Part shown: in pieces, positions 1 to 54,425 of the stretch
Position numbering within the stretch: the stretch's first letter is position 1
Layout: each line of letters starts with the position of its first letter
Assembly: GCA_900299145.1 (NCBI GenBank)
Contig: OMIN01000139.1
Coordinates: forward strand, 1-54,425
DNA length: 54,425 nucleotides
Origin: Betaproteobacteria bacterium
GTDB taxonomy: Bacteria > Pseudomonadota > Gammaproteobacteria > Burkholderiales > SG8-41
Reading direction: 5' to 3'
Program-made: the position numbers and the translations under genes
Notes under the pieces: generated by a model
What the model was told of the DNA's origin: nothing
Seen by the model: only the letters and a program-made list of their open reading frames with translations
Database searches by the model: none

Positions 1-797
1 GCGCCGTGCACGGCGCCGGTGTTGGCTTTCTTAGGCGCGCCCTTGCCGATAATGGTTTTGCAGCAAATCAACACCGGCTTCGCGGTTTCAGCCTGCGCCT
101 GCCGGATGGCCGCATCGACCGACTCGACACTGTGCCCGTCCACGCCGCCGATCACGCGCCAGCCATAGGCTTCAAACCGCTGCGGAATGTTTTCCGTAAA
201 CCATTGTTTTATTTGATGTTTTTCGGAGTCTATCGAAATGCCGTTATCGTCGTACAACACGATCAGCTTGTTCAGCCCCAGCGTGCCGGCGAGAGAGCAG
301 GCTTCGTGCGAAACGCCTTCCATCAGGCAGCCGTCACCGGTGAAAACATAGGTGCGATGGTCGATGATGGCGTGGCCATCGCGATTGAATTCCGCCGCCA
401 GCATGCGCTCGGCGAGTGCCATACCCACGGCATTGGCTAAGCCCTGTCCCAGCGGGCCGCTGGTGGTCTCCACGCCTGGCGTGATACCGTGTTCCGGATG
501 ACCCGGCGTTCGGGAATGCAACTGACGGAATTTTTTCAGTTCCGCCATCGGCAGGTCGTAGCCGGTCAGATGCAGCAGCGCATAGAGCAGCATCGAGCCG
601 TGACCATTCGACAGCACAAAGCGGTCACGATTGGCCCACGCCGGATTGGCAGGGTTATGCCGTAAGTGCTTGATCCATAAGGCTTGTGCGATCTCCGCCA
701 TGCCCATGGGCATGCCCGGATGGCCGGAATTGGCCTGCTGCACGGCATCCATCGCGAGCGCTCGGATCGCGTTGGCCAATTCGGCTGCGGAAGACAT
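1..797 (-). CDS. tkt: Transketolase, N-terminal part (runs off left edge)
   Basis: Thiamine-diphosphate enzyme of the pentose phosphate and Calvin-type sugar rearrangements, moving two-carbon units between ketose and aldose phosphates in the cytoplasm. About 265 N-terminal residues are visible, starting [20 protein letters not shown]. Family signatures are clear: the [10 protein letters not shown] stretch near residue 23, [20 protein letters not shown], the [17 protein letters not shown] cofactor region, and [13 protein letters not shown] followed by DDNGIS for ThDP/metal binding. The reading frame is open to the window edge, so the rest lies to the left. The ATG at 795-797 is the natural start because it gives the usual family N-terminus. 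It is separated by about 130 bases from the upstream ABC gene and looks like its own transcription unit. No defect is visible. Confidence 0.97.
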
Positions 798-926
798 GGA
801 AGACTGGTCGGTAAAGGGACTACGGGGCTACGGGGAAGCGCGATTATACCGCCCCGCCGGGGCACGGGCGACTTTCGTGCGCCCTCTGCCCATACGCAGG
901 TGCATTTTGCGACTTACCTCGGCGGG

Positions 927-1568
927 CTAGGCGGCGCCCTGTCCGCGCAAGGTCATCAGGGTGCCCAAGCGATGTTTCACCCAATTTATCAGGGCGAAAC
1001 CGGCTTGCAGGGCAATCCCGAAACAGGTAATGCCGATGGCAAATATGAGAAATTTTCCACCCAGCGACTGCAGGCTGTCCGCTTCGCGCAGGATGACCGC
1101 GATGCCTTCGCTGACGCCGATTGCCGCACCCGCGCTAGACGACATTACCAACACGAAAAATGCGCGCGTGACGTTAGGCAGGAACAGCAACGCTGCGAGC
1201 GGCGCGCCTCGGCGCAAATGACGAAGTGCCTCGACGCCGTTATCTGCGACATAGGCTGCCGCGTAAGGCACAAGGGACAGTGCCACTGTCATCATGCCCG
1301 AAAGCGCAATGGAATGGCCGAAAAGCGTGGCGTCGCGAGCGATCACGTTAAACAGAAAAAACATCACTACGAACGTCGGCGCCGCACGCATCAGGCCGAT
1401 CAGCGCGCCTGCCGCGCCCGCTGCAGCGCGCGCGCCCAGCCGCGCGTAGGTGAGCGGCACACCCAGCGCGAGCCCGAGCACGATGGCGATGGCAGCAATT
1501 TTGAAGTTCATCACCATGCCCGTGGCCAAGTGCGGCACGAACGTGAACAGTAAATGATCCACCGTCAT
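927..1568 (-). CDS. Polar amino-acid-type ABC transporter permease
   Basis: Predicted inner-membrane permease of the HisM/GltK class, the channel half of a solute importer. The 213-residue protein has about five hydrophobic segments. The conserved EAA-type loop sits around NGVEALRHLRRGAPLAALLFLPNVTRAF, although here it departs from the usual EAARSLGM consensus. The start chosen is the ATG at 1566-1568, which overlaps the stop of the preceding gene as ATGA, a sign of translational coupling. A longer reading of 15 residues is possible but would intrude further into the upstream gene. No ATP-binding subunit is found in the window, so the transporter must borrow one encoded elsewhere or be non-canonical. 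The substrate cannot be read from the sequence. Confidence 0.85.
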   Translation of the reverse strand: MTVDHLLFTFVPHLATGMVMNFKIAAIAIVLGLALGVPLTYARLGARAAAGAAGALIGLMRAAPTFVVMFFLFNVIARDATLFGHSIALSGMMTVALSLVPYAAAYVADNGVEALRHLRRGAPLAALLFLPNVTRAFFVLVMSSSAGAAIGVSEGIAVILREADSLQSLGGKFLIFAIGITCFGIALQAGFALINWVKHRLGTLMTLRGQGAA

Positions 1569-3265
1569 GCCGCCGCCCGCCGCTGTTCGAGATAACGCTG
1601 CAACTTGCCGCAAAAATACACCACGATCGCGACCACGATAATGTAGAAAACCAGCAGTAGCGTATAGGTGGTGGCGCGCCCGCTGGCAAACGCGGTGATG
1701 TCGGTGAGCGCGCTTAACAGTTCGGGCGCGCCGATGAAACTCGCCACGGGCGTGCCCTTGGCGGGGTTGATCAGAAACGACAGAATCTGTGTCGCCGAGC
1801 GGTCAACCGCCGCCATATAAACTGCACTATGGCCGATGGGCGCTGCACCGTGCTCGGCGCGCACTGTCGCGATGGCCTCGGCCACGGCCTGCGCGGCGTT
1901 GCTGCCGTTCATCAACCCCAGCGCGAGTATCGCCGCACACAACGCTACCAACGCTGAATAACTGAAAAACGCCTGCGCAATGGCCGCCGCCATTACCAGC
2001 GTCAATACCACCGGCGATGATTGCATGACGAGGGTGAGTGCGCGCGCCGCGCCGCGCGCCACCCGATGGTGCGAGCCGAGGGCGGCCCCCAACACCAGAG
2101 CGAAGCCAAGCGTCGCGGCAAGTGCGCCGGCTATCATGATCAGCGAATTGATGATGCCCGCTTTGAACAGCGTCCACGCCGGCACGGTTTTCAGCATCGG
2201 CAATTGCAGTTCGACCCCGGCGTTTTGCTTAACCCATGCTTCGAACGCCGTGATGCTGGCGGCGAACGGCGTCGCCTGCAAGGCTGCTGACAGCGGCGGC
2301 AGCACACAGGACGAATCCTTGCTGCCGCCAGCCGTGTTGCAGGCAGCGCGATTCCACACTTCGCGTTGCGCCGCAAGAAAGGCATCAGCCACGCGGTTGG
2401 CGCGCGCGATGTCGATAAACACGCCGTCACGGTGGAACATCTGGCTTATCAAATCCAGCGCGCTGGCCAGTTTGTCGCTGCCAGTTTTCGCCACCGCCAT
2501 GCCCCATGGCACCTGCGCAAAACCAAACTTGCGCTCGAAGCGTTCGCTGAATGCCGCGTCGGTGAAATGAAAAGCGAAAAAGCTGTCGTCCTGCGCGGCA
2601 AGGCCGCAGGTGGCGTCGCGCAAACGGTCAGGCAGCGCGGCGGCGTCCTCGAACAGCATCAGGCGCGCGCCCTGCGACACGATCTGCGCGTTCGAACCAT
2701 TGCCGATGGTGACGCATATGGTGCGGCCCGCGATATCGCGCCAATCCTTCACTTCGGTTGCGCGCGGGCCCAGCAGTATGGATTCCGACTGATAATAATG
2801 CGGGCGGATAAAGCGCGCCTGCCCGTCACGCTGCGTGTTGTGGCCCATGGTGGCAATGGTGAGATCGATACGATCCTCGGCCAGCAGGGCAATGCGGTTG
2901 GCGGGCGTTACGCGGCTGAATGCGACGTCTATTTTCAGGGCTTTGGCGATGGCGCGCGCGACGTCGATGTCGTAACCCGCGCGCACGTCGTCCTTGCGCG
3001 TGCCGAACAGTGGATAGTTTTCGCGTACGCCGACGCGGATCTGCTTGTTACAGAAAATTCGGATCAGCCGGTCAACGTCTGGCTTGGCGCAGGCCGAGGG
3101 GGTGGCGGCCGCTCGCGCTTCGGCCAGCAGGCGGGCCAGTGCGGCGTCAGGGGAAGCATCCCGGGTGGCATCCGGTACGGCGGGCTGCGCGCGCACCACC
3201 TGACACAAACCGACCATCAGCAACAACGGCAACAAAACCCGGCAAAGCACGCGAAGGAATCCCAC
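1565..3265 (-). CDS. Fusion of ABC solute-binding protein and permease
   Basis: A 566-residue protein that joins two normally separate parts of an amino-acid-type ABC importer. Residues 1-26 form a signal peptide or anchor. Roughly residues 60-300 are a type-3 extracellular solute-binding domain, with KQIRVGVRENYPLFG, AGYDIDVARAIAKAL and DLTIATMGHNTQRDGQARF as family hallmarks. After a linker containing two closely spaced cysteines, residues 360-560 are a HisM-like permease domain with several membrane segments. The domain order would place the binding domain in the periplasm, tethered to the channel. It follows the methyltransferase gene after 6 bases and is overlapped by the second permease, so the three genes look like one operon. 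Binding-protein/permease fusions are known in other lineages; the substrate here is unknown. Confidence 0.85.
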   Translation of the reverse strand: MGFLRVLCRVLLPLLLMVGLCQVVRAQPAVPDATRDASPDAALARLLAEARAAATPSACAKPDVDRLIRIFCNKQIRVGVRENYPLFGTRKDDVRAGYDIDVARAIAKALKIDVAFSRVTPANRIALLAEDRIDLTIATMGHNTQRDGQARFIRPHYYQSESILLGPRATEVKDWRDIAGRTICVTIGNGSNAQIVSQGARLMLFEDAAALPDRLRDATCGLAAQDDSFFAFHFTDAAFSERFERKFGFAQVPWGMAVAKTGSDKLASALDLISQMFHRDGVFIDIARANRVADAFLAAQREVWNRAACNTAGGSKDSSCVLPPLSAALQATPFAASITAFEAWVKQNAGVELQLPMLKTVPAWTLFKAGIINSLIMIAGALAATLGFALVLGAALGSHHRVARGAARALTLVMQSSPVVLTLVMAAAIAQAFFSYSALVALCAAILALGLMNGSNAAQAVAEAIATVRAEHGAAPIGHSAVYMAAVDRSATQILSFLINPAKGTPVASFIGAPELLSALTDITAFASGRATTYTLLLVFYIIVVAIVVYFCGKLQRYLEQRRAAA

Positions 3266-3271
3266 GATGCG

Positions 3272-4000
3272 TCAGTCCGAAACTTGCGGTGTACTGATTT
3301 CGACGATATGCATATCGGCGAAGGCGTGCGGCCCGTAACGGAAAATGGTGCGTCCGGTTTCCGCGGCCAGCACGGCGGGCGTTACGAGTTCCAGTTTGAC
3401 TTCCGGAATATTGATAAGGAAAGTCTGCTCGATGCGCAACCCAAGCCCATGACGTTTGAGCATCGCGCGCGATTGCTCGACCCCGACAAACGCGTTGTGA
3501 GTAATGATTGCGCGGCCGCCGGGCGCAAGATGCTGGGCCAACCCGTTGAGAAACGGATCCAGCACCTGCCGTCCGTTGCCGCCGCCGTAACTCCAGCTCG
3601 ACAAGCGGCCCTTGACCGGCGCCGGCGGCATCGGAAAATGCGGCAGGTTGGCGACAACCAAATCAAAACGGCGGCCGGCGGCGGGCAACCACATGTCGCC
3701 TTGCTCGAATTGCGAGATGGCTGTATAACCGAGTTCACTTAACAGCGTGCGGCCTTCATCGACCGCCTCGGCTTCGATGTCGACGCCGAAAAGCGATGCC
3801 GCACCCATCGCGCCAAGCGCAGCCAGTACCACGCCGCTGCCCGAACCAATTTCCATGACGTGAGCGCCACGCCATTGCGCCGCTTTCGCGTGCAGCACCT
3901 GGATCAGCGCACAGGTGTATTCGCTGGGACGCAGCGATACGCGCGGTTGGTGCGTCGAGGCCGCGATGGCAACGGCGGATGCTGGCAAGGAGGAATTCAA
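3272..4000 (-). CDS. Small class I SAM-dependent methyltransferase
   Basis: About 242 residues with a seven-strand methyltransferase fold. Motif I is VMEIGSGSGVV, followed by the acidic ribose-binding turn FGVDIEAEA. Motif IV reads NLPHF where HemK/PrmC-type enzymes have NPPY, so the class is N- or protein-methyltransferase-like but the substrate is open. The start is uncertain: no ATG lies near the domain and the frame is open back into the upstream cyclase gene. I chose the TTG at 3998-4000, which lies at the edge of an AT-rich dispersed element. The gene ends 6 bases before the ABC fusion gene, and the shared operon suggests a linked role that I cannot name. Confidence 0.7.
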   Translation of the reverse strand: MNSSLPASAVAIAASTHQPRVSLRPSEYTCALIQVLHAKAAQWRGAHVMEIGSGSGVVLAALGAMGAASLFGVDIEAEAVDEGRTLLSELGYTAISQFEQGDMWLPAAGRRFDLVVANLPHFPMPPAPVKGRLSSWSYGGGNGRQVLDPFLNGLAQHLAPGGRAIITHNAFVGVEQSRAMLKRHGLGLRIEQTFLINIPEVKLELVTPAVLAAETGRTIFRYGPHAFADMHIVEISTPQVSD

Positions 4001-4024
4001 AATATCAATAAAATCAATTAGTTG
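3999..4024. repeat. Dispersed AT-rich element, copy 1
   Basis: A-form read on the plus strand with the segment AATAAAATCAATTAGTTG, a diverged match to the core AATAAAAACAAATACTTAT. It spans the end of the adenylate cyclase gene and the probable TTG start of the methyltransferase. Confidence 0.6.
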
Positions 4025-6119
4025 CAGGAGCGGCGACTCGCGGCGCGGAAAGTTTTGCGACCATGGCTTGCGCCACCGGGTCGTCGGGATATTCCGTGAG
4101 AATGTCCCGATAGCGTTGCAACGCCAACACCGGATTACCGGTGTTGAGCGCCATGTAGGCCTCGCGCGTAAGTTTGGCCAAACGCACTGCGGCAGGGCTT
4201 GGCTCCAGTTCAGGCCCGGCGCCCACTGCGCCCAACAATTCATAGATGGCGATTCTGCGGCGGCGCCCCTTGACTGCGGCGTCGTCTATGGGCCGCATAC
4301 ACAGTCTTTCTCCGGCTTCCTTGTACACGGCATGGCTCACGCAAATCAGCGTGCCATATTCCTTGTTGGTGCCCTCGAGCCGCGCGGCGACGTTGACGCC
4401 GTCGCCCATGGCGGTGTAGCTGATGCGCTCCTCGGATCCGATGTTGCCCACCAGCACGGCGTCGCTGTGGATGCCGATGCGCACGTTGAGCGGCTTTAAT
4501 TCCTGTGCCACCCATTTCGCGTTGAGCGCCTTCATGCCGTGCTGGATGCGCAATGCGGCGACGCAAGCGCGCCAGGCATGATCCTCCATTTGTGCCGGCG
4601 CACCCCAGAACGCCATCACCCCATCGCCGATGAATTTGTCGACGGTGCCACGTTCCTGGTTAATGGATCTTGTGACCAATTCCAGATAGGCCGAAACACG
4701 CACCAGCAACTCCTGCGACGGCAGCTCTTCGGACAGCGTCGAAAATGATTCCAGATCCGAAAAAAAGATGGTCAGAAAGCGGCTGTGTCCGCCGATGGCA
4801 AGTGCCTCGTTGGTGTCAAGCAACTGGCGCACCAGCCCCACCGGCACGAACGCCGCGAACGAGCGCACCAGCGAATCCAGTGTGTGTATGGCGTTGGATA
4901 GCACCGATACTTCGCGGATTGGCGAATCCAGCATGGGCATGGATTTGCCGGCGCCCAATTCCTGAATGCGGGTGACGCGCGTGGCGAGCTGTTCCAGCGG
5001 CGAAGAAATCACTTTTGACAATATGTAAATCACCAGCAATTGCAGGCTGATCGCGATAAGGCCGAACAGCAGCAACATGCGATTCTGCTGGTCGAATGCC
5101 TGGGTGAAATCCTCCAGCGGCGTGATCACGAAAAGCTGCCATTTCTTGCCGAATTCCGGCGGCAGGGTGGAGAGCCCGGCGACGTACTGTTTGTCGGCAT
5201 GCTCGAAAGTGTAAAGTTTTTCGCCTTGGGTTTCATGCGAGCCGAAGGCTATCGTCGTCAGCTTGCCTCCGACGGAAGTGATGTGCTGCAATTCAACTTT
5301 GCCGTTGACGTCTGTGTAGGTCTTGGAACGTTCCGAATTGGCGATGACGCGGCCCTGATGATCGAGCACATAACTGAGGGAACCGGGGCTGATCTTGCGT
5401 TTTGACAAATATTCGGACAGCACGTCCAGCGTAATATCAGCGGCAGCCACGCCGATCAAGTTACCGTTGCGGTAAATCGGCGCGGCAATGGTAAAGCCAA
5501 CCAGCCCCAGTGCCGCGAACACATCGGGATCTGACACCATCGGCCGTCCTTCCGCCACCGCCGCGCGATACCACGGGCGTTGCCGGGGGTCGTAGCGCGT
5601 TGCCTCCTCAGACTGACCGAGTTCCTTTTCGCCGGTATCAAGAAAGCGGTAGCGATCGATCACGGGCGGCTTTTTCGCCGCTTCGATCCAGCGGTAGGCA
5701 AAGCGGCTGCCCGGCGGCGGCGGCTTGTCCTGAATTTTGACTGCGGGATCGATGCGCCGCACCTGGCGAAACGACGCATCCTCCAGCCCGACGTAGGCGC
5801 TGGTAATGGTATCGCTGTGGCTGGTGATGCCGAACAGGTACCGCATGGCGCGATTATCTGAATAGAACTCAGGCTGTTCCCGGCCGACCGCCGCCGCGCT
5901 TGCCACCATCGATTTGATCGGCGCGAATACGTTCTGGATATTGGCGATGGCTTCGACGCGAAAGCGTTCGGCCAGCTCATACGCGTTGGCACGCGCGATG
6001 CGTTCGTTCGACACATAATTCACGATGACCATGGCCGCGAACACCGGCAGTGTCAGCAACACGAACATCGTCAGCATGCTCGGCCGCAGCCGCAGCTTCC
6101 TGGCCAGACGGAACTTCAT
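4014..6119 (-). CDS. Membrane adenylate cyclase with extracytoplasmic Cache sensor
   Basis: Predicted class III nucleotidyl cyclase of 701 residues that makes a cyclic nucleotide in response to an external signal. One membrane helix near residues 14-32 is followed by a double-Cache-like periplasmic domain to about residue 330, a second helix (LLLFGLIAISLQLLVIYIL), a HAMP-like linker and the cyclase domain at about 440-610. Both metal-binding aspartates appear present, in IFFSDLESFS and DKFIGDGVMAFWG. The Lys of DKFIGDG and the Asp of TAMGDGVNVAARLE fit ATP rather than GTP as substrate. A short helical, TPR-like C-terminal tail follows. The ATG at 6117-6119 gives a positively charged start before the first helix. 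The gene stands alone or leads into the methyltransferase operon; its 3' end runs into an AT-rich element. Confidence 0.88.
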   Translation of the reverse strand: MKFRLARKLRLRPSMLTMFVLLTLPVFAAMVIVNYVSNERIARANAYELAERFRVEAIANIQNVFAPIKSMVASAAAVGREQPEFYSDNRAMRYLFGITSHSDTITSAYVGLEDASFRQVRRIDPAVKIQDKPPPPGSRFAYRWIEAAKKPPVIDRYRFLDTGEKELGQSEEATRYDPRQRPWYRAAVAEGRPMVSDPDVFAALGLVGFTIAAPIYRNGNLIGVAAADITLDVLSEYLSKRKISPGSLSYVLDHQGRVIANSERSKTYTDVNGKVELQHITSVGGKLTTIAFGSHETQGEKLYTFEHADKQYVAGLSTLPPEFGKKWQLFVITPLEDFTQAFDQQNRMLLLFGLIAISLQLLVIYILSKVISSPLEQLATRVTRIQELGAGKSMPMLDSPIREVSVLSNAIHTLDSLVRSFAAFVPVGLVRQLLDTNEALAIGGHSRFLTIFFSDLESFSTLSEELPSQELLVRVSAYLELVTRSINQERGTVDKFIGDGVMAFWGAPAQMEDHAWRACVAALRIQHGMKALNAKWVAQELKPLNVRIGIHSDAVLVGNIGSEERISYTAMGDGVNVAARLEGTNKEYGTLICVSHAVYKEAGERLCMRPIDDAAVKGRRRRIAIYELLGAVGAGPELEPSPAAVRLAKLTREAYMALNTGNPVLALQRYRDILTEYPDDPVAQAMVAKLSAPRVAAPATN

Positions 6120-6206
6120 TGATGGACGGCTCCCTTTTTGCGGGCCAGTATAGGTGAAAAGGCCATGGTTGTCCCGGCGCCGGGCCTTCCCCGGCGCGCC
6201 GGAAGA

Positions 6207-7457
6207 TTATTCTTCCCGCCGCGCGAGCTTCACCCCCAACTGCTTCAGCTTGCGATAAAGATGCGTGCGTTCCAGTCCCACCACCTCTGCCACGCGGCTG
6301 ATGTTGCCACCCTCCTTGCCGAGGTGATATTCAAAATAGGCTCGTTCGAATTCGTCGCGTGCCTCGCGCAGCGGCTGGTCGAACGCCAGCACCTGCGGCG
6401 CCGGCTCGCTGGCCGGTTCGGGCAGTGCGCGCGCCACGTCTTCGGCGGAAATTTCTTCGGTGTGCGCGGTTTGGGCCAACGTGCGTACCACGCTTTCCAG
6501 TTGCGTGACGTTTCCAGGCCAATCAAAGTTGCGCAATAGATTCAGCGCGGCGGTGGAGAACTGGCGCAGCGGGATTTCCTTCGCTTCGATCATGCGGCCA
6601 AGCATCAGTCCGGCGAGTTCGGGAATGTCCTCCCGGTGCTGGCGCAGGCTGGGCACATTGAGGGTAATCGCCGACAGCAGTTCGTAGAGTTGCGCGTCGA
6701 ATTCCCCGCCGGCGGCCACTTCGGATAACGCGCGCGACGCACCGCACACGACACGCGTGTTGTAGCGCGCCACCTTGGCGAGCAGCAACAGCAGGCCCTT
6801 TTGCTCGGCGCGGTTAAGTTCGGCGACATCGTGCACGAACAGCGTGCCGTCGCGCGCCTGGTTGAGCAGTTCGATGGGCTGCGAGGCAAGCAGCGCGCTG
6901 GACTCGGGCGCCACCCAGGGCGTATTGCGGGTGTGCAGCACGCGCGCACAGGCTTCGATGCCACAGCCGGGCTCGCCCACCAGTACCACCGGCGTGCGCA
7001 TCGCGGCAATGCGCTCAAGCCGTTGTTTCAGGTCCGTAATCAACGGTGAGCGGCCCAGTGCCGCCAGCGAGGCGCCGGGCTGCGGCTGTGCGGCGCCATG
7101 CTTTAACGCGCGGCCCACGGTAGACAGCAGCTTTTGCAGCGCAATAGGCTTTTCCAAAAAATCATAGGCGCCGATGCGCGTGGCTTCGACTGCGGTGTCG
7201 ATGGTGCCGTGGCCCGACATCATGACCACTGGCATGGTGAGCACGCCGCTGCTCGCCCATTCCTTAAGTAGCGTGATGCCGTCGGTGTCGGGCATCCAGA
7301 TGTCCAGTAGCACGAGATCAGGCCGCGCCTCCTGCCGCCGCGCTCGCGCCTCAGTGGCGTTTTGCGCGAGCTCGACCTTGTAGCCCTCGTCGGCAAGAAT
7401 CTCCGACAGCAACTCGCGGATACCGACTTCGTCGTCTACCACCAGGATATGTTGCAT
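6207..7457 (-). CDS. ntrX: NtrX-type response regulator with degenerate AAA+ domain
   Basis: Response regulator of 416 residues: receiver domain (1-120; phosphoacceptor D52 in LVLLDIWMP, switch Lys in YDFLEKPI), AAA+ domain (about 138-355) and Fis-type helix-turn-helix at the C-terminus (GNISRVAEVVGLERTHLYRKLKQLG). The AAA+ core is degraded. The Walker A position reads GEPGCGIE instead of GETGTGKE, the Walker B region reads GTLFVHDVAELN instead of a DE pair, and no GAFTGA loop is seen. It therefore probably binds DNA and responds to phosphorylation without driving sigma-54 open complex formation. It follows the ntrY kinase after about 70 bases that contain an AT-rich element. The ntrYX pair is linked to nitrogen and redox control in other proteobacteria; the target genes here are unknown. 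Confidence 0.88.
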   Translation of the reverse strand: MQHILVVDDEVGIRELLSEILADEGYKVELAQNATEARARRQEARPDLVLLDIWMPDTDGITLLKEWASSGVLTMPVVMMSGHGTIDTAVEATRIGAYDFLEKPIALQKLLSTVGRALKHGAAQPQPGASLAALGRSPLITDLKQRLERIAAMRTPVVLVGEPGCGIEACARVLHTRNTPWVAPESSALLASQPIELLNQARDGTLFVHDVAELNRAEQKGLLLLLAKVARYNTRVVCGASRALSEVAAGGEFDAQLYELLSAITLNVPSLRQHREDIPELAGLMLGRMIEAKEIPLRQFSTAALNLLRNFDWPGNVTQLESVVRTLAQTAHTEEISAEDVARALPEPASEPAPQVLAFDQPLREARDEFERAYFEYHLGKEGGNISRVAEVVGLERTHLYRKLKQLGVKLARREE

Positions 7458-7485
7458 GGCTGGCTGCCTTCCGTGGCTTTGGGCT

Positions 7486-7513
7486 AAAAATAGTTAATAA
7501 AACAGATACTTAC
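7486..7513. repeat. Dispersed AT-rich element, copy 2
   Basis: Lies between ntrY and ntrX. Plus strand carries TTAATAAAACAGATACTTAC, close to the core AATAAAAACAAATACTTAT. It is the main content of the 70-base gap. Confidence 0.75.
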
Positions 7514-7527
7514 AATTGTCCGAGAAT

Positions 7528-9753
7528 TCACGCCGCCGACCTCGCGCGGACATGGCGCAAGTTCGACGCCGGCACCGGCAACGTAATCGACACGCACGCG
7601 CCGTGCGGCTCGACGTTGCCGATGGCGACGCTGCCGCCGTGTTCCTCGATAATTTTTTTCACAATCACCAGCCCCAGCCCCGTGCCTTTCTTCTTGGTGG
7701 TGACGTAGGGCTCGAACGCGCGTTTCATCAGGTGTTCCGGAAAGCCGCTGCCGTTGTCGGTGACGCTAAAGCGAATCACCCCACCGCCCGCTTCGCTCGT
7801 TACAGTAATGCGCGGCGCGGGCGTATCACCCAAGGCATCCTGCGCGTTTTGCAGCAGATTATGTATGACCTGCCGCAATTGTGCCGCGTCGCCGACAATG
7901 TGCGGCAGGGTCTCGGCGAGGTCCAGCTTGATGCTGCCCCCCAGCGATTCGTAAAGCGTCAGCACCTCATGCACCAGCGAATTCAGATCCAGTTCGCGCA
8001 TCGCCGGATCGGGCGCGCGCGCGTACTGGCTGAAGGCATCGACCATGCGTTTGAGTGAGGCCACCTGATTGACTATGGTTTACGTGGATCGGCCCAGCAT
8101 GGCGCCGTCCGTTTCGTCGAGCTTGGGCGCAAGCTTCATTTGCAGCCGTTCAGCGGAGAGCTGTATCGGCGTCAGCGGGTTTTTGATTTCATGCGCCAGA
8201 CGCCGCGCGACTTCGGCCCATGCCGCGTCGCGTTGTGCCTGTAACACGTCGGTAACGTCGTCGAACACCACCACAAATCCGCCCGAGCGCTCGGTGCTCG
8301 CCGGCAGCGGCTTGCCGCGCAATAACAGATGCTGCTCGCCTGTGGCGACCGTACGCACCACTTGTCGCTCCCACTCCGAGCCGGCAGCTTCGGCAAAGCC
8401 CGCCTGAATTTCTACCCCAAGCACATGCAGCGACTGTTCCAAGGCGCCCCATTCCGCCGTCTTGCGATTTAAGAGCGCCTTTTCATCCAGCGCCAGTATT
8501 GCCGACGCACTGGGGTTGGCGCTTTGCAATGTCAACGCCTCGTCGAATACCAGTACGCCCGCCGACAGGTGCGCGAGAATGCTTTCGAGATACGCCTTGG
8601 ACTTGTTGACTTCGGCCTGATTGCGTTCGGCCTCGCGGCGCGCGTCTTCGAGCTGATGCGTCATGCTGTTGAAGGACTGCGAAAGCTGGCCCAGTTCGTC
8701 GCTGCTCGCCACTGCCGCACGGCGGCTAAAGTCGCCTTGTGCCACCGCGCGCGTGCCTTCCACCAGCGCATTCAGCGGGGCGGAAAATTCCTCCGACAGA
8801 TAAATGGCCGCGGCAAGCGCCGCCAGCAGCGACAGCAGCAGCGTCAGCGTCAGCGTGATGCCGTAGAGCCGCTTGAGCCCAAGCCGGCCCACCACCAGCT
8901 CCTGATACTCGCGATAGCCTGATTGGACGGTCTCGGCGTTTTGCGCCAGACGCGCCGGCACGTAATAAATCACTTGTAAGGCACGCGACTCTTCCGCGAG
9001 CGACAGCAGGTTGACCGGCGTCACCACGCGCAACAGCAAGCCGCGTTCGGGGGTGGCGTCCGCCACGGCATAGGTTTGTTGCGAACGCAGCAGCCGCAAC
9101 GCCTCGGCGGGCGGCGCCTCGGGCACCACGCTCACGCGCTCGCTGCCCGCCGTGGCGATTACGCGCCCGCGAGCCGTGTAGAGCGTAGCCTCGTGCGCGC
9201 CTGCTTGTTCGCGAAGCGTGTTAAGCGCCACGCCATGCTCGGCGGCGGGGCGGCTGGCAAGTTGCAGGGCCATCGCACCCGCCTTGCTCTTGAGGTCCTT
9301 GAGCATGTTGTCGAGCACGTCCTGACTCAGTTTCAGGCCGCCTTCCAGCGCCTTGTCCACTTTCACGTCGAACCATGATTCAATGCTGCGCCCCAAATAC
9401 TGCATCGACATGCCGTAAAGCAACACGCCTGGCACCACGGCCATCATTGACAGCAGCAGTACAAGCCTGAGTGTAAGCCGGGCGCCGAACACGCCGGTTT
9501 TAAGACGCCGCCGCAACATCAGCAACTGGCGCACGACCAGCACGGCGAGCAGCACGGCGATCACGCCGTTGACGATTAGCAGCGCCTGAAAATGCCTCGC
9601 GAAGAGTGCAGTATTGGCACTGGCGGTCGCGAGCAGGAATAAGCCTACTGCGCTCAAGCCCACCAGTAGTACGATGGCGTATCGTCGCCGCGTGGATGGT
9701 GTAGCGTTCCCCAGCGGGGTGGCTGAGGCCGGCGTCACGGGTTGACCGTCCAT
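7528..9753 (-). pseudogene. ntrY: NtrY-type sensor kinase interrupted by an in-frame TAA
   Basis: Nitrogen-regulation-type membrane histidine kinase, intact in architecture but split by one stop codon. The first part (8080-9753) has several membrane helices, a periplasmic segment, HAMP (SAPLNALVEGTRAVAQGDFSRR), a PAS-like region and the phosphoacceptor box ARRLAHEIKNPLTPIQLSAERL. It ends MLGRST. The stop at 8080-8082 is TAA where homologues carry Gln (RSTQTIVNQVASLKRM). The same frame then resumes with TIVNQVASLKRMVDAF and carries the ATPase domain: N-box HNLLQNAQDA, G1 VTDNGSGFP and G2 KKGTGLGLVIV. A CAA-to-TAA transition explains it. A GTG at 8062-8064 could restart the second part. Real nonsense mutation, read-through and sequencing error cannot be separated here. 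It overlaps the upstream DUF4390 gene by 19 bases. Confidence 0.85.
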
Positions 9754-10337
9754 TTGAACCAGTCGGAGCTTACATTCCAGTCGCGACCGGTATGCAGTTG
9801 AAACGGCTTGGGCAACTGTGTGGCGTCAAAGCGCAGGCGCAACATGGCCGCGTAGGCGCTGTCCTTGCGCAGCGTGCCAGGCTCGATATCCTGCCGGCGC
9901 CGCACGCGGCTCATGTAGGCAAGCGCTTCGTTCAGACTGGAAAAATTCTGGTAGAGCGCGCCCGACCCGACCCGGTACTGGCGAGTGAGTGTGTTGTATG
10001 ACAGACGTTGCTGCTGGCTCAGCGTGACGATTTTTTCGTTGAGCCAGTACCAGCGCGCGCGGACCAACTCGAATTCAAGCACAAAGTAGAGCGGCACGCC
10101 CTTGTGTAACGCGTCGTCGAGTGCGGGCGTGAGCTTGATGTCGATGTCGGCTTCCAGTACGTAGCCTTCTTCGGCGGCGCTGACGGAGGCCTTGCGTACG
10201 TCGATGCCTTCGGCGCGCACCGGGCCTGCGGCGGCCAACAGACAGGCCGCCAGCCACAGTGTCAGCAGCAAGCCAAACCGCCGGGCCGCCGCAAAAACGG
10301 CGTCAAGCTTTTTGCAGCAGCGCGTAGTAAAACCCAT
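9735..10337 (-). CDS. DUF4390 family exported protein
   Basis: About 200 residues of the DUF4390 family, whose function is not known to me. An N-terminal hydrophobic segment (FGLLLTLWLAACLLAAAGPVRA) looks like a signal peptide, so the protein is probably periplasmic or membrane-anchored. The body is beta-rich and includes YVLEADIDIKLTPALDDAL and LSYNTLTRQYRV, typical of the family, which nearly always sits between rsmB and ntrY in betaproteobacteria. The ATG at 10335-10337 is chosen; it overlaps the end of rsmB by about 35 bases. Longer readings go deeper into rsmB and add a low-complexity segment, so they are less likely. The overlaps on both sides suggest translation as part of the fmt-rsmB-ntrYX operon. 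Confidence 0.85.
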   Translation of the reverse strand: MGFTTRCCKKLDAVFAAARRFGLLLTLWLAACLLAAAGPVRAEGIDVRKASVSAAEEGYVLEADIDIKLTPALDDALHKGVPLYFVLEFELVRARWYWLNEKIVTLSQQQRLSYNTLTRQYRVGSGALYQNFSSLNEALAYMSRVRRRQDIEPGTLRKDSAYAAMLRLRFDATQLPKPFQLHTGRDWNVSSDWFKWTVNP

Positions 10338-11658
10338 CGTGAACAGCATCTGGCAGTATTTGTCCTGCGAGTTGTTCCAGTTGTCCCACCCGTTCCGCCC
10401 GTTCCACCTGTTCCTGTTCCGCGGTTGTGCCTGCAGGCGTGGCGACGGCTGGTGTCTGCAACCGGGCATCGGCATGGCGCGCCAAGAAGCGCTCGACCTG
10501 CTCTTGATTTTCTTCCCGGAACACCGAACACGTTACGTACAGGAATTTACCACCAGCGGCGAGCAGCCGCCACAGCGCATCGATGATCGACTGCTGGCGC
10601 GCGGCGAATCGTGCGATATCGGATGCGCGCCGCGTCCACTTGATATCGGGATGACGGCGCGTGACGCCCGAAGCGCTGCACGGCACGTCGGCGAGTATTC
10701 GATCAAATGGTTGGCCATCCCACCATGCGCGCGGATCGGCTGCGTCGCCGCATAGGACGTGGGCCGCAAGGCCCAGCCGCACGAGATTGGCGTTGACGCG
10801 CGCAAGCCGGGCGGCATCGTGATCGAGCGCGGTGAGCGCAACGTCTGCAAGTTCCAGGACATGCGCTGTCTTGCCGCCCGGCGCGGCGCAGGCATCGAGC
10901 ACGCGCATGCCGTCTTGCGCATCAAGCAACAGCGCCGCTCGCTGGGCCGAGGCATCCTGTACCGACACCAACCCTTCGTCAAAACCCGGCAGACGTTGCA
11001 CTGGAACGGGCTTGTCGAGCACGATGGCGTGGCTTTCCAGCGCGGTGGCGGCAATGCCTTCGGCGGCGAGGCGGGCAAGATACATTTCGCGCGTAACGCG
11101 CCGCTTATTAATGCGCAGGGTGAGCGGCGCGTGGCGGTTGCCCGCCAGCAACAGCTCATCAAAGCACGCCGGGTATTGTGCCCGGATTTTGTTGATCCAC
11201 CACGCTGGAAACGAGTAGCGCGCTTCGTCGCCCGCGACGGGCGATGCGGCCAGCGCCTGCATTTCGGCCTTGCGCCTCAAGAAATTGCGAAGCACGCCGT
11301 TGACCAGCCCCTTGGCGGCCACAGCGGGTAGCGCCACGCAGGCGCGCACGGCGTGATCCACCACGGCGTGCGGCGCGGCCTTGGTGTGCAGCAGTTGATA
11401 CAGCGCGACGCGCAGCAACTGGCGCACATTTTCATCGCGCAGCGGCCGCGCGAGCAGTGGCGTGAGCACGGCGTCGATGGTGCCACGGTGACGCAACACG
11501 CCATAGCACAGGTCCTGCACCAACGCGCGCTGGTTGGCGGGCTGGTCTGCGGCCTCGCGCGGCAACTGCTGCCACGCGACGGTGAGCTCGTTATCGAGAT
11601 TGCGTCCGGCGGCCACGCGTTCGAGCACGCCAGCGGCCACGCATTGCGCTTCGTGCAT
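10303..11658 (-). CDS. rsmB: 16S rRNA m5C967 methyltransferase
   Basis: Methylates C967 of 16S rRNA using S-adenosylmethionine. The 451-residue protein has an N-terminal NusB-like RNA-binding domain (MHEAQCVAAGVLERVAAG to about residue 140, with LRNFLRR) and a Rossmann methyltransferase domain: DACAAPGGKTAHVLEL, the catalytic motif DVPCSASGVTRRHPDIKW and the second cysteine in YVTCSVFREEN. The ATG at 11656-11658 overlaps the fmt stop as ATGA. The open frame continues far upstream of this, but that part is a shadow of fmt. Near the C-terminus, about 25 residues rich in EQ, ER and VG come from 9-base repeats and appear to be an insertion relative to the usual family C-terminus. Confidence 0.95.
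   Translation of the reverse strand: MHEAQCVAAGVLERVAAGRNLDNELTVAWQQLPREAADQPANQRALVQDLCYGVLRHRGTIDAVLTPLLARPLRDENVRQLLRVALYQLLHTKAAPHAVVDHAVRACVALPAVAAKGLVNGVLRNFLRRKAEMQALAASPVAGDEARYSFPAWWINKIRAQYPACFDELLLAGNRHAPLTLRINKRRVTREMYLARLAAEGIAATALESHAIVLDKPVPVQRLPGFDEGLVSVQDASAQRAALLLDAQDGMRVLDACAAPGGKTAHVLELADVALTALDHDAARLARVNANLVRLGLAAHVLCGDAADPRAWWDGQPFDRILADVPCSASGVTRRHPDIKWTRRASDIARFAARQQSIIDALWRLLAAGGKFLYVTCSVFREENQEQVERFLARHADARLQTPAVATPAGTTAEQEQVERAERVGQLEQLAGQILPDAVHDGFYYALLQKA
10370..10420 (-). repeat. In-frame 9-base minisatellite inside rsmB
   Basis: Degenerate tandem nonamers of the type GTG-GAA-CGG, GCG-GAA-CGG, GTG-GGA-CAA and CTG-GAA-CAA, read on the coding strand. They encode the EQEQVERAERVGQLEQLAG stretch near the RsmB C-terminus, which has no counterpart in the usual family sequence. 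Confidence 0.7.
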
Positions 11659-12605
11659 CAGGCGGGCGGCTCGCCGCCGGGTGTGCTGAAACACGCGCCG
11701 CGCGGGATCGGGAAGCCCTTCAACAGCGTGGCCGTGGGCAGCCGCTTGCCGCCCGCGCGTTGCAGTTCCAGCACCTTGAGCGCGCCCTGGCCGCAGGCGA
11801 TGATGAGTTCGCCCGGTGCGGAATTGCATACTGTGCCCGGTTCCAGCGGCTGATGGTCGGTAACTGCCGCGCGCCACAGCTTGATGCGTTCGCCGTTGAG
11901 CGTGGCTGCGGCGCCGGGAAACGGGTTGTAGGCGCGCACGCGGCGGCTGATTTCGATGGCGGATTCTTCCCAATCGATCAGCGCTTCCTCTTTGGTGAGC
12001 TTGGCGGCATAGGTGGCGCGCACGGCGTCTTGTGCCACGGGCGAGGGCAGGCTGCGCAGGGTTTCGACGATCATTTCGCCACCCAGCGCCGCCAGCCGGT
12101 CGTGCAGTTCGCCAGCGGTTTCAGTTTCGCCGATGGGAATGGCGCGCCGGGCTAACATCGCGCCGGTGTCGAGCCCTGCGTCCATTTGCATAATGGTGAT
12201 GCCGGTTTCAGCGTCGCCAGCCAGAATCGCGCGCTGGATCGGGGCCGCGCCGCGCCACCGCGGCAGCAGGGAGGCATGAATATTGAGGCAGCCCAGCCGC
12301 GGCAGTGCCAGAATCGCCGGCGGCAAAATCAGCCCGTAGGCGGCGACAATCATGGCTTCGGCGCCGTTGTTAACAGCGGCGGCAATCAGGTCACGCGCGG
12401 CATCGGTCTTGAGTGTGAGTGGTTGCTCAACCGTAAGTATATGTTTTTGTGCGAGAATTTTTACATCGGACGCCACCAGCTTCAAACCGCGTCCGGCGGG
12501 CCGGTCGGGCTGAGTAAGCACTAACACGACTTCGTGACCAGCATCGATCAGTGCTTGTAGCGCGGTGGCGGCAAAGGCGGGTGTGCCGGCGAATAGTAGC
12601 CGCAA
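11658..12605 (-). CDS. fmt: Methionyl-tRNA formyltransferase
   Basis: Formylates the initiator Met-tRNA using 10-formyltetrahydrofolate. The 315-residue length is normal. Signatures are MRLLFAGTPAFAA at the start, AAYGLILPPAILALPRLGCLNIHASLLPRWRGAAPIQRAI with the catalytic Asn-His pair, the Asp in IMQMDAGLDTG, and a C-terminal OB-fold domain (GERIKLWRAAV onward). It starts with TTG (12603-12605), which I accept because the N-terminus matches the family exactly and AAGGA lies 8 bases upstream. That leader is also copy 3 of the AT-rich element. Inside the gene, around codons for DVKILAQKHILTV, there is a second, unusually AT-rich stretch resembling the same element. Operon: def, fmt, rsmB. Confidence 0.96.
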   Translation of the reverse strand: MRLLFAGTPAFAATALQALIDAGHEVVLVLTQPDRPAGRGLKLVASDVKILAQKHILTVEQPLTLKTDAARDLIAAAVNNGAEAMIVAAYGLILPPAILALPRLGCLNIHASLLPRWRGAAPIQRAILAGDAETGITIMQMDAGLDTGAMLARRAIPIGETETAGELHDRLAALGGEMIVETLRSLPSPVAQDAVRATYAAKLTKEEALIDWEESAIEISRRVRAYNPFPGAAATLNGERIKLWRAAVTDHQPLEPGTVCNSAPGELIIACGQGALKVLELQRAGGKRLPTATLLKGFPIPRGACFSTPGGEPPA

Positions 12606-12634
12606 AATAAATCCTTATAAAACAAATAGTTATG
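12604..12634. repeat. Dispersed AT-rich element, copy 3
   Basis: Plus strand holds TTATAAAACAAATAGTTATG. It forms the leader of fmt, and the AAGGA ribosome binding site is embedded in it on the minus strand. Confidence 0.75.
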
Positions 12635-12662
12635 AAACTATTGTTCGCGCATTTGCCTGCAA

Positions 12663-13166
12663 TCAAGCGGCTTCGCGCTGGCGCTTTTTAATTTTGGCCA
12701 AGATGCGCTGCTGCTTGAGCCGCGACAAGCGTTCGACGAACACTTTGCCGTCTAAATGATCCATTTCGTGCTGGATGCACACCGCTTCCAAACCTTCAGC
12801 TTCGTGCTCGAACGGCTCGCCGTCGGCGCCCAGCGCCCTTACCCGCACGTGTTGCGCACGCTGGGTTTTTTCGTAAATGCCGGGAACCGACAGGCAGCCT
12901 TCGTCGCAGTCAGCGATGCCGGTGGCTTCGAGAATTTCCGGGTTGATATAGGCACGCAGACTGTCGCGCGCGGGCGAGGTGTCGATCACGATAATGCGCT
13001 GATGGACATCCACCTGTGTTGCGGCAAGGCCAACGCCCGGTGCAGCATACATGGTTTCGCCCATGTCCTTGATTAATTGACGAATTTCGTCATTTACCTC
13101 GGTCACGGGCTGGGCCACCGTGTGCAGGCGCGGGTCAGGGTACAGCAAAATGGTGAGTTTGGACAC
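12663..13166 (-). CDS. def: Peptide deformylase
   Basis: Metalloenzyme that removes the N-formyl group from new proteins. The 167-residue protein carries all three family motifs: [15 protein letters not shown] with the metal-binding Cys, and HEMDHLDG with two metal-binding His and the catalytic Glu. A basic C-terminal tail ([17 protein letters not shown]) is typical of class I enzymes. The start is GTG at 13164-13166, which gives [15 protein letters not shown], the standard N-terminus. The ribosome binding site is weak. The gene sits 57 bases upstream of fmt, and the two act on opposite ends of the formyl-methionine cycle. It is divergent from the LysM gene, and the shared 204-base intergenic region is C/A-rich with no promoter I would defend. 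Confidence 0.97.
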
Positions 13167-13370
13167 AAAAAGTCTTGCTAATAGAAGTCACTAGATGCAG
13201 AATTTAATCCAAAGTCTTATGTTGTGCCGGTGCAAGCAAACACAATCAATCTCAATCAAACACAACCCAACAATCCCGCCTGAATTTGGTGGCTGGGCGG
13301 TGTTCCGGCTGAAGCCGTCAGCGCGGCCGAACGTTCGTCCGCACGGCCAAAAACTCATCGAGGTGCCGCT

Positions 13371-14513
13371 ATGTCCATGAAAAACCGCATTATATCGCTG
13401 CTGCTGGCCGCCGCTGCGGGTGCACTCGCCGGTTCCGTCAGTGCGCAGGCGCTGCAAGGGTTAAAGCCCGATGCCCCCGAACGCTATACCGTCGAACGTG
13501 GAGACACGCTGTGGGGCATCTCAGGGCGCTATCTCGACAAGCCTTGGGACTGGCCGCAGCTGTGGAATCTCAACCGCCAGCAGATTCGTAACCCGCACCG
13601 CATTTACCCTGGCGACGTGCTGGTGCTGGATCGCGCCACGGGCCGCTTGCGCGTGGAAACCGTGGCGCTAACGCCGCGCGTGCGTGCCGAAAATATTGCC
13701 GACGCAGTGCCTACCATCGCGCCGGGCGTAATTGAACCGTTTATTTCTCGGCCGATGGTCATCAGCGAAAACGAACTGGACGGCACGCCGAAAATCATGG
13801 CGACTGAAGAATCGCGCGTGGCGGTGGGCGCCGGCAACATTGCCTACGTACGCGGCTTGCCCAAAGACAAAGGTGACAACTGGCATATCTATCGCCGCGG
13901 CGACAAACTGGTGGATCCCGACACCGGCGCAATCCTTGGCTATCTCGGGCTGTATCTGGGCGAAGCGCGCGTTCGCCAATATGGCGACATCAGCCGCATT
14001 GAGATCATCAAATCCACGCAGGAAATTTACACCGGCGACAGTCTCGTGCCGATTACCAAGGAAGCGCCGGTGTTTGCCTATGCGCCGCGCGCGCCGGCGG
14101 GCAAGGTGCAGGGCCGCGTGATGTCGTTGAATGACAACTTGTACGAGACCGGCCGTTACTCGGTGGTGGGCTTGTCCAAGGGCGCCAAGGATGGTCTCGA
14201 AGCCGGTCACATTCTGGCGCTGTATCGCAGTCCGGCCAGTTCACGCTACGCGCTGCGCACCAGCGCCATGCTGGGCCGCACCGGCCCCACCGGCAGCGAT
14301 GGGCGCCGCCCGTATTATGAAGAACAACTCAACGTGCGTGACAGCCCGATATTCAGCGTGCAAAAACCGATCAACGATGCCGATATCGCCAAGCTGCCGG
14401 AAGAACGCTACGGCCTGGTGATGATCTTCCGCACTTTCGAGCGCGCCGCATTCGGGCTGGTGATGCAGTCGAATCTGCCGGTCGCCATCGACGATATCGT
14501 TACCACGCCCTGA
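13371..14513 (+). CDS. Exported LysM-domain protein
   Basis: A 380-residue exported protein with a signal peptide (about 1-25, ending SVSA-QA) and one LysM peptidoglycan-binding domain at about 38-90 (YTVERGDTLWGISGRYLDKPWDWPQLW, then NPHRIYPGDVLVL). The rest is a conserved region of unknown fold, found in the LysM protein encoded beside dprA and def in many betaproteobacteria. It probably acts at the cell wall; no enzyme motif is visible. Start is the ATG at 13371, with GAGGT about 8 bases before it; an ATG two codons later is also possible. A strong inverted repeat follows the stop, before dprA. Confidence 0.88.
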   Translation: MSMKNRIISLLLAAAAGALAGSVSAQALQGLKPDAPERYTVERGDTLWGISGRYLDKPWDWPQLWNLNRQQIRNPHRIYPGDVLVLDRATGRLRVETVALTPRVRAENIADAVPTIAPGVIEPFISRPMVISENELDGTPKIMATEESRVAVGAGNIAYVRGLPKDKGDNWHIYRRGDKLVDPDTGAILGYLGLYLGEARVRQYGDISRIEIIKSTQEIYTGDSLVPITKEAPVFAYAPRAPAGKVQGRVMSLNDNLYETGRYSVVGLSKGAKDGLEAGHILALYRSPASSRYALRTSAMLGRTGPTGSDGRRPYYEEQLNVRDSPIFSVQKPINDADIAKLPEERYGLVMIFRTFERAAFGLVMQSNLPVAIDDIVTTP

Positions 14514-14521
14514 CGTTTCGC

Positions 14522-14548
14522 GCCGCCGCATTTTCAATATGCGGCGGC
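14522..14548 (+). terminator. Inverted repeat after LysM gene
   Basis: A perfect 10-base stem, GCCGCCGCAT paired with ATGCGGCGGC, around a 7-base loop, 9 bases after the LysM stop. No T-run follows, so it may slow or protect the transcript rather than end it; dprA begins 17 bases later. Confidence 0.55.
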
Positions 14549-14564
14549 TACTCCCCTGCCTGCC

Positions 14565-15662
14565 GTGCCCGTTGCACCACTGGCTCCTGACCTTGCCGCA
14601 TGGCTGCGCCTGTCGCTGACCAACGGCCTTAACGGTGAGGCATTTCGCAAGCTGCTGGTGACTTTCGGCGGGCCGGAGCAAATTCTTGGCGCGAGCCGCA
14701 CCGCACTTACCGCTGTTGTCAGCGGCAAACTCGCCGATGCGATATTGGATGGCGATCTTTATGGCGATCTGGCGGCGGTCGAAGCGTGGCTTGCTGACAG
14801 CAATAATCATGTAGTCACGCTCGCGGACGGCGAATACCCGCAGGCGTTGCTGCAAACACCTGATCCGCCGCCGCTGATTTATGTCAAAGGCCGGCTCGAT
14901 CTGCTGAACGCGCCGTCGCTGGCCGTGGTCGGCAGCCGCAACGCCACGGCACAAGGCAAGCTCACCGCCGAATCGTTTTCCACAGCGCTATCCAACGCGG
15001 GGCTCGCCATCGTCAGCGGCATGGCGCTCGGCATCGACGCCGCCGCGCATCAGGGCGGGCTGGCCGGTCTTTCATCGACTGTCGCGATAGTCGGCACCGG
15101 TTTGGACAAAGTCTATCCCGCGCGTAACCGCGATCTTGCGCATGCCATTGCCGGCAGGGGCGCGATCGTTTCCGAATTTGCGCTCGGTACGCCGCCAGTC
15201 GCCGCCAACTTCCCGCGCCGCAACCGCCTCATCAGCGGCATGACACGCGGTTGTCTGGTGGTGGAAGCGGCGCTCTCCAGCGGCTCGCTGATCACTGCCC
15301 GCCTGTCCAACGAACTGGGAAAGGATGTTTTCGCCATTCCCGGCTCAATCCATTCCACCTTGTCCAAAGGCTGTCACGTACTGATTAAACAGGGCGCCAA
15401 GCTGGTGGACGACGCCGCGGATATCTTGAGCGAGCTGCGGCTGCCCCCGCTCTCTGCGGGACATGCAGGGGCCACCAAAGCCGATCCGGCGCCTTCAAGC
15501 CACCCGCTGCTTGCCCACATGGCGTTCGATCCGTGCGACATCGACACGTTGGCGGGCCGCGCGGGCCTGCCGGTGCACGAGGTTAGTGCTGCCTTGATTC
15601 AGCTCGAACTGGAAGGCGCGGTCGCCGGCCTGCCCGGCGGGCTTTGGCAGCGGGTGGCTTAG
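14565..15662 (+). CDS. dprA: DNA-processing protein DprA
   Basis: Loads RecA on single-stranded DNA taken up during natural transformation. Over 365 residues it has an N-terminal SAM-like helical part, the Rossmann core with VVGSRNATAQGK, IVSGMALGIDAAAH, GLDKVYPARNRDLA, SEFALGTPPVAANFPRRNRLISGM and VVEAALSSGSLITA, and a C-terminal winged-helix domain (PCDIDTLAGRAGLPVHEVSAALIQLELEGAVAGLPGGLW). The start is GTG at 14565, in line with the expected N-terminus. In many betaproteobacteria a smg (DUF494) gene follows dprA, but here the next gene is topB and I see no smg in the 222-base gap. Confidence 0.96.
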   Translation: MPVAPLAPDLAAWLRLSLTNGLNGEAFRKLLVTFGGPEQILGASRTALTAVVSGKLADAILDGDLYGDLAAVEAWLADSNNHVVTLADGEYPQALLQTPDPPPLIYVKGRLDLLNAPSLAVVGSRNATAQGKLTAESFSTALSNAGLAIVSGMALGIDAAAHQGGLAGLSSTVAIVGTGLDKVYPARNRDLAHAIAGRGAIVSEFALGTPPVAANFPRRNRLISGMTRGCLVVEAALSSGSLITARLSNELGKDVFAIPGSIHSTLSKGCHVLIKQGAKLVDDAADILSELRLPPLSAGHAGATKADPAPSSHPLLAHMAFDPCDIDTLAGRAGLPVHEVSAALIQLELEGAVAGLPGGLWQRVA

Positions 15663-15668
15663 AAAAAT

Positions 15669-15697
15669 ATAAGTATTTGTTTTTATTTATATTTTTG
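15669..15697. repeat. Dispersed AT-rich element, copy 4
   Basis: Seven bases after dprA. The minus strand contains the exact 19-base core AATAAAAACAAATACTTAT. The remaining ~190 bases up to topB hold no recognised gene. Confidence 0.9.
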
Positions 15698-15884
15698 TAA
15701 ATATCGGCGGACGAATTTTGCCTGCCTGTGACAAACTGGCTTGCGTTCGCGCCTGATTTGTTCTTATCATCTGCGCCTCTTTTTGCACCGCAATGTGCAG
15801 TGCAACATGCGATGAGCGGCGTTTTAGCCGGATTTCTGTCGCATATTTACCCGCATTTTCCCGTAAGGGCGCAGCCGAAAAAAC

Positions 15885-18440
15885 ATGTCAAAACAACTGA
15901 TTATCGCCGAGAAGCCTTCCGTGGCCAGCGATATAGCGCGCGTGCTGGGCGGCTTCAAGCGCCATGACGACTATTTTGAAAGCGATGATTTCGTGCTGTC
16001 GTCGGCGGTCGGCCACTTGGTGCAGATCGCCGTGCCCGACGAATTCGAGGTCAAGCGCGGCAAATGGTCGTTCGCCAACCTGCCGGTAATTCCGCCACAT
16101 TTTGATTTGCTGCCGATCGAAAAATCCGAAGCGCGGCTGAAACTGCTGACCAAGCTCCTCAAACGCAAGGACGTTACCGGCGTCATCAATGCCTGCGACG
16201 CGGGCCGCGAAGGCGAATTGATTTTCCGCTACATCGCCAGCCACGCCGGCAGTAAAAAGCCGGTGAAACGGCTGTGGCTGCAATCCATGACGGCGGGTTC
16301 AATCAAGGAAGGCTTCAAGAACCTGCGCAGCGACGAGGAAATGTTGCCGCTGGCCGATGCCGCCGTGTGCCGCTCGGAGGCGGACTGGCTGGTGGGCATC
16401 AACGGCACGCGCGCGATGACCGCGTTCAATTCCAAAAGCGGCGGTTTTCACAAAACGCCGGTGGGCCGCGTGCAAACGCCAACGCTGGCGATCCTGGTCG
16501 AGCGCGAGGAGAAAATCAAACGCTTCGTGCCGAAGGATTATTGGGAAGTGCACGCCACGTTCGGCGTGGCCGAGGGCCAGTACGCCGGGCGATGGATTGA
16601 CGAGAAATTCGCCAAACCCAAGAATGACGATGCAGATGACGCGCACCTGCGCGCCGAGCGAATATGGGATGCCCAGCGCGCCGAAGCGATCAAGGCCAAG
16701 TGTGACGGCAAGCCCGGCGAGATCGAGGAAGAAAGCAAACCCACAACGCAGGCGTCACCGCTGCTGTTTGATTTGACCAGTTTGCAGCGCGCGGCCAACG
16801 GGCGTTTCGGCTTCAGTGCGCGCACCACGCTGTCGCTGGCGCAGTCGCTTTACGAAAAACACAAAGTGTTGACGTATCCGAGGACGGATTCGCGCGCGCT
16901 GCCTGAAGATTATCTGGCCACGGTGAAATCCACGCTGGAAGCGATGGACGACACGCCGTACGCGCCGTTCGCGAAAAAGATTTTGAAGCAAGGCTGGGTC
17001 AAGCCGACCAAACGCATATTCAATAACGCAAAAATTTCCGACCACTTTGCGATCATCCCTACCGGACAAGCGCCCAAGGCGCTGAATGAAATCGAAGCGA
17101 AGTTGTATGACCTGGTGGTGCGCCAGTTCCTCGCGGTGTTTTACCCCAGCGCGGAATACATGGTGACCACGCGCATCACCCGCGTTGAAGCAGAAGCCTT
17201 CAAGAGTGAAGGCAAGGTGCTGGTCAACGCGGGCTGGCTGGAAGTGCACGGCAGGGCTGCCGCCGAAGACGGTGATACGCCAAACCTCGTTGCCGTGAAA
17301 AAGGGCGAGAAAGCGAAGACGGAAGAAATCACCATCCTCGCCACGCAGACCCGGCCGCCCGCGCGCTTTACCGAAGCCACGCTGCTCTCCGCCATGGAAG
17401 GCGCGGGCAAGCTGGTGGAAGACGAAGAACTGCGCGATGCGATGAAGGAACGCGGCCTCGGCACGCCCGCCACGCGCGCAGTGATTATCGAAAAACTGCT
17501 GGCCGAGGAATACGTCGTGCGCAACGGCCGCGAGCTGCAGGCCACGCCGAAAGCATTTTCACTGCTGACTCTTTTGCGCGGGCTGGATATTCCGGAACTC
17601 GCGTCACCGGAAATGACCGGTGAGTGGGAATACAAGTTGAAGGAAATGGAACACGGCAAATTAAAGCGCGCCGCGTTCATGAAAGAAATCGCCAAGATGA
17701 CGAAACACATCGTCGATCAGGCAAAGATGCACGAATCTGAAACCGTGCCCGGCGATTACGCGATGCTGCAATCCAAATGCCCCGCCTGCGGCGGCACAAT
17801 TAAAGAGAACTACAAGAAATTCCAGTGCGAAAAATGCGAGTTTTCGCTTTGGCGAATACTGGCCGGGCGGCAATTTGAACCCGCCGAAATCGAAGAGCTG
17901 CTCATCAAAAAATCCATCGGGCCATTGCAGGGCTTTCGCTCGCGCCTGGGCCGTCCATTCGCCGCGAACATCAAGCTCAACGCCGAACATAAACTCGAAT
18001 TCGATTTTGGTCAGGCCAATGAAGATGCTGAACCGGTCGATTTCAGCGGTCAAGAAGTGATTGGCCCGTGCCCCAAGTGCGGCGGCAATGTCTACGCTCA
18101 CGGCATGGCTTACATTTGCGAGAAATCCGCCGCGCTGCCGCGCACCTGCGATTTCCGCACTGGCAAGATCATTCTTCAGCGCAACATCGAGCCCGAGCAG
18201 GTCACCAAATTGCTGAAAGACGGCAAGACGGATTTGCTGCACAAATTCATCAGCAAAAAAGGCCGGCCGTTCTCGGCGTTTCTGGTGCGCGGGAACGATG
18301 GCAAGGTGTCGTTTGAGTTTGCGCCGCGCGAACCGAAGGCGGGTGCGAAGGCAGCAGCCAAGCCGGCTGATGAGGATAAAGCCGCGGTAAAGCCTGCGGC
18401 AAAGAAAAAGGCGCCCGCCAAGGCTCGCAAGGCGGCATAA
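15885..18440 (+). CDS. topB: DNA topoisomerase III
   Basis: Type IA topoisomerase, 851 residues, that passes single strands to decatenate DNA. The N-terminal TOPRIM domain shows IIAEKPSVASDIARVLGG and the acidic DAGREGELIFRY. The catalytic tyrosine lies in LTYPRTDSRALPEDY near residue 330. A conserved GLGTPATRA segment follows. After the core there are two Cys4 zinc-ribbon-like segments (CPACGG with CEKCEF; CPKCGGN with a later Cys pair), two repeated toprim C-terminal-type repeats (SIGPLQGFRSRLGRPFAANIKL; FISKKGRPFSAFLV) and a Lys/Ala-rich tail suited to DNA binding. Start is the ATG at 15885. The gene ends at a hairpin with a run of T, probably its terminator. Confidence 0.95.
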   Translation: MSKQLIIAEKPSVASDIARVLGGFKRHDDYFESDDFVLSSAVGHLVQIAVPDEFEVKRGKWSFANLPVIPPHFDLLPIEKSEARLKLLTKLLKRKDVTGVINACDAGREGELIFRYIASHAGSKKPVKRLWLQSMTAGSIKEGFKNLRSDEEMLPLADAAVCRSEADWLVGINGTRAMTAFNSKSGGFHKTPVGRVQTPTLAILVEREEKIKRFVPKDYWEVHATFGVAEGQYAGRWIDEKFAKPKNDDADDAHLRAERIWDAQRAEAIKAKCDGKPGEIEEESKPTTQASPLLFDLTSLQRAANGRFGFSARTTLSLAQSLYEKHKVLTYPRTDSRALPEDYLATVKSTLEAMDDTPYAPFAKKILKQGWVKPTKRIFNNAKISDHFAIIPTGQAPKALNEIEAKLYDLVVRQFLAVFYPSAEYMVTTRITRVEAEAFKSEGKVLVNAGWLEVHGRAAAEDGDTPNLVAVKKGEKAKTEEITILATQTRPPARFTEATLLSAMEGAGKLVEDEELRDAMKERGLGTPATRAVIIEKLLAEEYVVRNGRELQATPKAFSLLTLLRGLDIPELASPEMTGEWEYKLKEMEHGKLKRAAFMKEIAKMTKHIVDQAKMHESETVPGDYAMLQSKCPACGGTIKENYKKFQCEKCEFSLWRILAGRQFEPAEIEELLIKKSIGPLQGFRSRLGRPFAANIKLNAEHKLEFDFGQANEDAEPVDFSGQEVIGPCPKCGGNVYAHGMAYICEKSAALPRTCDFRTGKIILQRNIEPEQVTKLLKDGKTDLLHKFISKKGRPFSAFLVRGNDGKVSFEFAPREPKAGAKAAAKPADEDKAAVKPAAKKKAPAKARKAA

Positions 18441-18448
18441 CCAAGATC

Positions 18449-18553
18449 GTCTTTCTGGCGAAAGCCAGAATCCAGTTTTTTTCCACACGCAGCGTCTAAT
18501 TTCAGCGCCTGCGGCGCACGCTACATTCTGGGTTCCAGCTTTCGCTGGAACGA
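18449..18553. repeat. REP-like inverted pair of palindromes
   Basis: Two short palindromes, TTCTGGCGAAAGCCAGAA (18453-18470) and TTCCAGCTTTCGCTGGAA (18533-18550), face each other with related flanks such as CGTCTTTCTGG and CCAGCGAAAGC-type sequence. This is the layout of repetitive extragenic palindromic units in many proteobacteria. Confidence 0.65.
18453..18482 (+). terminator. Hairpin and T-run after topB (REP-like unit 1)
   Basis: TTCTGGC and GCCAGAA pair around a GAAA tetraloop, followed five bases later by seven T. It works as an intrinsic-terminator shape for topB. Its sequence mirrors a second hairpin 60 bases downstream, so it is also half of a REP-like pair. Confidence 0.7.
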
Positions 18554-18569
18554 CGCCTGTGGTATGACC

Positions 18570-18599
18570 ATTCCTTTGTAAATTCCCGTACAAAGGAAT
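18570..18599 (+). promoter_or_regulatory. Perfect inverted repeat covering the ribosome binding site
   Basis: ATTCCTTTGTA (18570-18580) and TACAAAGGAAT (18589-18599) are exact complements around an 8-base spacer. The right arm contains the AAAGGA ribosome binding site of the next gene, whose ATG is at 18604. As RNA it would form an 11-base-pair stem hiding that site; as DNA it could be an operator. Confidence 0.75.
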
Positions 18600-18603
18600 T
18601 GCG

Positions 18604-19701
18604 ATGCTCCTAATCAACAACGAAGTAGTCGCCCAAGTCCTGACGATGCGCGAATGCATCGAAGTGCAGGAAGCCGCCTTCTCCGCACTGCTGGAAGGCA
18701 AGGCCATCTACCGCCCGCGCATCGATACCTATGTGCCGTGCGACCGCGAGGATGGCTATTACCGCTTCGGCACGGTGGAGGGTTCCAGCGGCGGCTATTA
18801 CGCGGTGCGGCTAAAGTCGGACATCGTGCATTGGCCCCGGGGCGAGGACGGTAGCACGTCGGAGAATAAATACTGCTTGCAGCCGGGCACGTTTTGCGGG
18901 CTGGTGATTCTGTATAGCGCGGGCAATGGCGAGCCGCTGGCGATCATGAACGATGGTCACTTGCAGCATATGCGCGTGGGCGGGGCGGCGGGCATCGGCA
19001 CGCGGCTGTTGGCGCGCGAGGACGCGAGTGTCGTCGGCATGCTCGGATCCGGCGGCATGGCGCGCACGTTTCTCGAAGCGTATTGCGCGGTGCGGCCGAT
19101 CAAAAAGGTCAAGGTGTTTAGCCGAAACCCTACCAACCGCAAACGCTACGCCGCTGAAATGACCCAGGCGCTCGGCATTGAGGTAACGCCGGTCGATAGC
19201 GCGCGTGAAGCGGTACGCGGCGTGGATATTTTGTCTACTTGCACCGACAGTATCACGCCAACAATTAAACCGGACTGGCTGGAGCCGGGCATGCATGTTG
19301 TGAACCTCGGCCCGCGCGAAATATCGGCCGACACCGCCGCGCGCTTTGATGTCAAAGTGCAGCAGGGCAACGAAGTGTTGGATATCCCTGAAAGCACGAT
19401 GTACCGCAAAGGCGTGGGCGGCAGCCACGGCGCGTTTGTGATGGGCACCGAAGTGCAACAACAGCGCATTCCGCGCGCCACCAAAAACCTTAAACTCGGC
19501 GACTGGCCAGTCTACACCGACATCATTTCAGGCAAAGCGCCGGGCCGCACCTCGCGCGAACAAATTACGCACTACCGCACCATCGGCAATTGGGGCGTGC
19601 AGTTTTCGTCAGTCGGCTCGCTGGTCTACCGTAAGGCCAAGGCCGCCGGGCTGGGGCATGAGCTGCCGACCGAGTGGTTTTTGCAGGATATCCGGAATTG
19701 A
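18604..19701 (+). CDS. Ornithine cyclodeaminase / mu-crystallin family protein
   Basis: A 365-residue NAD(P)-dependent enzyme of the ornithine cyclodeaminase/mu-crystallin family, which includes ornithine cyclodeaminase, alanine dehydrogenase and imine reductases. The N-terminal part has LTMRECIEVQEAAFSALLEGKA and a substrate-binding region around YYAVRLKSD. The Rossmann domain begins MRVGGAAGIGTRLLAREDASVVGMLGSGGMARTFLEAY, followed by VKVFSRNPTNRKRYAAEM. The longer insertions and C-terminus (SHGAFVMGTE, YTDIISGKAPGRTSREQITHY) place it in a diverged subgroup, so the substrate is uncertain. The ATG at 18604 is fixed by AAAGGA 6 bases upstream, itself buried in a perfect inverted repeat that suggests control of translation or repressor binding. 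It stands alone, with an AT-rich element after its stop. Confidence 0.85.
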   Translation: MLLINNEVVAQVLTMRECIEVQEAAFSALLEGKAIYRPRIDTYVPCDREDGYYRFGTVEGSSGGYYAVRLKSDIVHWPRGEDGSTSENKYCLQPGTFCGLVILYSAGNGEPLAIMNDGHLQHMRVGGAAGIGTRLLAREDASVVGMLGSGGMARTFLEAYCAVRPIKKVKVFSRNPTNRKRYAAEMTQALGIEVTPVDSAREAVRGVDILSTCTDSITPTIKPDWLEPGMHVVNLGPREISADTAARFDVKVQQGNEVLDIPESTMYRKGVGGSHGAFVMGTEVQQQRIPRATKNLKLGDWPVYTDIISGKAPGRTSREQITHYRTIGNWGVQFSSVGSLVYRKAKAAGLGHELPTEWFLQDIRN

Positions 19702-19702
19702 T

Positions 19703-19729
19703 ATAAGTATTTGTTTTTATTGAATATTT
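19703..19729. repeat. Dispersed AT-rich element, copy 5
   Basis: Directly after the ornithine cyclodeaminase-like gene, between convergent genes. Minus strand has the exact 19-base core AATAAAAACAAATACTTAT. Confidence 0.9.
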
Positions 19730-19762
19730 CTTCGGATTGCCTGTCGCCAGCCATTGCGAATT

Positions 19763-20461
19763 TCAATCACCGGAAGGCGAAATACGGAAGTCGATCACGC
19801 TATCGAGTTTCGACAGCGTGTCCGTCAGCCGGTTGACGTTGCCGTGCTGCGTGGTGCGCACGTTCATTTGATACTCAAAGTAATTCGCCTCGCGGTTCAT
19901 TGCGTAGCTCAGGTTGGCGACGGAAAATCCCTGTGCGCGAATAAGCGCGCGGTAATCCGCCTCGGGCATGGTTGCTGCCAGACGAAAGCGTACCGAGTGG
20001 TGGGCGTGAAACTGCGATGGCATCATCGATTCGATCCAGCGGAACACTGACAGCGTGCCCAGCGTCAGCAGCGTCGCCAAAGCGGCGGGCAGATAAAAGC
20101 CGATACCCATCAGAATGCCGATAGCGGCGGTGATCCAGATCGATGCGGCGGTGGTGAGGCCGCGCACTGACAGGCCGTCTTTCATGATCACGCCCGCGCC
20201 GAGAAAGCCGATGCCGGTCATGATGCCCTGCGCCATGCGCGTGGGATCGATCACCGCGCGTTGTGATGGGCCCGCGTTGAACCACAGGCTTTCATAGGCG
20301 GTTACCAGCATCAGCAGGGCGGAGGCGACACACACCAGCGCATGTGTGCGAAAGCCCGCCGGCCGGCCGTGATAGCTGCGCTCAAGGCCAATGATGCCGC
20401 CCGCCGCCAGTGCCAGCGCAAGCCGCAGAGCAATGTCGAACGTGTGTTCGTTCACGGGCAC
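19763..20461 (-). CDS. MgtC/SapB family membrane protein
   Basis: Inner-membrane protein of 232 residues. The N-terminal two thirds hold four or five hydrophobic helices with the family core LALALAAGGIIGLERSYHGRPAGFRTHALVCVASALLML and the PTRMAQGIMTGIGFLGAGVIMKDG stretch. The C-terminal 80 residues form a soluble ACT-like domain. MgtC proteins are linked to survival in low magnesium and to control of the F-type ATPase in pathogens; most environmental homologues are uncharacterised. The start used is GTG (20459-20461); a second GTG two codons in is equally possible. It lies 9 bases downstream of the Bug receptor gene, so the two may be co-transcribed. Confidence 0.9.
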   Translation of the reverse strand: MPVNEHTFDIALRLALALAAGGIIGLERSYHGRPAGFRTHALVCVASALLMLVTAYESLWFNAGPSQRAVIDPTRMAQGIMTGIGFLGAGVIMKDGLSVRGLTTAASIWITAAIGILMGIGFYLPAALATLLTLGTLSVFRWIESMMPSQFHAHHSVRFRLAATMPEADYRALIRAQGFSVANLSYAMNREANYFEYQMNVRTTQHGNVNRLTDTLSKLDSVIDFRISPSGD

Positions 20462-20470
20462 GGCAACGGC

Positions 20471-21484
20471 TTAGTCGGTGGCCTTGACGCCGGCAGCCTT
20501 CACCGCCTTGCCCCAACGTTGGTACTCGGCCACTATGAATTTACCGAAGGCTTCCGGCGTGGTGGGCGTGGGGTCGTAGCCGCGGTCGCTGAGCTGCTTG
20601 GCCGTGTCGCTGCCGGAGAGGATTTTCACGAACACGCTGTTGAGTTTTGTGATAATCGGCTGTGGCGTGTTGGCCGGCGCCATCAGGCCGTACCAGCCGG
20701 AAATCGCAAAGCCCTTGAAGCCGGACTCATCCAGTGTCGGCAGTTCCGGCAGCTCGCGCGTGCGCTTGGCGGTGGTGACGGCGAGCGCGCGGATTTTACC
20801 GGCGCGGATTTGCGGGATCGCCGCGCCCGGCCCGGAGAACAGTGTCTGCACTTCGCCCGCGAGTGCCGCGGTCATCGCCGGGCCGCTGCCGCGATACGGA
20901 ATGTGCGTGAGCTTCAATTTTGCGGTCTGGTAGAACACTTCCTGCGCCAGATGCGCGGTCACGTTGCCGGAGCCGAAGTTGTAGCCGTTGGGTTTGGCGG
21001 CGGCGAGTTTCAGAAAATCATTCAGCGTTTTTGCCGGCACCGTCGGGTGCACTGAAACGATGTAGGGCTGCTCGATGAGTTGCGTGATCGGCGCGAAATC
21101 GCGCTCGACGCTGAACGGCACCTGATCGTACATCCAGGGCGCCACGGCGGTGGCGCCGATTTCGGAAATGATGAGCGTATAGCCGTCCGGGTTGGCCTTG
21201 GCGCCGATGGCGGTGCCGCTGGTGCCCTGCGCGCCGCCGCGGTTGTCAATCAGCAACTGCTGGCCGACGGCTGCGGTAAACGCGGGCTGGATGATGCGTG
21301 ACACCAAATCGGTGCCGCCCCCGGGCGGAAACGGCACGATCAGGCGGATTGGCTTGTTCGGGTAGTTCGCGGTGGAAGCGCCCCCCTTGTCGGCGGCGAG
21401 TGCCGGGCATGCAATGGCAGCGGTCAGGACGGCTTGGCAAAACGTAACAGCGTGAGCAAAAACGCGGGCGGGAACGCGGGACAT
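20471..21484 (-). CDS. Tripartite tricarboxylate transporter receptor (Bug family) 1
   Basis: Periplasmic solute-binding protein of the Bug/TctC family, 337 residues. A signal peptide (to about residue 31, ACPALAADKGG) is followed by the family start NYPNKPIRLIVPFPPGGGTDLVSRIIQP, LLIDNRGGAQGTSGTAIGAKANPDGYTL and the later THIPYRGSGPAMTAALAGEVQ. Members bind small carboxylates or related organic ligands. No TctA/TctB membrane partner is in the window, as is usual for orphan Bug genes in Burkholderiales. The ATG at 21482-21484 lies behind a GGAG-like site. An AT-rich element lies about 90 bases upstream in the divergent region shared with the aminotransferase gene. The ligand is unknown. Confidence 0.92.
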   Translation of the reverse strand: MSRVPARVFAHAVTFCQAVLTAAIACPALAADKGGASTANYPNKPIRLIVPFPPGGGTDLVSRIIQPAFTAAVGQQLLIDNRGGAQGTSGTAIGAKANPDGYTLIISEIGATAVAPWMYDQVPFSVERDFAPITQLIEQPYIVSVHPTVPAKTLNDFLKLAAAKPNGYNFGSGNVTAHLAQEVFYQTAKLKLTHIPYRGSGPAMTAALAGEVQTLFSGPGAAIPQIRAGKIRALAVTTAKRTRELPELPTLDESGFKGFAISGWYGLMAPANTPQPIITKLNSVFVKILSGSDTAKQLSDRGYDPTPTTPEAFGKFIVAEYQRWGKAVKAAGVKATD

Positions 21485-21572
21485 CGACTTCTCCGGGATG
21501 GGTGATGTTGCAGTTTACCCCGTACCCGCGTGCGGAAAAAGCCGATTTTCGGTGATCCGACAGGATCGGCAA

Positions 21573-21601
21573 AAAATAATTGAATAAAAACAAATACTTA
21601 T
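21573..21601. repeat. Dispersed AT-rich element, copy 6
   Basis: In the divergent gap between Bug receptor 1 and the aminotransferase fusion. The plus strand contains the exact 19-base core AATAAAAACAAATACTTAT. Confidence 0.9.
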
Positions 21602-21661
21602 GAATTACCTGTGAAAAATTCAACTTGTCAAAATAATTTTGTCATGTTAGTCTTCGCAGCC

Positions 21662-23179
21662 ATGAATTGCGCAGAACGTCTTGTAGAACTTTTCGGCAGC
21701 CAGGCCGAAGTGGCGCGCCGCTTCAGCCTCGACCGTGCGGTGGTCAATAACTGGGTCAAGTCCGGTTACGTGCCCGCGCGCTGGGCGATGGAAGTGGAGC
21801 AGGTGACCAACGGTGAAATTTCCGCTGCTGACATTCTGAACGACGCCACCGCGCGCAAGCCGATCCGGTTGAAATCCCGCCCGGACGGCGAAAATCTTTA
21901 CATACCCCCCACTGGGAGCGACACCATGAGCAACGAATTTGCACCCGCCAAGCGCATCAGTTCATTCCCCCCGCCGCAGCGCACGCTGCTCGGCCCCGGC
22001 CCGACGGAAATCCACCCGCGCGTGCTGACCACCATGAGCCAGCCGGCGATTGGCTACCTCGACCCGGTTTTCGTCGACATGATGGAGGAGCTGAAAGCGC
22101 TGCTGCGTTACACGTATCAAACCAAAAACCCGCTGACGTTCCCGGTGTCCGGCCCCGGCTCGGTGGGCATGGAGTTTTGCTTTGTGAACATGGTCGCCCC
22201 TGGCGACAAAGTCATCGTGTGCCGCAATGGCGTATTCGGCGGCCGCATGATCGAAAACGTCGAGCGCTGTGGCGCCACGCCGATCATCGTCGAAGACAAA
22301 TGGGGCGAGCCGGCCGATCCGCAAAAGCTGGAAGATGCGTTAAAGGCCAATCCGGACGCGCGCCTCGTTGCCTTCGTGCATGCCGAGACTTCCACGGGCG
22401 TGCTGTCGGATGCGAAAACGCTGGTGGATATTGCCCACAAGCATAACGCGCTTACCATCGTTGATTGCGTGACCTCGCTCGGCGGCTGCGAAGTGCGCGT
22501 CGACGACTGGAAATTCGACGCGGTGTATTCCGCCAGCCAGAAATGCCTGTCGTGCACGCCGGGCCTGTCGCCGGTGTCGATCAGCGAGCGCGTGATTGAT
22601 TTCGTAAAAGAGCGCAAGGACAAAATCAAGTCGTGGTTCATGGACATGAACCTGCTGCTCGGCTACTGGGGCGCCACCACGCGCACCTATCACCATACTG
22701 CGCCGACAAACTCGCTGTTCGGTTTGCACGAAGCGCTGCTGCTGATCCGCGAGGAAGGCATCGAAAACTGCTGGGCGCGCCACAAGCGCCACCACACCGC
22801 GCTGAAGGCGGGCCTCGAAGCCATGGGCCTGAAATTCCTCGTCGATCCGAAATATCAGGTACCGCAAATGAACGCGGTGCTGTGCCCGGAAAAAGTCAAT
22901 GAAGTCGAAGTGCGCAAGCGTTTGCTCAATGAATTCGGCCTTGAAATCGGCGCGGGTCTGGGCCCCCTGGCCGGCAAAATCTGGCGCTTCGGTTTGATGG
23001 GCTATTCGTGCCGGCCGGACAACGTGATGCTGTGTTTGTCCGCGCTGGGTTCCGTGCTCGAAGACATGGGCTACCCCGTGCACGTGGGCGACGCCGAATC
23101 GGCGGCGCATGCGGCTTATGCCTCGATGCACACCACCGAAGCTGCCGCGAAACGGCGCAAGACTGCCAAGGCAGCGTAA
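21662..23179 (+). CDS. Helix-turn-helix domain fused to alanine/serine-glyoxylate-type aminotransferase
   Basis: One continuous frame of 505 residues. Residues 1-62 (MNCAERLVELFGSQAEVARR onward, with DRAVVNNWVKSGYVPARWAMEVEQ) are a YdaS/Cro-like helix-turn-helix. From about residue 89 a class V PLP aminotransferase follows: LLGPGPTEIHPRVL, FPVSGPGSVGMEF, the Asp in IVDCVTSLGG and the PLP-binding Lys in YSASQKCLSC. It ends in a basic AAAKRRKTAKAA tail. The ATG at 21926, preceded by GGGAG with 7-base spacing, would give the aminotransferase alone. The ATG at 21662 has no good ribosome binding site, but the HTH part is too well conserved to be untranslated. Either a true fusion or two starts from one frame is possible. 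Serine- or alanine-glyoxylate exchange is the likely chemistry. Confidence 0.85.
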   Translation: MNCAERLVELFGSQAEVARRFSLDRAVVNNWVKSGYVPARWAMEVEQVTNGEISAADILNDATARKPIRLKSRPDGENLYIPPTGSDTMSNEFAPAKRISSFPPPQRTLLGPGPTEIHPRVLTTMSQPAIGYLDPVFVDMMEELKALLRYTYQTKNPLTFPVSGPGSVGMEFCFVNMVAPGDKVIVCRNGVFGGRMIENVERCGATPIIVEDKWGEPADPQKLEDALKANPDARLVAFVHAETSTGVLSDAKTLVDIAHKHNALTIVDCVTSLGGCEVRVDDWKFDAVYSASQKCLSCTPGLSPVSISERVIDFVKERKDKIKSWFMDMNLLLGYWGATTRTYHHTAPTNSLFGLHEALLLIREEGIENCWARHKRHHTALKAGLEAMGLKFLVDPKYQVPQMNAVLCPEKVNEVEVRKRLLNEFGLEIGAGLGPLAGKIWRFGLMGYSCRPDNVMLCLSALGSVLEDMGYPVHVGDAESAAHAAYASMHTTEAAAKRRKTAKAA

Positions 23180-23244
23180 GCGTACGACATAGGCGCGCGA
23201 CATAAGGGGTCGATATAACCGGGCGGCGCAACAGCGTAACGTTT

Positions 23245-23652
23245 CTATGGCTTTCGTTTTTTCGCCAACGGCCGCGAAGACTTTTTCTTCGCGGCCGTTT
23301 TGGTTTTGGTAGGTGATTTTTTTGCCTGCGCACGCACGGCGGCTGCCAGCGCCAGCCGCGCCCAAGGCAGCATCAGGTGCGGCGCATCCATCGCGTCTTC
23401 CGGTGCGTGATAATAGGCCATGGTCATCATCTGGCCTTCTTTGCCGTAGGTGAAGGGGGTTGAGCCTTCGCGCTCGAAAGCCGCGCGCGTGGCGTCATCC
23501 ACCTTTAGATACAGCTCGTCATCGTCGATAAGGGCGGCGAAGACGCCGTCGATATACACGCCGTGGCCGCCGAACATGCGGCGTGTCGTGACGCGGCCGG
23601 CGGGCGCGAGCAGTTCGCACGCGTGGCGCACGAAATCTTCGCTGTTGGCCAC
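23245..23652 (-). CDS. TfoX N-terminal domain protein
   Basis: A 135-residue protein with the TfoX N-terminal domain: EDFVRHACELLAPAGRVTTRRMFGGHGVYIDGVFAALIDDDELYLKVD and PFTYGKEGQMMTMAYY. The C-terminal TfoX domain is absent and is replaced by a Lys-rich tail (AQAKKSPTKTKTAAKKKSSR). Stand-alone N-domain proteins are widespread and mostly uncharacterised; full TfoX/Sxy regulates competence in gammaproteobacteria. The Lys-rich tail is encoded over a strong hairpin that, on the opposite strand, looks like the terminator of the convergent aminotransferase gene. The stop of mgtE-like transcription is not near; mgtE begins its own stop 12 bases upstream of this gene's start, so the order metF, mgtE, tfoX-like may be one unit. 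Confidence 0.88.
   Translation of the reverse strand: MANSEDFVRHACELLAPAGRVTTRRMFGGHGVYIDGVFAALIDDDELYLKVDDATRAAFEREGSTPFTYGKEGQMMTMAYYHAPEDAMDAPHLMLPWARLALAAAVRAQAKKSPTKTKTAAKKKSSRPLAKKRKP
23269..23310 (+). terminator. Strong hairpin terminating the aminotransferase gene, inside tfoX-like CDS
   Basis: CGGCCGCGAAGA (23269-23280) and TCTTCGCGGCCG (23286-23297) pair perfectly over 12 bases with a 5-base loop, followed by TTTTGGTTTTGG. On the plus strand it fits an intrinsic terminator 90 bases after the aminotransferase stop; the same bases encode the Lys-rich end of the convergent gene. Confidence 0.75.
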
Positions 23653-23664
23653 GTCAGCCTGCCT

Positions 23665-24906
23665 TCAAAGTTTGATGAGTATCGTCGCCAGCCCCAGCAA
23701 CAACCCCATGCTCACCACGTCGGTGGCGGTGGTAAGGAATATGCTGGAGGCCGTGGCCGGATCGGCGCCGAAGCGTTTCAGTGTGAGCGGAATCATCGCG
23801 CCGCAGATGCCGCTGACCACGCACGCGCCCACCAGCGCGAGCCACACCACGCCGGCCAGCATCAGTGCGTGTGGCGATTTTTGCATGGTGGCGTAGGCAA
23901 ACATGCCGAGCGCGGCGATAAGCCCGGTGAAAGCGCCGTTCATGAAGCCGAGCGCGGCTTCTTTCATGACCAGCATGCGTTCGGCGCCGGGTTTGAGTTC
24001 GCCCAACGTCAGGCCCCTCAGGGTGACTGCCAGCGCCTGACAACCGGTGTTGCCCGATTGTCCGGCGAGCACCGGCAAAAACGCAGCCAGCACCACGAGT
24101 TTTTCCACCGTGCCTTCGAAAATGCCGACCACCGCACCTGCTGCAAACGCGGTGAGCAGATTCAGTTGCAGCCACGGATGACGGAATTTGAAACTTTGCG
24201 ACCAGCGCGTGGCAAGCCGTTCCTCTTTTTCCACGCCCACCATGGCGCCCGCCTGCGCGGTGATCTCGAACGCCTGCTCCTGAAACATCGATTGCCCGCG
24301 CACCAGACCGATCAGCACGCCCTGCGCGTCGCACACCGGGTAGGCCGGGTAGTGACGGTCGAGTACCAGTTTCATGGCATCGGCGAGCGGCAAGTCCGGC
24401 GTCAGCGCAAAGGCGTTGCGCAACATCAGCGTGTTGAGCCGCGCGTCGTCGGCAGAAAACAGCAGGTCGCGCATGGTAATCACGCCGAGCAATTTGCCGG
24501 TAAAGTCGACGACGTAGCCGTAGGTGATAAACGCGGTTTTTACCAGCGTGCGCAATTCCTCCACGGTTTGCGCTACCGTCATTTCAGGCGCGAACACCGC
24601 CACCACCGGCTCCATCATGCGTCCGATGGTGCCTTCAGCAAATTTTTGATTGAAGCGCCACTGGCTTGCCGTTCGGGATGGTACCGCGCCAAAAACTTCG
24701 TCGGCGAGCGCGCTCGGCAGCGCGGCAAGGATGTCCTGCGTCAGCGCGGGATTCAACTCAACCAGCACGCCGGCGATGGTGGACGCCGGATGCTGAGTCA
24801 GCAGGGCGGCCGCTTCTGCCGCAGACATCGACTTCACCAACGGCATCAGCCCTTGGCCGGAGGATGCCGTATTGCTGTGCGGGGCTTCGTTGTTGCTGTC
24901 GGTCAT
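23665..24906 (-). CDS. mgtE: MgtE-type magnesium transporter
   Basis: Magnesium channel/transporter of 413 residues. The N-terminal helical regulatory domain is shorter than in classical MgtE (ALLTQHPASTIAGVLVELNPALTQDILAALP). It is followed by a tandem CBS pair (about 95-220; VVAVFAPEMTVAQTVEEL and LPLADAMKLVLDRHYPAYPV) and five membrane helices, including FLPVLAGQSGNTGCQALAVTLRGL and the ion-pathway region FLTTATDVVSMGLLLGLA. The full CBS and pore parts are present, so it should work as a Mg2+-gated uptake channel. ATG at 24904-24906. It lies 105 bases downstream of metF with an AT-rich element between them, and 12 bases before the TfoX-like gene. Confidence 0.92.
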   Translation of the reverse strand: MTDSNNEAPHSNTASSGQGLMPLVKSMSAAEAAALLTQHPASTIAGVLVELNPALTQDILAALPSALADEVFGAVPSRTASQWRFNQKFAEGTIGRMMEPVVAVFAPEMTVAQTVEELRTLVKTAFITYGYVVDFTGKLLGVITMRDLLFSADDARLNTLMLRNAFALTPDLPLADAMKLVLDRHYPAYPVCDAQGVLIGLVRGQSMFQEQAFEITAQAGAMVGVEKEERLATRWSQSFKFRHPWLQLNLLTAFAAGAVVGIFEGTVEKLVVLAAFLPVLAGQSGNTGCQALAVTLRGLTLGELKPGAERMLVMKEAALGFMNGAFTGLIAALGMFAYATMQKSPHALMLAGVVWLALVGACVVSGICGAMIPLTLKRFGADPATASSIFLTTATDVVSMGLLLGLATILIKL

Positions 24907-24969
24907 GCGGCGCTCCCGAAGAAGTTACGCGCGCATGGTACCAGTTTGCGGGGCCTGCCCGCCAGTTGC

Positions 24970-24998
24970 ATAAGTATTTGTTTTTATTAAATAATTTA
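24970..24998. repeat. Dispersed AT-rich element, copy 7
   Basis: Between metF and mgtE, both on the minus strand. The minus strand contains the exact 19-base core AATAAAAACAAATACTTAT, so its orientation to transcription is opposite to that of most copies. Confidence 0.9.
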
Positions 24999-25011
24999 TG
25001 CGGTGGAATTT

Positions 25012-25866
25012 CTACAAACCCAGCCGTTTCCAGATCTCCGTGGTCAGCGCCGACTGATTCATGGTGTAAAAATGCAGGCCCGGCGCGCCGGCCTTGAGCA
25101 GGTCTTCGCACAATCGCGTGACTACATCGAGACCAAACGCGCGAATGGCGTCGGTATCGTCGCCATAGCCTTCGAGTTTCTTGCGGATCCAGCGGGGAAT
25201 TTCCGCGCCGCAGGCATCGGAAAACCGCGCCAGTTGCGAAAAGCGGCCGATGGGCATGATGCCCGGCACTATGGGAATGGTGACGCCCATTTTTTCGCAC
25301 TGCTCGATAAAGTGGTAATAGCAATCGGCATTGTAGAAATACTGCGTGATCGCCGAATCCGCGCCAGCATCCGCCTTGCGCTTGAAGTTTTTCAAGTCAT
25401 CCAGCGCGCTTCTTGCCTGCGGGTGGTATTCCGGGTAGGCCGCGATTTCAATGTGAAAGTGGCTGCCGAATTCCGCGCGGATAAACGCCACCAGTTCGTT
25501 GGCGTAGTGAAACTCCCCGGCGGAAGCCGTGCCCGAGGGCAGATCGCCGCGCAGCGCCACCACGTGGCGGATGCCGCTATCTTTGTACTGCTGCAGGGTC
25601 TCACGCAGGCTCGCGCGCGTGGAACCGATGCACGAAATATGCGGTGCGGCGGCGTGCCCGGCCGCGCGCAAATCGAGCACGGCTTTCAAGGTGCGCGCCT
25701 GCGTCGAACCACCCGCGCCGTAGGTTACCGAAAAATATTTCGGTTTCAGCAGAGCGAGTTCGCGCGCGGTGGCGGCGAGTTTTTCCGCGCCCTCGTCGGT
25801 ATTGGGCGGGAAAAACTCGAAGCTGATCGTCAGTTCGGTGCGAGGGTGCTTTTGCTGGGATAGCAT
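25012..25866 (-). CDS. metF: 5,10-methylenetetrahydrofolate reductase
   Basis: Flavoenzyme that makes 5-methyltetrahydrofolate for methionine synthesis. The 284-residue protein is a typical bacterial MetF TIM barrel: ISFEFFPPNTDEGAEKL with the catalytic Glu, YFSVTYGAGGSTQARTL, LRGDLPSG with the conserved Asp, ADAGADSAITQYFYNADCYYHFIEQC and PGIMPIGRFSQLARFSDACGAEIP. The C-terminal HFYTMNQSALTTEIWKRLGL is also standard. ATG at 25864-25866, 15 bases after the ahcY stop, so the two are one operon controlled by the S-adenosylhomocysteine riboswitch ahead of ahcY. Confidence 0.97.
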   Translation of the reverse strand: MLSQQKHPRTELTISFEFFPPNTDEGAEKLAATARELALLKPKYFSVTYGAGGSTQARTLKAVLDLRAAGHAAAPHISCIGSTRASLRETLQQYKDSGIRHVVALRGDLPSGTASAGEFHYANELVAFIRAEFGSHFHIEIAAYPEYHPQARSALDDLKNFKRKADAGADSAITQYFYNADCYYHFIEQCEKMGVTIPIVPGIMPIGRFSQLARFSDACGAEIPRWIRKKLEGYGDDTDAIRAFGLDVVTRLCEDLLKAGAPGLHFYTMNQSALTTEIWKRLGL

Positions 25867-25881
25867 GATCCCTCCGCCTGA

Positions 25882-27282
25882 CTAGTAGCGATAGTGGTCA
25901 GCCTTGTACGGCCCGTCCACTGCCATGTGCAAGTATGCGGCCTGCCGCTCATTCAGCACGGTCAGTTCGACGCCGAGTTTCTTCAAGTGCAGCCGAGCGA
26001 CCTTTTCGTCGAGATGCTTGGGCAGCACATAGACTTCGTTCTTGTATTTGCTGCCTTGCGTAAACAACTCCAGTTGCGCAAGTGTCTGATTTGTAAAGGA
26101 ATTTGACATCACAAACGACGGGTGCCCGGTGCCGCAACCGAGGTTCACCAGGCGCCCTTCGGCCAGCACGATCAGGCGCTTGCCGTCGGGGAAGATCACG
26201 TGATCGACCTGCGGCTTGATGTTCTCCCACTTGTATTGCTTCAGCGCCGCGATATCGATTTCTGAATCGAAGTGGCCGATGTTGCAGACGATCGCGTTGT
26301 GCTTCATTTTCTTCATGTGATCGTGCGTGATCACCGAGAGATTACCGGTGCAGGTGACAAAAATATCCGCCTTGTCGGCCGCGTAATCCATGGTCACCAC
26401 GCGAAAGCCTTCCATCGCCGCCTGCAGCGCGCAGATCGGGTCGATTTCCGTCACCCACACCTGCGCAGACAACGCACGCAGCGCCTGCGCACTGCCTTTG
26501 CCCACGTCGCCAAAGCCGCACACCAGCGCGACCTTGCCGGCGACCATCACGTCGGTGGCGCGCTTGATCGCGTCCACCAGCGATTCACGGCAGCCGTAAA
26601 GGTTGTCGAACTTGGATTTCGTTACCGAGTCGTTGACGTTGATCGCGGGGAACGGCAGCCGGCCTTCCTTCTGCATCTGATAGAGCCGATGCACGCCGGT
26701 GGTGGTCTCTTCGGTGACGCCCTTGATGTTCTTTTCGATGTTCGAGTAGTAGCCGGGTTTTTCTTTCAGACGCTTGCGCATCGCGGCGAACAGCACGCGC
26801 TCTTCCTCGTTCGTGCCTTCGGGCGGCTGTGTCTTGTTGCGCTCGTGCTGTGCGCCGAGCGTGACCAGCAGTGTCGCGTCGCCGCCGTCATCGAGAATCA
26901 TGTTGGGCGTGCCGCCATCGCTCCATTCAAGAATTTTGTGGGTGTATTCCCAGTAGTCCTCAAGTGTCTCGCCCTTGTAGGCAAACACAGGGATGCCGCG
27001 CGCGGCAATGGCGGCAGCCGCGTGATCCTGCGTCGAAAAGATATTGCACGAAGCCCAGCGGATGTCCGCACCCAGCGCCGCCAGCGTTTCAATCAGCACG
27101 GCGGTCTGGATCGTCATGTGCAGCGAGCCGGCGATGCGTGCGCCTTTCAGCGGCTGCTTGCCCTTGTATTCCTCGCGCACGGCCATGAGACCCGGCATTT
27201 CGGTCTCGGCAATGGCAATTTCTTTGCGGCCGAAGTCGGCCTCTTTAATATCTTTGACTTTGTAATCCACAGCGGCGCTCAT
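25882..27282 (-). CDS. ahcY: S-adenosylhomocysteine hydrolase
   Basis: NAD-dependent cytosolic enzyme that splits S-adenosylhomocysteine into adenosine and homocysteine, clearing the inhibitor made by every SAM-dependent methylation. About 466 residues, including [40 protein letters not shown], the NAD-binding [20 protein letters not shown] and the invariant C-terminal [14 protein letters not shown]. The family insertion ([19 protein letters not shown] region) seen in many bacterial enzymes is present. The ATG at 27280-27282 fits the AGGAGG site better than the in-frame GTG one codon earlier. A riboswitch of the SAH class and a good promoter lie directly upstream. Confidence 0.98.
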
Positions 27283-27312
27283 CACGCCCTCCTTTCATGA
27301 AGAAAAAAGTTC

Positions 27313-27407
27313 GTGAGCGCCGTTGCGGAATCGGAAGGGACCTGTAGCCCGAAGCATCCGGTGCCGAGCCTGGCAGGCGGGGAAGCCTGTCGCAACGCTC
27401 CTCGGCG
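27313..27407 (-). ncRNA. S-adenosylhomocysteine riboswitch
   Basis: Leader of ahcY-metF. Read on the minus strand it has the conserved SAH-riboswitch segments GCCGAGGAGCGTTGCGAC, GCCAGGCTCGGC and GCAACGGCGCTCAC. Visible pairings are GCCGAG with CTCGGC (27401-27406 with 27363-27368), CAGGC with GCCTG, and GAGCG/GTTGC with GCAAC/CGCTC at the two ends. SAH riboswitches of this type turn on ahcY when SAH accumulates. The ribosome binding site lies about 20 bases after the aptamer. The pairing is read by eye, without a covariance model. Confidence 0.93.
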
Positions 27408-27413
27408 CGCCGG

Positions 27414-27441
27414 ATTATACGTGAATGCTCCCATCGCGCAA
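27414..27441 (-). promoter_or_regulatory. Sigma-70 promoter of ahcY-metF
   Basis: On the minus strand TTGCGC (27436-27441) and a perfect TATAAT (27414-27419) are separated by 16 bases; initiation about 7 bases later would begin right at the riboswitch. An AT-rich element lies immediately upstream of the -35 box. Confidence 0.8.
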
Positions 27442-27443
27442 GC

Positions 27444-27471
27444 AAAATATTATTTAAAAACAGTAACTTGT
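27444..27471. repeat. Dispersed AT-rich element, copy 8
   Basis: In the divergent gap between ahcY and Bug receptor 2. The plus strand has TTTAAAAACAGTAACTTGTG, a diverged copy that abuts the -35 box of the ahcY promoter. Confidence 0.6.
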
Positions 27472-27521
27472 GACAAAATCACGACTTCACCATTTTTGCC
27501 TTTTAATTCAAAGGAGTTTTT

Positions 27522-28490
27522 GTGATCCAGCCGATTTACCTGGGCGTGTTGATCGCCGCCAGTGCCGCAGCGTCCGTCGCCTTCGCGCAGAATTTTCCCG
27601 CCAAGCCGGTACGCATCGTCGTGCCCTTCCCAGCCGGTGGCCCCATCGACATGACCACGCGCCCGCTGGCGCAAAAAATGAGCGAGGGCCTCGGCGTCCC
27701 GGTGGTGGTCGACAATCGCGGTGGCGCCAACGGCAACATCGGCGCGGAGAATGTCGCCAAGTCCCCGGCGGATGGTTACTCGATGGTGGTCGGTGCGGGC
27801 GGCGGATTCGCCATCGGGCCGCATCTTTACAAGAAATTGCCGTTTGACGTGTTCCGCGATTTCGCGCCGGTTAGTCTGTTTATCACGCTGCCGCAGCTAT
27901 TGGTGGTGCATCCGCAACTGCCGGTGAAAACGGTGAAGGAACTTGCCGCGCTCGCCAAGGCGCGGCCCAATCAGTTGTCGTTCGGTTCTTCCGGGTACGG
28001 TAGCACGCCGCATCTGGCGATGGAGCTTTTGATGCGCACGGCGGATATCAAACTGACCCACGTCCCGTACAAAGGCATGGGGCCGGCCACCATGGATTTG
28101 ATGGGCGGCCAGTTGCAACTCACGTTTGCCGACATGCCGGTGCTGCTGGGGCAGGTCAAGGGCGGCAAGCTGCGCGCCATGGCGGTTGGAGCCACCAAAC
28201 GCTCGACGAGTTTGCCTGACACGCCGACGATGGCCGAGGCCGGATATCCCAAAGTCGAAGCCTACAACTGGTACGGACTGTTCGCGCCGGCGGCAACCCC
28301 CAAGGACATCATCGGGCGACTGAACGCCGAAACGGTCAAGGCGATGAATAACGCGGAAATGAGAACTTTCGCGCAAAGCGTCGGCGCCGAAGCCGTGGGC
28401 AGCACGCCAGAGCAACTCGCCACCGTGCACAAGCGCGAGTTCGACAAATGGGGTGCGGTGGTCAAAGCGGTCGGCGTGACGCTGGAGTGA
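27522..28490 (+). CDS. Tripartite tricarboxylate transporter receptor (Bug family) 2
   Basis: Periplasmic Bug/TctC receptor of 322 residues with a signal peptide (to about residue 23, ASVAFAQ). Family landmarks are FPAKPVRIVVPFPAGGPIDMTTRPLAQKM, VVVDNRGGANGNIGAENVAKSPADGYSM, THVPYKGMGPATMDLMGGQLQLTFADMP and PDTPTMAEAGYP. The start is GTG at 27522, well supported by AAAGGAG 7 bases before it. It has no linked membrane subunits. Divergent from ahcY across a region that holds an AT-rich element and the ahcY promoter. The ligand cannot be inferred. Confidence 0.92.
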   Translation: MIQPIYLGVLIAASAAASVAFAQNFPAKPVRIVVPFPAGGPIDMTTRPLAQKMSEGLGVPVVVDNRGGANGNIGAENVAKSPADGYSMVVGAGGGFAIGPHLYKKLPFDVFRDFAPVSLFITLPQLLVVHPQLPVKTVKELAALAKARPNQLSFGSSGYGSTPHLAMELLMRTADIKLTHVPYKGMGPATMDLMGGQLQLTFADMPVLLGQVKGGKLRAMAVGATKRSTSLPDTPTMAEAGYPKVEAYNWYGLFAPAATPKDIIGRLNAETVKAMNNAEMRTFAQSVGAEAVGSTPEQLATVHKREFDKWGAVVKAVGVTLE

Positions 28491-28506
28491 GCGCGCGCGG
28501 CAAACG

Positions 28507-29061
28507 TTAGCTTTTGACCAAACGGGCGTTCGACTCTTCAAACAGCCTCATGTTTTTCTCGATGTCGTAGACGCCTTCAGTCAACGATTCGGGATCCCAC
28601 TCACTGCGATGCACGGTGAAAAACGGCCCTAAGTAGACGTGTATCGCGCCGGTCAAGCGCAGGATGGGATTTGTTACAGAGTGAATGGCATCAGCGCCCA
28701 GCGCTTCCACATCCTTCTCGCGCAGCGAACGCGCGCCCGCAGCCTTGATCAGGCCGGATGAATCACCAGTACGCCGCCAGAAAATATTGTCTTCCGCGCC
28801 GGTATAAACGCCGATGATCGCCGGTATTTTGTGGTTGTGCGGCATGATGGTCATGTGCGGTCCCCAGATGACGTTGATGATCGTCAAGTCATCGGCAACG
28901 TGCAGCCGCTGCACGGTGGCGCGTTGTGGTTCGCCCAGCCCTTTGAGCACCTCGCTGGGCGCTGATACCGTGCGTTCGACAGTTTCACGTATCGCTTTTG
29001 CGGGGTCGCTTTCTTTCAATGCCGCCTGGCATTGCTCGGTAAATCGCTGAACGTCAAACAT
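28507..29061 (-). CDS. Cupin-type protein, cysteine-dioxygenase-like
   Basis: A 184-residue predicted metal-binding double-stranded beta-helix protein. The segment GPHMTIMPHNHKIPAIIGVYTGAEDNIFWRR carries the His-x-His and later Glu of a cupin iron site. A further His in LTGAIHVYLGPFF could complete a three-His site. The overall layout resembles cysteine dioxygenase and related thiol dioxygenases, but similarity is too limited to name the substrate. Both neighbours (Bug receptor, secreted hydrolase) hint at catabolism of an organic compound. ATG at 29059-29061; it is 16 bases from the convergent Bug receptor 2. Confidence 0.7.
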   Translation of the reverse strand: MFDVQRFTEQCQAALKESDPAKAIRETVERTVSAPSEVLKGLGEPQRATVQRLHVADDLTIINVIWGPHMTIMPHNHKIPAIIGVYTGAEDNIFWRRTGDSSGLIKAAGARSLREKDVEALGADAIHSVTNPILRLTGAIHVYLGPFFTVHRSEWDPESLTEGVYDIEKNMRLFEESNARLVKS

Positions 29062-29123
29062 GATCGTGCCTCCCGAAAAAAGTGCGCAGCGGGCAGCCGC
29101 GCTTGTGGGGCATTCGCCACCCG

Positions 29124-29942
29124 CTATCGCGCCGCGGCGGGAAAGGCGGGCAGCTTGTTGATGTCACGCGCGTCGTGCTGGATGACCACGGTGGCGTTGA
29201 GATTTTTTGCGATGATTTTGAACCGGTCGAATGAAGCCAGCGTTTCCGCGCGATTGGTGTTGAATATTGGCAGGCCGTTGGTTTCCATATTCTCGCGGAA
29301 GTGCCACAGGTCGCCGGTGAGCAGCACCGGGCCCATTTGCGGCAGCCGCACCAGCAGCACCGAGTGGCCGGGGGTATGGCCGGGCATTCCGAGCATTACC
29401 ACGCTGCCGTCCTCGAAAATGTCCTTGTCGAGCAGTACCGGTTCGACTTTGCCGCCGCCACTCATCCATGGCGCGAAAGGCTTCGGATCGACCATCGCCG
29501 CCGGCTTTGGGCTGTTAATCGCTTCCCAATCGGCTTTGCCGATCAGCAGCGTCGAATTCGGAAATGAATTGACTTGTCCGATGTGGTCGCCGTGGTAGTG
29601 GCTGATGGCGATGTACTTGATTTGTTCCGGTTTGAGGTTGAGCTGCGCCAGTTGATCGACCAGACTGACTTTTGGCGCGCGCGCACCGGCCTGCATCGAA
29701 TGCCCGGAATCCCACACCATGTAGTCGTTGCCGTGCTTGATGAGATAGCAGCTGTAAACCAGCGACATTTTCAGCCCGACGAGTGAAAAGGTGTCGGAGA
29801 AGCGCAGGTTCATATCCCCCGGCGGCCCGCCGGTGCCGCAATCCATGCGCGTGAGCGTGACTTCTGGTGCTTGCGCCCGGGCCGGCGCGTGTGCGAAAAC
29901 AAGACTCAACCCCACCGCCAACAAGCTCAGAAAACGATGCAT
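29124..29942 (-). CDS. Exported metallo-beta-lactamase-fold hydrolase, AHL-lactonase-like
   Basis: A 272-residue hydrolase with a signal peptide (MHRFLSLLAVGLSLVFAHAPARAQ). Zinc ligands are visible: AISHYHGDHIGQ (HxHxDH), the His in GMPGHTPGHSVLL, the Asp in VLLTGDLWHFREN and the His in VVIQHDARD. The order and spacing resemble the N-acyl homoserine lactonase (AttM/AiiA-like) group rather than beta-lactamases. Export to the periplasm is unusual for AHL lactonases but occurs in related proteins. A role in degrading a lactone or ester is plausible; no AHL synthase or receptor is in the window. It may be co-transcribed with the downstream cupin gene (62-base gap). Confidence 0.85.
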   Translation of the reverse strand: MHRFLSLLAVGLSLVFAHAPARAQAPEVTLTRMDCGTGGPPGDMNLRFSDTFSLVGLKMSLVYSCYLIKHGNDYMVWDSGHSMQAGARAPKVSLVDQLAQLNLKPEQIKYIAISHYHGDHIGQVNSFPNSTLLIGKADWEAINSPKPAAMVDPKPFAPWMSGGGKVEPVLLDKDIFEDGSVVMLGMPGHTPGHSVLLVRLPQMGPVLLTGDLWHFRENMETNGLPIFNTNRAETLASFDRFKIIAKNLNATVVIQHDARDINKLPAFPAAAR

Positions 29943-30062
29943 GGTGTTCTCCCTTGCGTGGATGCCAACAGTATATCGGCTGTCACGAATAAAAGGGTGC
30001 CTGCGGCGGGGCCTTTGCGGTGTGCGGGTGGCGACTAGGCGAGGGATTGCGACGTGGTTATA

Positions 30063-30090
30063 AAAATTTGTTTAAAATCAGATAGTTATA
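30063..30090. repeat. Dispersed AT-rich element, copy 9
   Basis: Just after Bug receptor 3 (minus strand), before the hydrolase gene. Plus strand has TTTAAAATCAGATAGTTATA. Confidence 0.7.
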
Positions 30091-30094
30091 AAGA

Positions 30095-31075
30095 TCAATC
30101 CGCCCGCGCGCCCGAGGCTTTTACCGCCGCACCAAAACGTGCGGTTTCACTGCGGATCAGTTTACCGAACTCATCTGCCGTGCCACCCAACGGATCGACC
30201 GCCTGTTCGGTTAGCCGCTTGCTGATTTCGGGGGAGCGGATGATGCGCGTTGCTTCACCGGCGATTTTGTCGACGGTCGCGCGCGGAGTCTTGGCGGGCG
30301 CCACAATGCCCGTCCAGTTGCCCATGACGAAATCCTTGTAGCCCTGTTCGATAAATGTCGGCACATCGGGAATGAACGAATGGCGCTTTTCAGTCATTGC
30401 GCCCACTACGCGCAGGCGCCCGCCCTTGGTGTGCGGCAGCAGTTCCGGGATGGCGTTCACCATCAAGTGTGATTGACCTGATATAAGATCGGGCACCGCC
30501 GGGCCAACGCCTTTGTATGGCACGTGTGTCGACTCGATCTTTGCCGCGACCTTGAACATTTCCATCGCCAGATGGCTGATCACACCCACGCCGCCAGAGG
30601 CGTAAACCAGCCGATTGCCCTTCGCCCACGTGACCAGTTCGGCGACGTTCTTCGCCGGCAGCCCGGCGTGGATCACCATGATCAACGACGCGGTTCCCAG
30701 CACTACCACCGGCGTGAGGTCTCGCTCAAGACTGTAGTCAAGCTTGCTGTAGAGCGTCTGCGATATGGTGTGCGCGGTGCTGATGTTCATGAAGGTGTAG
30801 CCGTCGGGCGTCGATTTTGCCACCAGCCCCGCCGCCAGGTTGCCGCCCGCTCCGGGACGGTTATCGACAATCACCGGCTGGCCCCAAGCGTCGTTGAGCT
30901 TTTGCGCGACGATGCGCGCCAGAATGTCGTTAATGCCACCGGGGGCAAAGCCGACGATATAGCGGATGGGGCGGGTGGGGTAATCAGTAGCGGCGGCAGT
31001 TGCAAGGCCTGCCGACAGGGCAAACAACAAGGCTGCAGCAAGATGGCGAATTAGTTGAAGAGGGCGAATGTTCAT
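30095..31075 (-). CDS. Tripartite tricarboxylate transporter receptor (Bug family) 3
   Basis: Periplasmic Bug/TctC receptor of about 326 residues. The signal peptide (MNIRPLQLIRHLAAALLFAL and on to ATAAA) fixes the start at the ATG 31073-31075; the frame extends 20 residues further upstream but without a usable leader. Family segments are DYPTRPIRYIVGFAPGGINDILARIVAQKL, VIVDNRPGAGGNLAAGLVAKSTPDGYTF, STHVPYKGVGPAVPDLISGQSHLM and PDVPTFIEQGYKDF. No permease partners. Placed upstream of the exported hydrolase on the same strand after a 150-base gap containing an AT-rich element. Confidence 0.92.
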   Translation of the reverse strand: MNIRPLQLIRHLAAALLFALSAGLATAAATDYPTRPIRYIVGFAPGGINDILARIVAQKLNDAWGQPVIVDNRPGAGGNLAAGLVAKSTPDGYTFMNISTAHTISQTLYSKLDYSLERDLTPVVVLGTASLIMVIHAGLPAKNVAELVTWAKGNRLVYASGGVGVISHLAMEMFKVAAKIESTHVPYKGVGPAVPDLISGQSHLMVNAIPELLPHTKGGRLRVVGAMTEKRHSFIPDVPTFIEQGYKDFVMGNWTGIVAPAKTPRATVDKIAGEATRIIRSPEISKRLTEQAVDPLGGTADEFGKLIRSETARFGAAVKASGARAD

Positions 31076-31156
31076 GGCGCGGTTCCGTGGAAAGCGTTGT
31101 TTCGTAATAGTGCTGTGAGCGGGATTGCCAGTCAATCGGAGCTATTTCGCCTACGC

Positions 31157-31187
31157 AAAACAAAACGCCGGACTATTCTCCGGCGTT
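31157..31187 (-). terminator. Intrinsic terminator after metK
   Basis: AACGCCGG and CCGGCGTT (31064-type arms at 31164-31171 and 31180-31187 on the plus strand) form an 8-base stem with an 8-base loop. On the minus strand it is followed by TTGTTTTG, giving a U-rich tail 25 bases after the metK stop. Confidence 0.8.
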
Positions 31188-31211
31188 ATTGTCGGCAGCA
31201 TCAGGGGTGAT

Positions 31212-32378
<1,167 letters not shown>

Positions 32379-32481
32379 GATGGTCGTCGGTTTTGCGAGC
32401 TGGTGAGCTTCGGCGGTTGTGGGAAAACACATAGAATACCATGAAGTGCTTGATTTCTTGAGGTAATCTTCCAAACATCCC

Positions 32482-33330
32482 ATGATGCGCCTGTTGCTGA
32501 TTTGCCTGGGCCGGCTACCTTTACACGTGTTGCACGCGCTGGGCGCGGCGGCGGGCTGGGTCACGTACGTGGCCTCGCCAACCTACGCCCGGCGGCTGCG
32601 CGAAAACCTGCGAGCAAGCGGGGTTTGCGCGGACGCACATTGCGAGGCGCTCATCAAACAGAACGTCGCGGAAACCGGCAAGGGCGTGCTGGAGCTGGCG
32701 GCGGTCTGGTTTGCGCCCCAGGCGTCACTGCAACGCTGGTCGCACAGCGATACCTGGCAAGCGGTCGAACAGGCGCGCAAGCCGGGGCAGGGTGTGATTT
32801 TTCTGACGCCGCATCTGGGCGGGTTTGAATTTTCAGCGCAGTATGCCGCACAGCGCACACCGCTTACCGTCCTTTACCGCCCGCCAAAATTGCGCTGGCT
32901 GGAACCGCTGATGATAGAGGGGCGCAGCCGCCGCGGGATGAAAGTGGCCCCCGCCAATCTGCACGGCGTGCGCCGCTTTTACAAAGCGTTGCAACGCGGC
33001 GAGGCGGTAGGCTTGCTGCCCGACCAGACCCCAGGCGTGGGCGAGGGTGCGTGGGCAGATTTTTTTGGCCGTCCCGCATACACCATGACGCTGGTGAGCC
33101 GCCTGCAAAAAGCCACTGGTGCGCTGCTGGTGATGGCGTCGGCAGAACGGTTGCCGCGCGGCACGGGATACCGTTTTCATTTTGAAGTTCTGCCTGCCGA
33201 AGGGTTTGATGAAGCGGCGTTGAATCGCGCGGTGGAGGCGGCAGTGCGTCGTTGCCCGGCGCAGTATTTGTGGGGTTACAACCGCTACAAAGTGCCCGCC
33301 GGTGCGCCGCCGCCGGAGGCGGGGACCTGA
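32482..33330 (+). CDS. LpxL/HtrB-type lauroyl acyltransferase 1
   Basis: Inner-membrane lipid A acyltransferase family, 282 residues, which adds secondary acyl chains to lipopolysaccharide precursor. The N-terminal hydrophobic anchor is [26 protein letters not shown]. The catalytic HxxxxD/E-type motif is in [16 protein letters not shown], followed by [15 protein letters not shown] and [32 protein letters not shown]. It starts at ATGATG (32482/32485). Its stop overlaps the start of the second acyltransferase (TGATG), so both are translated together. Acyl chain preference cannot be told from the sequence. Confidence 0.93.
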
Positions 33331-34205
33331 TGCGTCTCGGACTCGCGCTGGTTTGGCTGCTGCACTGGCTGCCACTCAGCCTGCTGGCGCCACTGGGCCG
33401 CGCCATCGGCCGGCTGCTATTTGCTGTGGCGCGAGAGCGTCGCAATGTCACATTGACCAATCTGAAGCTGTGTTTTCCCGAATGGAGTGACAGTGAACGC
33501 CGCCGCATCGCCCGCGAACACTTTCAGATCGTCGCACGCTGTCTCCTGGAGCATGGTATTTTGTGGTGGGCGCCAAAAGAACGCATTCAGCGCATGGTGC
33601 GTATTGAGGGCCTCGAGCACTGGGAGGCTGTCAAAGACAAGTCGGTAATCTGGCTGGCCCCCCATTTCGCCGGACTTGATATGGGCGGTTCGCGCATCAT
33701 TACCGAATGGCAAGGCATTTCGGTTTACAGCAAACAGAAAAATGCCGCGTTTGACCGTGTGTTGCTGCATGGCCGCACGCGCTTTGTCGCGCCGGTGCTG
33801 TTTTCGCGGCAGGATGGCATCCGCCCGGTGGTAAAGGCCATGCGCAGCGGGCTGCCGCTGTATTATTTGCCGGACATGGATTTTGGTGCGCGCGATGCGC
33901 TGTTCGTGCCGTTCTTCGGTGTGCCGGCGGCGACGATTACGGGGCTTTCGCGCATGGCGCGGCTCGCGCGTGCGGCGGTAGTGCCGGCGGTGACGCGCCA
34001 ACTGCCTGGAGCGCAAGGGTATGAGCTGCGCTTTTATCCGGCGTGGGAGAATTACCCGACAGAGGATGTCGCAGCCGACACCCTCCGCATGAACGCTTTT
34101 ATCGAGGAACGCGTGCGCGAAATGCCCGAACAGTATTATTGGGTGCACAAGCGTTTCAAGACCCGCCCGCCGGGGGAAAGGAGCCCGTATGAGCCCGCCG
34201 AATGA
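33330..34205 (+). CDS. LpxL/HtrB-type acyltransferase 2
   Basis: Second lipid A acyltransferase of the same family (291 residues), likely adding another secondary acyl chain. Family features are the membrane anchor (LGLALVWLLHWLPLSLLAPLG), NVTLTNLKLCFPEWSDSERRRIAREHF, the motif region IWLAPHFAGLDMGGSRIITEW, SRQDGIRPVVKAMRSGLPLYYLPDMDFGARDALFVPFFGVPAAT and the C-terminal YYWVHKRFKTRPPGE. The ATG at 33330 overlaps the previous stop, and the gene overlaps the following GNAT gene by 17 bases. The open frame reaches further upstream inside gene 1, which I take as chance. Confidence 0.95.
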   Translation: MRLGLALVWLLHWLPLSLLAPLGRAIGRLLFAVARERRNVTLTNLKLCFPEWSDSERRRIAREHFQIVARCLLEHGILWWAPKERIQRMVRIEGLEHWEAVKDKSVIWLAPHFAGLDMGGSRIITEWQGISVYSKQKNAAFDRVLLHGRTRFVAPVLFSRQDGIRPVVKAMRSGLPLYYLPDMDFGARDALFVPFFGVPAATITGLSRMARLARAAVVPAVTRQLPGAQGYELRFYPAWENYPTEDVAADTLRMNAFIEERVREMPEQYYWVHKRFKTRPPGERSPYEPAE

Positions 34206-34716
34206 CACTGTGGAAATCCGTGCTTTGCGTGACGATGAAGTGACTGCGTTGAACGCGCTGTCGGCTGAAATCTGGCGCGCGCACTATCCGGGGATAATCA
34301 GCGTGGCGCAGATAGAATCCATGCTGGCGGAACGGTACAATGAAGCCGTGATTCGTGAAGAACTGCGGCGGCGCGATATCTGGTGGGACGTGCTGCTGCT
34401 GAATGGACAAATGACCGGCTACACCTCGTACTTCATCACCAGCGTGCCCGGCACGGTCAAAATCGACAAGCTGTATTTGCATCCGCGCGCGCACCGTAAG
34501 GGGTATGGCGGCCTTCTGATGGATCATGTGGCACGGCGCATGGCGGCTCAAGGCTGCCAACGGTTGATGCTGGCGGTGAACCGGCGCAACAGAACTGCCA
34601 TCGCCGCGTATCGCAAACACGGGTTTGTGATTACCAATACTTCACTCAAGAAAATTGCTGGCGGGTTCTGGATGGATGACTATATTATGGTGAGAGAGGC
34701 AGGGCGTGCGGCTTAA
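34189..34716 (+). CDS. GNAT family N-acetyltransferase
   Basis: A 175-residue acetyl-CoA-dependent acetyltransferase. The A motif is [28 protein letters not shown], with the acyl-CoA pyrophosphate loop RKGYGG, and the B motif [19 protein letters not shown] follows. Substrate is unknown. It overlaps the preceding acyltransferase by 17 bases and the following dapF by 11 bases, so it belongs to the lpxL-dapF-xerC operon. ATG at 34189 with GGGGAAAGGAG upstream, a strong ribosome binding site inside the previous gene. Confidence 0.92.
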
Positions 34717-35545
34717 GTTCACCAAAATGCACGGGCTGGGCAATGACTTCGTGGTGTTCGATGCCACGACCACGCCTTTGCAATTGACGCAGGCCCAACT
34801 GCGCGCGCTGGCCGACCGGCATTTTGGCGTAGGCTGCGATCAGATTCTGATGGTGGAAAAGTCACGCTCGGCAGACACGGATTTCTACTACCGCATCTTT
34901 AATGCTGACGGCGGCGAGGTCGAACAGTGCGGCAACGGTGCACGCTGTTTTGTGCGCTTTGTGCACGACAAAAAGTTGACGGCCAAAACGCGTATTCGCG
35001 TCGGCACTTTGGGTGGCGTGATCGAGCCGCAACTGGAGACCGACGGCCAAGTTACCGTGGATATGGGCGCGCCGGTGTTTGAGCTGGCGAAGATCCCGTT
35101 TGACGTGCCAGAGCAGGCGCTCACCTACGACTTGCTTGTCGATAAAAAATGCATAAAAATCAATAGCTTATCCATGGGAAATCCGCACGCCGTGCAAGTG
35201 GTGGCGGATGCCGACATGGCGCCAGTGGCGCAGGAAGGCCCGATGATCGAGGCGCATCCACGGTTTCCCAAACGCGTCAACGCGGGCTTTATGCAAATCA
35301 TCAACCGCACGCACATCCGGCTGCGCGTGTACGAACGCGGCGCGGGCGAAACACTGGCCTGCGGCACCGGCGCTTGCGCGGCGGTGGTGGCAGGCGTACA
35401 ACGCGGGTTGCTGGACAGCCGCGTGCGTGTCACCACGCGCGGCGGCGATCTCATCATCGCGGGGGCGGGCGCTGGCCAGCCAGTGCTGATGACGGGCCCG
35501 GCGGTCACTGTGTTTGAAGGCGAAGTTACATTACAGGAAGCATAA
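34706..35545 (+). CDS. dapF: Diaminopimelate epimerase
   Basis: Converts LL- to meso-diaminopimelate for peptidoglycan and lysine synthesis. The 279-residue protein has the paired catalytic cysteines in [15 protein letters not shown] and [16 protein letters not shown], plus the starting [15 protein letters not shown]. The start is GTG at 34706, overlapping the GNAT gene. In the middle, codons for [17 protein letters not shown] are much more AT-rich than the rest, and their bases resemble the dispersed AT-rich element, although the protein alignment keeps normal length there. Its stop overlaps the next start as TAATG. Confidence 0.97.
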
Positions 35546-36213
35546 TGAATTCATCGGACGTTGCGGCTTATCTGCAGGAGCATCCCGAATTTTTCGAGGA
35601 GCACGCGGAGATGATCGCGGGCATCAACATTCCGCATCCGCACGGCGGGCGCACCATCCCCATCAGCGAGCGGCAGATTCTCACCCTGCGCGAAAAGAGC
35701 AAACAGCTCGAAGGCAAGCTGCGCGAGATCATCCAGTTCGGCGAGGAGAACGATCTGCTCGGCGAAAAAATTCACAAAATCACACTGGCGCTGTTGCGCG
35801 CGCGCGATGCCGACACCGTGCTCGCCAACGCCACGCAATACCTGCGCGAGGATTTCACCGTGCCGCATCTGGCGATGCGCGTGTGGCGCGGCGCGGGAAC
35901 GCATGCTGCGTTTACACCGGCGAGCGAGGCGACGCGCGGTTTCGCCGCGGCGCTCGCCGCGCCCAGTTGCAGCGCGGAACCCGCCGCCGATACCAGCACG
36001 CTTTTTGGCGACGCCGCTGCCGCACTGAAATCCTTTGCCTACATTCCGCTGCGCGACAGCGGCAGCGGCAGCGGCGACGGCAGTGTATTTGGCTTGCTGA
36101 TGCTGGCGAGCGAAGAGCCCCAACGCTATCACGCGGAAATGGGCACAGTGTATTTGTCACGGCTTGGCGATCTTGTCGCATGCGCGCTGGCGCGGCATTT
36201 GTCGCCTGCGTAG
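35545..36213 (+). CDS. DUF484 family protein (GAF-like)
   Basis: A 222-residue protein of the DUF484 family, placed between dapF and xerC as in many proteobacteria. The N-terminus is DVAAYLQEHPEFFEEHAEMIAGINIPHPHGGRTIPISERQI, followed by a coiled coil (LREKSKQLEGKLREIIQFGEENDLL) and a GAF-like domain to the C-terminus, with a Gly/Ser-rich loop (RDSGSGSGDGSVFG). The molecular role is not established; the constant link to xerC suggests a part in recombination or cell cycle. ATG at 35545, overlapping the dapF stop. Confidence 0.92.
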   Translation: MNSSDVAAYLQEHPEFFEEHAEMIAGINIPHPHGGRTIPISERQILTLREKSKQLEGKLREIIQFGEENDLLGEKIHKITLALLRARDADTVLANATQYLREDFTVPHLAMRVWRGAGTHAAFTPASEATRGFAAALAAPSCSAEPAADTSTLFGDAAAALKSFAYIPLRDSGSGSGDGSVFGLLMLASEEPQRYHAEMGTVYLSRLGDLVACALARHLSPA

Positions 36214-36243
36214 TTTGCACACGGGCTGCGATAGATACTCAAG

Positions 36244-37161
36244 ATGACTGAAGCGCGGGCGCTGCAACAAGGTTACCTCTCGTACCTCGCCCACGAACGG
36301 CGGCTCGCCGCCCACACCACGGCCAACTACCGGCGCGATATCGACGAACTGCTTGCGCTCGCCGGCGATGCCGCGCTCGCCGCCTTGCAACCGCATCAGA
36401 TCCGACGCTTTGCCGGGCAGTTGCACGCGCGTGGGCTTAGTGGCCGCTCCATCGCGCGCATGCTGTCGGCGTGGCGCGGCTTTTTTCATTACCTGGCGCG
36501 TGATCATGGTTTCAAAAACAACCCCTGCGTCGGCGTGCGCGCGCCGAAAGCCGCCAGGCGCCTGCCGCACGCGCTGTCGCCGGATGAAACCGCGCGGCTG
36601 TTGAATATTGAAGAAGATGACCCACTGCCGTTGCGCGACAAGGCCATCTGCGAACTGTTTTATTCGTCGGGCCTGCGCCTGTCGGAGCTGGTGTCGCTTG
36701 CCCCCGGCGACATCGACGCCACTGAAGGCGTGGTGCGCGTCACCGGCAAGGGTGGCAAAACACGAGTGGTGCCAGTGGGCCGCCACGCGCTTGCGGCCAT
36801 AGAGAATTGGCTTGTGGCGCGCGCTGCGCTGGCCAGCCATGGCGAAGGTGCGCTCTTTGTCGGCAAAAACGGCAGCCGCCTTGGCGTGCGCGCCGTGCAA
36901 CTGCGTCTGAAACACTGGGCGGTGAAACAGGGGCTCGACAAATCACTGCATCCGCACGCGCTGCGCCACTCGTTTGCCTCGCACGTGCTGCAATCGTCCG
37001 GTGATTTGCGTGCAGTGCAGGAAATGCTCGGCCACGCGAGCATTTCGACCACGCAGGTGTATACGTCGCTCGACTTTCAGCACCTGGCGAAAGTTTATGA
37101 TGCGGCGCATCCGCGAGCGCGGCGGGCGCGCCAGGCTAAAAGCGTGAGGCGCGAGGAGTGA
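36244..37161 (+). CDS. xerC: Tyrosine recombinase XerC
   Basis: Site-specific recombinase that, with XerD, resolves chromosome dimers at dif. The 305-residue protein has the N-terminal SAM-like core-binding domain (YLSYLAHERRLAAHTTANYRRDIDELLAL) and the catalytic domain: first Arg in YSSGLRLSELVSL, Lys in GKGGKTRVVPV, His-x-x-Arg in HPHALRHSFASHVL, His in LGHASISTTQVY and the nucleophile Tyr in TQVYTSLDFQHLAKVYDAAHPRA. The last six residues (SVRREE) are encoded by the GTGAGGC heptamer repeat, which extends the usual C-terminus. Confidence 0.97.
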   Translation: MTEARALQQGYLSYLAHERRLAAHTTANYRRDIDELLALAGDAALAALQPHQIRRFAGQLHARGLSGRSIARMLSAWRGFFHYLARDHGFKNNPCVGVRAPKAARRLPHALSPDETARLLNIEEDDPLPLRDKAICELFYSSGLRLSELVSLAPGDIDATEGVVRVTGKGGKTRVVPVGRHALAAIENWLVARAALASHGEGALFVGKNGSRLGVRAVQLRLKHWAVKQGLDKSLHPHALRHSFASHVLQSSGDLRAVQEMLGHASISTTQVYTSLDFQHLAKVYDAAHPRARRARQAKSVRREE

Positions 37162-37176
37162 GGGGTGAGGCGTAAC
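37140..37176 (+). repeat. Heptamer repeat of GTGAGGC type at the xerC end
   Basis: GCGTGAGGCGCGAGGAGTGA and GGGTGAGGCG follow each other: degenerate GTGAGG-n units. They encode the end of XerC and provide a purine-rich site just before the GTG start of the next gene. The same repeat type recurs at 52874-52956. Confidence 0.75.
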
Positions 37177-38391
37177 AGTGGCGCGGCAGGTGCTTTTCTC
37201 ACGCTAAAGCCCGGCCGCGAAAAGTCCCTCAAGCGCCGCCACCCATGGGTATTCGCGGGCGCCATCGCTCGTGTCGAGGGCAATCCGGCATCCGGCGACA
37301 CGGTGGAACTGCGTTCGTCCGATGGCGAATTTCTTGCCGTAGCGGCGTTCAGCCCTGAGTCGCAGATTCGCGCCCGCGTGTGGGATTGGAAGCCGCGCGA
37401 TATTGACGCAGCGTTTTTTGGCCAGCGCATCGCGCAGGCCGCGCGTGCACGCGAACGACTGTTGTGCGGCAACGTCACCAACAGCGCGCGCCTGATCCAC
37501 GGCGAATCCGACGGTCTACCCGGCGTGATCGCCGATTTATTCGACGACACCGTGGTGGTGCAGTTACTCGCGGCGGGCGCAGAACGCTGGCGTGATGCCA
37601 TCGCGGATGCGCTCGGCGGGTTGCCTGCACCGTTCAAAGTCGCGCGCGTGTATGAACGCTCGGATGCCGACGTGCGAGCGCTCGAAGGTTTGCCCCCCAA
37701 GAGCGGCTGGCTGCGCGGCCCGCCACTGACCAGGCCGCTGATCGTGCGGGAACACGGCTTGCAGTTCAAAGCCGAAATCGAATCCGGCCACAAAACCGGC
37801 TACTATCTCGATCAGCGCGATAACCATCTGTTTTTAAAGGATATTTCTGCTGACAAAAGCGTGCTCGACTGCTTTTGCTACAGCGGCGGCTTTGCCTTGC
37901 ACGCACTCGCGGGCGGGGCACGCAGTGTCACCGCCATCGACAGCAGCGGCCCGGCGTTGGCTGCCGCGCGCGCGAACGCGGAACTCAACAATCTCCCTGA
38001 ATACGCAAGTAAGGCCGAATGGATCGAAGCAGATGTATTCCAGCAACTACGCAAATTTCGCGATCAGGCGCGGCGGTTCGACATCATCGTACTCGATCCG
38101 CCCAAACTCGCGCCCACCGCCGCGCACGCGGAAAAGGCTGCCCGCGCCTACAAGGACGCCAACCTGCTCGCGTTCAAACTGCTCAACCCCGGCGGCGTGT
38201 TGATGACTTATTCATGTTCCGGCGGCGTATCACCCGACTTGTTCCAGAAAATCGTTGCGGGCGCGGCGCTCGATGCCGGTGTCAGCGCGCGCATTGCGGC
38301 GTGGCAACACGCGGCGGCCGATCATCCGGTGGCGCTGAATTTTCCTGAAGGGGAATATCTTAAGGGGCTGGTGTGTCACGTGGCCGCGTAA
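37165..38391 (+). CDS. RlmI-like 23S rRNA cytosine methyltransferase
   Basis: A 408-residue methyltransferase of the RlmI/YccW type. The N-terminal PUA-like domain has LKPGREKSLKRRHPWVFAGAIARVEG. A linking RNA-binding part is followed by the Rossmann domain: TGYYLDQRDNHLFLKDIS, KSVLDCFCYSGGFALHALAGGARSVTAIDSS, the catalytic region DIIVLDPPKLAPTAAHAEKAARAYKDAN and MTYSCSGGVSPDLF. RlmI makes m5C1962 in 23S rRNA; the exact position here is inferred by family. The GTG start at 37165 comes 3 bases after the xerC stop within the heptamer repeat, so the repeat likely supplies its ribosome binding site. An in-frame ATG further in does not fit the family. Confidence 0.9.
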   Translation: MRRNSGAAGAFLTLKPGREKSLKRRHPWVFAGAIARVEGNPASGDTVELRSSDGEFLAVAAFSPESQIRARVWDWKPRDIDAAFFGQRIAQAARARERLLCGNVTNSARLIHGESDGLPGVIADLFDDTVVVQLLAAGAERWRDAIADALGGLPAPFKVARVYERSDADVRALEGLPPKSGWLRGPPLTRPLIVREHGLQFKAEIESGHKTGYYLDQRDNHLFLKDISADKSVLDCFCYSGGFALHALAGGARSVTAIDSSGPALAAARANAELNNLPEYASKAEWIEADVFQQLRKFRDQARRFDIIVLDPPKLAPTAAHAEKAARAYKDANLLAFKLLNPGGVLMTYSCSGGVSPDLFQKIVAGAALDAGVSARIAAWQHAAADHPVALNFPEGEYLKGLVCHVAA

Positions 38392-38409
38392 TGCCACTTC
38401 ACCACGGCA

Positions 38410-39066
38410 TCACAAGTGCAGGTAGTTGTAGCCCAGCCGTTGCAGCCGCAGGATTTCCGCCGGCCCGCCGGTTTCCGCGACTTCCACTTCGCGCGCGAGC
38501 GCCTCGCGCGTTAAGCCAGACTGGCGCAAGGTATTGCCGCAAGCGAGCAGGCGCACGCCGGACGACCGGGCTTGCCGCAATGCCTCGATAACCGGTGATT
38601 GCGTGAGCAGCATGCCCAGTCCGTCGCCATAGGCGATGAGGACGGTGTCCACCGATGTACCGCCACTACCCCCTTCGCGTGCCGAGCGCAGTTGTTCCAG
38701 CGCCAGACGCCATTGGGCGGGGTCGGCGCCGCTGATTTGCAGCACCAGACCGGGTGCTGTTTTGTGCGCAGTGCCCGCAGGCAGCCAACGTCCGGCGAAA
38801 AACCCCGCGGCCAGCAGTGCCGCGCCCGCGACGAGGCCGGTACGCCGGTGCGGCGCTTGTATGTGCGATTCCGGTGCCAATGCAGAAGCAGTAGGAGCAG
38901 CATCTTCGTAGGCCCGGCTTACCAGCGCTTTCACGCGGCGCAGATGGGCGAGGCGTTGTTGCAACACCGGATCGCACGCGACTTGTGCAAGGAGGCGCGA
39001 TTGTTCATCAGGCCGCAGTTCGCCATCGAGGCAGGCATTAAGCAATTCGTCGGTGACCGGTTCCAT
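38410..39066 (-). CDS. Anti-sigma factor with C-terminal DsrE-like domain
   Basis: A 218-residue protein. Residues 1-48 (MEPVTDELLNACLDGELRPD onward) match the anti-sigma domain that binds ECF sigma factors, without the HxxxCxxC zinc motif. One membrane helix follows at about 73-92 (GLVAGAALLAAGFFAGRWLP). The rest, to the C-terminus, is a DsrE/YchN-like domain: LVLQISGADPAQWRLALEQLRSAR, VDTVLIAYGDGLGMLL, SSGVRLLACGNTLRQSGL with the conserved Cys and GGPAEILRLQRLGYNYLHL. DsrE proteins act in sulfur transfer, so this half could sense thiols or oxidants outside the membrane. The gene starts 2 bases after the sigma factor stop. Placement beside the MsrP gene supports an oxidative-stress theme. 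Confidence 0.8.
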   Translation of the reverse strand: MEPVTDELLNACLDGELRPDEQSRLLAQVACDPVLQQRLAHLRRVKALVSRAYEDAAPTASALAPESHIQAPHRRTGLVAGAALLAAGFFAGRWLPAGTAHKTAPGLVLQISGADPAQWRLALEQLRSAREGGSGGTSVDTVLIAYGDGLGMLLTQSPVIEALRQARSSGVRLLACGNTLRQSGLTREALAREVEVAETGGPAEILRLQRLGYNYLHL

Positions 39067-39068
39067 GG

Positions 39069-39608
39069 TTATTTCACCCGGCGCAGCGGAGCGCGATGGC
39101 TCTGAGCGCCCGAGACCCCGATCAGCGCCGCCGCCAGCGCGGCGCGTGCACGTGCCAGCCGGCTCATCACCGTGCCGATGGGCACGTTGAGCATCGCCGC
39201 GACTTCGGCGTAGCGGCATTCGCCCAAGTCAATCAGCGTCAAAACTTCACGCTGGGCGATAGGCAATTGCGCCACCGCCGCGCGTACCGCGCGGGCTTCC
39301 TGCGCCGCGGTTACGCTATCCTCCAGTGGTATCGAAGGCGCGGCGACGAAATCCGCGATGGCGTCGATATCCGTCATTGGCCGCGCGGCGCGCAACTGGT
39401 CGTGCCAGCAGTTCAGCAAAATCTGCGCCAGCCACGCCTCCAGTCTCGCGTGATCGCGCAACTGATTCAGCCGCTCCATCGCCCGCAGCAGCGCTTCCTG
39501 CGTCAGGTCGTCGGCCTGTGCGGTATTGTGCGTCCACGAACAGGCGAGGCGAAACAGCCTCGGGCGGGCTGCCTCGATTCTCCTTCGGAGGTCACGGTGA
39601 AAGAACAT
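39069..39608 (-). CDS. ECF-type RNA polymerase sigma factor
   Basis: A 179-residue extracytoplasmic-function sigma factor. Region 2 is LFRLACSWTHNTAQADDLTQEALLRAMERL, and region 4 ends in LPIAQREVLTLIDLGECRYAEVAAMLNVPIGTVMSRLARARAAL, a complete helix-turn-helix. I chose the ATG at 39606-39608 because it starts region 2 at the usual distance; the open frame upstream adds 51 residues of unlikely sequence. The anti-sigma gene follows directly. The pair is divergent from the MsrP-type gene across a 249-base gap in which I see no clear ECF promoter. Confidence 0.9.
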   Translation of the reverse strand: MFFHRDLRRRIEAARPRLFRLACSWTHNTAQADDLTQEALLRAMERLNQLRDHARLEAWLAQILLNCWHDQLRAARPMTDIDAIADFVAAPSIPLEDSVTAAQEARAVRAAVAQLPIAQREVLTLIDLGECRYAEVAAMLNVPIGTVMSRLARARAALAAALIGVSGAQSHRAPLRRVK

Positions 39609-39857
39609 GTCTGGCGGGCAATGACGGGAAATTTCGGCAATGGCGGGTAAGACGTGCTGGCCAGCGATTTTATTCCCGTCGCGCCGAAAGCCTGCCGTGG
39701 AATAATGTTTGTCCGTGAGGCGTCTTACGCTACGGGCAAAACCACGAAAGGGTGTGACCATGAGCGGAGATACGGATGATGAAGCGGGCGCAGAAACCCA
39801 TGCAGGCGCAAATCATGCGCCGCTGAGGGCCACATGGCACGGGTCGGTGAGCTTGCC

Positions 39858-40805
39858 ATGCTGATACGCCGCCCAACCGATATTCCTCCCCCGGAAATCA
39901 CGCCGCAACACGTCTACGAGAACCGCCGCCGCTGGCTTGCCGCAGCGGGCGCGGCGGGCGTAGGCAGCGTGTTTGGCTTGCATGGCGCGCACGCGCGGGC
40001 GCAGGCCGCAGACCCGTTCGCATCGCTGATAAAAAGCCCGCTCAGTGCCACCGGCGAAGCGTTAACGCCGTTGAAAGATGTGATTGCCACCACGCGTTTT
40101 CGTGAACTGGAGGAAGACATCGCCGCCAACAGCGCCGGGCTGTTGACGCGGCCCTGGACGGTGGTTGTCGATGGCGAAGTGCTGAAGCCGCGCACATTTG
40201 ACATCGACGAGTTGATGCGCCTCGCCCCGATGGAGGAGCGCATTTACCGCATGCGCTGCACCGAAGGCTGGTCGCTGGTGATTCCGTATGCGGGCTATCC
40301 GTTCGCGGAAATCGCGCGGCGCGTTGAGCCCACGGGCAACGCCAAATTTGTCGAGTTCACTTCGATACTCGATCCGAAAAATCTTCGCGGGCAGCGCGAG
40401 GTGAAATACATCTCTTGGCCCTACGTCGAAGGGCTGCGTATCGACGAGGCAATGCATCCGCTGACACTGGTGGCGCTGGGTATTTACGGTGCGTCGCTGC
40501 CCAAGGCGAACGGTGCGCCGGTGGCGATACGCGTGCCGTGGAAGTACGGCATCAAAAGCCCGAAGGCAGTGGTACGCATTCGCTTCACCGAACAGCAGCC
40601 GCAAACCGTGTGGACGAAACACTATCCGTCGTCGCACAGCTTCTGGTCGAACGTAAACCCGGAGGTGTCGCCGCGATTGTTCCGCAGCCGCGCTACCGAA
40701 CGGCGCGTGGGTGAAAGCGGCGCACGGCCGACGCTGATGTTCAACGGATACGCGCAGCAGGTGGCGCATTTATACGCGGGCATGGATCCGCGCGCGATGT
40801 ATTGA
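39858..40805 (+). CDS. msrP: MsrP/YedY-type molybdoenzyme (periplasmic methionine sulfoxide reductase)
   Basis: Periplasmic molybdenum-cofactor enzyme of the sulfite oxidase fold, 315 residues. MsrP repairs oxidised methionines in envelope proteins. The N-terminus has the usual MLIRRPTDIPPPEITPQHVYENRRR, then a Tat-type twin-arginine leader (RRRWLAAAGAAGVGSVFG). The molybdenum-binding Cys is in YRMRCTEGWSLVIPY. The end, VWTKHYPSSHSFWSNVNPEVSP, is characteristic. I take the ATG at 39858; a start 8 codons upstream also exists. The electron donor is usually the membrane heme protein MsrQ; here the next gene is a cytochrome b561-type protein, 2 bases away. Confidence 0.92.
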   Translation: MLIRRPTDIPPPEITPQHVYENRRRWLAAAGAAGVGSVFGLHGAHARAQAADPFASLIKSPLSATGEALTPLKDVIATTRFRELEEDIAANSAGLLTRPWTVVVDGEVLKPRTFDIDELMRLAPMEERIYRMRCTEGWSLVIPYAGYPFAEIARRVEPTGNAKFVEFTSILDPKNLRGQREVKYISWPYVEGLRIDEAMHPLTLVALGIYGASLPKANGAPVAIRVPWKYGIKSPKAVVRIRFTEQQPQTVWTKHYPSSHSFWSNVNPEVSPRLFRSRATERRVGESGARPTLMFNGYAQQVAHLYAGMDPRAMY

Positions 40806-40807
40806 GC

Positions 40808-41338
40808 ATGCCGCCGCCGGGCTTCAATGATCGTGTTTGGGACATGCCGGTGCGAGTCACGCACTGGGTGCTGGCGGCAACGGCGCTGGGCGCATACTTC
40901 GTACCCGCTGTTCCATTGAATGCGCATGCATTTTTGGGTTACGCAGCATTGACCGCCGTAGCGATTCGTATCGCATGGGGCTTTGTGGGCAGCGAGTACG
41001 CACGCTTTACGAACTTTGTGCCGGGCATGAGGGCGCTGATTGCCTACCTGCACGCGCTGGCACGGCGGCGCGAACCGCGCATGGCGGGCCATAATCCGGC
41101 GGGCGCCGTGATGATTCTGCTGCTGCTCGCACTGATGTTGGTGTTGGGTGTCACTGGCTGGATGATCAGCCAACCGGCGTGGCGTGACTGGCGGCTGCTG
41201 GAAGATGTGCACATACTCGTCGCGCACCTATTGATGCTGGCGGCCTGTATGCACGTGCTGGGGGTGGTTTACACCAGCGTACGGCATCGCGAAAATCTCA
41301 TCTGGGCAATGATCACTGGCCGCAAGCGGCGCGAGTAA
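40808..41338 (+). CDS. Cytochrome b561-family membrane protein
   Basis: A 176-residue integral membrane protein with four predicted helices and the histidines of a di-heme cytochrome b561/hydrogenase-type b cytochrome: VRVTHWVLAATALGAYF, NAHAFLGYAALTAVAIRIAWGF and DVHILVAHLLMLAACMHVLGVVY. It most likely passes quinol electrons to the MsrP-type enzyme encoded just upstream, in the place normally taken by MsrQ. The start is the ATG at 40808, just after the msrP stop; an in-frame TTG two codons earlier overlaps that stop and is less likely. The pairing with MsrP is inference from gene order. Confidence 0.85.
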   Translation: MPPPGFNDRVWDMPVRVTHWVLAATALGAYFVPAVPLNAHAFLGYAALTAVAIRIAWGFVGSEYARFTNFVPGMRALIAYLHALARRREPRMAGHNPAGAVMILLLLALMLVLGVTGWMISQPAWRDWRLLEDVHILVAHLLMLAACMHVLGVVYTSVRHRENLIWAMITGRKRRE

Positions 41339-41354
41339 GATTGCTCGTCGGCGA

Positions 41355-41591
41355 TTATTTTCGCGGCACCAGTGGCACCTCATCCACCCCGCCCGCGCAC
41401 CACGGGTTGCAGCGCGCGATGCGTTTTACACCCAGCCAGCCGCCGCGCCAGGCGCCGTGGCGTTCGATGGCTTCCCTGGCGTAGCTGGAACAGGTTGGAT
41501 AGAAGCGGCACTGCTGGCCGAAAAACGGGCTTAGCAGCAGCTTGTAGCCGTCGATCAGGAAAATAAAAAAGCGCTGGATAAGGCGTTGCAT
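41355..41591 (-). CDS. yidD: Membrane protein insertion efficiency factor YidD
   Basis: A 78-residue protein with an amphipathic N-terminus and the family core FGQQCRFYPTCSSYAREAIERHGAWRGGWLGVKRIARCNPWCAGGVDEVP. YidD helps insertion of inner-membrane proteins and usually lies beside rnpA and yidC at the origin. Here it stands alone between a cytochrome gene and a chemoreceptor gene, which is an unusual place. ATG at 41589-41591. No frameshift or truncation. Confidence 0.95.
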   Translation of the reverse strand: MQRLIQRFFIFLIDGYKLLLSPFFGQQCRFYPTCSSYAREAIERHGAWRGGWLGVKRIARCNPWCAGGVDEVPLVPRK

Positions 41592-41666
41592 GGCGCAAGA
41601 CTACCGCAGCACCGGCAGCATCGGCAGCACAACCGTGCTATTGAATAACGTCAGTTCCGGCAATGT

Positions 41667-41694
41667 AAAATATTCAATTAAAACAGATACTTAC
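41667..41694. repeat. Dispersed AT-rich element, copy 10
   Basis: Between the chemoreceptor gene and yidD. Plus strand has CAATTAAAACAGATACTTAC, close to the core. Confidence 0.8.
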
Positions 41695-41715
41695 AACGCA
41701 CAATCAAACAACGGT

Positions 41716-43404
41716 CTAGAATTCTTTCCAATCCGTATCACCGTTGGCGTGGTTCGTGGAGTGTCGCGGTAAGGTCGGACGCGCTTGCGCATGCCGTAAC
41801 ACTTGCGCGCCGCGCATCACGCGGTGTGCTACTCCGGGCTGTGGCGTTGCGTGCGGCAGCGCCGAGGCGTTAAGTTTGAAACGTGCCATCGTTGTCACCA
41901 GACTCTGCGCCTGGCCCGCCATGGCTTCGGCTGCCGCCGCGCTTTGTTCGACCATCGCGGCATTTTGCTGGGTCGAGGTGTCCATGTCGATAATGGCGTG
42001 ATTCACTTGTTCAATGCCTGCCAGTTGCTCGCGGCTGGAAACTGAAATGTCGGAAATGATTTTTGTGACCTCATTGACCGACGTCACGATGTCGTCCATG
42101 GTCTTGCCGGCGTCCCCCACAAAACGTGCGCCGTTGTCGACTTTTTCCACCGAAGCCTGAATCAGCGATTTGATTTCCTTGGCGGCCTGCGCCGAGCGCT
42201 GCGCCAGCGCACGTACTTCGGACGCCACCACCGCGAAGCCGCGGCCCTGTTCTCCCGCTCGCGCGGCCTCCACGGCGGCATTGAGCGCAAGAATGTTGGT
42301 CTGAAATGCGATGCTGTCGATGACGCTGATGATATCGGCGATCTGTCGTGACGATTCCGCGATGCCTTCCATGGTGTCGACTACCCCGCGCACGGTCTCG
42401 CCGCCGCGCGATGCCACCTCGGAGGCACCCTGCGCCACAGTGTTGGCGCGTTCAGCGCTCTCGGCGTTGCGTTTGACGGTGGCGGTCAATTGATCCATGC
42501 TGGCGGCTGTATCTTCAAGGCCGGCAGCCTGCTGCTCGGTGCGCGCAGACAGGTTCTGGTTTCCCTGCGCCACTTGCTGCGAACTTTCGCTGATGAGTGA
42601 GGCACTGTCGCGTACGCGCTCCACGATATCATGCAGGTCGCCGATGAATTGGTTAAGCGACGCACTAAGATCGTTGAATTCGCCCTGCATTGCGGGGAGC
42701 CGGTAAGTCAGGTCGCCGGAGCCAGCGCGCAAATCGTCCACCGCACGCTGCACGCTGCGGATCGAAGCCGAAGTGCTGCGGTAAACCGTCGCGCCCAGCG
42801 CCAGCATCAATAACACGCCCGCAATCGTTACACCCGCCACCATCAGTTCTGAAAAGCGCGTGGCTTCGTCCACGGCGAGCTTGCGCCGTTTCACCTGTTC
42901 CTCAAGTTTATCGCTCATTGCGCTCATAGGCCTTTCCAGTGCCTCAAAGGCATCCTGAAACCCTTTGAGTCTGGGCGTGACTTTTTCGGTATCGCCTGCT
43001 GAAGCGATTATTTCCTCAGCACTGCGTATGTATGCCTCCAGTGGTCCTTGCAGCACCTTGAGGCCGTCTCGCAAGTCGTTGTCCAGTTCAAACTTGGCGT
43101 TGGCGGCGATGCGTTCCCTGAAGTTCTTGGCGTGTTCCGCAAACTCCTTCTGTACTTCCCGTATGTGTTCGGCGTCGTTGCGTGTCCCTGACAATACGGC
43201 CTCGTAGACGTCGCCGCGCAGCGAATCGTGCATCATGTCCGCTTCGCTGTGATTGCGCAGCACCACGGTAAGCAGAGTGCTGGCGTCCAGCGCGGCATCC
43301 ACCATGTGCTTGGAGTAAACGCTCAGCGTGCCGGTGATCAGCACCAGCAGAATGCTGGTGCTGGCCAACAAAAGGAGCTGGGTGCGAATATTGATGCGTT
43401 TCAT
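41716..43404 (-). CDS. Methyl-accepting chemotaxis protein
   Basis: Transmembrane chemoreceptor of 562 residues. It has a first helix ([21 protein letters not shown]), a four-helix-bundle-like periplasmic domain to about residue 190, a second helix ([22 protein letters not shown]), HAMP, and the signalling domain whose tip reads [55 protein letters not shown]. The C-terminus is DTDWKEF, close to the NWETF-type pentapeptide that docks the CheR/CheB adaptation enzymes. ATG at 43402-43404. No other chemotaxis genes are in the window; ligand unknown. Confidence 0.93.
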
Positions 43405-43421
43405 GATGCAATAGTCCGTGC

Positions 43422-44222
43422 CTAGAAGGGAAAGCCAATCAGCGCCTTGAACGCGCGCTTGTCGGCGGGTGCGGTCCAGCCGTGGCCGACACCGAGATGA
43501 AACTCGTAGTGTTTTTTGGTCTTGAATTCGGCCACCAGATAGCTGATCTGTTCGGACCCAGGCCCGAACGTGGGTCGTGACAGCCGGCCCAGCGAAGAAT
43601 AATGTTCCACGCCGAGCGCGAAATCGTCGCCGAATTCACGTATCACCTGGCCGAAAACTTCCAGCTCCAGCGGGCGGCCATTCGGGTTTTTGAAGAGCGC
43701 CTGATTGATGATAGGGTTGAGTGTGAACTTCCAGTCGCCGTGCTTGTGGCCGAGAATGCCGCGTAGCTCGCCGTTGTAACGCGACTCGGTGATGCGCTTG
43801 TCGTAAATGGCGATTTCGTAATTGGCGCCGTAGTAGGTGCTGCTGTCAGGGCTGTGTTCAATGACGTTGAGGTTGTGCGGGCGGATCTTCAGGCCGTCGA
43901 GCGAAAACGAGCGCGCATTGAGGCTGTAGGAAAATGGCACGTGCACGCCGAGATTCCATTTATCGGCGATGCCCCATGCCACTTCCGGCATCACGCGAAA
44001 CACGCGGTGCGGCGGTTGTTCGCCGGGATAGTCCGGCGTTTTGCGCGCGCGCGCGGCGTAGTTCAAATGTAGTTCATAACCGACCTCGCCCTTTTTTTCG
44101 AATTCGTCGGTAAACACGACGATTTCGTCGGGGGCCGCCAGGGCGGCTGTGGAAAGTAACAGCGCACACAAGGTGAAAGTCGCACCGATCAAACGTGCGG
44201 CGGGGAGCAACAGCGCGTTCAT
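43422..44222 (-). CDS. Predicted outer-membrane or periplasmic protein of unknown function
   Basis: About 266 residues. A signal peptide ([20 protein letters not shown], ending [13 protein letters not shown]) leads to a protein rich in alternating beta-type segments with aromatic ends, such as [27 protein letters not shown] and [27 protein letters not shown], finishing LIGFPF. The pattern and the C-terminal Phe fit a beta-barrel outer-membrane protein, but I do not recognise the family. The ATG at 44220-44222 is used; an in-frame TTG at 44249 lies in an AT-rich stretch and is less likely. The gene is 17 bases upstream of the chemoreceptor on the same strand. Confidence 0.75.
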
Positions 44223-44372
44223 GCAATGAAGACAAAAATGCAAAAACAAATCATGTTACACGCCTACCAAACCAATTTCTCCGCTCTGGCATGTGTTTAC
44301 AAAGAAATTACAATCAAGTGTCTTGTTAACACGCTGGTGTCGCACTGCTCGAAAGGGTAATCTGTCCAAACA

Positions 44373-44996
44373 ATGTCAATGCACACTGCCGCGCCATTCG
44401 TGTTACCCGAAGGCATACGCCCCGCGATATCGCGCGAGGCGATGGCCGCGTTGCCGCTGCGCCGTTACGAAGGGCCGGTGTGCGTGGTTGCCACGTGTAC
44501 GGAACTTGATAATGCCCTGGCGGACATCCGGCAGGAAACGGTGGTGGGATTCGATACCGAGACGCGCCCGGCGTTTCGCAAGGGCGAGCGCTATCACCCG
44601 GCGCTGGTGCAGGTGGCCACCGCGCGAGCGGTGTATCTGTTCCAGTTGCGGCGCGTGGACGTGATACCGGGGCTGGCGGACATGCTGGCCGATGCGCGCA
44701 TCGTCAAGGCGGGCGTGGCGGTCGCGCGTGATCTGGCGGATCTGAAGGAGGTTTTCGCCTTCGCCGAAAAAAACGTAATCGACCTGGGCGTGATCGGACG
44801 CAAGTACGGCCTGGAGCAAAGCGGCGTACGCAATCTTGCGGGCATTTTTCTGGGTTGCCGCATCACCAAGGGCGCGCGCACGTCAAACTGGGCGGCCACC
44901 ATGCTGACGCCTGCACAGGTTTCCTACGCCGCGACGGACGCCTGGATCGGTCGCGAGCTGTATCAGTGTTTCAGGCGGCTTGGGCTGGTGCGGTAA
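44373..44996 (+). CDS. 3'-5' exonuclease of the RNase D / DnaQ-like (DEDDy) type
   Basis: A 207-residue exonuclease domain protein. The metal-binding residues sit in VVGFDTETRPAFRKG (Exo I, Asp-x-Glu), in AGVAVARDLADLKEVF (Exo II) and YAATDAWIGRELYQCF (Exo III with the Tyr of DEDDy). It lacks the HRDC domains of RNase D, so it belongs to the small stand-alone group acting on RNA or DNA ends. The start is the ATG at 44373. No cotranscribed partner; the upstream 150 bases hold a weak copy of the AT-rich element and no clear promoter. Confidence 0.9.
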   Translation: MSMHTAAPFVLPEGIRPAISREAMAALPLRRYEGPVCVVATCTELDNALADIRQETVVGFDTETRPAFRKGERYHPALVQVATARAVYLFQLRRVDVIPGLADMLADARIVKAGVAVARDLADLKEVFAFAEKNVIDLGVIGRKYGLEQSGVRNLAGIFLGCRITKGARTSNWAATMLTPAQVSYAATDAWIGRELYQCFRRLGLVR

Positions 44997-45090
44997 AATC
45001 GCCGCGCCCGCCTGCACCATCGCGGCAATATTCAATCACGCATATCACGACTCATTTAGGTACTAATTTACGTACAGGGAGAACACCGCA

Positions 45091-45570
45091 ATGGCATTTC
45101 GACGCGTCGTAACCGGATTCAACAAGGACGGCAAAAGCTGCGTTAAATGGGACACCAATATCGAGCCCAAAAACCTGCGTCCCGGCTTTGACAATGTGCC
45201 GATGTGGGCCACCAAAAAGCTCCCGGTGGAGACCACCGAGGACGATCCGAACACGTGGGAGCTGGGTACCAGCCTCGCCGGTGGCTCCGTGTTTCGCTTT
45301 GGCGTTTACAAGCCAGGGAACGTCGCGCGCTGGCATGCCACCGATTCGGTCGACTACGCGATCTGCATTTCCGGCCAGATGCGCATGGAACTGGAAGAAA
45401 GCCCCGCCGTGATACTGAACCCCGGCGACGTGGTGATCCAGCGCGGCACCAACCACAACTGGGTCGTTCAGGGCAACGAGCCGTGCGTGATGGCCTATGT
45501 ACTGATCGCCACCGAGGGTGCCAAAACCACCGGCTGGGCGGAGAATAATAACGCCAAGCACGGGCATTGA
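45091..45570 (+). CDS. Cupin-domain protein
   Basis: A 159-residue single-cupin protein. The beta-barrel core is FRFGVYKPGNVARWHATDSVDYAICISGQMRMELEES, then PAVILNPGDVVIQRGTNHNWVVQGNEPCVMAYVLIA. The expected metal ligands of motif 1 are only partly kept: a single His in ARWHATDSVDY where two are usual; motif 2 keeps NHNW. It may bind metal weakly or act as a binding protein. ATG at 45091 with AGGGAG 8 bases before. Function unknown; similar small cupins often act near aromatic or organic-acid degradation genes. Confidence 0.82.
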   Translation: MAFRRVVTGFNKDGKSCVKWDTNIEPKNLRPGFDNVPMWATKKLPVETTEDDPNTWELGTSLAGGSVFRFGVYKPGNVARWHATDSVDYAICISGQMRMELEESPAVILNPGDVVIQRGTNHNWVVQGNEPCVMAYVLIATEGAKTTGWAENNNAKHGH

Positions 45571-45592
45571 TCGCAGAGGAAGCGGGCCTTCT

Positions 45593-45618
45593 AAAAGTTA
45601 ATAAAAATAAATGGTTAT
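45593..45618. repeat. Dispersed AT-rich element, copy 11
   Basis: After the cupin gene. Plus strand has TTAATAAAAATAAATGGTTAT, a diverged core. Confidence 0.6.
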
Positions 45619-45643
45619 GCGTTTTCGTGCTAGTGCCGCTCGT

Positions 45644-45667
45644 GCACCAAGCCGATGCCGTTGGTGC
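45644..45667. promoter_or_regulatory. Inverted repeat ahead of the putative zinc ABC genes
   Basis: GCACCAA and TTGGTGC, seven bases each, flank a 10-base spacer about 70 bases before the ABC ATPase start. It could be an operator or a hairpin; it does not look like a recognised Zur box. Confidence 0.35.
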
Positions 45668-45737
45668 TAGTTGCAGCGCTAGAATGCACTAAACAACGCG
45701 ATCCCCGCCTCACAAGCCAACCACGCGCGCAAAAGCA

Positions 45738-46394
45738 ATGTTCTCCTTGCAAAACGTCACCCACGCCTACAACGGCGCAACCGTGCTGAATGCTGCGTCG
45801 TGGCAGGCGGCACAGGGCGCGCACTGGTTGATGCTCGGCCCATCGGGCAGCGGCAAGACCACTATGCTGCATGTGTTGGCGGGCATCCTGCGGCCCACCG
45901 CCGGGCAGGTAACGGTGGCGGATCAGGATTTGGGCGCGTTGTCGCCCTCGGCGCTGGACCGGTTTCGCGGCAGACATATCGGCATTGTGCTGCAGCGGTT
46001 GCATCTGATCGACAGCCTCACCGTGCTGGATAATTTGCTGCTCGCGCAATACATGGCGGGCGAGCCGCAAAACCCGGCGCGCGCGCGCGAAGTGCTGGCA
46101 AGTCTGGATTTGGCGGGTAAAGCCAACGCCCGGCCGCATGAACTGTCGCACGGGCAGGCGCAGCGAGTGGCGGTGGCGCGCGCGGTAGTGAACAAACCGA
46201 GGTTATTACTGGCGGATGAGCCGACCTCGAACCTGGATGACGTGCGCTGCGTGCAGGTGCTGGATCTGCTGCTGGATCAGGCCAAGGGCTGCGGCGCGAC
46301 ACTGGTAATTGCCACGCACGATCAGCGCATCAAGTCGCGGGTGGCGAATCATTACGAGCTGACAGCTGTTAACGAACCGCGAGCGGTAGCATGA
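45738..46394 (+). CDS. ABC transporter ATP-binding protein (LolD/MacB-like), putative zinc locus
   Basis: A 218-residue ATPase: Walker A in LGPSGSGKTTMLHVLAG, the Q-loop region IVLQRLHLID, signature ELSHGQAQRVAVARAVV, Walker B RLLLADEPTSNLDD and the switch His in VIATHDQRIKSR. By type it belongs to the LolD/MacB group. The following permease overlaps it by 4 bases. The set ATPase, FtsX-like permease, DUF3299 protein, His-rich protein and TonB receptor resembles the Zur-regulated Zrg zinc system described in Vibrio, so zinc uptake is my inference. ATG at 45738. Confidence 0.9.
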   Translation: MFSLQNVTHAYNGATVLNAASWQAAQGAHWLMLGPSGSGKTTMLHVLAGILRPTAGQVTVADQDLGALSPSALDRFRGRHIGIVLQRLHLIDSLTVLDNLLLAQYMAGEPQNPARAREVLASLDLAGKANARPHELSHGQAQRVAVARAVVNKPRLLLADEPTSNLDDVRCVQVLDLLLDQAKGCGATLVIATHDQRIKSRVANHYELTAVNEPRAVA

Positions 46395-47602
46395 ACCTCG
46401 CCACCATCAGCCTCGCCTACCTGAAAGCACGCAGCCTGAACACGCTGCTCAACATCCTGCTGCTGGCGCTGGGCGTGGCGACCATCGTGCTGTTACTGCT
46501 GGCCACCACGCAGCTCGATCAACGCATGCGGCGCGACGCGCAAGGCATCGATCTGGTGGTGGGCGCCAAGGGCAGCCCTATGCAGGTGATTCTGTCGAGC
46601 ATTTACCATCTGGATGTGCCGACCGGTAATATTCCCTACAAGCAGGCGCTGGAAATCAGCAAGCACCGCGCGGTGAAAAAGGCGATTCCGCTGGCGCTGG
46701 GCGACAGCTACAAGGGCGCGCGCATCGTCGGTACTACGCCCGCGTATCTTGAGCATTACGACGCCAAATTCGCGCAGGGCAAACGTTGGGAAAAAACGCT
46801 GGAAGCCGTAATCGGCGCGGAAGTCGCACAACGCACGGGCCTCAAGCTCGGTGACAAATTTAACGGCTCGCATGGCCTGGGCGACAAGGGCGACGCGCAC
46901 GAGGAGCATCCGTACGTGGTAGTTGGCGTGCTCGAGCGCGCGGGCACAGTGCTTGACCGTATCGTGATGGCGAGCGTGGAAAGCGTATGGGCGATGCACG
47001 CTTCGCATCTGGAAATCAAGGACATCAGCGATATTGCCAACGCGATGAAGGAAGAGGACAAGGAATACACCGCGCTGCTGCTGCAATATGCCTCGCCCAT
47101 TGCGGCGGCGATCTTGCCGCGGTATATCAACAACAATTCGTCGATGCAGGCGGCTTCGCCCGCGTACGAAACGGCGCGCCTCTTCAGCATCATTGGCGTC
47201 GGCGTGGACGTGTTGCGTGGTTTTGCGCTGGTGCTGGTGTTCAGCGCCGGGTTGAGCGTGTTCATCGCGCTTTATAACGCGCTGAACGAGCGGCGCTACG
47301 ATCTGGCGATCATGCGGACGCTGGGTGCGCGGCCTGGCACGCTGATGTTGCTGTTATTGTTTGAGGGGTTACTGCTGGCGCTGATTGGCGGCGTGCTTGG
47401 CGTGGCGCTGGGCCATGGCCTGGCCGAATTGCTAGGGCACGCGTTACGCATGGCGCAACAGGTGTCGGTGACCGGCTGGATCTGGGTCAAGGAAGAATGG
47501 TACGTGCTGGCGCTGGCGGCGGGCGTGGGTGTGATCGCCGCACTAATCCCGGCGTGGCGCGCCTATCGCACCGACATCGCGGGCACTTTGGCGCGCGGGT
47601 GA
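46391..47602 (+). CDS. FtsX/MacB-type ABC permease, putative zinc locus
   Basis: A 403-residue membrane protein with the four-helix FtsX topology: one helix at the start (LNTLLNILLLALGVATIVLLLLATTQL), a large periplasmic domain of about 230 residues, then three helices (FALVLVFSAGLSVFIALYNAL; TLMLLLLFEGLLLALIGGVLGVALGHGLAELLG; WYVLALAAGVGVIAALIPAW). The RRYDLAIMRTLGA cytoplasmic motif is typical. Such proteins work by mechanotransmission rather than by forming a solute channel, so in a zinc locus it may drive an outer-membrane or periplasmic step. It overlaps the ATPase gene by 4 bases. Confidence 0.9.
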   Translation: MNLATISLAYLKARSLNTLLNILLLALGVATIVLLLLATTQLDQRMRRDAQGIDLVVGAKGSPMQVILSSIYHLDVPTGNIPYKQALEISKHRAVKKAIPLALGDSYKGARIVGTTPAYLEHYDAKFAQGKRWEKTLEAVIGAEVAQRTGLKLGDKFNGSHGLGDKGDAHEEHPYVVVGVLERAGTVLDRIVMASVESVWAMHASHLEIKDISDIANAMKEEDKEYTALLLQYASPIAAAILPRYINNNSSMQAASPAYETARLFSIIGVGVDVLRGFALVLVFSAGLSVFIALYNALNERRYDLAIMRTLGARPGTLMLLLLFEGLLLALIGGVLGVALGHGLAELLGHALRMAQQVSVTGWIWVKEEWYVLALAAGVGVIAALIPAWRAYRTDIAGTLARG

Positions 47603-47647
47603 TGTCCAACCGGCTGCGCAAAACTGAAAATATTTAAGGAGGCGCAA

Positions 47648-47920
47648 ATGCGCAATTGCATGATTACACTGCTGGCCGCCGCGTTGTTCGCTGCCACGCC
47701 GGCCCTATCGCAAGACAAGAGCAAAAAGGGCGAAAAGCCGCATACCGCAGCCGAAGAACAAAAAGACATACAGGATCATCGGGCAATGGCTGAAGCGCAC
47801 ACCGCCGCCGCGAAATGCCTGCAAAGCGGCAAGGGCGAGAAGGTTTGCCATGACCAACTCGCCAAGGATTGCAAGGGGCTGGGCATCGGCAAGCTCTGCG
47901 GCATGAAGCACCATCACTAA
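47648..47920 (+). CDS. Small exported Cys/His protein
   Basis: A 90-residue protein with a signal peptide (MRNCMITLLAAALFAATPALSQ). The mature part is hydrophilic, with four Cys (AKCLQSGKGEKVCHDQLAKDCKGLGIGKLCGMKHHH) and a final run of His. The spacing of Cys and the HHH end suggest a metal-binding periplasmic protein or a disulfide-bonded carrier. I do not recognise a named family. The AAGGAGG site 6 bases before the ATG is strong, and the gene lies 45 bases after the permease, so it belongs to the putative zinc operon. Confidence 0.82.
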   Translation: MRNCMITLLAAALFAATPALSQDKSKKGEKPHTAAEEQKDIQDHRAMAEAHTAAAKCLQSGKGEKVCHDQLAKDCKGLGIGKLCGMKHHH

Positions 47921-47945
47921 AAATACAATAAAATCAAATAGTTAT
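47919..47945. repeat. Dispersed AT-rich element, copy 12
   Basis: Begins within the stop codon of the small Cys/His gene. The plus strand has CAATAAAATCAAATAGTTAT. Confidence 0.8.
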
Positions 47946-47997
47946 CGACATGGTGGCAATTGGAGTAGTATAGTTTCCCTGCCAAGCAGTTGATACA

Positions 47998-48003
47998 TAT
48001 AAT
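47998..48003 (+). promoter_or_regulatory. -10-like TATAAT ahead of DUF3299 gene
   Basis: A perfect TATAAT about 60 bases before the DUF3299 start. TTCCCT 17 bases upstream is a poor -35 match, so this is only a candidate promoter. Confidence 0.35.
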
Positions 48004-48063
48004 GGCTGCGTAGTTCTACTTATTCGATTCCGCCGGGACAATGCATTTTTGGAGGTCATGAAC

Positions 48064-48618
48064 ATGAACAGATCGCTATCCGTGAAAACTTTCGCGCCGA
48101 TGCTGATGGCGGCGCTGATCGGCCTGTCCGGCGCGGCGTGGGCGCAGCAAAAAGGCCCGGCAGCCGGCAACGCCACACTCAATAAAGTGGATCCGCTGGG
48201 TGCCGAGGCGCAGGCCGCGCAGGCGCAGTGGATGGACAAGCCGCTGCCGGAAATGAAAGGCGTGCTGTCGTGGAAGACGCTCGGCGAAGTCAAACCGGTA
48301 AAGCAAAAAGACAAGTTTGTGCCGGAGTTTGCCAAGTCGATCGCCGCCATGGACAAGAAGGAAGTGAAGCTGCAAGGCTTCATGATGCCGCTCGACATGG
48401 GTGAGAAGCAGCAGCGATTTATTCTTACTGCGCTGCCGCCGTCGTGCTCGTTCTGTCTGCCCGGCGGGCCGGAGCAAATGGTTGAAGTGCAGGCCAAGTC
48501 GCCGGTCAAATATGGCTTCGAGCCAATCCTGCTCACCGGCAAGCTCGCGGTGCTGAAGGATGATCCGATGGGGCTGTACTATCGCCTTACCGATGCGGTG
48601 GTGACAGCGGCCAAATAA
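48064..48618 (+). CDS. DUF3299 exported protein, putative zinc locus
   Basis: A 184-residue protein of the DUF3299 family with a signal peptide (MNRSLSVKTFAPMLMAALIG, ending AAWA-QQK). The core is KKEVKLQGFMMPLDMGEKQQRFILTALPPSCSFCLPGGPEQMVEVQ, with a conserved Ser-Cys-x-Phe-Cys pair. DUF3299 proteins sit in Zur-controlled clusters with FtsX-type ABC genes (ZrgD-like); the role is unproven, perhaps zinc or redox binding by the CxxC-like pair. The ATG at 48064 has GGAGG 8 bases upstream; an ATG two codons earlier would have only 2 bases of spacing. Confidence 0.88.
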   Translation: MNRSLSVKTFAPMLMAALIGLSGAAWAQQKGPAAGNATLNKVDPLGAEAQAAQAQWMDKPLPEMKGVLSWKTLGEVKPVKQKDKFVPEFAKSIAAMDKKEVKLQGFMMPLDMGEKQQRFILTALPPSCSFCLPGGPEQMVEVQAKSPVKYGFEPILLTGKLAVLKDDPMGLYYRLTDAVVTAAK

Positions 48619-48652
48619 GCCATCGCGGAATTCCACTCAGCCAGACTTTCTC

Positions 48653-48716
48653 AACCGCTCAACCGATCAACCGATCAACCGCTCAACCGCTCAACCGCTC
48701 AGTCGCTAAGTCGCAC
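48653..48716 (+). repeat. Tandem octamer repeat
   Basis: AACCGCTC and the variant AACCGATC repeat six times in register (48653-48700), followed by two decayed units AGTCGCTA and AGTCGCAC. It fills the gap between the DUF3299 gene and the His-rich gene. Tandem, so not CRISPR. Confidence 0.9.
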
Positions 48717-48777
48717 AGGTTCCACGCCTGTTGAGCAGCGGCGCTGATTTGGCGCCACTATCGACCATTCATTGATC

Positions 48778-49179
48778 GTGCCTCGCCGGTATTTTCACTA
48801 TGTACTGATTGCGCTGCTGCTGCTGGCTCAGCAGGGCGCTCTGGTGCATGCCGCCTGGCATGCGCACCGCGGGCACGAGCATGCTGCCCACGCGCTGGAT
48901 GCGAACGACAATCACGACGGCCATAATAGCCACGATGGTTACCGTGGTGACGACAGCCACGCGCACGAATACGATCACGATCATGACGTCCCTGCCGGTC
49001 AGGCCAATCTCTGCGCTTTCGATCTTGCATTTGGTCAGGTACTGGGTGGCGTACGCGGTGCGTGCGCGCCGCTGCCGGCGCTGGTGTCGGCTGCCGCACC
49101 GGTTGCCGAGGTGGTTCACTCTCGCGGCAGTACTGAATCCGTTCCCGCGCGCTCGCGCGGCCCGCCTATAGGCCTCTGA
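48778..49179 (+). CDS. His-rich exported protein, DUF2946-like
   Basis: About 133 residues. An N-terminal hydrophobic helix (YFHYVLIALLLLAQQGALVHA) precedes a region with many His and Asp (AAWHAHRGHEHAAHALDAND, then DHDHD-like pairs), a mid segment QANLCAFDLAFGQVLGG and a C-terminal ARSRGPP. This is the layout of DUF2946 proteins, common beside TonB-receptor genes for metals. It likely binds zinc or copper in the periplasm. Start uncertain: GTG at 48778 is used and TTG at 48772 is the other option; no clear ribosome binding site is present. It shares a region with a hairpin after its stop. Confidence 0.78.
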   Translation: MPRRYFHYVLIALLLLAQQGALVHAAWHAHRGHEHAAHALDANDNHDGHNSHDGYRGDDSHAHEYDHDHDVPAGQANLCAFDLAFGQVLGGVRGACAPLPALVSAAAPVAEVVHSRGSTESVPARSRGPPIGL

Positions 49180-49180
49180 A

Positions 49181-49201
49181 AACCGGCGCTTTGCGCCGGT
49201 T
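49181..49201 (+). terminator. Hairpin after the His-rich gene
   Basis: AACCGGCGC and GCGCCGGTT pair exactly over 9 bases around a 3-base loop, right after the stop. No T-run follows, so termination is uncertain. Confidence 0.5.
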
Positions 49202-49279
49202 CATAAAACACAGCAATCCCGAATTCGCGGCGAGCACACCCGTGCCGCCGCACCGTGTTTTTTTTCAGAGGAGAATTTC

Positions 49280-51394
49280 ATGTACGGTAAAATCGCATGG
49301 GCGGTAATGGCTGCCTTGGCTTCTGCGTCAACCACCGCGCTGGCGCAGACTCAAGCGCAGGGCAAGCCTCCGGCAACATTGCCGCCGGTGGTCGTCACCG
49401 GCAATCCGTTGGGCAGCGAACTGTTTGATCTGGTGCAGCCCGTTTCCGTGCTCGGCGGGCAGGAATTGTTTCTACAACGCCGCTCCACGCTGGGCGAAAC
49501 CCTGGATGGGTTGCCCGGCGTGGCGTCCACCAACTTCGGTCCCAACGCCAGCCGCCCGGTGATTCGCGGCCTGGATAGCGACCGCATCCGCATCCTGCAA
49601 AACGGCGCCGGCGTGCTGGATGCTTCGTCGCTCAGTTTCGATCATGCGGTGGCGGTGGATCCGCTGGTGATTGAGCGCGCCGAAGTCGTGCGCGGGCCGG
49701 CCGCGCTGCTCTACGGCGGCAACGCCGTGGGCGGCGTGGTGAACGTCATCGACAACCGCATTCCGCAATCGCCGGTACAAGGTTTCACCGGGCGCGGTGA
49801 AGCGCGCGCAGGTGGCGCGGAGCGCGAAACCGCCGGCAGCGTGGTGCTGGAAAAGGGTGATGGGCGCGTGGCGCTGCACGCGGATGCGTACACACGCGAC
49901 ACCGACGATCTCAGAATCAAGGGGCCGAATATTTCGCCACGGTTGCAGCAGGCCGACCCCGCGCGCGCGGTGACCTTTGGCACGCTGCCCAATAGCGCGG
50001 CGCGCGCCAAGGGCGGCGCACTCGGCGCGTCTATGACGTGGGATCGCGGCTACGCCGGCGTGTCGTATGCGGGAACCGATACGTACTACGGCACCGTCGC
50101 CGAACCGAACGTGGTAATTGACATGCAAAGCAGCCGGCTCGATTTCGCCGGCGAGCTGCGCGACATCGGCAGCTTTATCACCGGCGCCAAGTTTAAATTC
50201 GGCCGCACGCATTACGAACATCGCGAAGTCGATCTCGGTATCGTTGGCACCACGTTTCGCAGCACCGGCTACGACTCACGCGTGGAACTCACGCACGCGA
50301 AGTTGGGGCCGCTGCACGGGGCCATCGGTGCGCAATTCGGCGATGTGGATTTTTCGGCGCAGGGCGCGGAGGCGTTCATTCCTTCGACCAACACGCGCAA
50401 TCGCGCTATGTTTTTGTTTGAAGATGCGAAGTTTGGCCAGCTCACGTTATCGTTCGGCGCGCGCCACGAGCGCACCGGCGTGCGTTCCGATGGCGGCGGG
50501 CCGGCGGACCCCGCGACGGGCAATCCGCGCTTTGACCCGGCGCAGCAGCGTGACTTCAATGCCAACAGCGGATCGCTCGGCGCGCTGTGGCGTTTTACGC
50601 CGGACGTGGCGCTGGCGGTGAACGGCACGCGCACCGAACGGGCGCCGACGTTCTACGAATTGTTTGCCAATGGCCCGCACGTGGCGACCAATGCGTATGA
50701 AGTGGGCAACGCGGCATTTGGCAAGGAAAAATCCACGGGTGTAGACGTGGCGCTGCGCTGGAAAACCGCCAAACACAGTGCGAGCGTTGGCGTGTTTCAG
50801 AATCGCTTTCAGAATTTTCTGACGCTGTTCAACGCGGGCAACCAGCGTGGCGCCGATGGCGAACTGAATCCGGTGGATGCCGACGGCGATGGCCGCGCCG
50901 ACGGCTCCGGGGAGGAAATCCTGCGCGAATTGCAGTATCGCGCGGTGCCGGCGCGCTTTCGCGGGCTGGAGGCCGAAGGCAAGTTCCGTGTGCTGGAGCA
51001 GGGGGCGAGCATGCTCGATGTGAATCTCAAATTCGACAGCGTACGTGCTGATGATTTGAGCACCGGGCAGCCGCTGCCGCGCATCGCGCCGTGGCGTTTC
51101 GGCGTGGGGCTCGACTACCGGCGCAATGCGTTCGGCGCACGGCTGGACATCACGCGCGTGGCCGCGCAAAACCGCGTGGCCACGGGCGAATTGCCAACTG
51201 ACGGCCACACGATGCTTAACGCCGGCATGAGCTACCGCGTGAAAATGCCGGGCTTGCAGGCGAGCAATCTGGAACTGTTCGCGCGCGGCGTGAATCTGCT
51301 CAATCAGGACGCGCGCAACCACGTGTCGTTCCTCAAAGACATTGCGCCGCTCGGCAAACGCAGTGCGCAGGTGGGCGCGCGCTTGCAGTTTTAG
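49280..51394 (+). CDS. ZnuD-like TonB-dependent outer-membrane receptor
   Basis: Outer-membrane receptor of 704 residues. After a signal peptide (ending TTALAQTQ) the TonB box region is ATLPPVVVTGNPLGSEL. The plug domain follows (VLGGQELFLQRRSTLGETLDGLPGVASTNFGPNASRPVIRGL, VVRGPAALLYGGNAVGGVVNVID), then the 22-strand barrel ending SAQVGARLQF. The near-terminal NHVSFLKDIAPLGKRS is typical of the ZnuD zinc receptor group. An extracellular-loop segment, DADGDGRADGSGEE, is like a calcium-binding loop. ATG at 49280 with AGAGGAG upstream. TonB is encoded next, so outer- and inner-membrane parts of uptake are side by side. Confidence 0.93.
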   Translation: MYGKIAWAVMAALASASTTALAQTQAQGKPPATLPPVVVTGNPLGSELFDLVQPVSVLGGQELFLQRRSTLGETLDGLPGVASTNFGPNASRPVIRGLDSDRIRILQNGAGVLDASSLSFDHAVAVDPLVIERAEVVRGPAALLYGGNAVGGVVNVIDNRIPQSPVQGFTGRGEARAGGAERETAGSVVLEKGDGRVALHADAYTRDTDDLRIKGPNISPRLQQADPARAVTFGTLPNSAARAKGGALGASMTWDRGYAGVSYAGTDTYYGTVAEPNVVIDMQSSRLDFAGELRDIGSFITGAKFKFGRTHYEHREVDLGIVGTTFRSTGYDSRVELTHAKLGPLHGAIGAQFGDVDFSAQGAEAFIPSTNTRNRAMFLFEDAKFGQLTLSFGARHERTGVRSDGGGPADPATGNPRFDPAQQRDFNANSGSLGALWRFTPDVALAVNGTRTERAPTFYELFANGPHVATNAYEVGNAAFGKEKSTGVDVALRWKTAKHSASVGVFQNRFQNFLTLFNAGNQRGADGELNPVDADGDGRADGSGEEILRELQYRAVPARFRGLEAEGKFRVLEQGASMLDVNLKFDSVRADDLSTGQPLPRIAPWRFGVGLDYRRNAFGARLDITRVAAQNRVATGELPTDGHTMLNAGMSYRVKMPGLQASNLELFARGVNLLNQDARNHVSFLKDIAPLGKRSAQVGARLQF

Positions 51395-51499
51395 CGCGGA
51401 AGGCCCCATCGGCATGTGTAGCGCAGGCGAGTTTGTCGTGCCGTGCAATGCGAACGATAATCTCGCCTCGCTCCGCGCATGTCAGCGGCTAGACATATC

Positions 51500-51528
51500 A
51501 TAAGTATTTGTTTTAATTGATTTTTATG
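51500..51528. repeat. Dispersed AT-rich element, copy 13
   Basis: Ends on the ATG of tonB. The minus strand has CAATTAAAACAAATACTTAT, matching the core at its whole right part. It occupies the place where a ribosome binding site would be expected. Confidence 0.85.
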
Positions 51529-52236
51529 CAAGCCCCGATGATGCTGACGATGTCCCCGCGCGATACCACGCTGCTTGCGTGGTGTGTCGTGGGCAGCATT
51601 GCTGCGCATGTGCTGTTGCTGACAGTGTTGCCGGGGCTGCAAAAAACTGTCGAACCGCCAGCGCCGCTGGTTGTAGAATTGGTGAAACCGCCGGACGTCG
51701 AGCTGCCGAAGCCGTTGCCGGTGGAGAAAAAGCCGCCGCCACCCGAACCCGTGAAGGCCAAGCCGGAGCCGCAAAAGCCCGCGCCGCGCGAAGATCGTCC
51801 AGTGGAAACGCCGCGCCCGATACTCACCGCGCCGCCGGATGTGCCTGCTGCCGCGCCGGTGATTCCCGTTGCGCCGCCAGTGCCGGAGCAAAAGCCCGCG
51901 CCGCAGCAGCAGGCAGAAGTCAAACCCTCGCCACCCGCACCGCCTGCACCCGTCACGCCGCCGCGCTCGGACGCTGCGCATTTGAGCAATCCGCCGCCGG
52001 TGTATCCGATGGCGGCACAGCGCCGCGGGGATCGCGGCACGGTGTTGCTACGGCTGATCGTCACCGCGGACGGCCTTGCCAAAAACGTCGAGGTGGAAAA
52101 GTCCAGCGGCTACCGCGCGCTGGACGATTCCGCTGTAACGGCGGCGCGAAACTGGCGCTTCGTGCCCGCGCGGCAAGGTGGGCAGGCCATAGACTGGCCG
52201 TACACACAATCGATCGTGTTTAAACCGCCGGAATAG
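51526..52236 (+). CDS. tonB: TonB energy-transducing protein
   Basis: Couples the proton motive force to outer-membrane receptors. The 236-residue protein has one N-terminal membrane helix (AWCVVGSIAAHVLLLTVLPGL), a long proline-rich periplasmic part (PEPVKAKPEPQKPAPRED and similar), and the C-terminal TonB domain: NPPPVYPMAAQRRGDRGTVLLRLIVTADGLAKNVEVEKSSGYRALDDSAVTAARNWRFVPAR. The ATG at 51526 gives the usual short cytoplasmic N-terminus, but no Shine-Dalgarno sequence precedes it; the leader is the AT-rich element. ExbB and ExbD are not in the window. It most likely serves the receptor encoded before it. Confidence 0.92.
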   Translation: MQAPMMLTMSPRDTTLLAWCVVGSIAAHVLLLTVLPGLQKTVEPPAPLVVELVKPPDVELPKPLPVEKKPPPPEPVKAKPEPQKPAPREDRPVETPRPILTAPPDVPAAAPVIPVAPPVPEQKPAPQQQAEVKPSPPAPPAPVTPPRSDAAHLSNPPPVYPMAAQRRGDRGTVLLRLIVTADGLAKNVEVEKSSGYRALDDSAVTAARNWRFVPARQGGQAIDWPYTQSIVFKPPE

Positions 52237-52265
52237 CAGCGTTGCCGCCGGGGCTATAATCCGCC

Positions 52266-52294
52266 CTTGAAAAGCGGCAGTTCCGCCCCATCTA
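52266..52294 (+). promoter_or_regulatory. Heat-shock (sigma-32) promoter of hslVU
   Basis: CTTGAA (52266-52271), 14 bases, then CCCCATCTA (52286-52294): a near-perfect RpoH promoter, 36 bases before the hslV start. A TATAAT at 52254-52259 just upstream may be a second, housekeeping -10 element. Confidence 0.88.
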
Positions 52295-52295
52295 C

Positions 52296-52313
52296 CGGGG
52301 AAGCGTTTCCCCG
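52296..52313 (+). other. 5' UTR hairpin of hslVU
   Basis: CGGGGAA and TTCCCCG pair over 7 bases around GCGT, right at the predicted 5' end of the heat-shock transcript. A 5' stem-loop that stabilises hslVU mRNA is known in E. coli; the same role here is inference. Confidence 0.6.
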
Positions 52314-52329
52314 CCTTAAAAATCTTTCC

Positions 52330-52872
52330 ATGAATCCCGAAGTTTTTCACGGCACCACCATCCTCTCGGTGCGGCGCGGTAATGTCGTCGCGTTGGGCGG
52401 CGATGGCCAAGTCACTCTCGGCAACGTGGTGGTGAAATCCAGCGCGCGTAAAATCCGCCGGCTTTATCACGAGAAAATCCTTGCTGGATTCGCCGGCGGC
52501 ACCGCGGACGCGTTCACCCTGTTCGAGCGCTTTGAGGCCAAATTGGAAAAACATCAGGGTAACTTGATGCGCTCGGCGGTGGAGCTTGCCAAGGATTGGC
52601 GCACGGACCGCATTCTGCGGCGGCTCGAAGCCATGCTCGCCGTGGCCGACCGCGAACATTCGCTCATTATCACCGGCGTGGGCGACGTGCTGGAGCCCGA
52701 ACTGGGCATTGTCGCCATCGGCAGCGGCGGTTCGTTCGCGCAGGCGGCGGCGCGCGCGCTGCTGGAAAATACCGATCTCGCGCCGCGAGACATTGTGAAG
52801 AAATCACTCGAGATCGCCGGCGATCTTTGTATCTATACGAATCAGCAGCACCTGATCGAGGTGCTGGAATAA
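52330..52872 (+). CDS. hslV: HslV peptidase subunit
   Basis: Proteasome-like peptidase of the HslUV protease, 180 residues. The catalytic N-terminal Thr is seen in [18 protein letters not shown], to be exposed by processing before TTIL. Conserved features are [45 protein letters not shown], and [23 protein letters not shown]. Start at ATG 52330; the frame continues upstream into the promoter and UTR. Expressed with hslU from a heat-shock promoter. Complete. Confidence 0.97.
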
Positions 52873-52873
52873 A

Positions 52874-52956
52874 GCGTGAGGCGTGAGGGGTGAGGCGCAA
52901 CACTGGCCTTGCCACGGACGCTATGCGCCTCACGCCTAACGCCTCACCCCCCACGC
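52874..52956. repeat. Inverted GTGAGGC-type heptamer repeats between hslV and hslU
   Basis: GCGTGAGGCGTGAGGGGTGA starts just after the hslV stop, and GCGCCTCACGCCTAACGCCT lies 50 bases on, reading the opposite way. The arms can pair imperfectly into a long hairpin in the hslVU transcript. Same repeat type as at 37140. Confidence 0.75.
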
Positions 52957-52957
52957 C

Positions 52958-54292
52958 ATGACAACCATGACCCCCCAGGAAATCGTCCACGAACTCGACC
53001 GCCATATCATTGGTCAGGATGACGCCAAGCGCGCGGTGGCGATTGCACTGCGTAACCGGTGGCGGCGGCAGCAGGTGGCCGAGCCGCTGCGGCAGGAAAT
53101 CACGCCGAAGAATATTCTGATGATCGGACCGACGGGGGTCGGCAAGACTGAAATTGCGCGGCGGCTGGCGCGGCTGGCCGATGCGCCGTTCATCAAGGTT
53201 GAAGCGACGAAGTTTACCGAGGTGGGTTACGTCGGACGCGATGTGGATACCATCATCCGCGATCTCACCGAAACCGCGATAAAGGACATGCGCGGGCAGG
53301 CAACGAAGAAAGTGCGCAGACAGGCTGAAGATCGCGCCGAGGAGCGCGTGCTGGACGTGTTGCTGCCGCCGCCCGCGGGAGATTTCGGCGCACCAGCAGC
53401 GGCGGACGACACGGAAAACGCCACGCGGCAGAAATTCCGCAAGCGGCTGCGAGAGGGCGCACTTGACGACAAGGAAATCGAAATCGAAGTCACCGCCGCG
53501 CCCGCGCACATGGAGATACTCGCGCCGCCGGGCATGGAGGATTTGACGTCGCAGATTCAGGGCATGTTTCAGAATCTCGGCGGCGGCAAGAAGCGCACGC
53601 GCAAGCTCAAGGTGCGCGAGGCGATGAAACTGCTGACCGATGAAGAAGCCGCCAAGCTCGTCAACGACGACGAATTAAAGCAGCAGGCGGTGAACAACGT
53701 CGAGCAGAACGGCATCGTGTTTCTGGATGAAATCGACAAAATCGCCGCGCGGCAGGAGATGTCCGGCGCCGATGTGTCGCGGCAGGGCGTGCAGCGCGAC
53801 TTGCTGCCGCTGGTCGAGGGCACGACAGTGTCCACCAAATACGGCATGATCAAGACCGATCATATTTTGTTCATCGCCAGCGGCGCGTTTCATCTGGCGA
53901 AGCCGTCGGATTTGATTCCGGAGTTGCAGGGGCGCTTCCCGATCCGAGTGGAATTGAAAAGCCTGTCGGTGGCGGATTTTGAGCAGATACTTACCAACAC
54001 GCACGCAAGCCTCGTCAAACAATACGAAGCGCTGCTAGCCACAGAGGAAGTGAAACTGGAATTCGGCGCCGATGCGATTCAGCGGCTTGCCGAAATTGCG
54101 TTTCAGGTGAACGAGAAAACGGAAAATATCGGCGCGCGGCGGTTATATACAGTGATGGAAAAGCTGCTCGAAGACATTTCCTTCAACGCGGCGAAGCAAA
54201 GCGGGCAAACGGTAAGTATCGACCGCGCGTATGTCGATGCACGGCTGAAAGATCTGGCGCAGAGCGAAGACCTTGCGCGTTATGTGTTGTAA
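52958..54292 (+). CDS. hslU: HslU ATPase/unfoldase subunit
   Basis: AAA+ unfoldase that feeds proteins into HslV, 444 residues. It starts [20 protein letters not shown], and has Walker A in [19 protein letters not shown], the pore loop [14 protein letters not shown], the intermediate I-domain (about 110-240), Walker B in [16 protein letters not shown], the sensor/box region [15 protein letters not shown] and the C-terminal tail SEDLARYVL that inserts into HslV. The ATG at 52958 has no Shine-Dalgarno sequence; the preceding bases are the pyrimidine-rich arm of an inverted repeat, so its translation may depend on hslV or on RNA folding. Confidence 0.97.
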
Positions 54293-54299
54293 CATAACT

Positions 54300-54425
54300 A
54301 GGGTCTGTTAACACAAACGAAGCGCTTCGATGACCAAAGCGAAATGAATAAACGCCATGAACATCACGTCGAGCTTCTCGAATCGAGAGAAGATACGGCG
54401 AAAGCCCTTGAGTCGGCGAAACAAC
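54300..54425 (-). mobile_element. IS5-type insertion sequence, one end
   Basis: The element end lies about 8 bases after the hslU stop, with GGGTCTGTTAACAC as the apparent terminal inverted repeat and CTAG in front as a candidate target. It contains the 3' end of a transposase gene read on the minus strand. The other end is beyond the window. Confidence 0.8.
54308..54425 (-). CDS. IS5-family transposase, C-terminal end (runs off right edge)
   Basis: Only the last 38 or so codons are visible. They translate to LFRRLKGFRRIFSRFEKLDV then MFMAFIHFALVIEALRLC and a TAA stop, the characteristic C-terminus of IS5/IS427-group DDE transposases. Whether the rest is intact cannot be seen. Confidence 0.85.
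   Translation of the reverse strand, partial: LFRRLKGFRRIFSRFEKLDVMFMAFIHFALVIEALRLC

Follow-up and report, generated by a model that had tools for sequence, protein, structure and literature searches.

The AT-rich elements in the window (the whole stretch of 54,425 nucleotides analysed) belong to a genome-wide family. Tentatively, we favour reading the element as a DNA-uptake or self-recognition sequence shaped like an IHF site, in an uncultured, naturally transformable Burkholderiales lineage. The element is known from assemblies of uncultured organisms, and uptake and IHF binding are both putative functions.

Copies in the window and in the genome

All 13 copies listed in the initial annotation were real: each matched a genome-derived matrix (scores 28–42) within two bases of its listed start. 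A pattern search allowing up to three mismatches found 17 core matches in the window, compared with 1.0 ± 0.95 (largest 4) in 100 dinucleotide-preserving shuffles. The organism's own genome contained 892 near-exact cores vs. 1 for the reversed control. The matrix found 325 sites in 1.09 Mb vs. 9 with the reversed control, extrapolating to approximately 1,600 copies per genome; the hundreds of copies that the initial annotation had named as a check were present. Chance AT richness was rejected because reversed controls and shuffles fell far below the observed counts.

The consensus was AAAAWWWTcAATWAAAWCARATASTTAYR, comprising an A-tract followed by WA(T/A)CAR-N4-TTR. The motif was approximately 29 bp long with a further 5 bp or so of weak AT preference, correcting an earlier length of about 28 bases. 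The AT island stopped abruptly at the motif edge and no palindrome was seen by eye. As with DUS and USS, the element was a short word overrepresented genome-wide on both strands. Six exact element strings were not found in the literature searched, and a plasmid search with one 121-bp stretch of the window returned weak matches only, mostly AT-rich or coding.

Positions are given with the strand of the A-rich form. Copy 1 (3998–4026, plus, score 33.8) overlapped the 3′ end of a dCache/cyclase-domain gene (4014–6119, minus; identified by Pfam), and copy 2 (7486–7514, plus, 30.6) was directly past the stop of the gene at 7528–8046 (minus). Copy 3 (12606–12634, plus, 31.5) was past the stop of the peptide deformylase gene (def), a junction at which 5 of 11 relatives had, within 40 bp, a site in the same orientation. 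Copy 4 (15668–15696, minus, 41.8) was directly past the stop of the natural-transformation gene dprA (14565–15662, plus; PF02481, 245 bits). A weak match at 15877, over the topB start, may be coding similarity only. Copy 5 (19702–19730, minus, 40.5) was past an ornithine cyclodeaminase-family gene and had a counterpart at the same place in one of seven relatives. Copies 6 (21574–21602, plus, 41.3) and 8 (27444–27472, plus, 32.6) were between divergent genes. Copy 7 (24969–24997, minus, 41.8) was between MgtE-family and MTHFR-family genes, copy 9 (30062–30090, plus, 36.4) past a TctC gene and copy 10 (41667–41695, plus, 40.9) past a chemotaxis receptor gene, all identified by Pfam. The remaining listed copies were 11 (45591–45619, plus, 28.4), 12 (47918–47946, plus, 36.1) and 13 (51499–51527, minus, 39.5).

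Four copies had been overlooked: 195–223 (minus, 36.5), 12432–12460 (minus, 21.5), 35144–35172 (plus, 33.3) and 37819–37847 (minus, 28.8). The last three were within gene calls (11658–12605, 34706–35545 and 37165–38391, respectively), and at the place of the 12432 copy the orthologues of 9 of 11 relatives carried a match of at least 17.7.

Placement and orientation

Sites were preferentially located past stop codons. Ninety-six sites were within 30 nt of 3′ ends, vs. 77 ± 4.6 under a same-slot null and 28 ± 5 under an all-slot null; gene starts were also enriched in the all-slot null (53 vs. 32 ± 5). In the 1.09 Mb, 39 of 325 sites lay over 60 bp deep in well-scored genes, against none of the 9 sites of the reversed control, while 99 of 325 were outside strict intergenic slots, a difference due in part to the rough caller behind the gene calls. 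The initial description of the element as almost strictly intergenic was right as to enrichment and slightly too strong in view of the 39 sites deep in genes.

Of the sites near 3′ ends, 46 had the T-rich form and 58 the A-rich form in the direction of transcription, so the trend for the T-rich form to follow transcription, seen in the window, did not hold outside it. Element orientation is not tied to transcription. Consecutive sites had the same orientation 156 times and opposite orientations 146 times. On this basis a polar mark of the KOPS or Chi type was rejected, and the segregation mark proposed earlier is disfavoured because local orientation is random.

Orthologues without a site aligned through its place gap-free; in-gene sites therefore arose through substitution, not insertion. 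Among genomes whose dprA end could be read, a site was found at the dprA stop junction in all 12 of the same genus and in G018 from a second genus, making 13 of 26 across the family. The 12 relative loci all had the site as well, but these counts are not independent of the family-genome counts, since loci L009–L018, L042 and L044 are seemingly assemblies of some of the same genomes (same junction DNA). In most relatives the dprA stop codon was inside the site, and the register of site to stop was the same in most same-genus genomes. Two further checks suggested earlier, for enrichment between genes and for conservation in position, thus came out positive.

Spacing

Sites were evenly spaced. 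The coefficient of variation (CV) of the gaps in the genome sample was 0.581, compared with 0.904 ± 0.047 simulated (lowest of 500 simulations, 0.782). Site pairs less than 1 kb apart occurred at 0.25 of expectation, and copies avoided each other below 2 kb. To our knowledge, such mutual avoidance is no trait of USS. Gap CVs were also low in G006 (0.56 vs. 0.80 ± 0.07), G018 (0.49 vs. 0.79 ± 0.11) and G019 (0.54 vs. 0.77 ± 0.12, within about 2 sd only). In the window, 16 hand-picked sites from 195 to 51499 gave a mean gap of 3.4 kb and a CV of 0.27, a list that took the 12432/12606 pair as one and omitted 15877; the unpicked genome sample gave 0.58. Non-intergenic sites fell where intergenic sites were further apart (mean gap 8.7 kb vs. 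a size-biased expectation of 6.4 ± 0.4 kb). The even spacing of the copies had been overlooked in the initial annotation.

Evenness as a typical USS trait is disputed. PMC1939737 cites Karlin's view of evenly spaced USS and itself describes them as less even than compaction predicts. PMC7811141 describes an uneven distribution in which many USS are within 100 bp of another (23% of one class), whereas the present copies keep apart.

Distribution and species dialects

The element was limited to four genera within a single Burkholderiales family. The 74 family genomes ranged from zero to hundreds of copies, and none of the 243 genomes from the rest of the order exceeded nine matches. Copy number varied tenfold within the organism's own genus. 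G009 was the sole element-free genome among 14 of the same genus, with 9 matches vs. 63–720 in the other 13.

Base shifts were found among G000, G006, G018, G019 and G031 (16 sites only in G031), amounting to species or lineage dialects of the kind known for DUS and USS. The fourth core base was 67% A in G000 and 89% T in G006. The T of WATCAR was present in 89% of sites in G006, 73% in G019, 33% in G000 and 23% in G018. The N4 stretch read ATA(C/G) in G000, where each of its first three bases reached 82%, and WWA(C) in G018; it showed strong bias in G000, G006 and G019 but less in G018 and G031, and was loose in g8.

Transformation genes

Transformation machinery was gauged by DprA and ComEC. 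G009, rated 97% complete, had no DprA match, dprA being absent between the LysM gene and topB; its ComEC match was a 27-bit fragment (cut-off 190), and ihfA and ihfB were kept. It also had a lower GC content (0.474 in 174 kb) and a smaller genome. Among the 38 element-bearing family genomes, DprA was matched in all 38 (in G294 as two pieces below cut-off) and ComEC was above cut-off in 35. In G295 comEC was split over two frames, and this genome had the fewest sites of the 21 g7 genomes (55; next 77). G283 (g7, 91% complete) carried 193 sites although it lacked a ComEC match, and G002 carried 364 although its ComEC match was interrupted by an in-frame stop. G009 and G295 are thus in line with loss of the tag alongside the machinery; G283 and G002 are contrary and speak against a tight link between element and competence. 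Support for a link to competence comes from one full loss and one partial case. In the element-free genera g2–g5 and g9, ComEC and DprA were mostly present.

Resemblance to IHF sites

The initial annotation knew of no described element with this sequence. That holds in part: the exact strings were absent from the literature searched, but in layout the element matches the published IHF site, with an A-tract on the left and WATCARNNNNTTR on the right (PMC9519438). The left-flank A-tract, CAR and TTR were all present in register, the A-tract register having been compared with lambda attP, and the T of WATCAR varied by species. With the fourth core base and the R position masked from the matrix, the former still emerged as A/T and the latter as mostly R. 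When an N4-masked matrix was run over a 501-bp stretch of lambda attP, its best match fell at the presumed H2 IHF site (2 of 300 shuffles did as well); the presumed H′ site was in the same register as the element but scored only 6.4 and ranked seventh (the record annotates int sites only). At a threshold of 18 the masked matrix gave 5 matches (reversed 1) in 200 kb of E. coli K-12 vs. 240 (16) in 767 kb here.

The organism's own genome encodes IhfA and IhfB, both clearly related to the E. coli chains; these are its only two PF00216 proteins. Both PF00216 proteins were read in G000, G006, G018, G019, G020 and G025; in other element-bearing genomes one or none was read (G010 no match; G026 and G031 one match), and the matches of G021 and G032 were read in part. 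HU was read in five genomes, all without the element. HU loss as the single cause was rejected, as it is not one-to-one with element presence. Sigma-54 promoters numbered 2–3 per sample, too few for an informative comparison.

Uptake, architecture and other explanations

As an uptake sequence, the element would act like the DUS of Neisseriaceae or the USS of Pasteurellaceae, with an unrelated word resembling a strong IHF site. DNA released by kin would carry one tag per approximately 3.3 kb, a cell-surface receptor would prefer tagged, easily bent DNA, ComEC would pass a single strand inwards and DprA would hand it to RecA. Biased uptake and recombination would then keep tags uniform within a species and spread them along the chromosome, genes included. 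The uptake function, a receptor for it and the cause of the resemblance to an IHF site are all three inferred. Copy number, dialects, even spacing, lack of strand preference and substitution origin support the uptake reading, as do the joint loss of element, DprA and ComEC in one species, the DprA and ComEC matches of the element-bearing genomes and the low site count of G295. The element-free state of g2–g5 and g9 despite mostly present ComEC and DprA speaks against it, as do G283 and G002, the lower GC and smaller genome of G009 and the mutual avoidance of copies. On this reading, the resemblance to the IHF consensus would have to reflect either mechanical convergence or coincidence. A bolder version, which we consider unlikely, is a third independent uptake code whose word is an IHF bending site, at once self-tag and evenly spaced bend point, with bending a part of self-recognition.

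Among known systems, the USS of H. influenzae and other Pasteurellaceae share with the element a high copy number (from hundreds up to about 2,200), dialects, a long motif (as much as 32 nt) with AT-rich parts thought to aid kinking, and an origin by point mutation (PMC7811141, PMC12616744 and PMC5031613). Their word is unrelated, whereas the present element is wholly AT-rich and IHF-like. PMC1939737 places 65% of H. influenzae USS in ORFs, compared with approximately 12% deep in genes here. DUS are likewise genome-wide with dialects conserved within species (PMC3630211), and their hosts, the Neisseriaceae, are also a betaproteobacterial family; they differ in a length of up to about 13 nt, an unrelated word and a known receptor, ComP (PMC12616744 and PMC5031613).

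Binding by a nucleoid protein, another role proposed initially, survives as a candidate. It is possible, though we favour the uptake reading over it, that the element forms a chromosome-wide array of strong IHF sites every 3 kb or so, mostly intergenic, serving as a main nucleoid organiser in a lineage without HU. IHF bends DNA by approximately 160 degrees in E. coli (PMC9820253), and the layout, the masked-matrix results, the loose N4 of g8, the presence of IhfA and IhfB with no third PF00216 protein and the absence of the element from the five genomes with HU all suit such an array, as does even spacing. Against it, the element-free relatives that were read, among them G009, have very similar IhfA and IhfB chains. 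The fourth core base, mostly A in G000, differs between species whose IHF is nearly the same. The IHF consensus has no N4 preference, unlike the species-biased N4 of the element, which also differs from IHF sites in number and even spacing. Element-free G009, G014, G016 and G024, in which all PF00216 matches were read, likewise have no HU. The near-absence of matches in the rest of the order and the tenfold variation within the organism's own genus count against the array too. REP/BIME-type repeats of E. coli are also between genes, near 3′ ends and tied to IHF, but they are palindromic and longer than the present element.

It is improbable that some other, non-IHF sequence-specific chromosome protein binds the element in an architectural or replication role: the same spacing, placement and dialect data fit, but the IHF-like anatomy and the joint loss with transformation genes would both be coincidences, and random local orientation disfavours polar marks. 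An RNA-level signal past stops, such as a T-rich 3′ end, terminator or processing element, is very improbable. It would account for the 3′-end enrichment and for the dprA stop codon inside the site in relatives, but both orientations occur near 3′ ends, starts are enriched too, and sites occur within genes and in divergent regions; the mRNA boundary signal suggested earlier is disfavoured because there is no strand preference. We give even less credence to the idea that the copies are what is left of a small mobile element. Their large number and patchy occurrence would fit, but the AT island ends sharply at the motif, spacing is even and the register to the dprA stop is constant in most same-genus genomes. 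The earlier suggestion of such remnants is disfavoured because orthologues without the site align gap-free.

Significance

The DNA-uptake mark, one of several roles proposed earlier, survives and is now the favoured candidate. Either an uptake mark or an IHF array would be unusual. If the element is architectural instead, the chromosome would carry bend points defined by sequence and set at even distances, an arrangement of which no report was found in the literature searched on intergenic, downstream or regularly spaced IHF sites. If the uptake code is true, it would be a third case and would show repeated evolution of the trait; how such codes arise and are lost could then be traced through 74 genomes of one family. 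Either way, a selected word of approximately 30 bp that alters protein sequence to persist is a strong, testable signal.

Motif and copy number

The conserved stretch of the element, derived from 120 sites in 767 kb, spans about 29 bp (AAAAWWWTcAATWAAAWCARATASTTAYR), with a slight AT preference across about 5 further bp. GC content at the element drops from about 0.60 to about 0.2 across some 40 bp. The 13 copies reported in the initial annotation were each read directly at their positions, and all 13 were matched by a genome-learned matrix. The window contained 17 core matches (at most 3 mismatches) vs 1.0 expected from shuffles (maximum in 100 shuffles, 4). Across the window's own genome (G000; 5.51 Mb in 158 contigs), the 15-base core (at most 1 mismatch) gave 456 forward and 436 reverse matches; the reversed core gave 1 match on one strand and 0 on the other. 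An iterated matrix found 227 sites at a score of at least 22 (reversed matrix, 2). A larger set of 23 contigs, totaling 1,093,551 bp (some 20% of the genome length), held the hundreds of copies asked for as support, with 325 sites at a score of at least 20 (reversed matrix, 9); scaling gives about 1,600 copies genome-wide.

Placement, orientation, and spacing

All placement counts rely on rough gene calls. In a first sample of 230 sites, 126 lay between co-oriented genes, 32 between convergent and 28 between divergent genes, 38 inside gene calls, and six at ends. For slot analysis, 164 of 236 sites (masked matrix, score at least 18) were assigned to intergenic slots and 72 were not assignable. 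Relative to sites scattered randomly over all slots, tandem regions were enriched (110 sites vs 88 ± 6) and divergent regions depleted (25 vs 43 ± 6), with excesses within 30 nt of stops (96 vs 28 ± 5) and starts (53 vs 32 ± 5). The excess near both gene ends arose because sites occupy short slots: under a same-slot null, stops were enriched (96 vs 77 ± 4.6 within 30 nt) and starts were not (53 vs 57.6 ± 4.3).

The trend for the T-rich form to read with transcription disappeared in the larger counts, as both orientations occurred in tandem regions (50 along, 76 against) and close to 3′ ends (46 along, 58 opposite). This independence from transcription speaks against an RNA signal, which was disfavored.

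The mean intersite gap in the 1,093,551-bp sample was 3.26 kb with a CV of 0.581. The null kept per-contig numbers of intergenic and other sites, allowing at most one intergenic site per slot and the others anywhere; its CV was 0.904 ± 0.047 (minimum 0.782 across 500 runs). Site pairs less than 1 kb apart occurred at 0.25 of the null and those 1–2 kb apart at 0.64. Since close pairs were depleted and distances above 2 kb showed no clear periodicity, the pattern is one of mutual avoidance rather than a strict ruler. Among 99 non-intergenic sites, the 71 testable ones occupied long gaps between intergenic sites (mean 8.7 kb vs a size-biased expectation of 6.4 ± 0.4 kb) and lay nearer the gap middle (0.319 vs 0.25 if uniform). 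Spacing departed from the null in the same direction in genomes G006 and G018 and, more weakly, in G019.

Sites inside genes and at gene junctions

The element had been called almost strictly intergenic. Intergenic regions do hold most sites, but 39 of 325 lay more than 60 bp within well-scored genes (reversed-matrix hits, 0 of 9). Orthologues for 11 of the 39 were found in 1.62 Mb of relatives' DNA (122 loci). For several, a site-free orthologue aligned gap-free with differing amino acids there, as for C15:95313 against L148 (86% identity) and C97:32178 against five loci, and closer relatives kept the site (C97:32178 in L143, C15:41008 in L155, C12:63267 in L162). In-gene sites thus originate and persist through substitution, at the expense of changes in the protein sequence. 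The orthologue alignment for one site, C33:51181, contained several gaps. At the site within window gene 11658–12605, nine of 11 relatives scored at least 17.7. The product of a further window gene (21644–23179) is a class V aminotransferase that carries a YdaS/Cro-like DNA-binding domain at its N terminus.

The positional conservation sought between relatives was seen at the dprA stop codon, which a site overlapped or adjoined in all 12 same-genus (g1) genomes whose dprA end was readable, as well as in G018 (genus g6). Another 13 genomes of the family, including five from the element-bearing genera g7 and g8, lacked a site at the dprA end; two loci were unreadable. Other junctions show site turnover: a same-orientation site was found in five of 11 relatives at the def junction and in the same place in one of seven at the ornithine cyclodeaminase-like gene, and loci L010 and L014 carry a site after a response-regulator gene where the window has none. 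A promoter-like block upstream of topB (15741–15783) is conserved also in element-free relatives, e.g., L019 and L020.

Distribution among genomes

In a first survey of 60 genomes, including G000, core counts were 116–892 in g1 (G009, 6), 314 in g6, 62–188 in g7, 15–36 in g8, and at most 16 per genome elsewhere. A pattern designed from the IHF idea, open at the four bases (N4) between the CAR and TTR halves (AAAWWWTNAAWWAAAWCARNNNNTTR), gave 679 matches in G006 vs 147 with the first pattern, which had missed that genome's dialect; reversed, it gave 0–1 per genome. In an order-wide sample of 250 genomes, the seven of the same family (f1) carried 87–720 matches and the other 243 at most nine. 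Across the 74 family genomes examined, the element was borne by 13 of 14 in g1 (63–720), the single g6 genome, all 21 in g7 (55–249), and all three in g8 (27–64); g2, g3, g4, g5, and g9 had 0–6 matches per genome. All 42 named relatives are metagenome assemblies by title, and the lake-like sample names of several suggest a freshwater habitat. Loci L015–L018, L042, and L044 come from public metagenome assemblies of this lineage that carry the title Bordetella parapertussis, a label that looks wrong; their topB is 86–88% identical to the window's.

Transformation genes

DprA was matched in all 38 element-bearing genomes (in G294 as two pieces, both under the cut-off), and ComEC exceeded the cut-off in 35. 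The comEC gene was split across two contigs in G026 and lay in two overlapping frames on one contig in G295 (L259, 4388–6809), which had the fewest elements of the 21 g7 genomes (55). Against this, ComEC was not found in G283, which nevertheless has 193 elements, and the G002 match (C60:5969–7798), in a genome with 364 elements, holds one in-frame stop, either a sequencing error or real.

G009 was the sole g1 genome without the element (nine matches; masked matrix in 174 kb, 8 vs 5 reversed at a score of at least 18 and 3 vs 3 at 20). It had no DprA match and only a fragment match to ComEC (27 bits). It nevertheless retains topB (82% identity) and neighboring genes, although the interval from the LysM gene to topB holds no dprA. 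IhfA and IhfB are retained as well. A third, diverged IhfB-like protein is encoded in this genome (C113:578–844; L124). The link between element and transformation genes is suggestive, not proven.

Uptake sequence or IHF-site array

The element resembles the published IHF site, for which the consensus is WATCARNNNNTTR; most of the strongest IHF sites carry a left-hand A-tract (PMC9519438). The masked fourth core base was W in 328 of 328 G000 sites, and the masked R position was R in 91%. In 501 bp of lambda attP, the masked matrix matched best at what we take to be the H2 IHF site. G000 has just two PF00216 proteins, IhfA and IhfB, both matching the E. coli IHF chains. The IhfA arm reads LR(I/L/V)KPQRPGRNP in 12 g1 sequences (G000 L071 and 11 others) and LRDKNQRPGRNP in E. 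coli, a hydrophobic residue replacing a charged one. HU, whose absence is unusual for Burkholderiales, was apparently absent from the element-bearing genomes read and from some element-free ones within the family.

That the element is an array of IHF sites is possible but somewhat less likely: its anatomy and the mutual avoidance of sites argue for this, whereas the N4 bias does not fit, the fourth core base shifts between species, copy number spreads widely while IHF is nearly constant, and the element is nearly absent from the rest of the order. A DNA-uptake sequence serving self-recognition is the reading we tentatively put first, at slightly less than even confidence. High copy number and placement are explained by either reading, as in principle is the even spacing. 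Uptake is favored by the dialects, the narrow distribution, and the loss of the element together with transformation genes. Pasteurellaceae uptake motifs are similarly long, at up to 32 nt, and include AT-rich segments believed to aid kinking (PMC12616744, PMC7811141), and by this analogy an uptake word of bendable, IHF-like shape is plausible.
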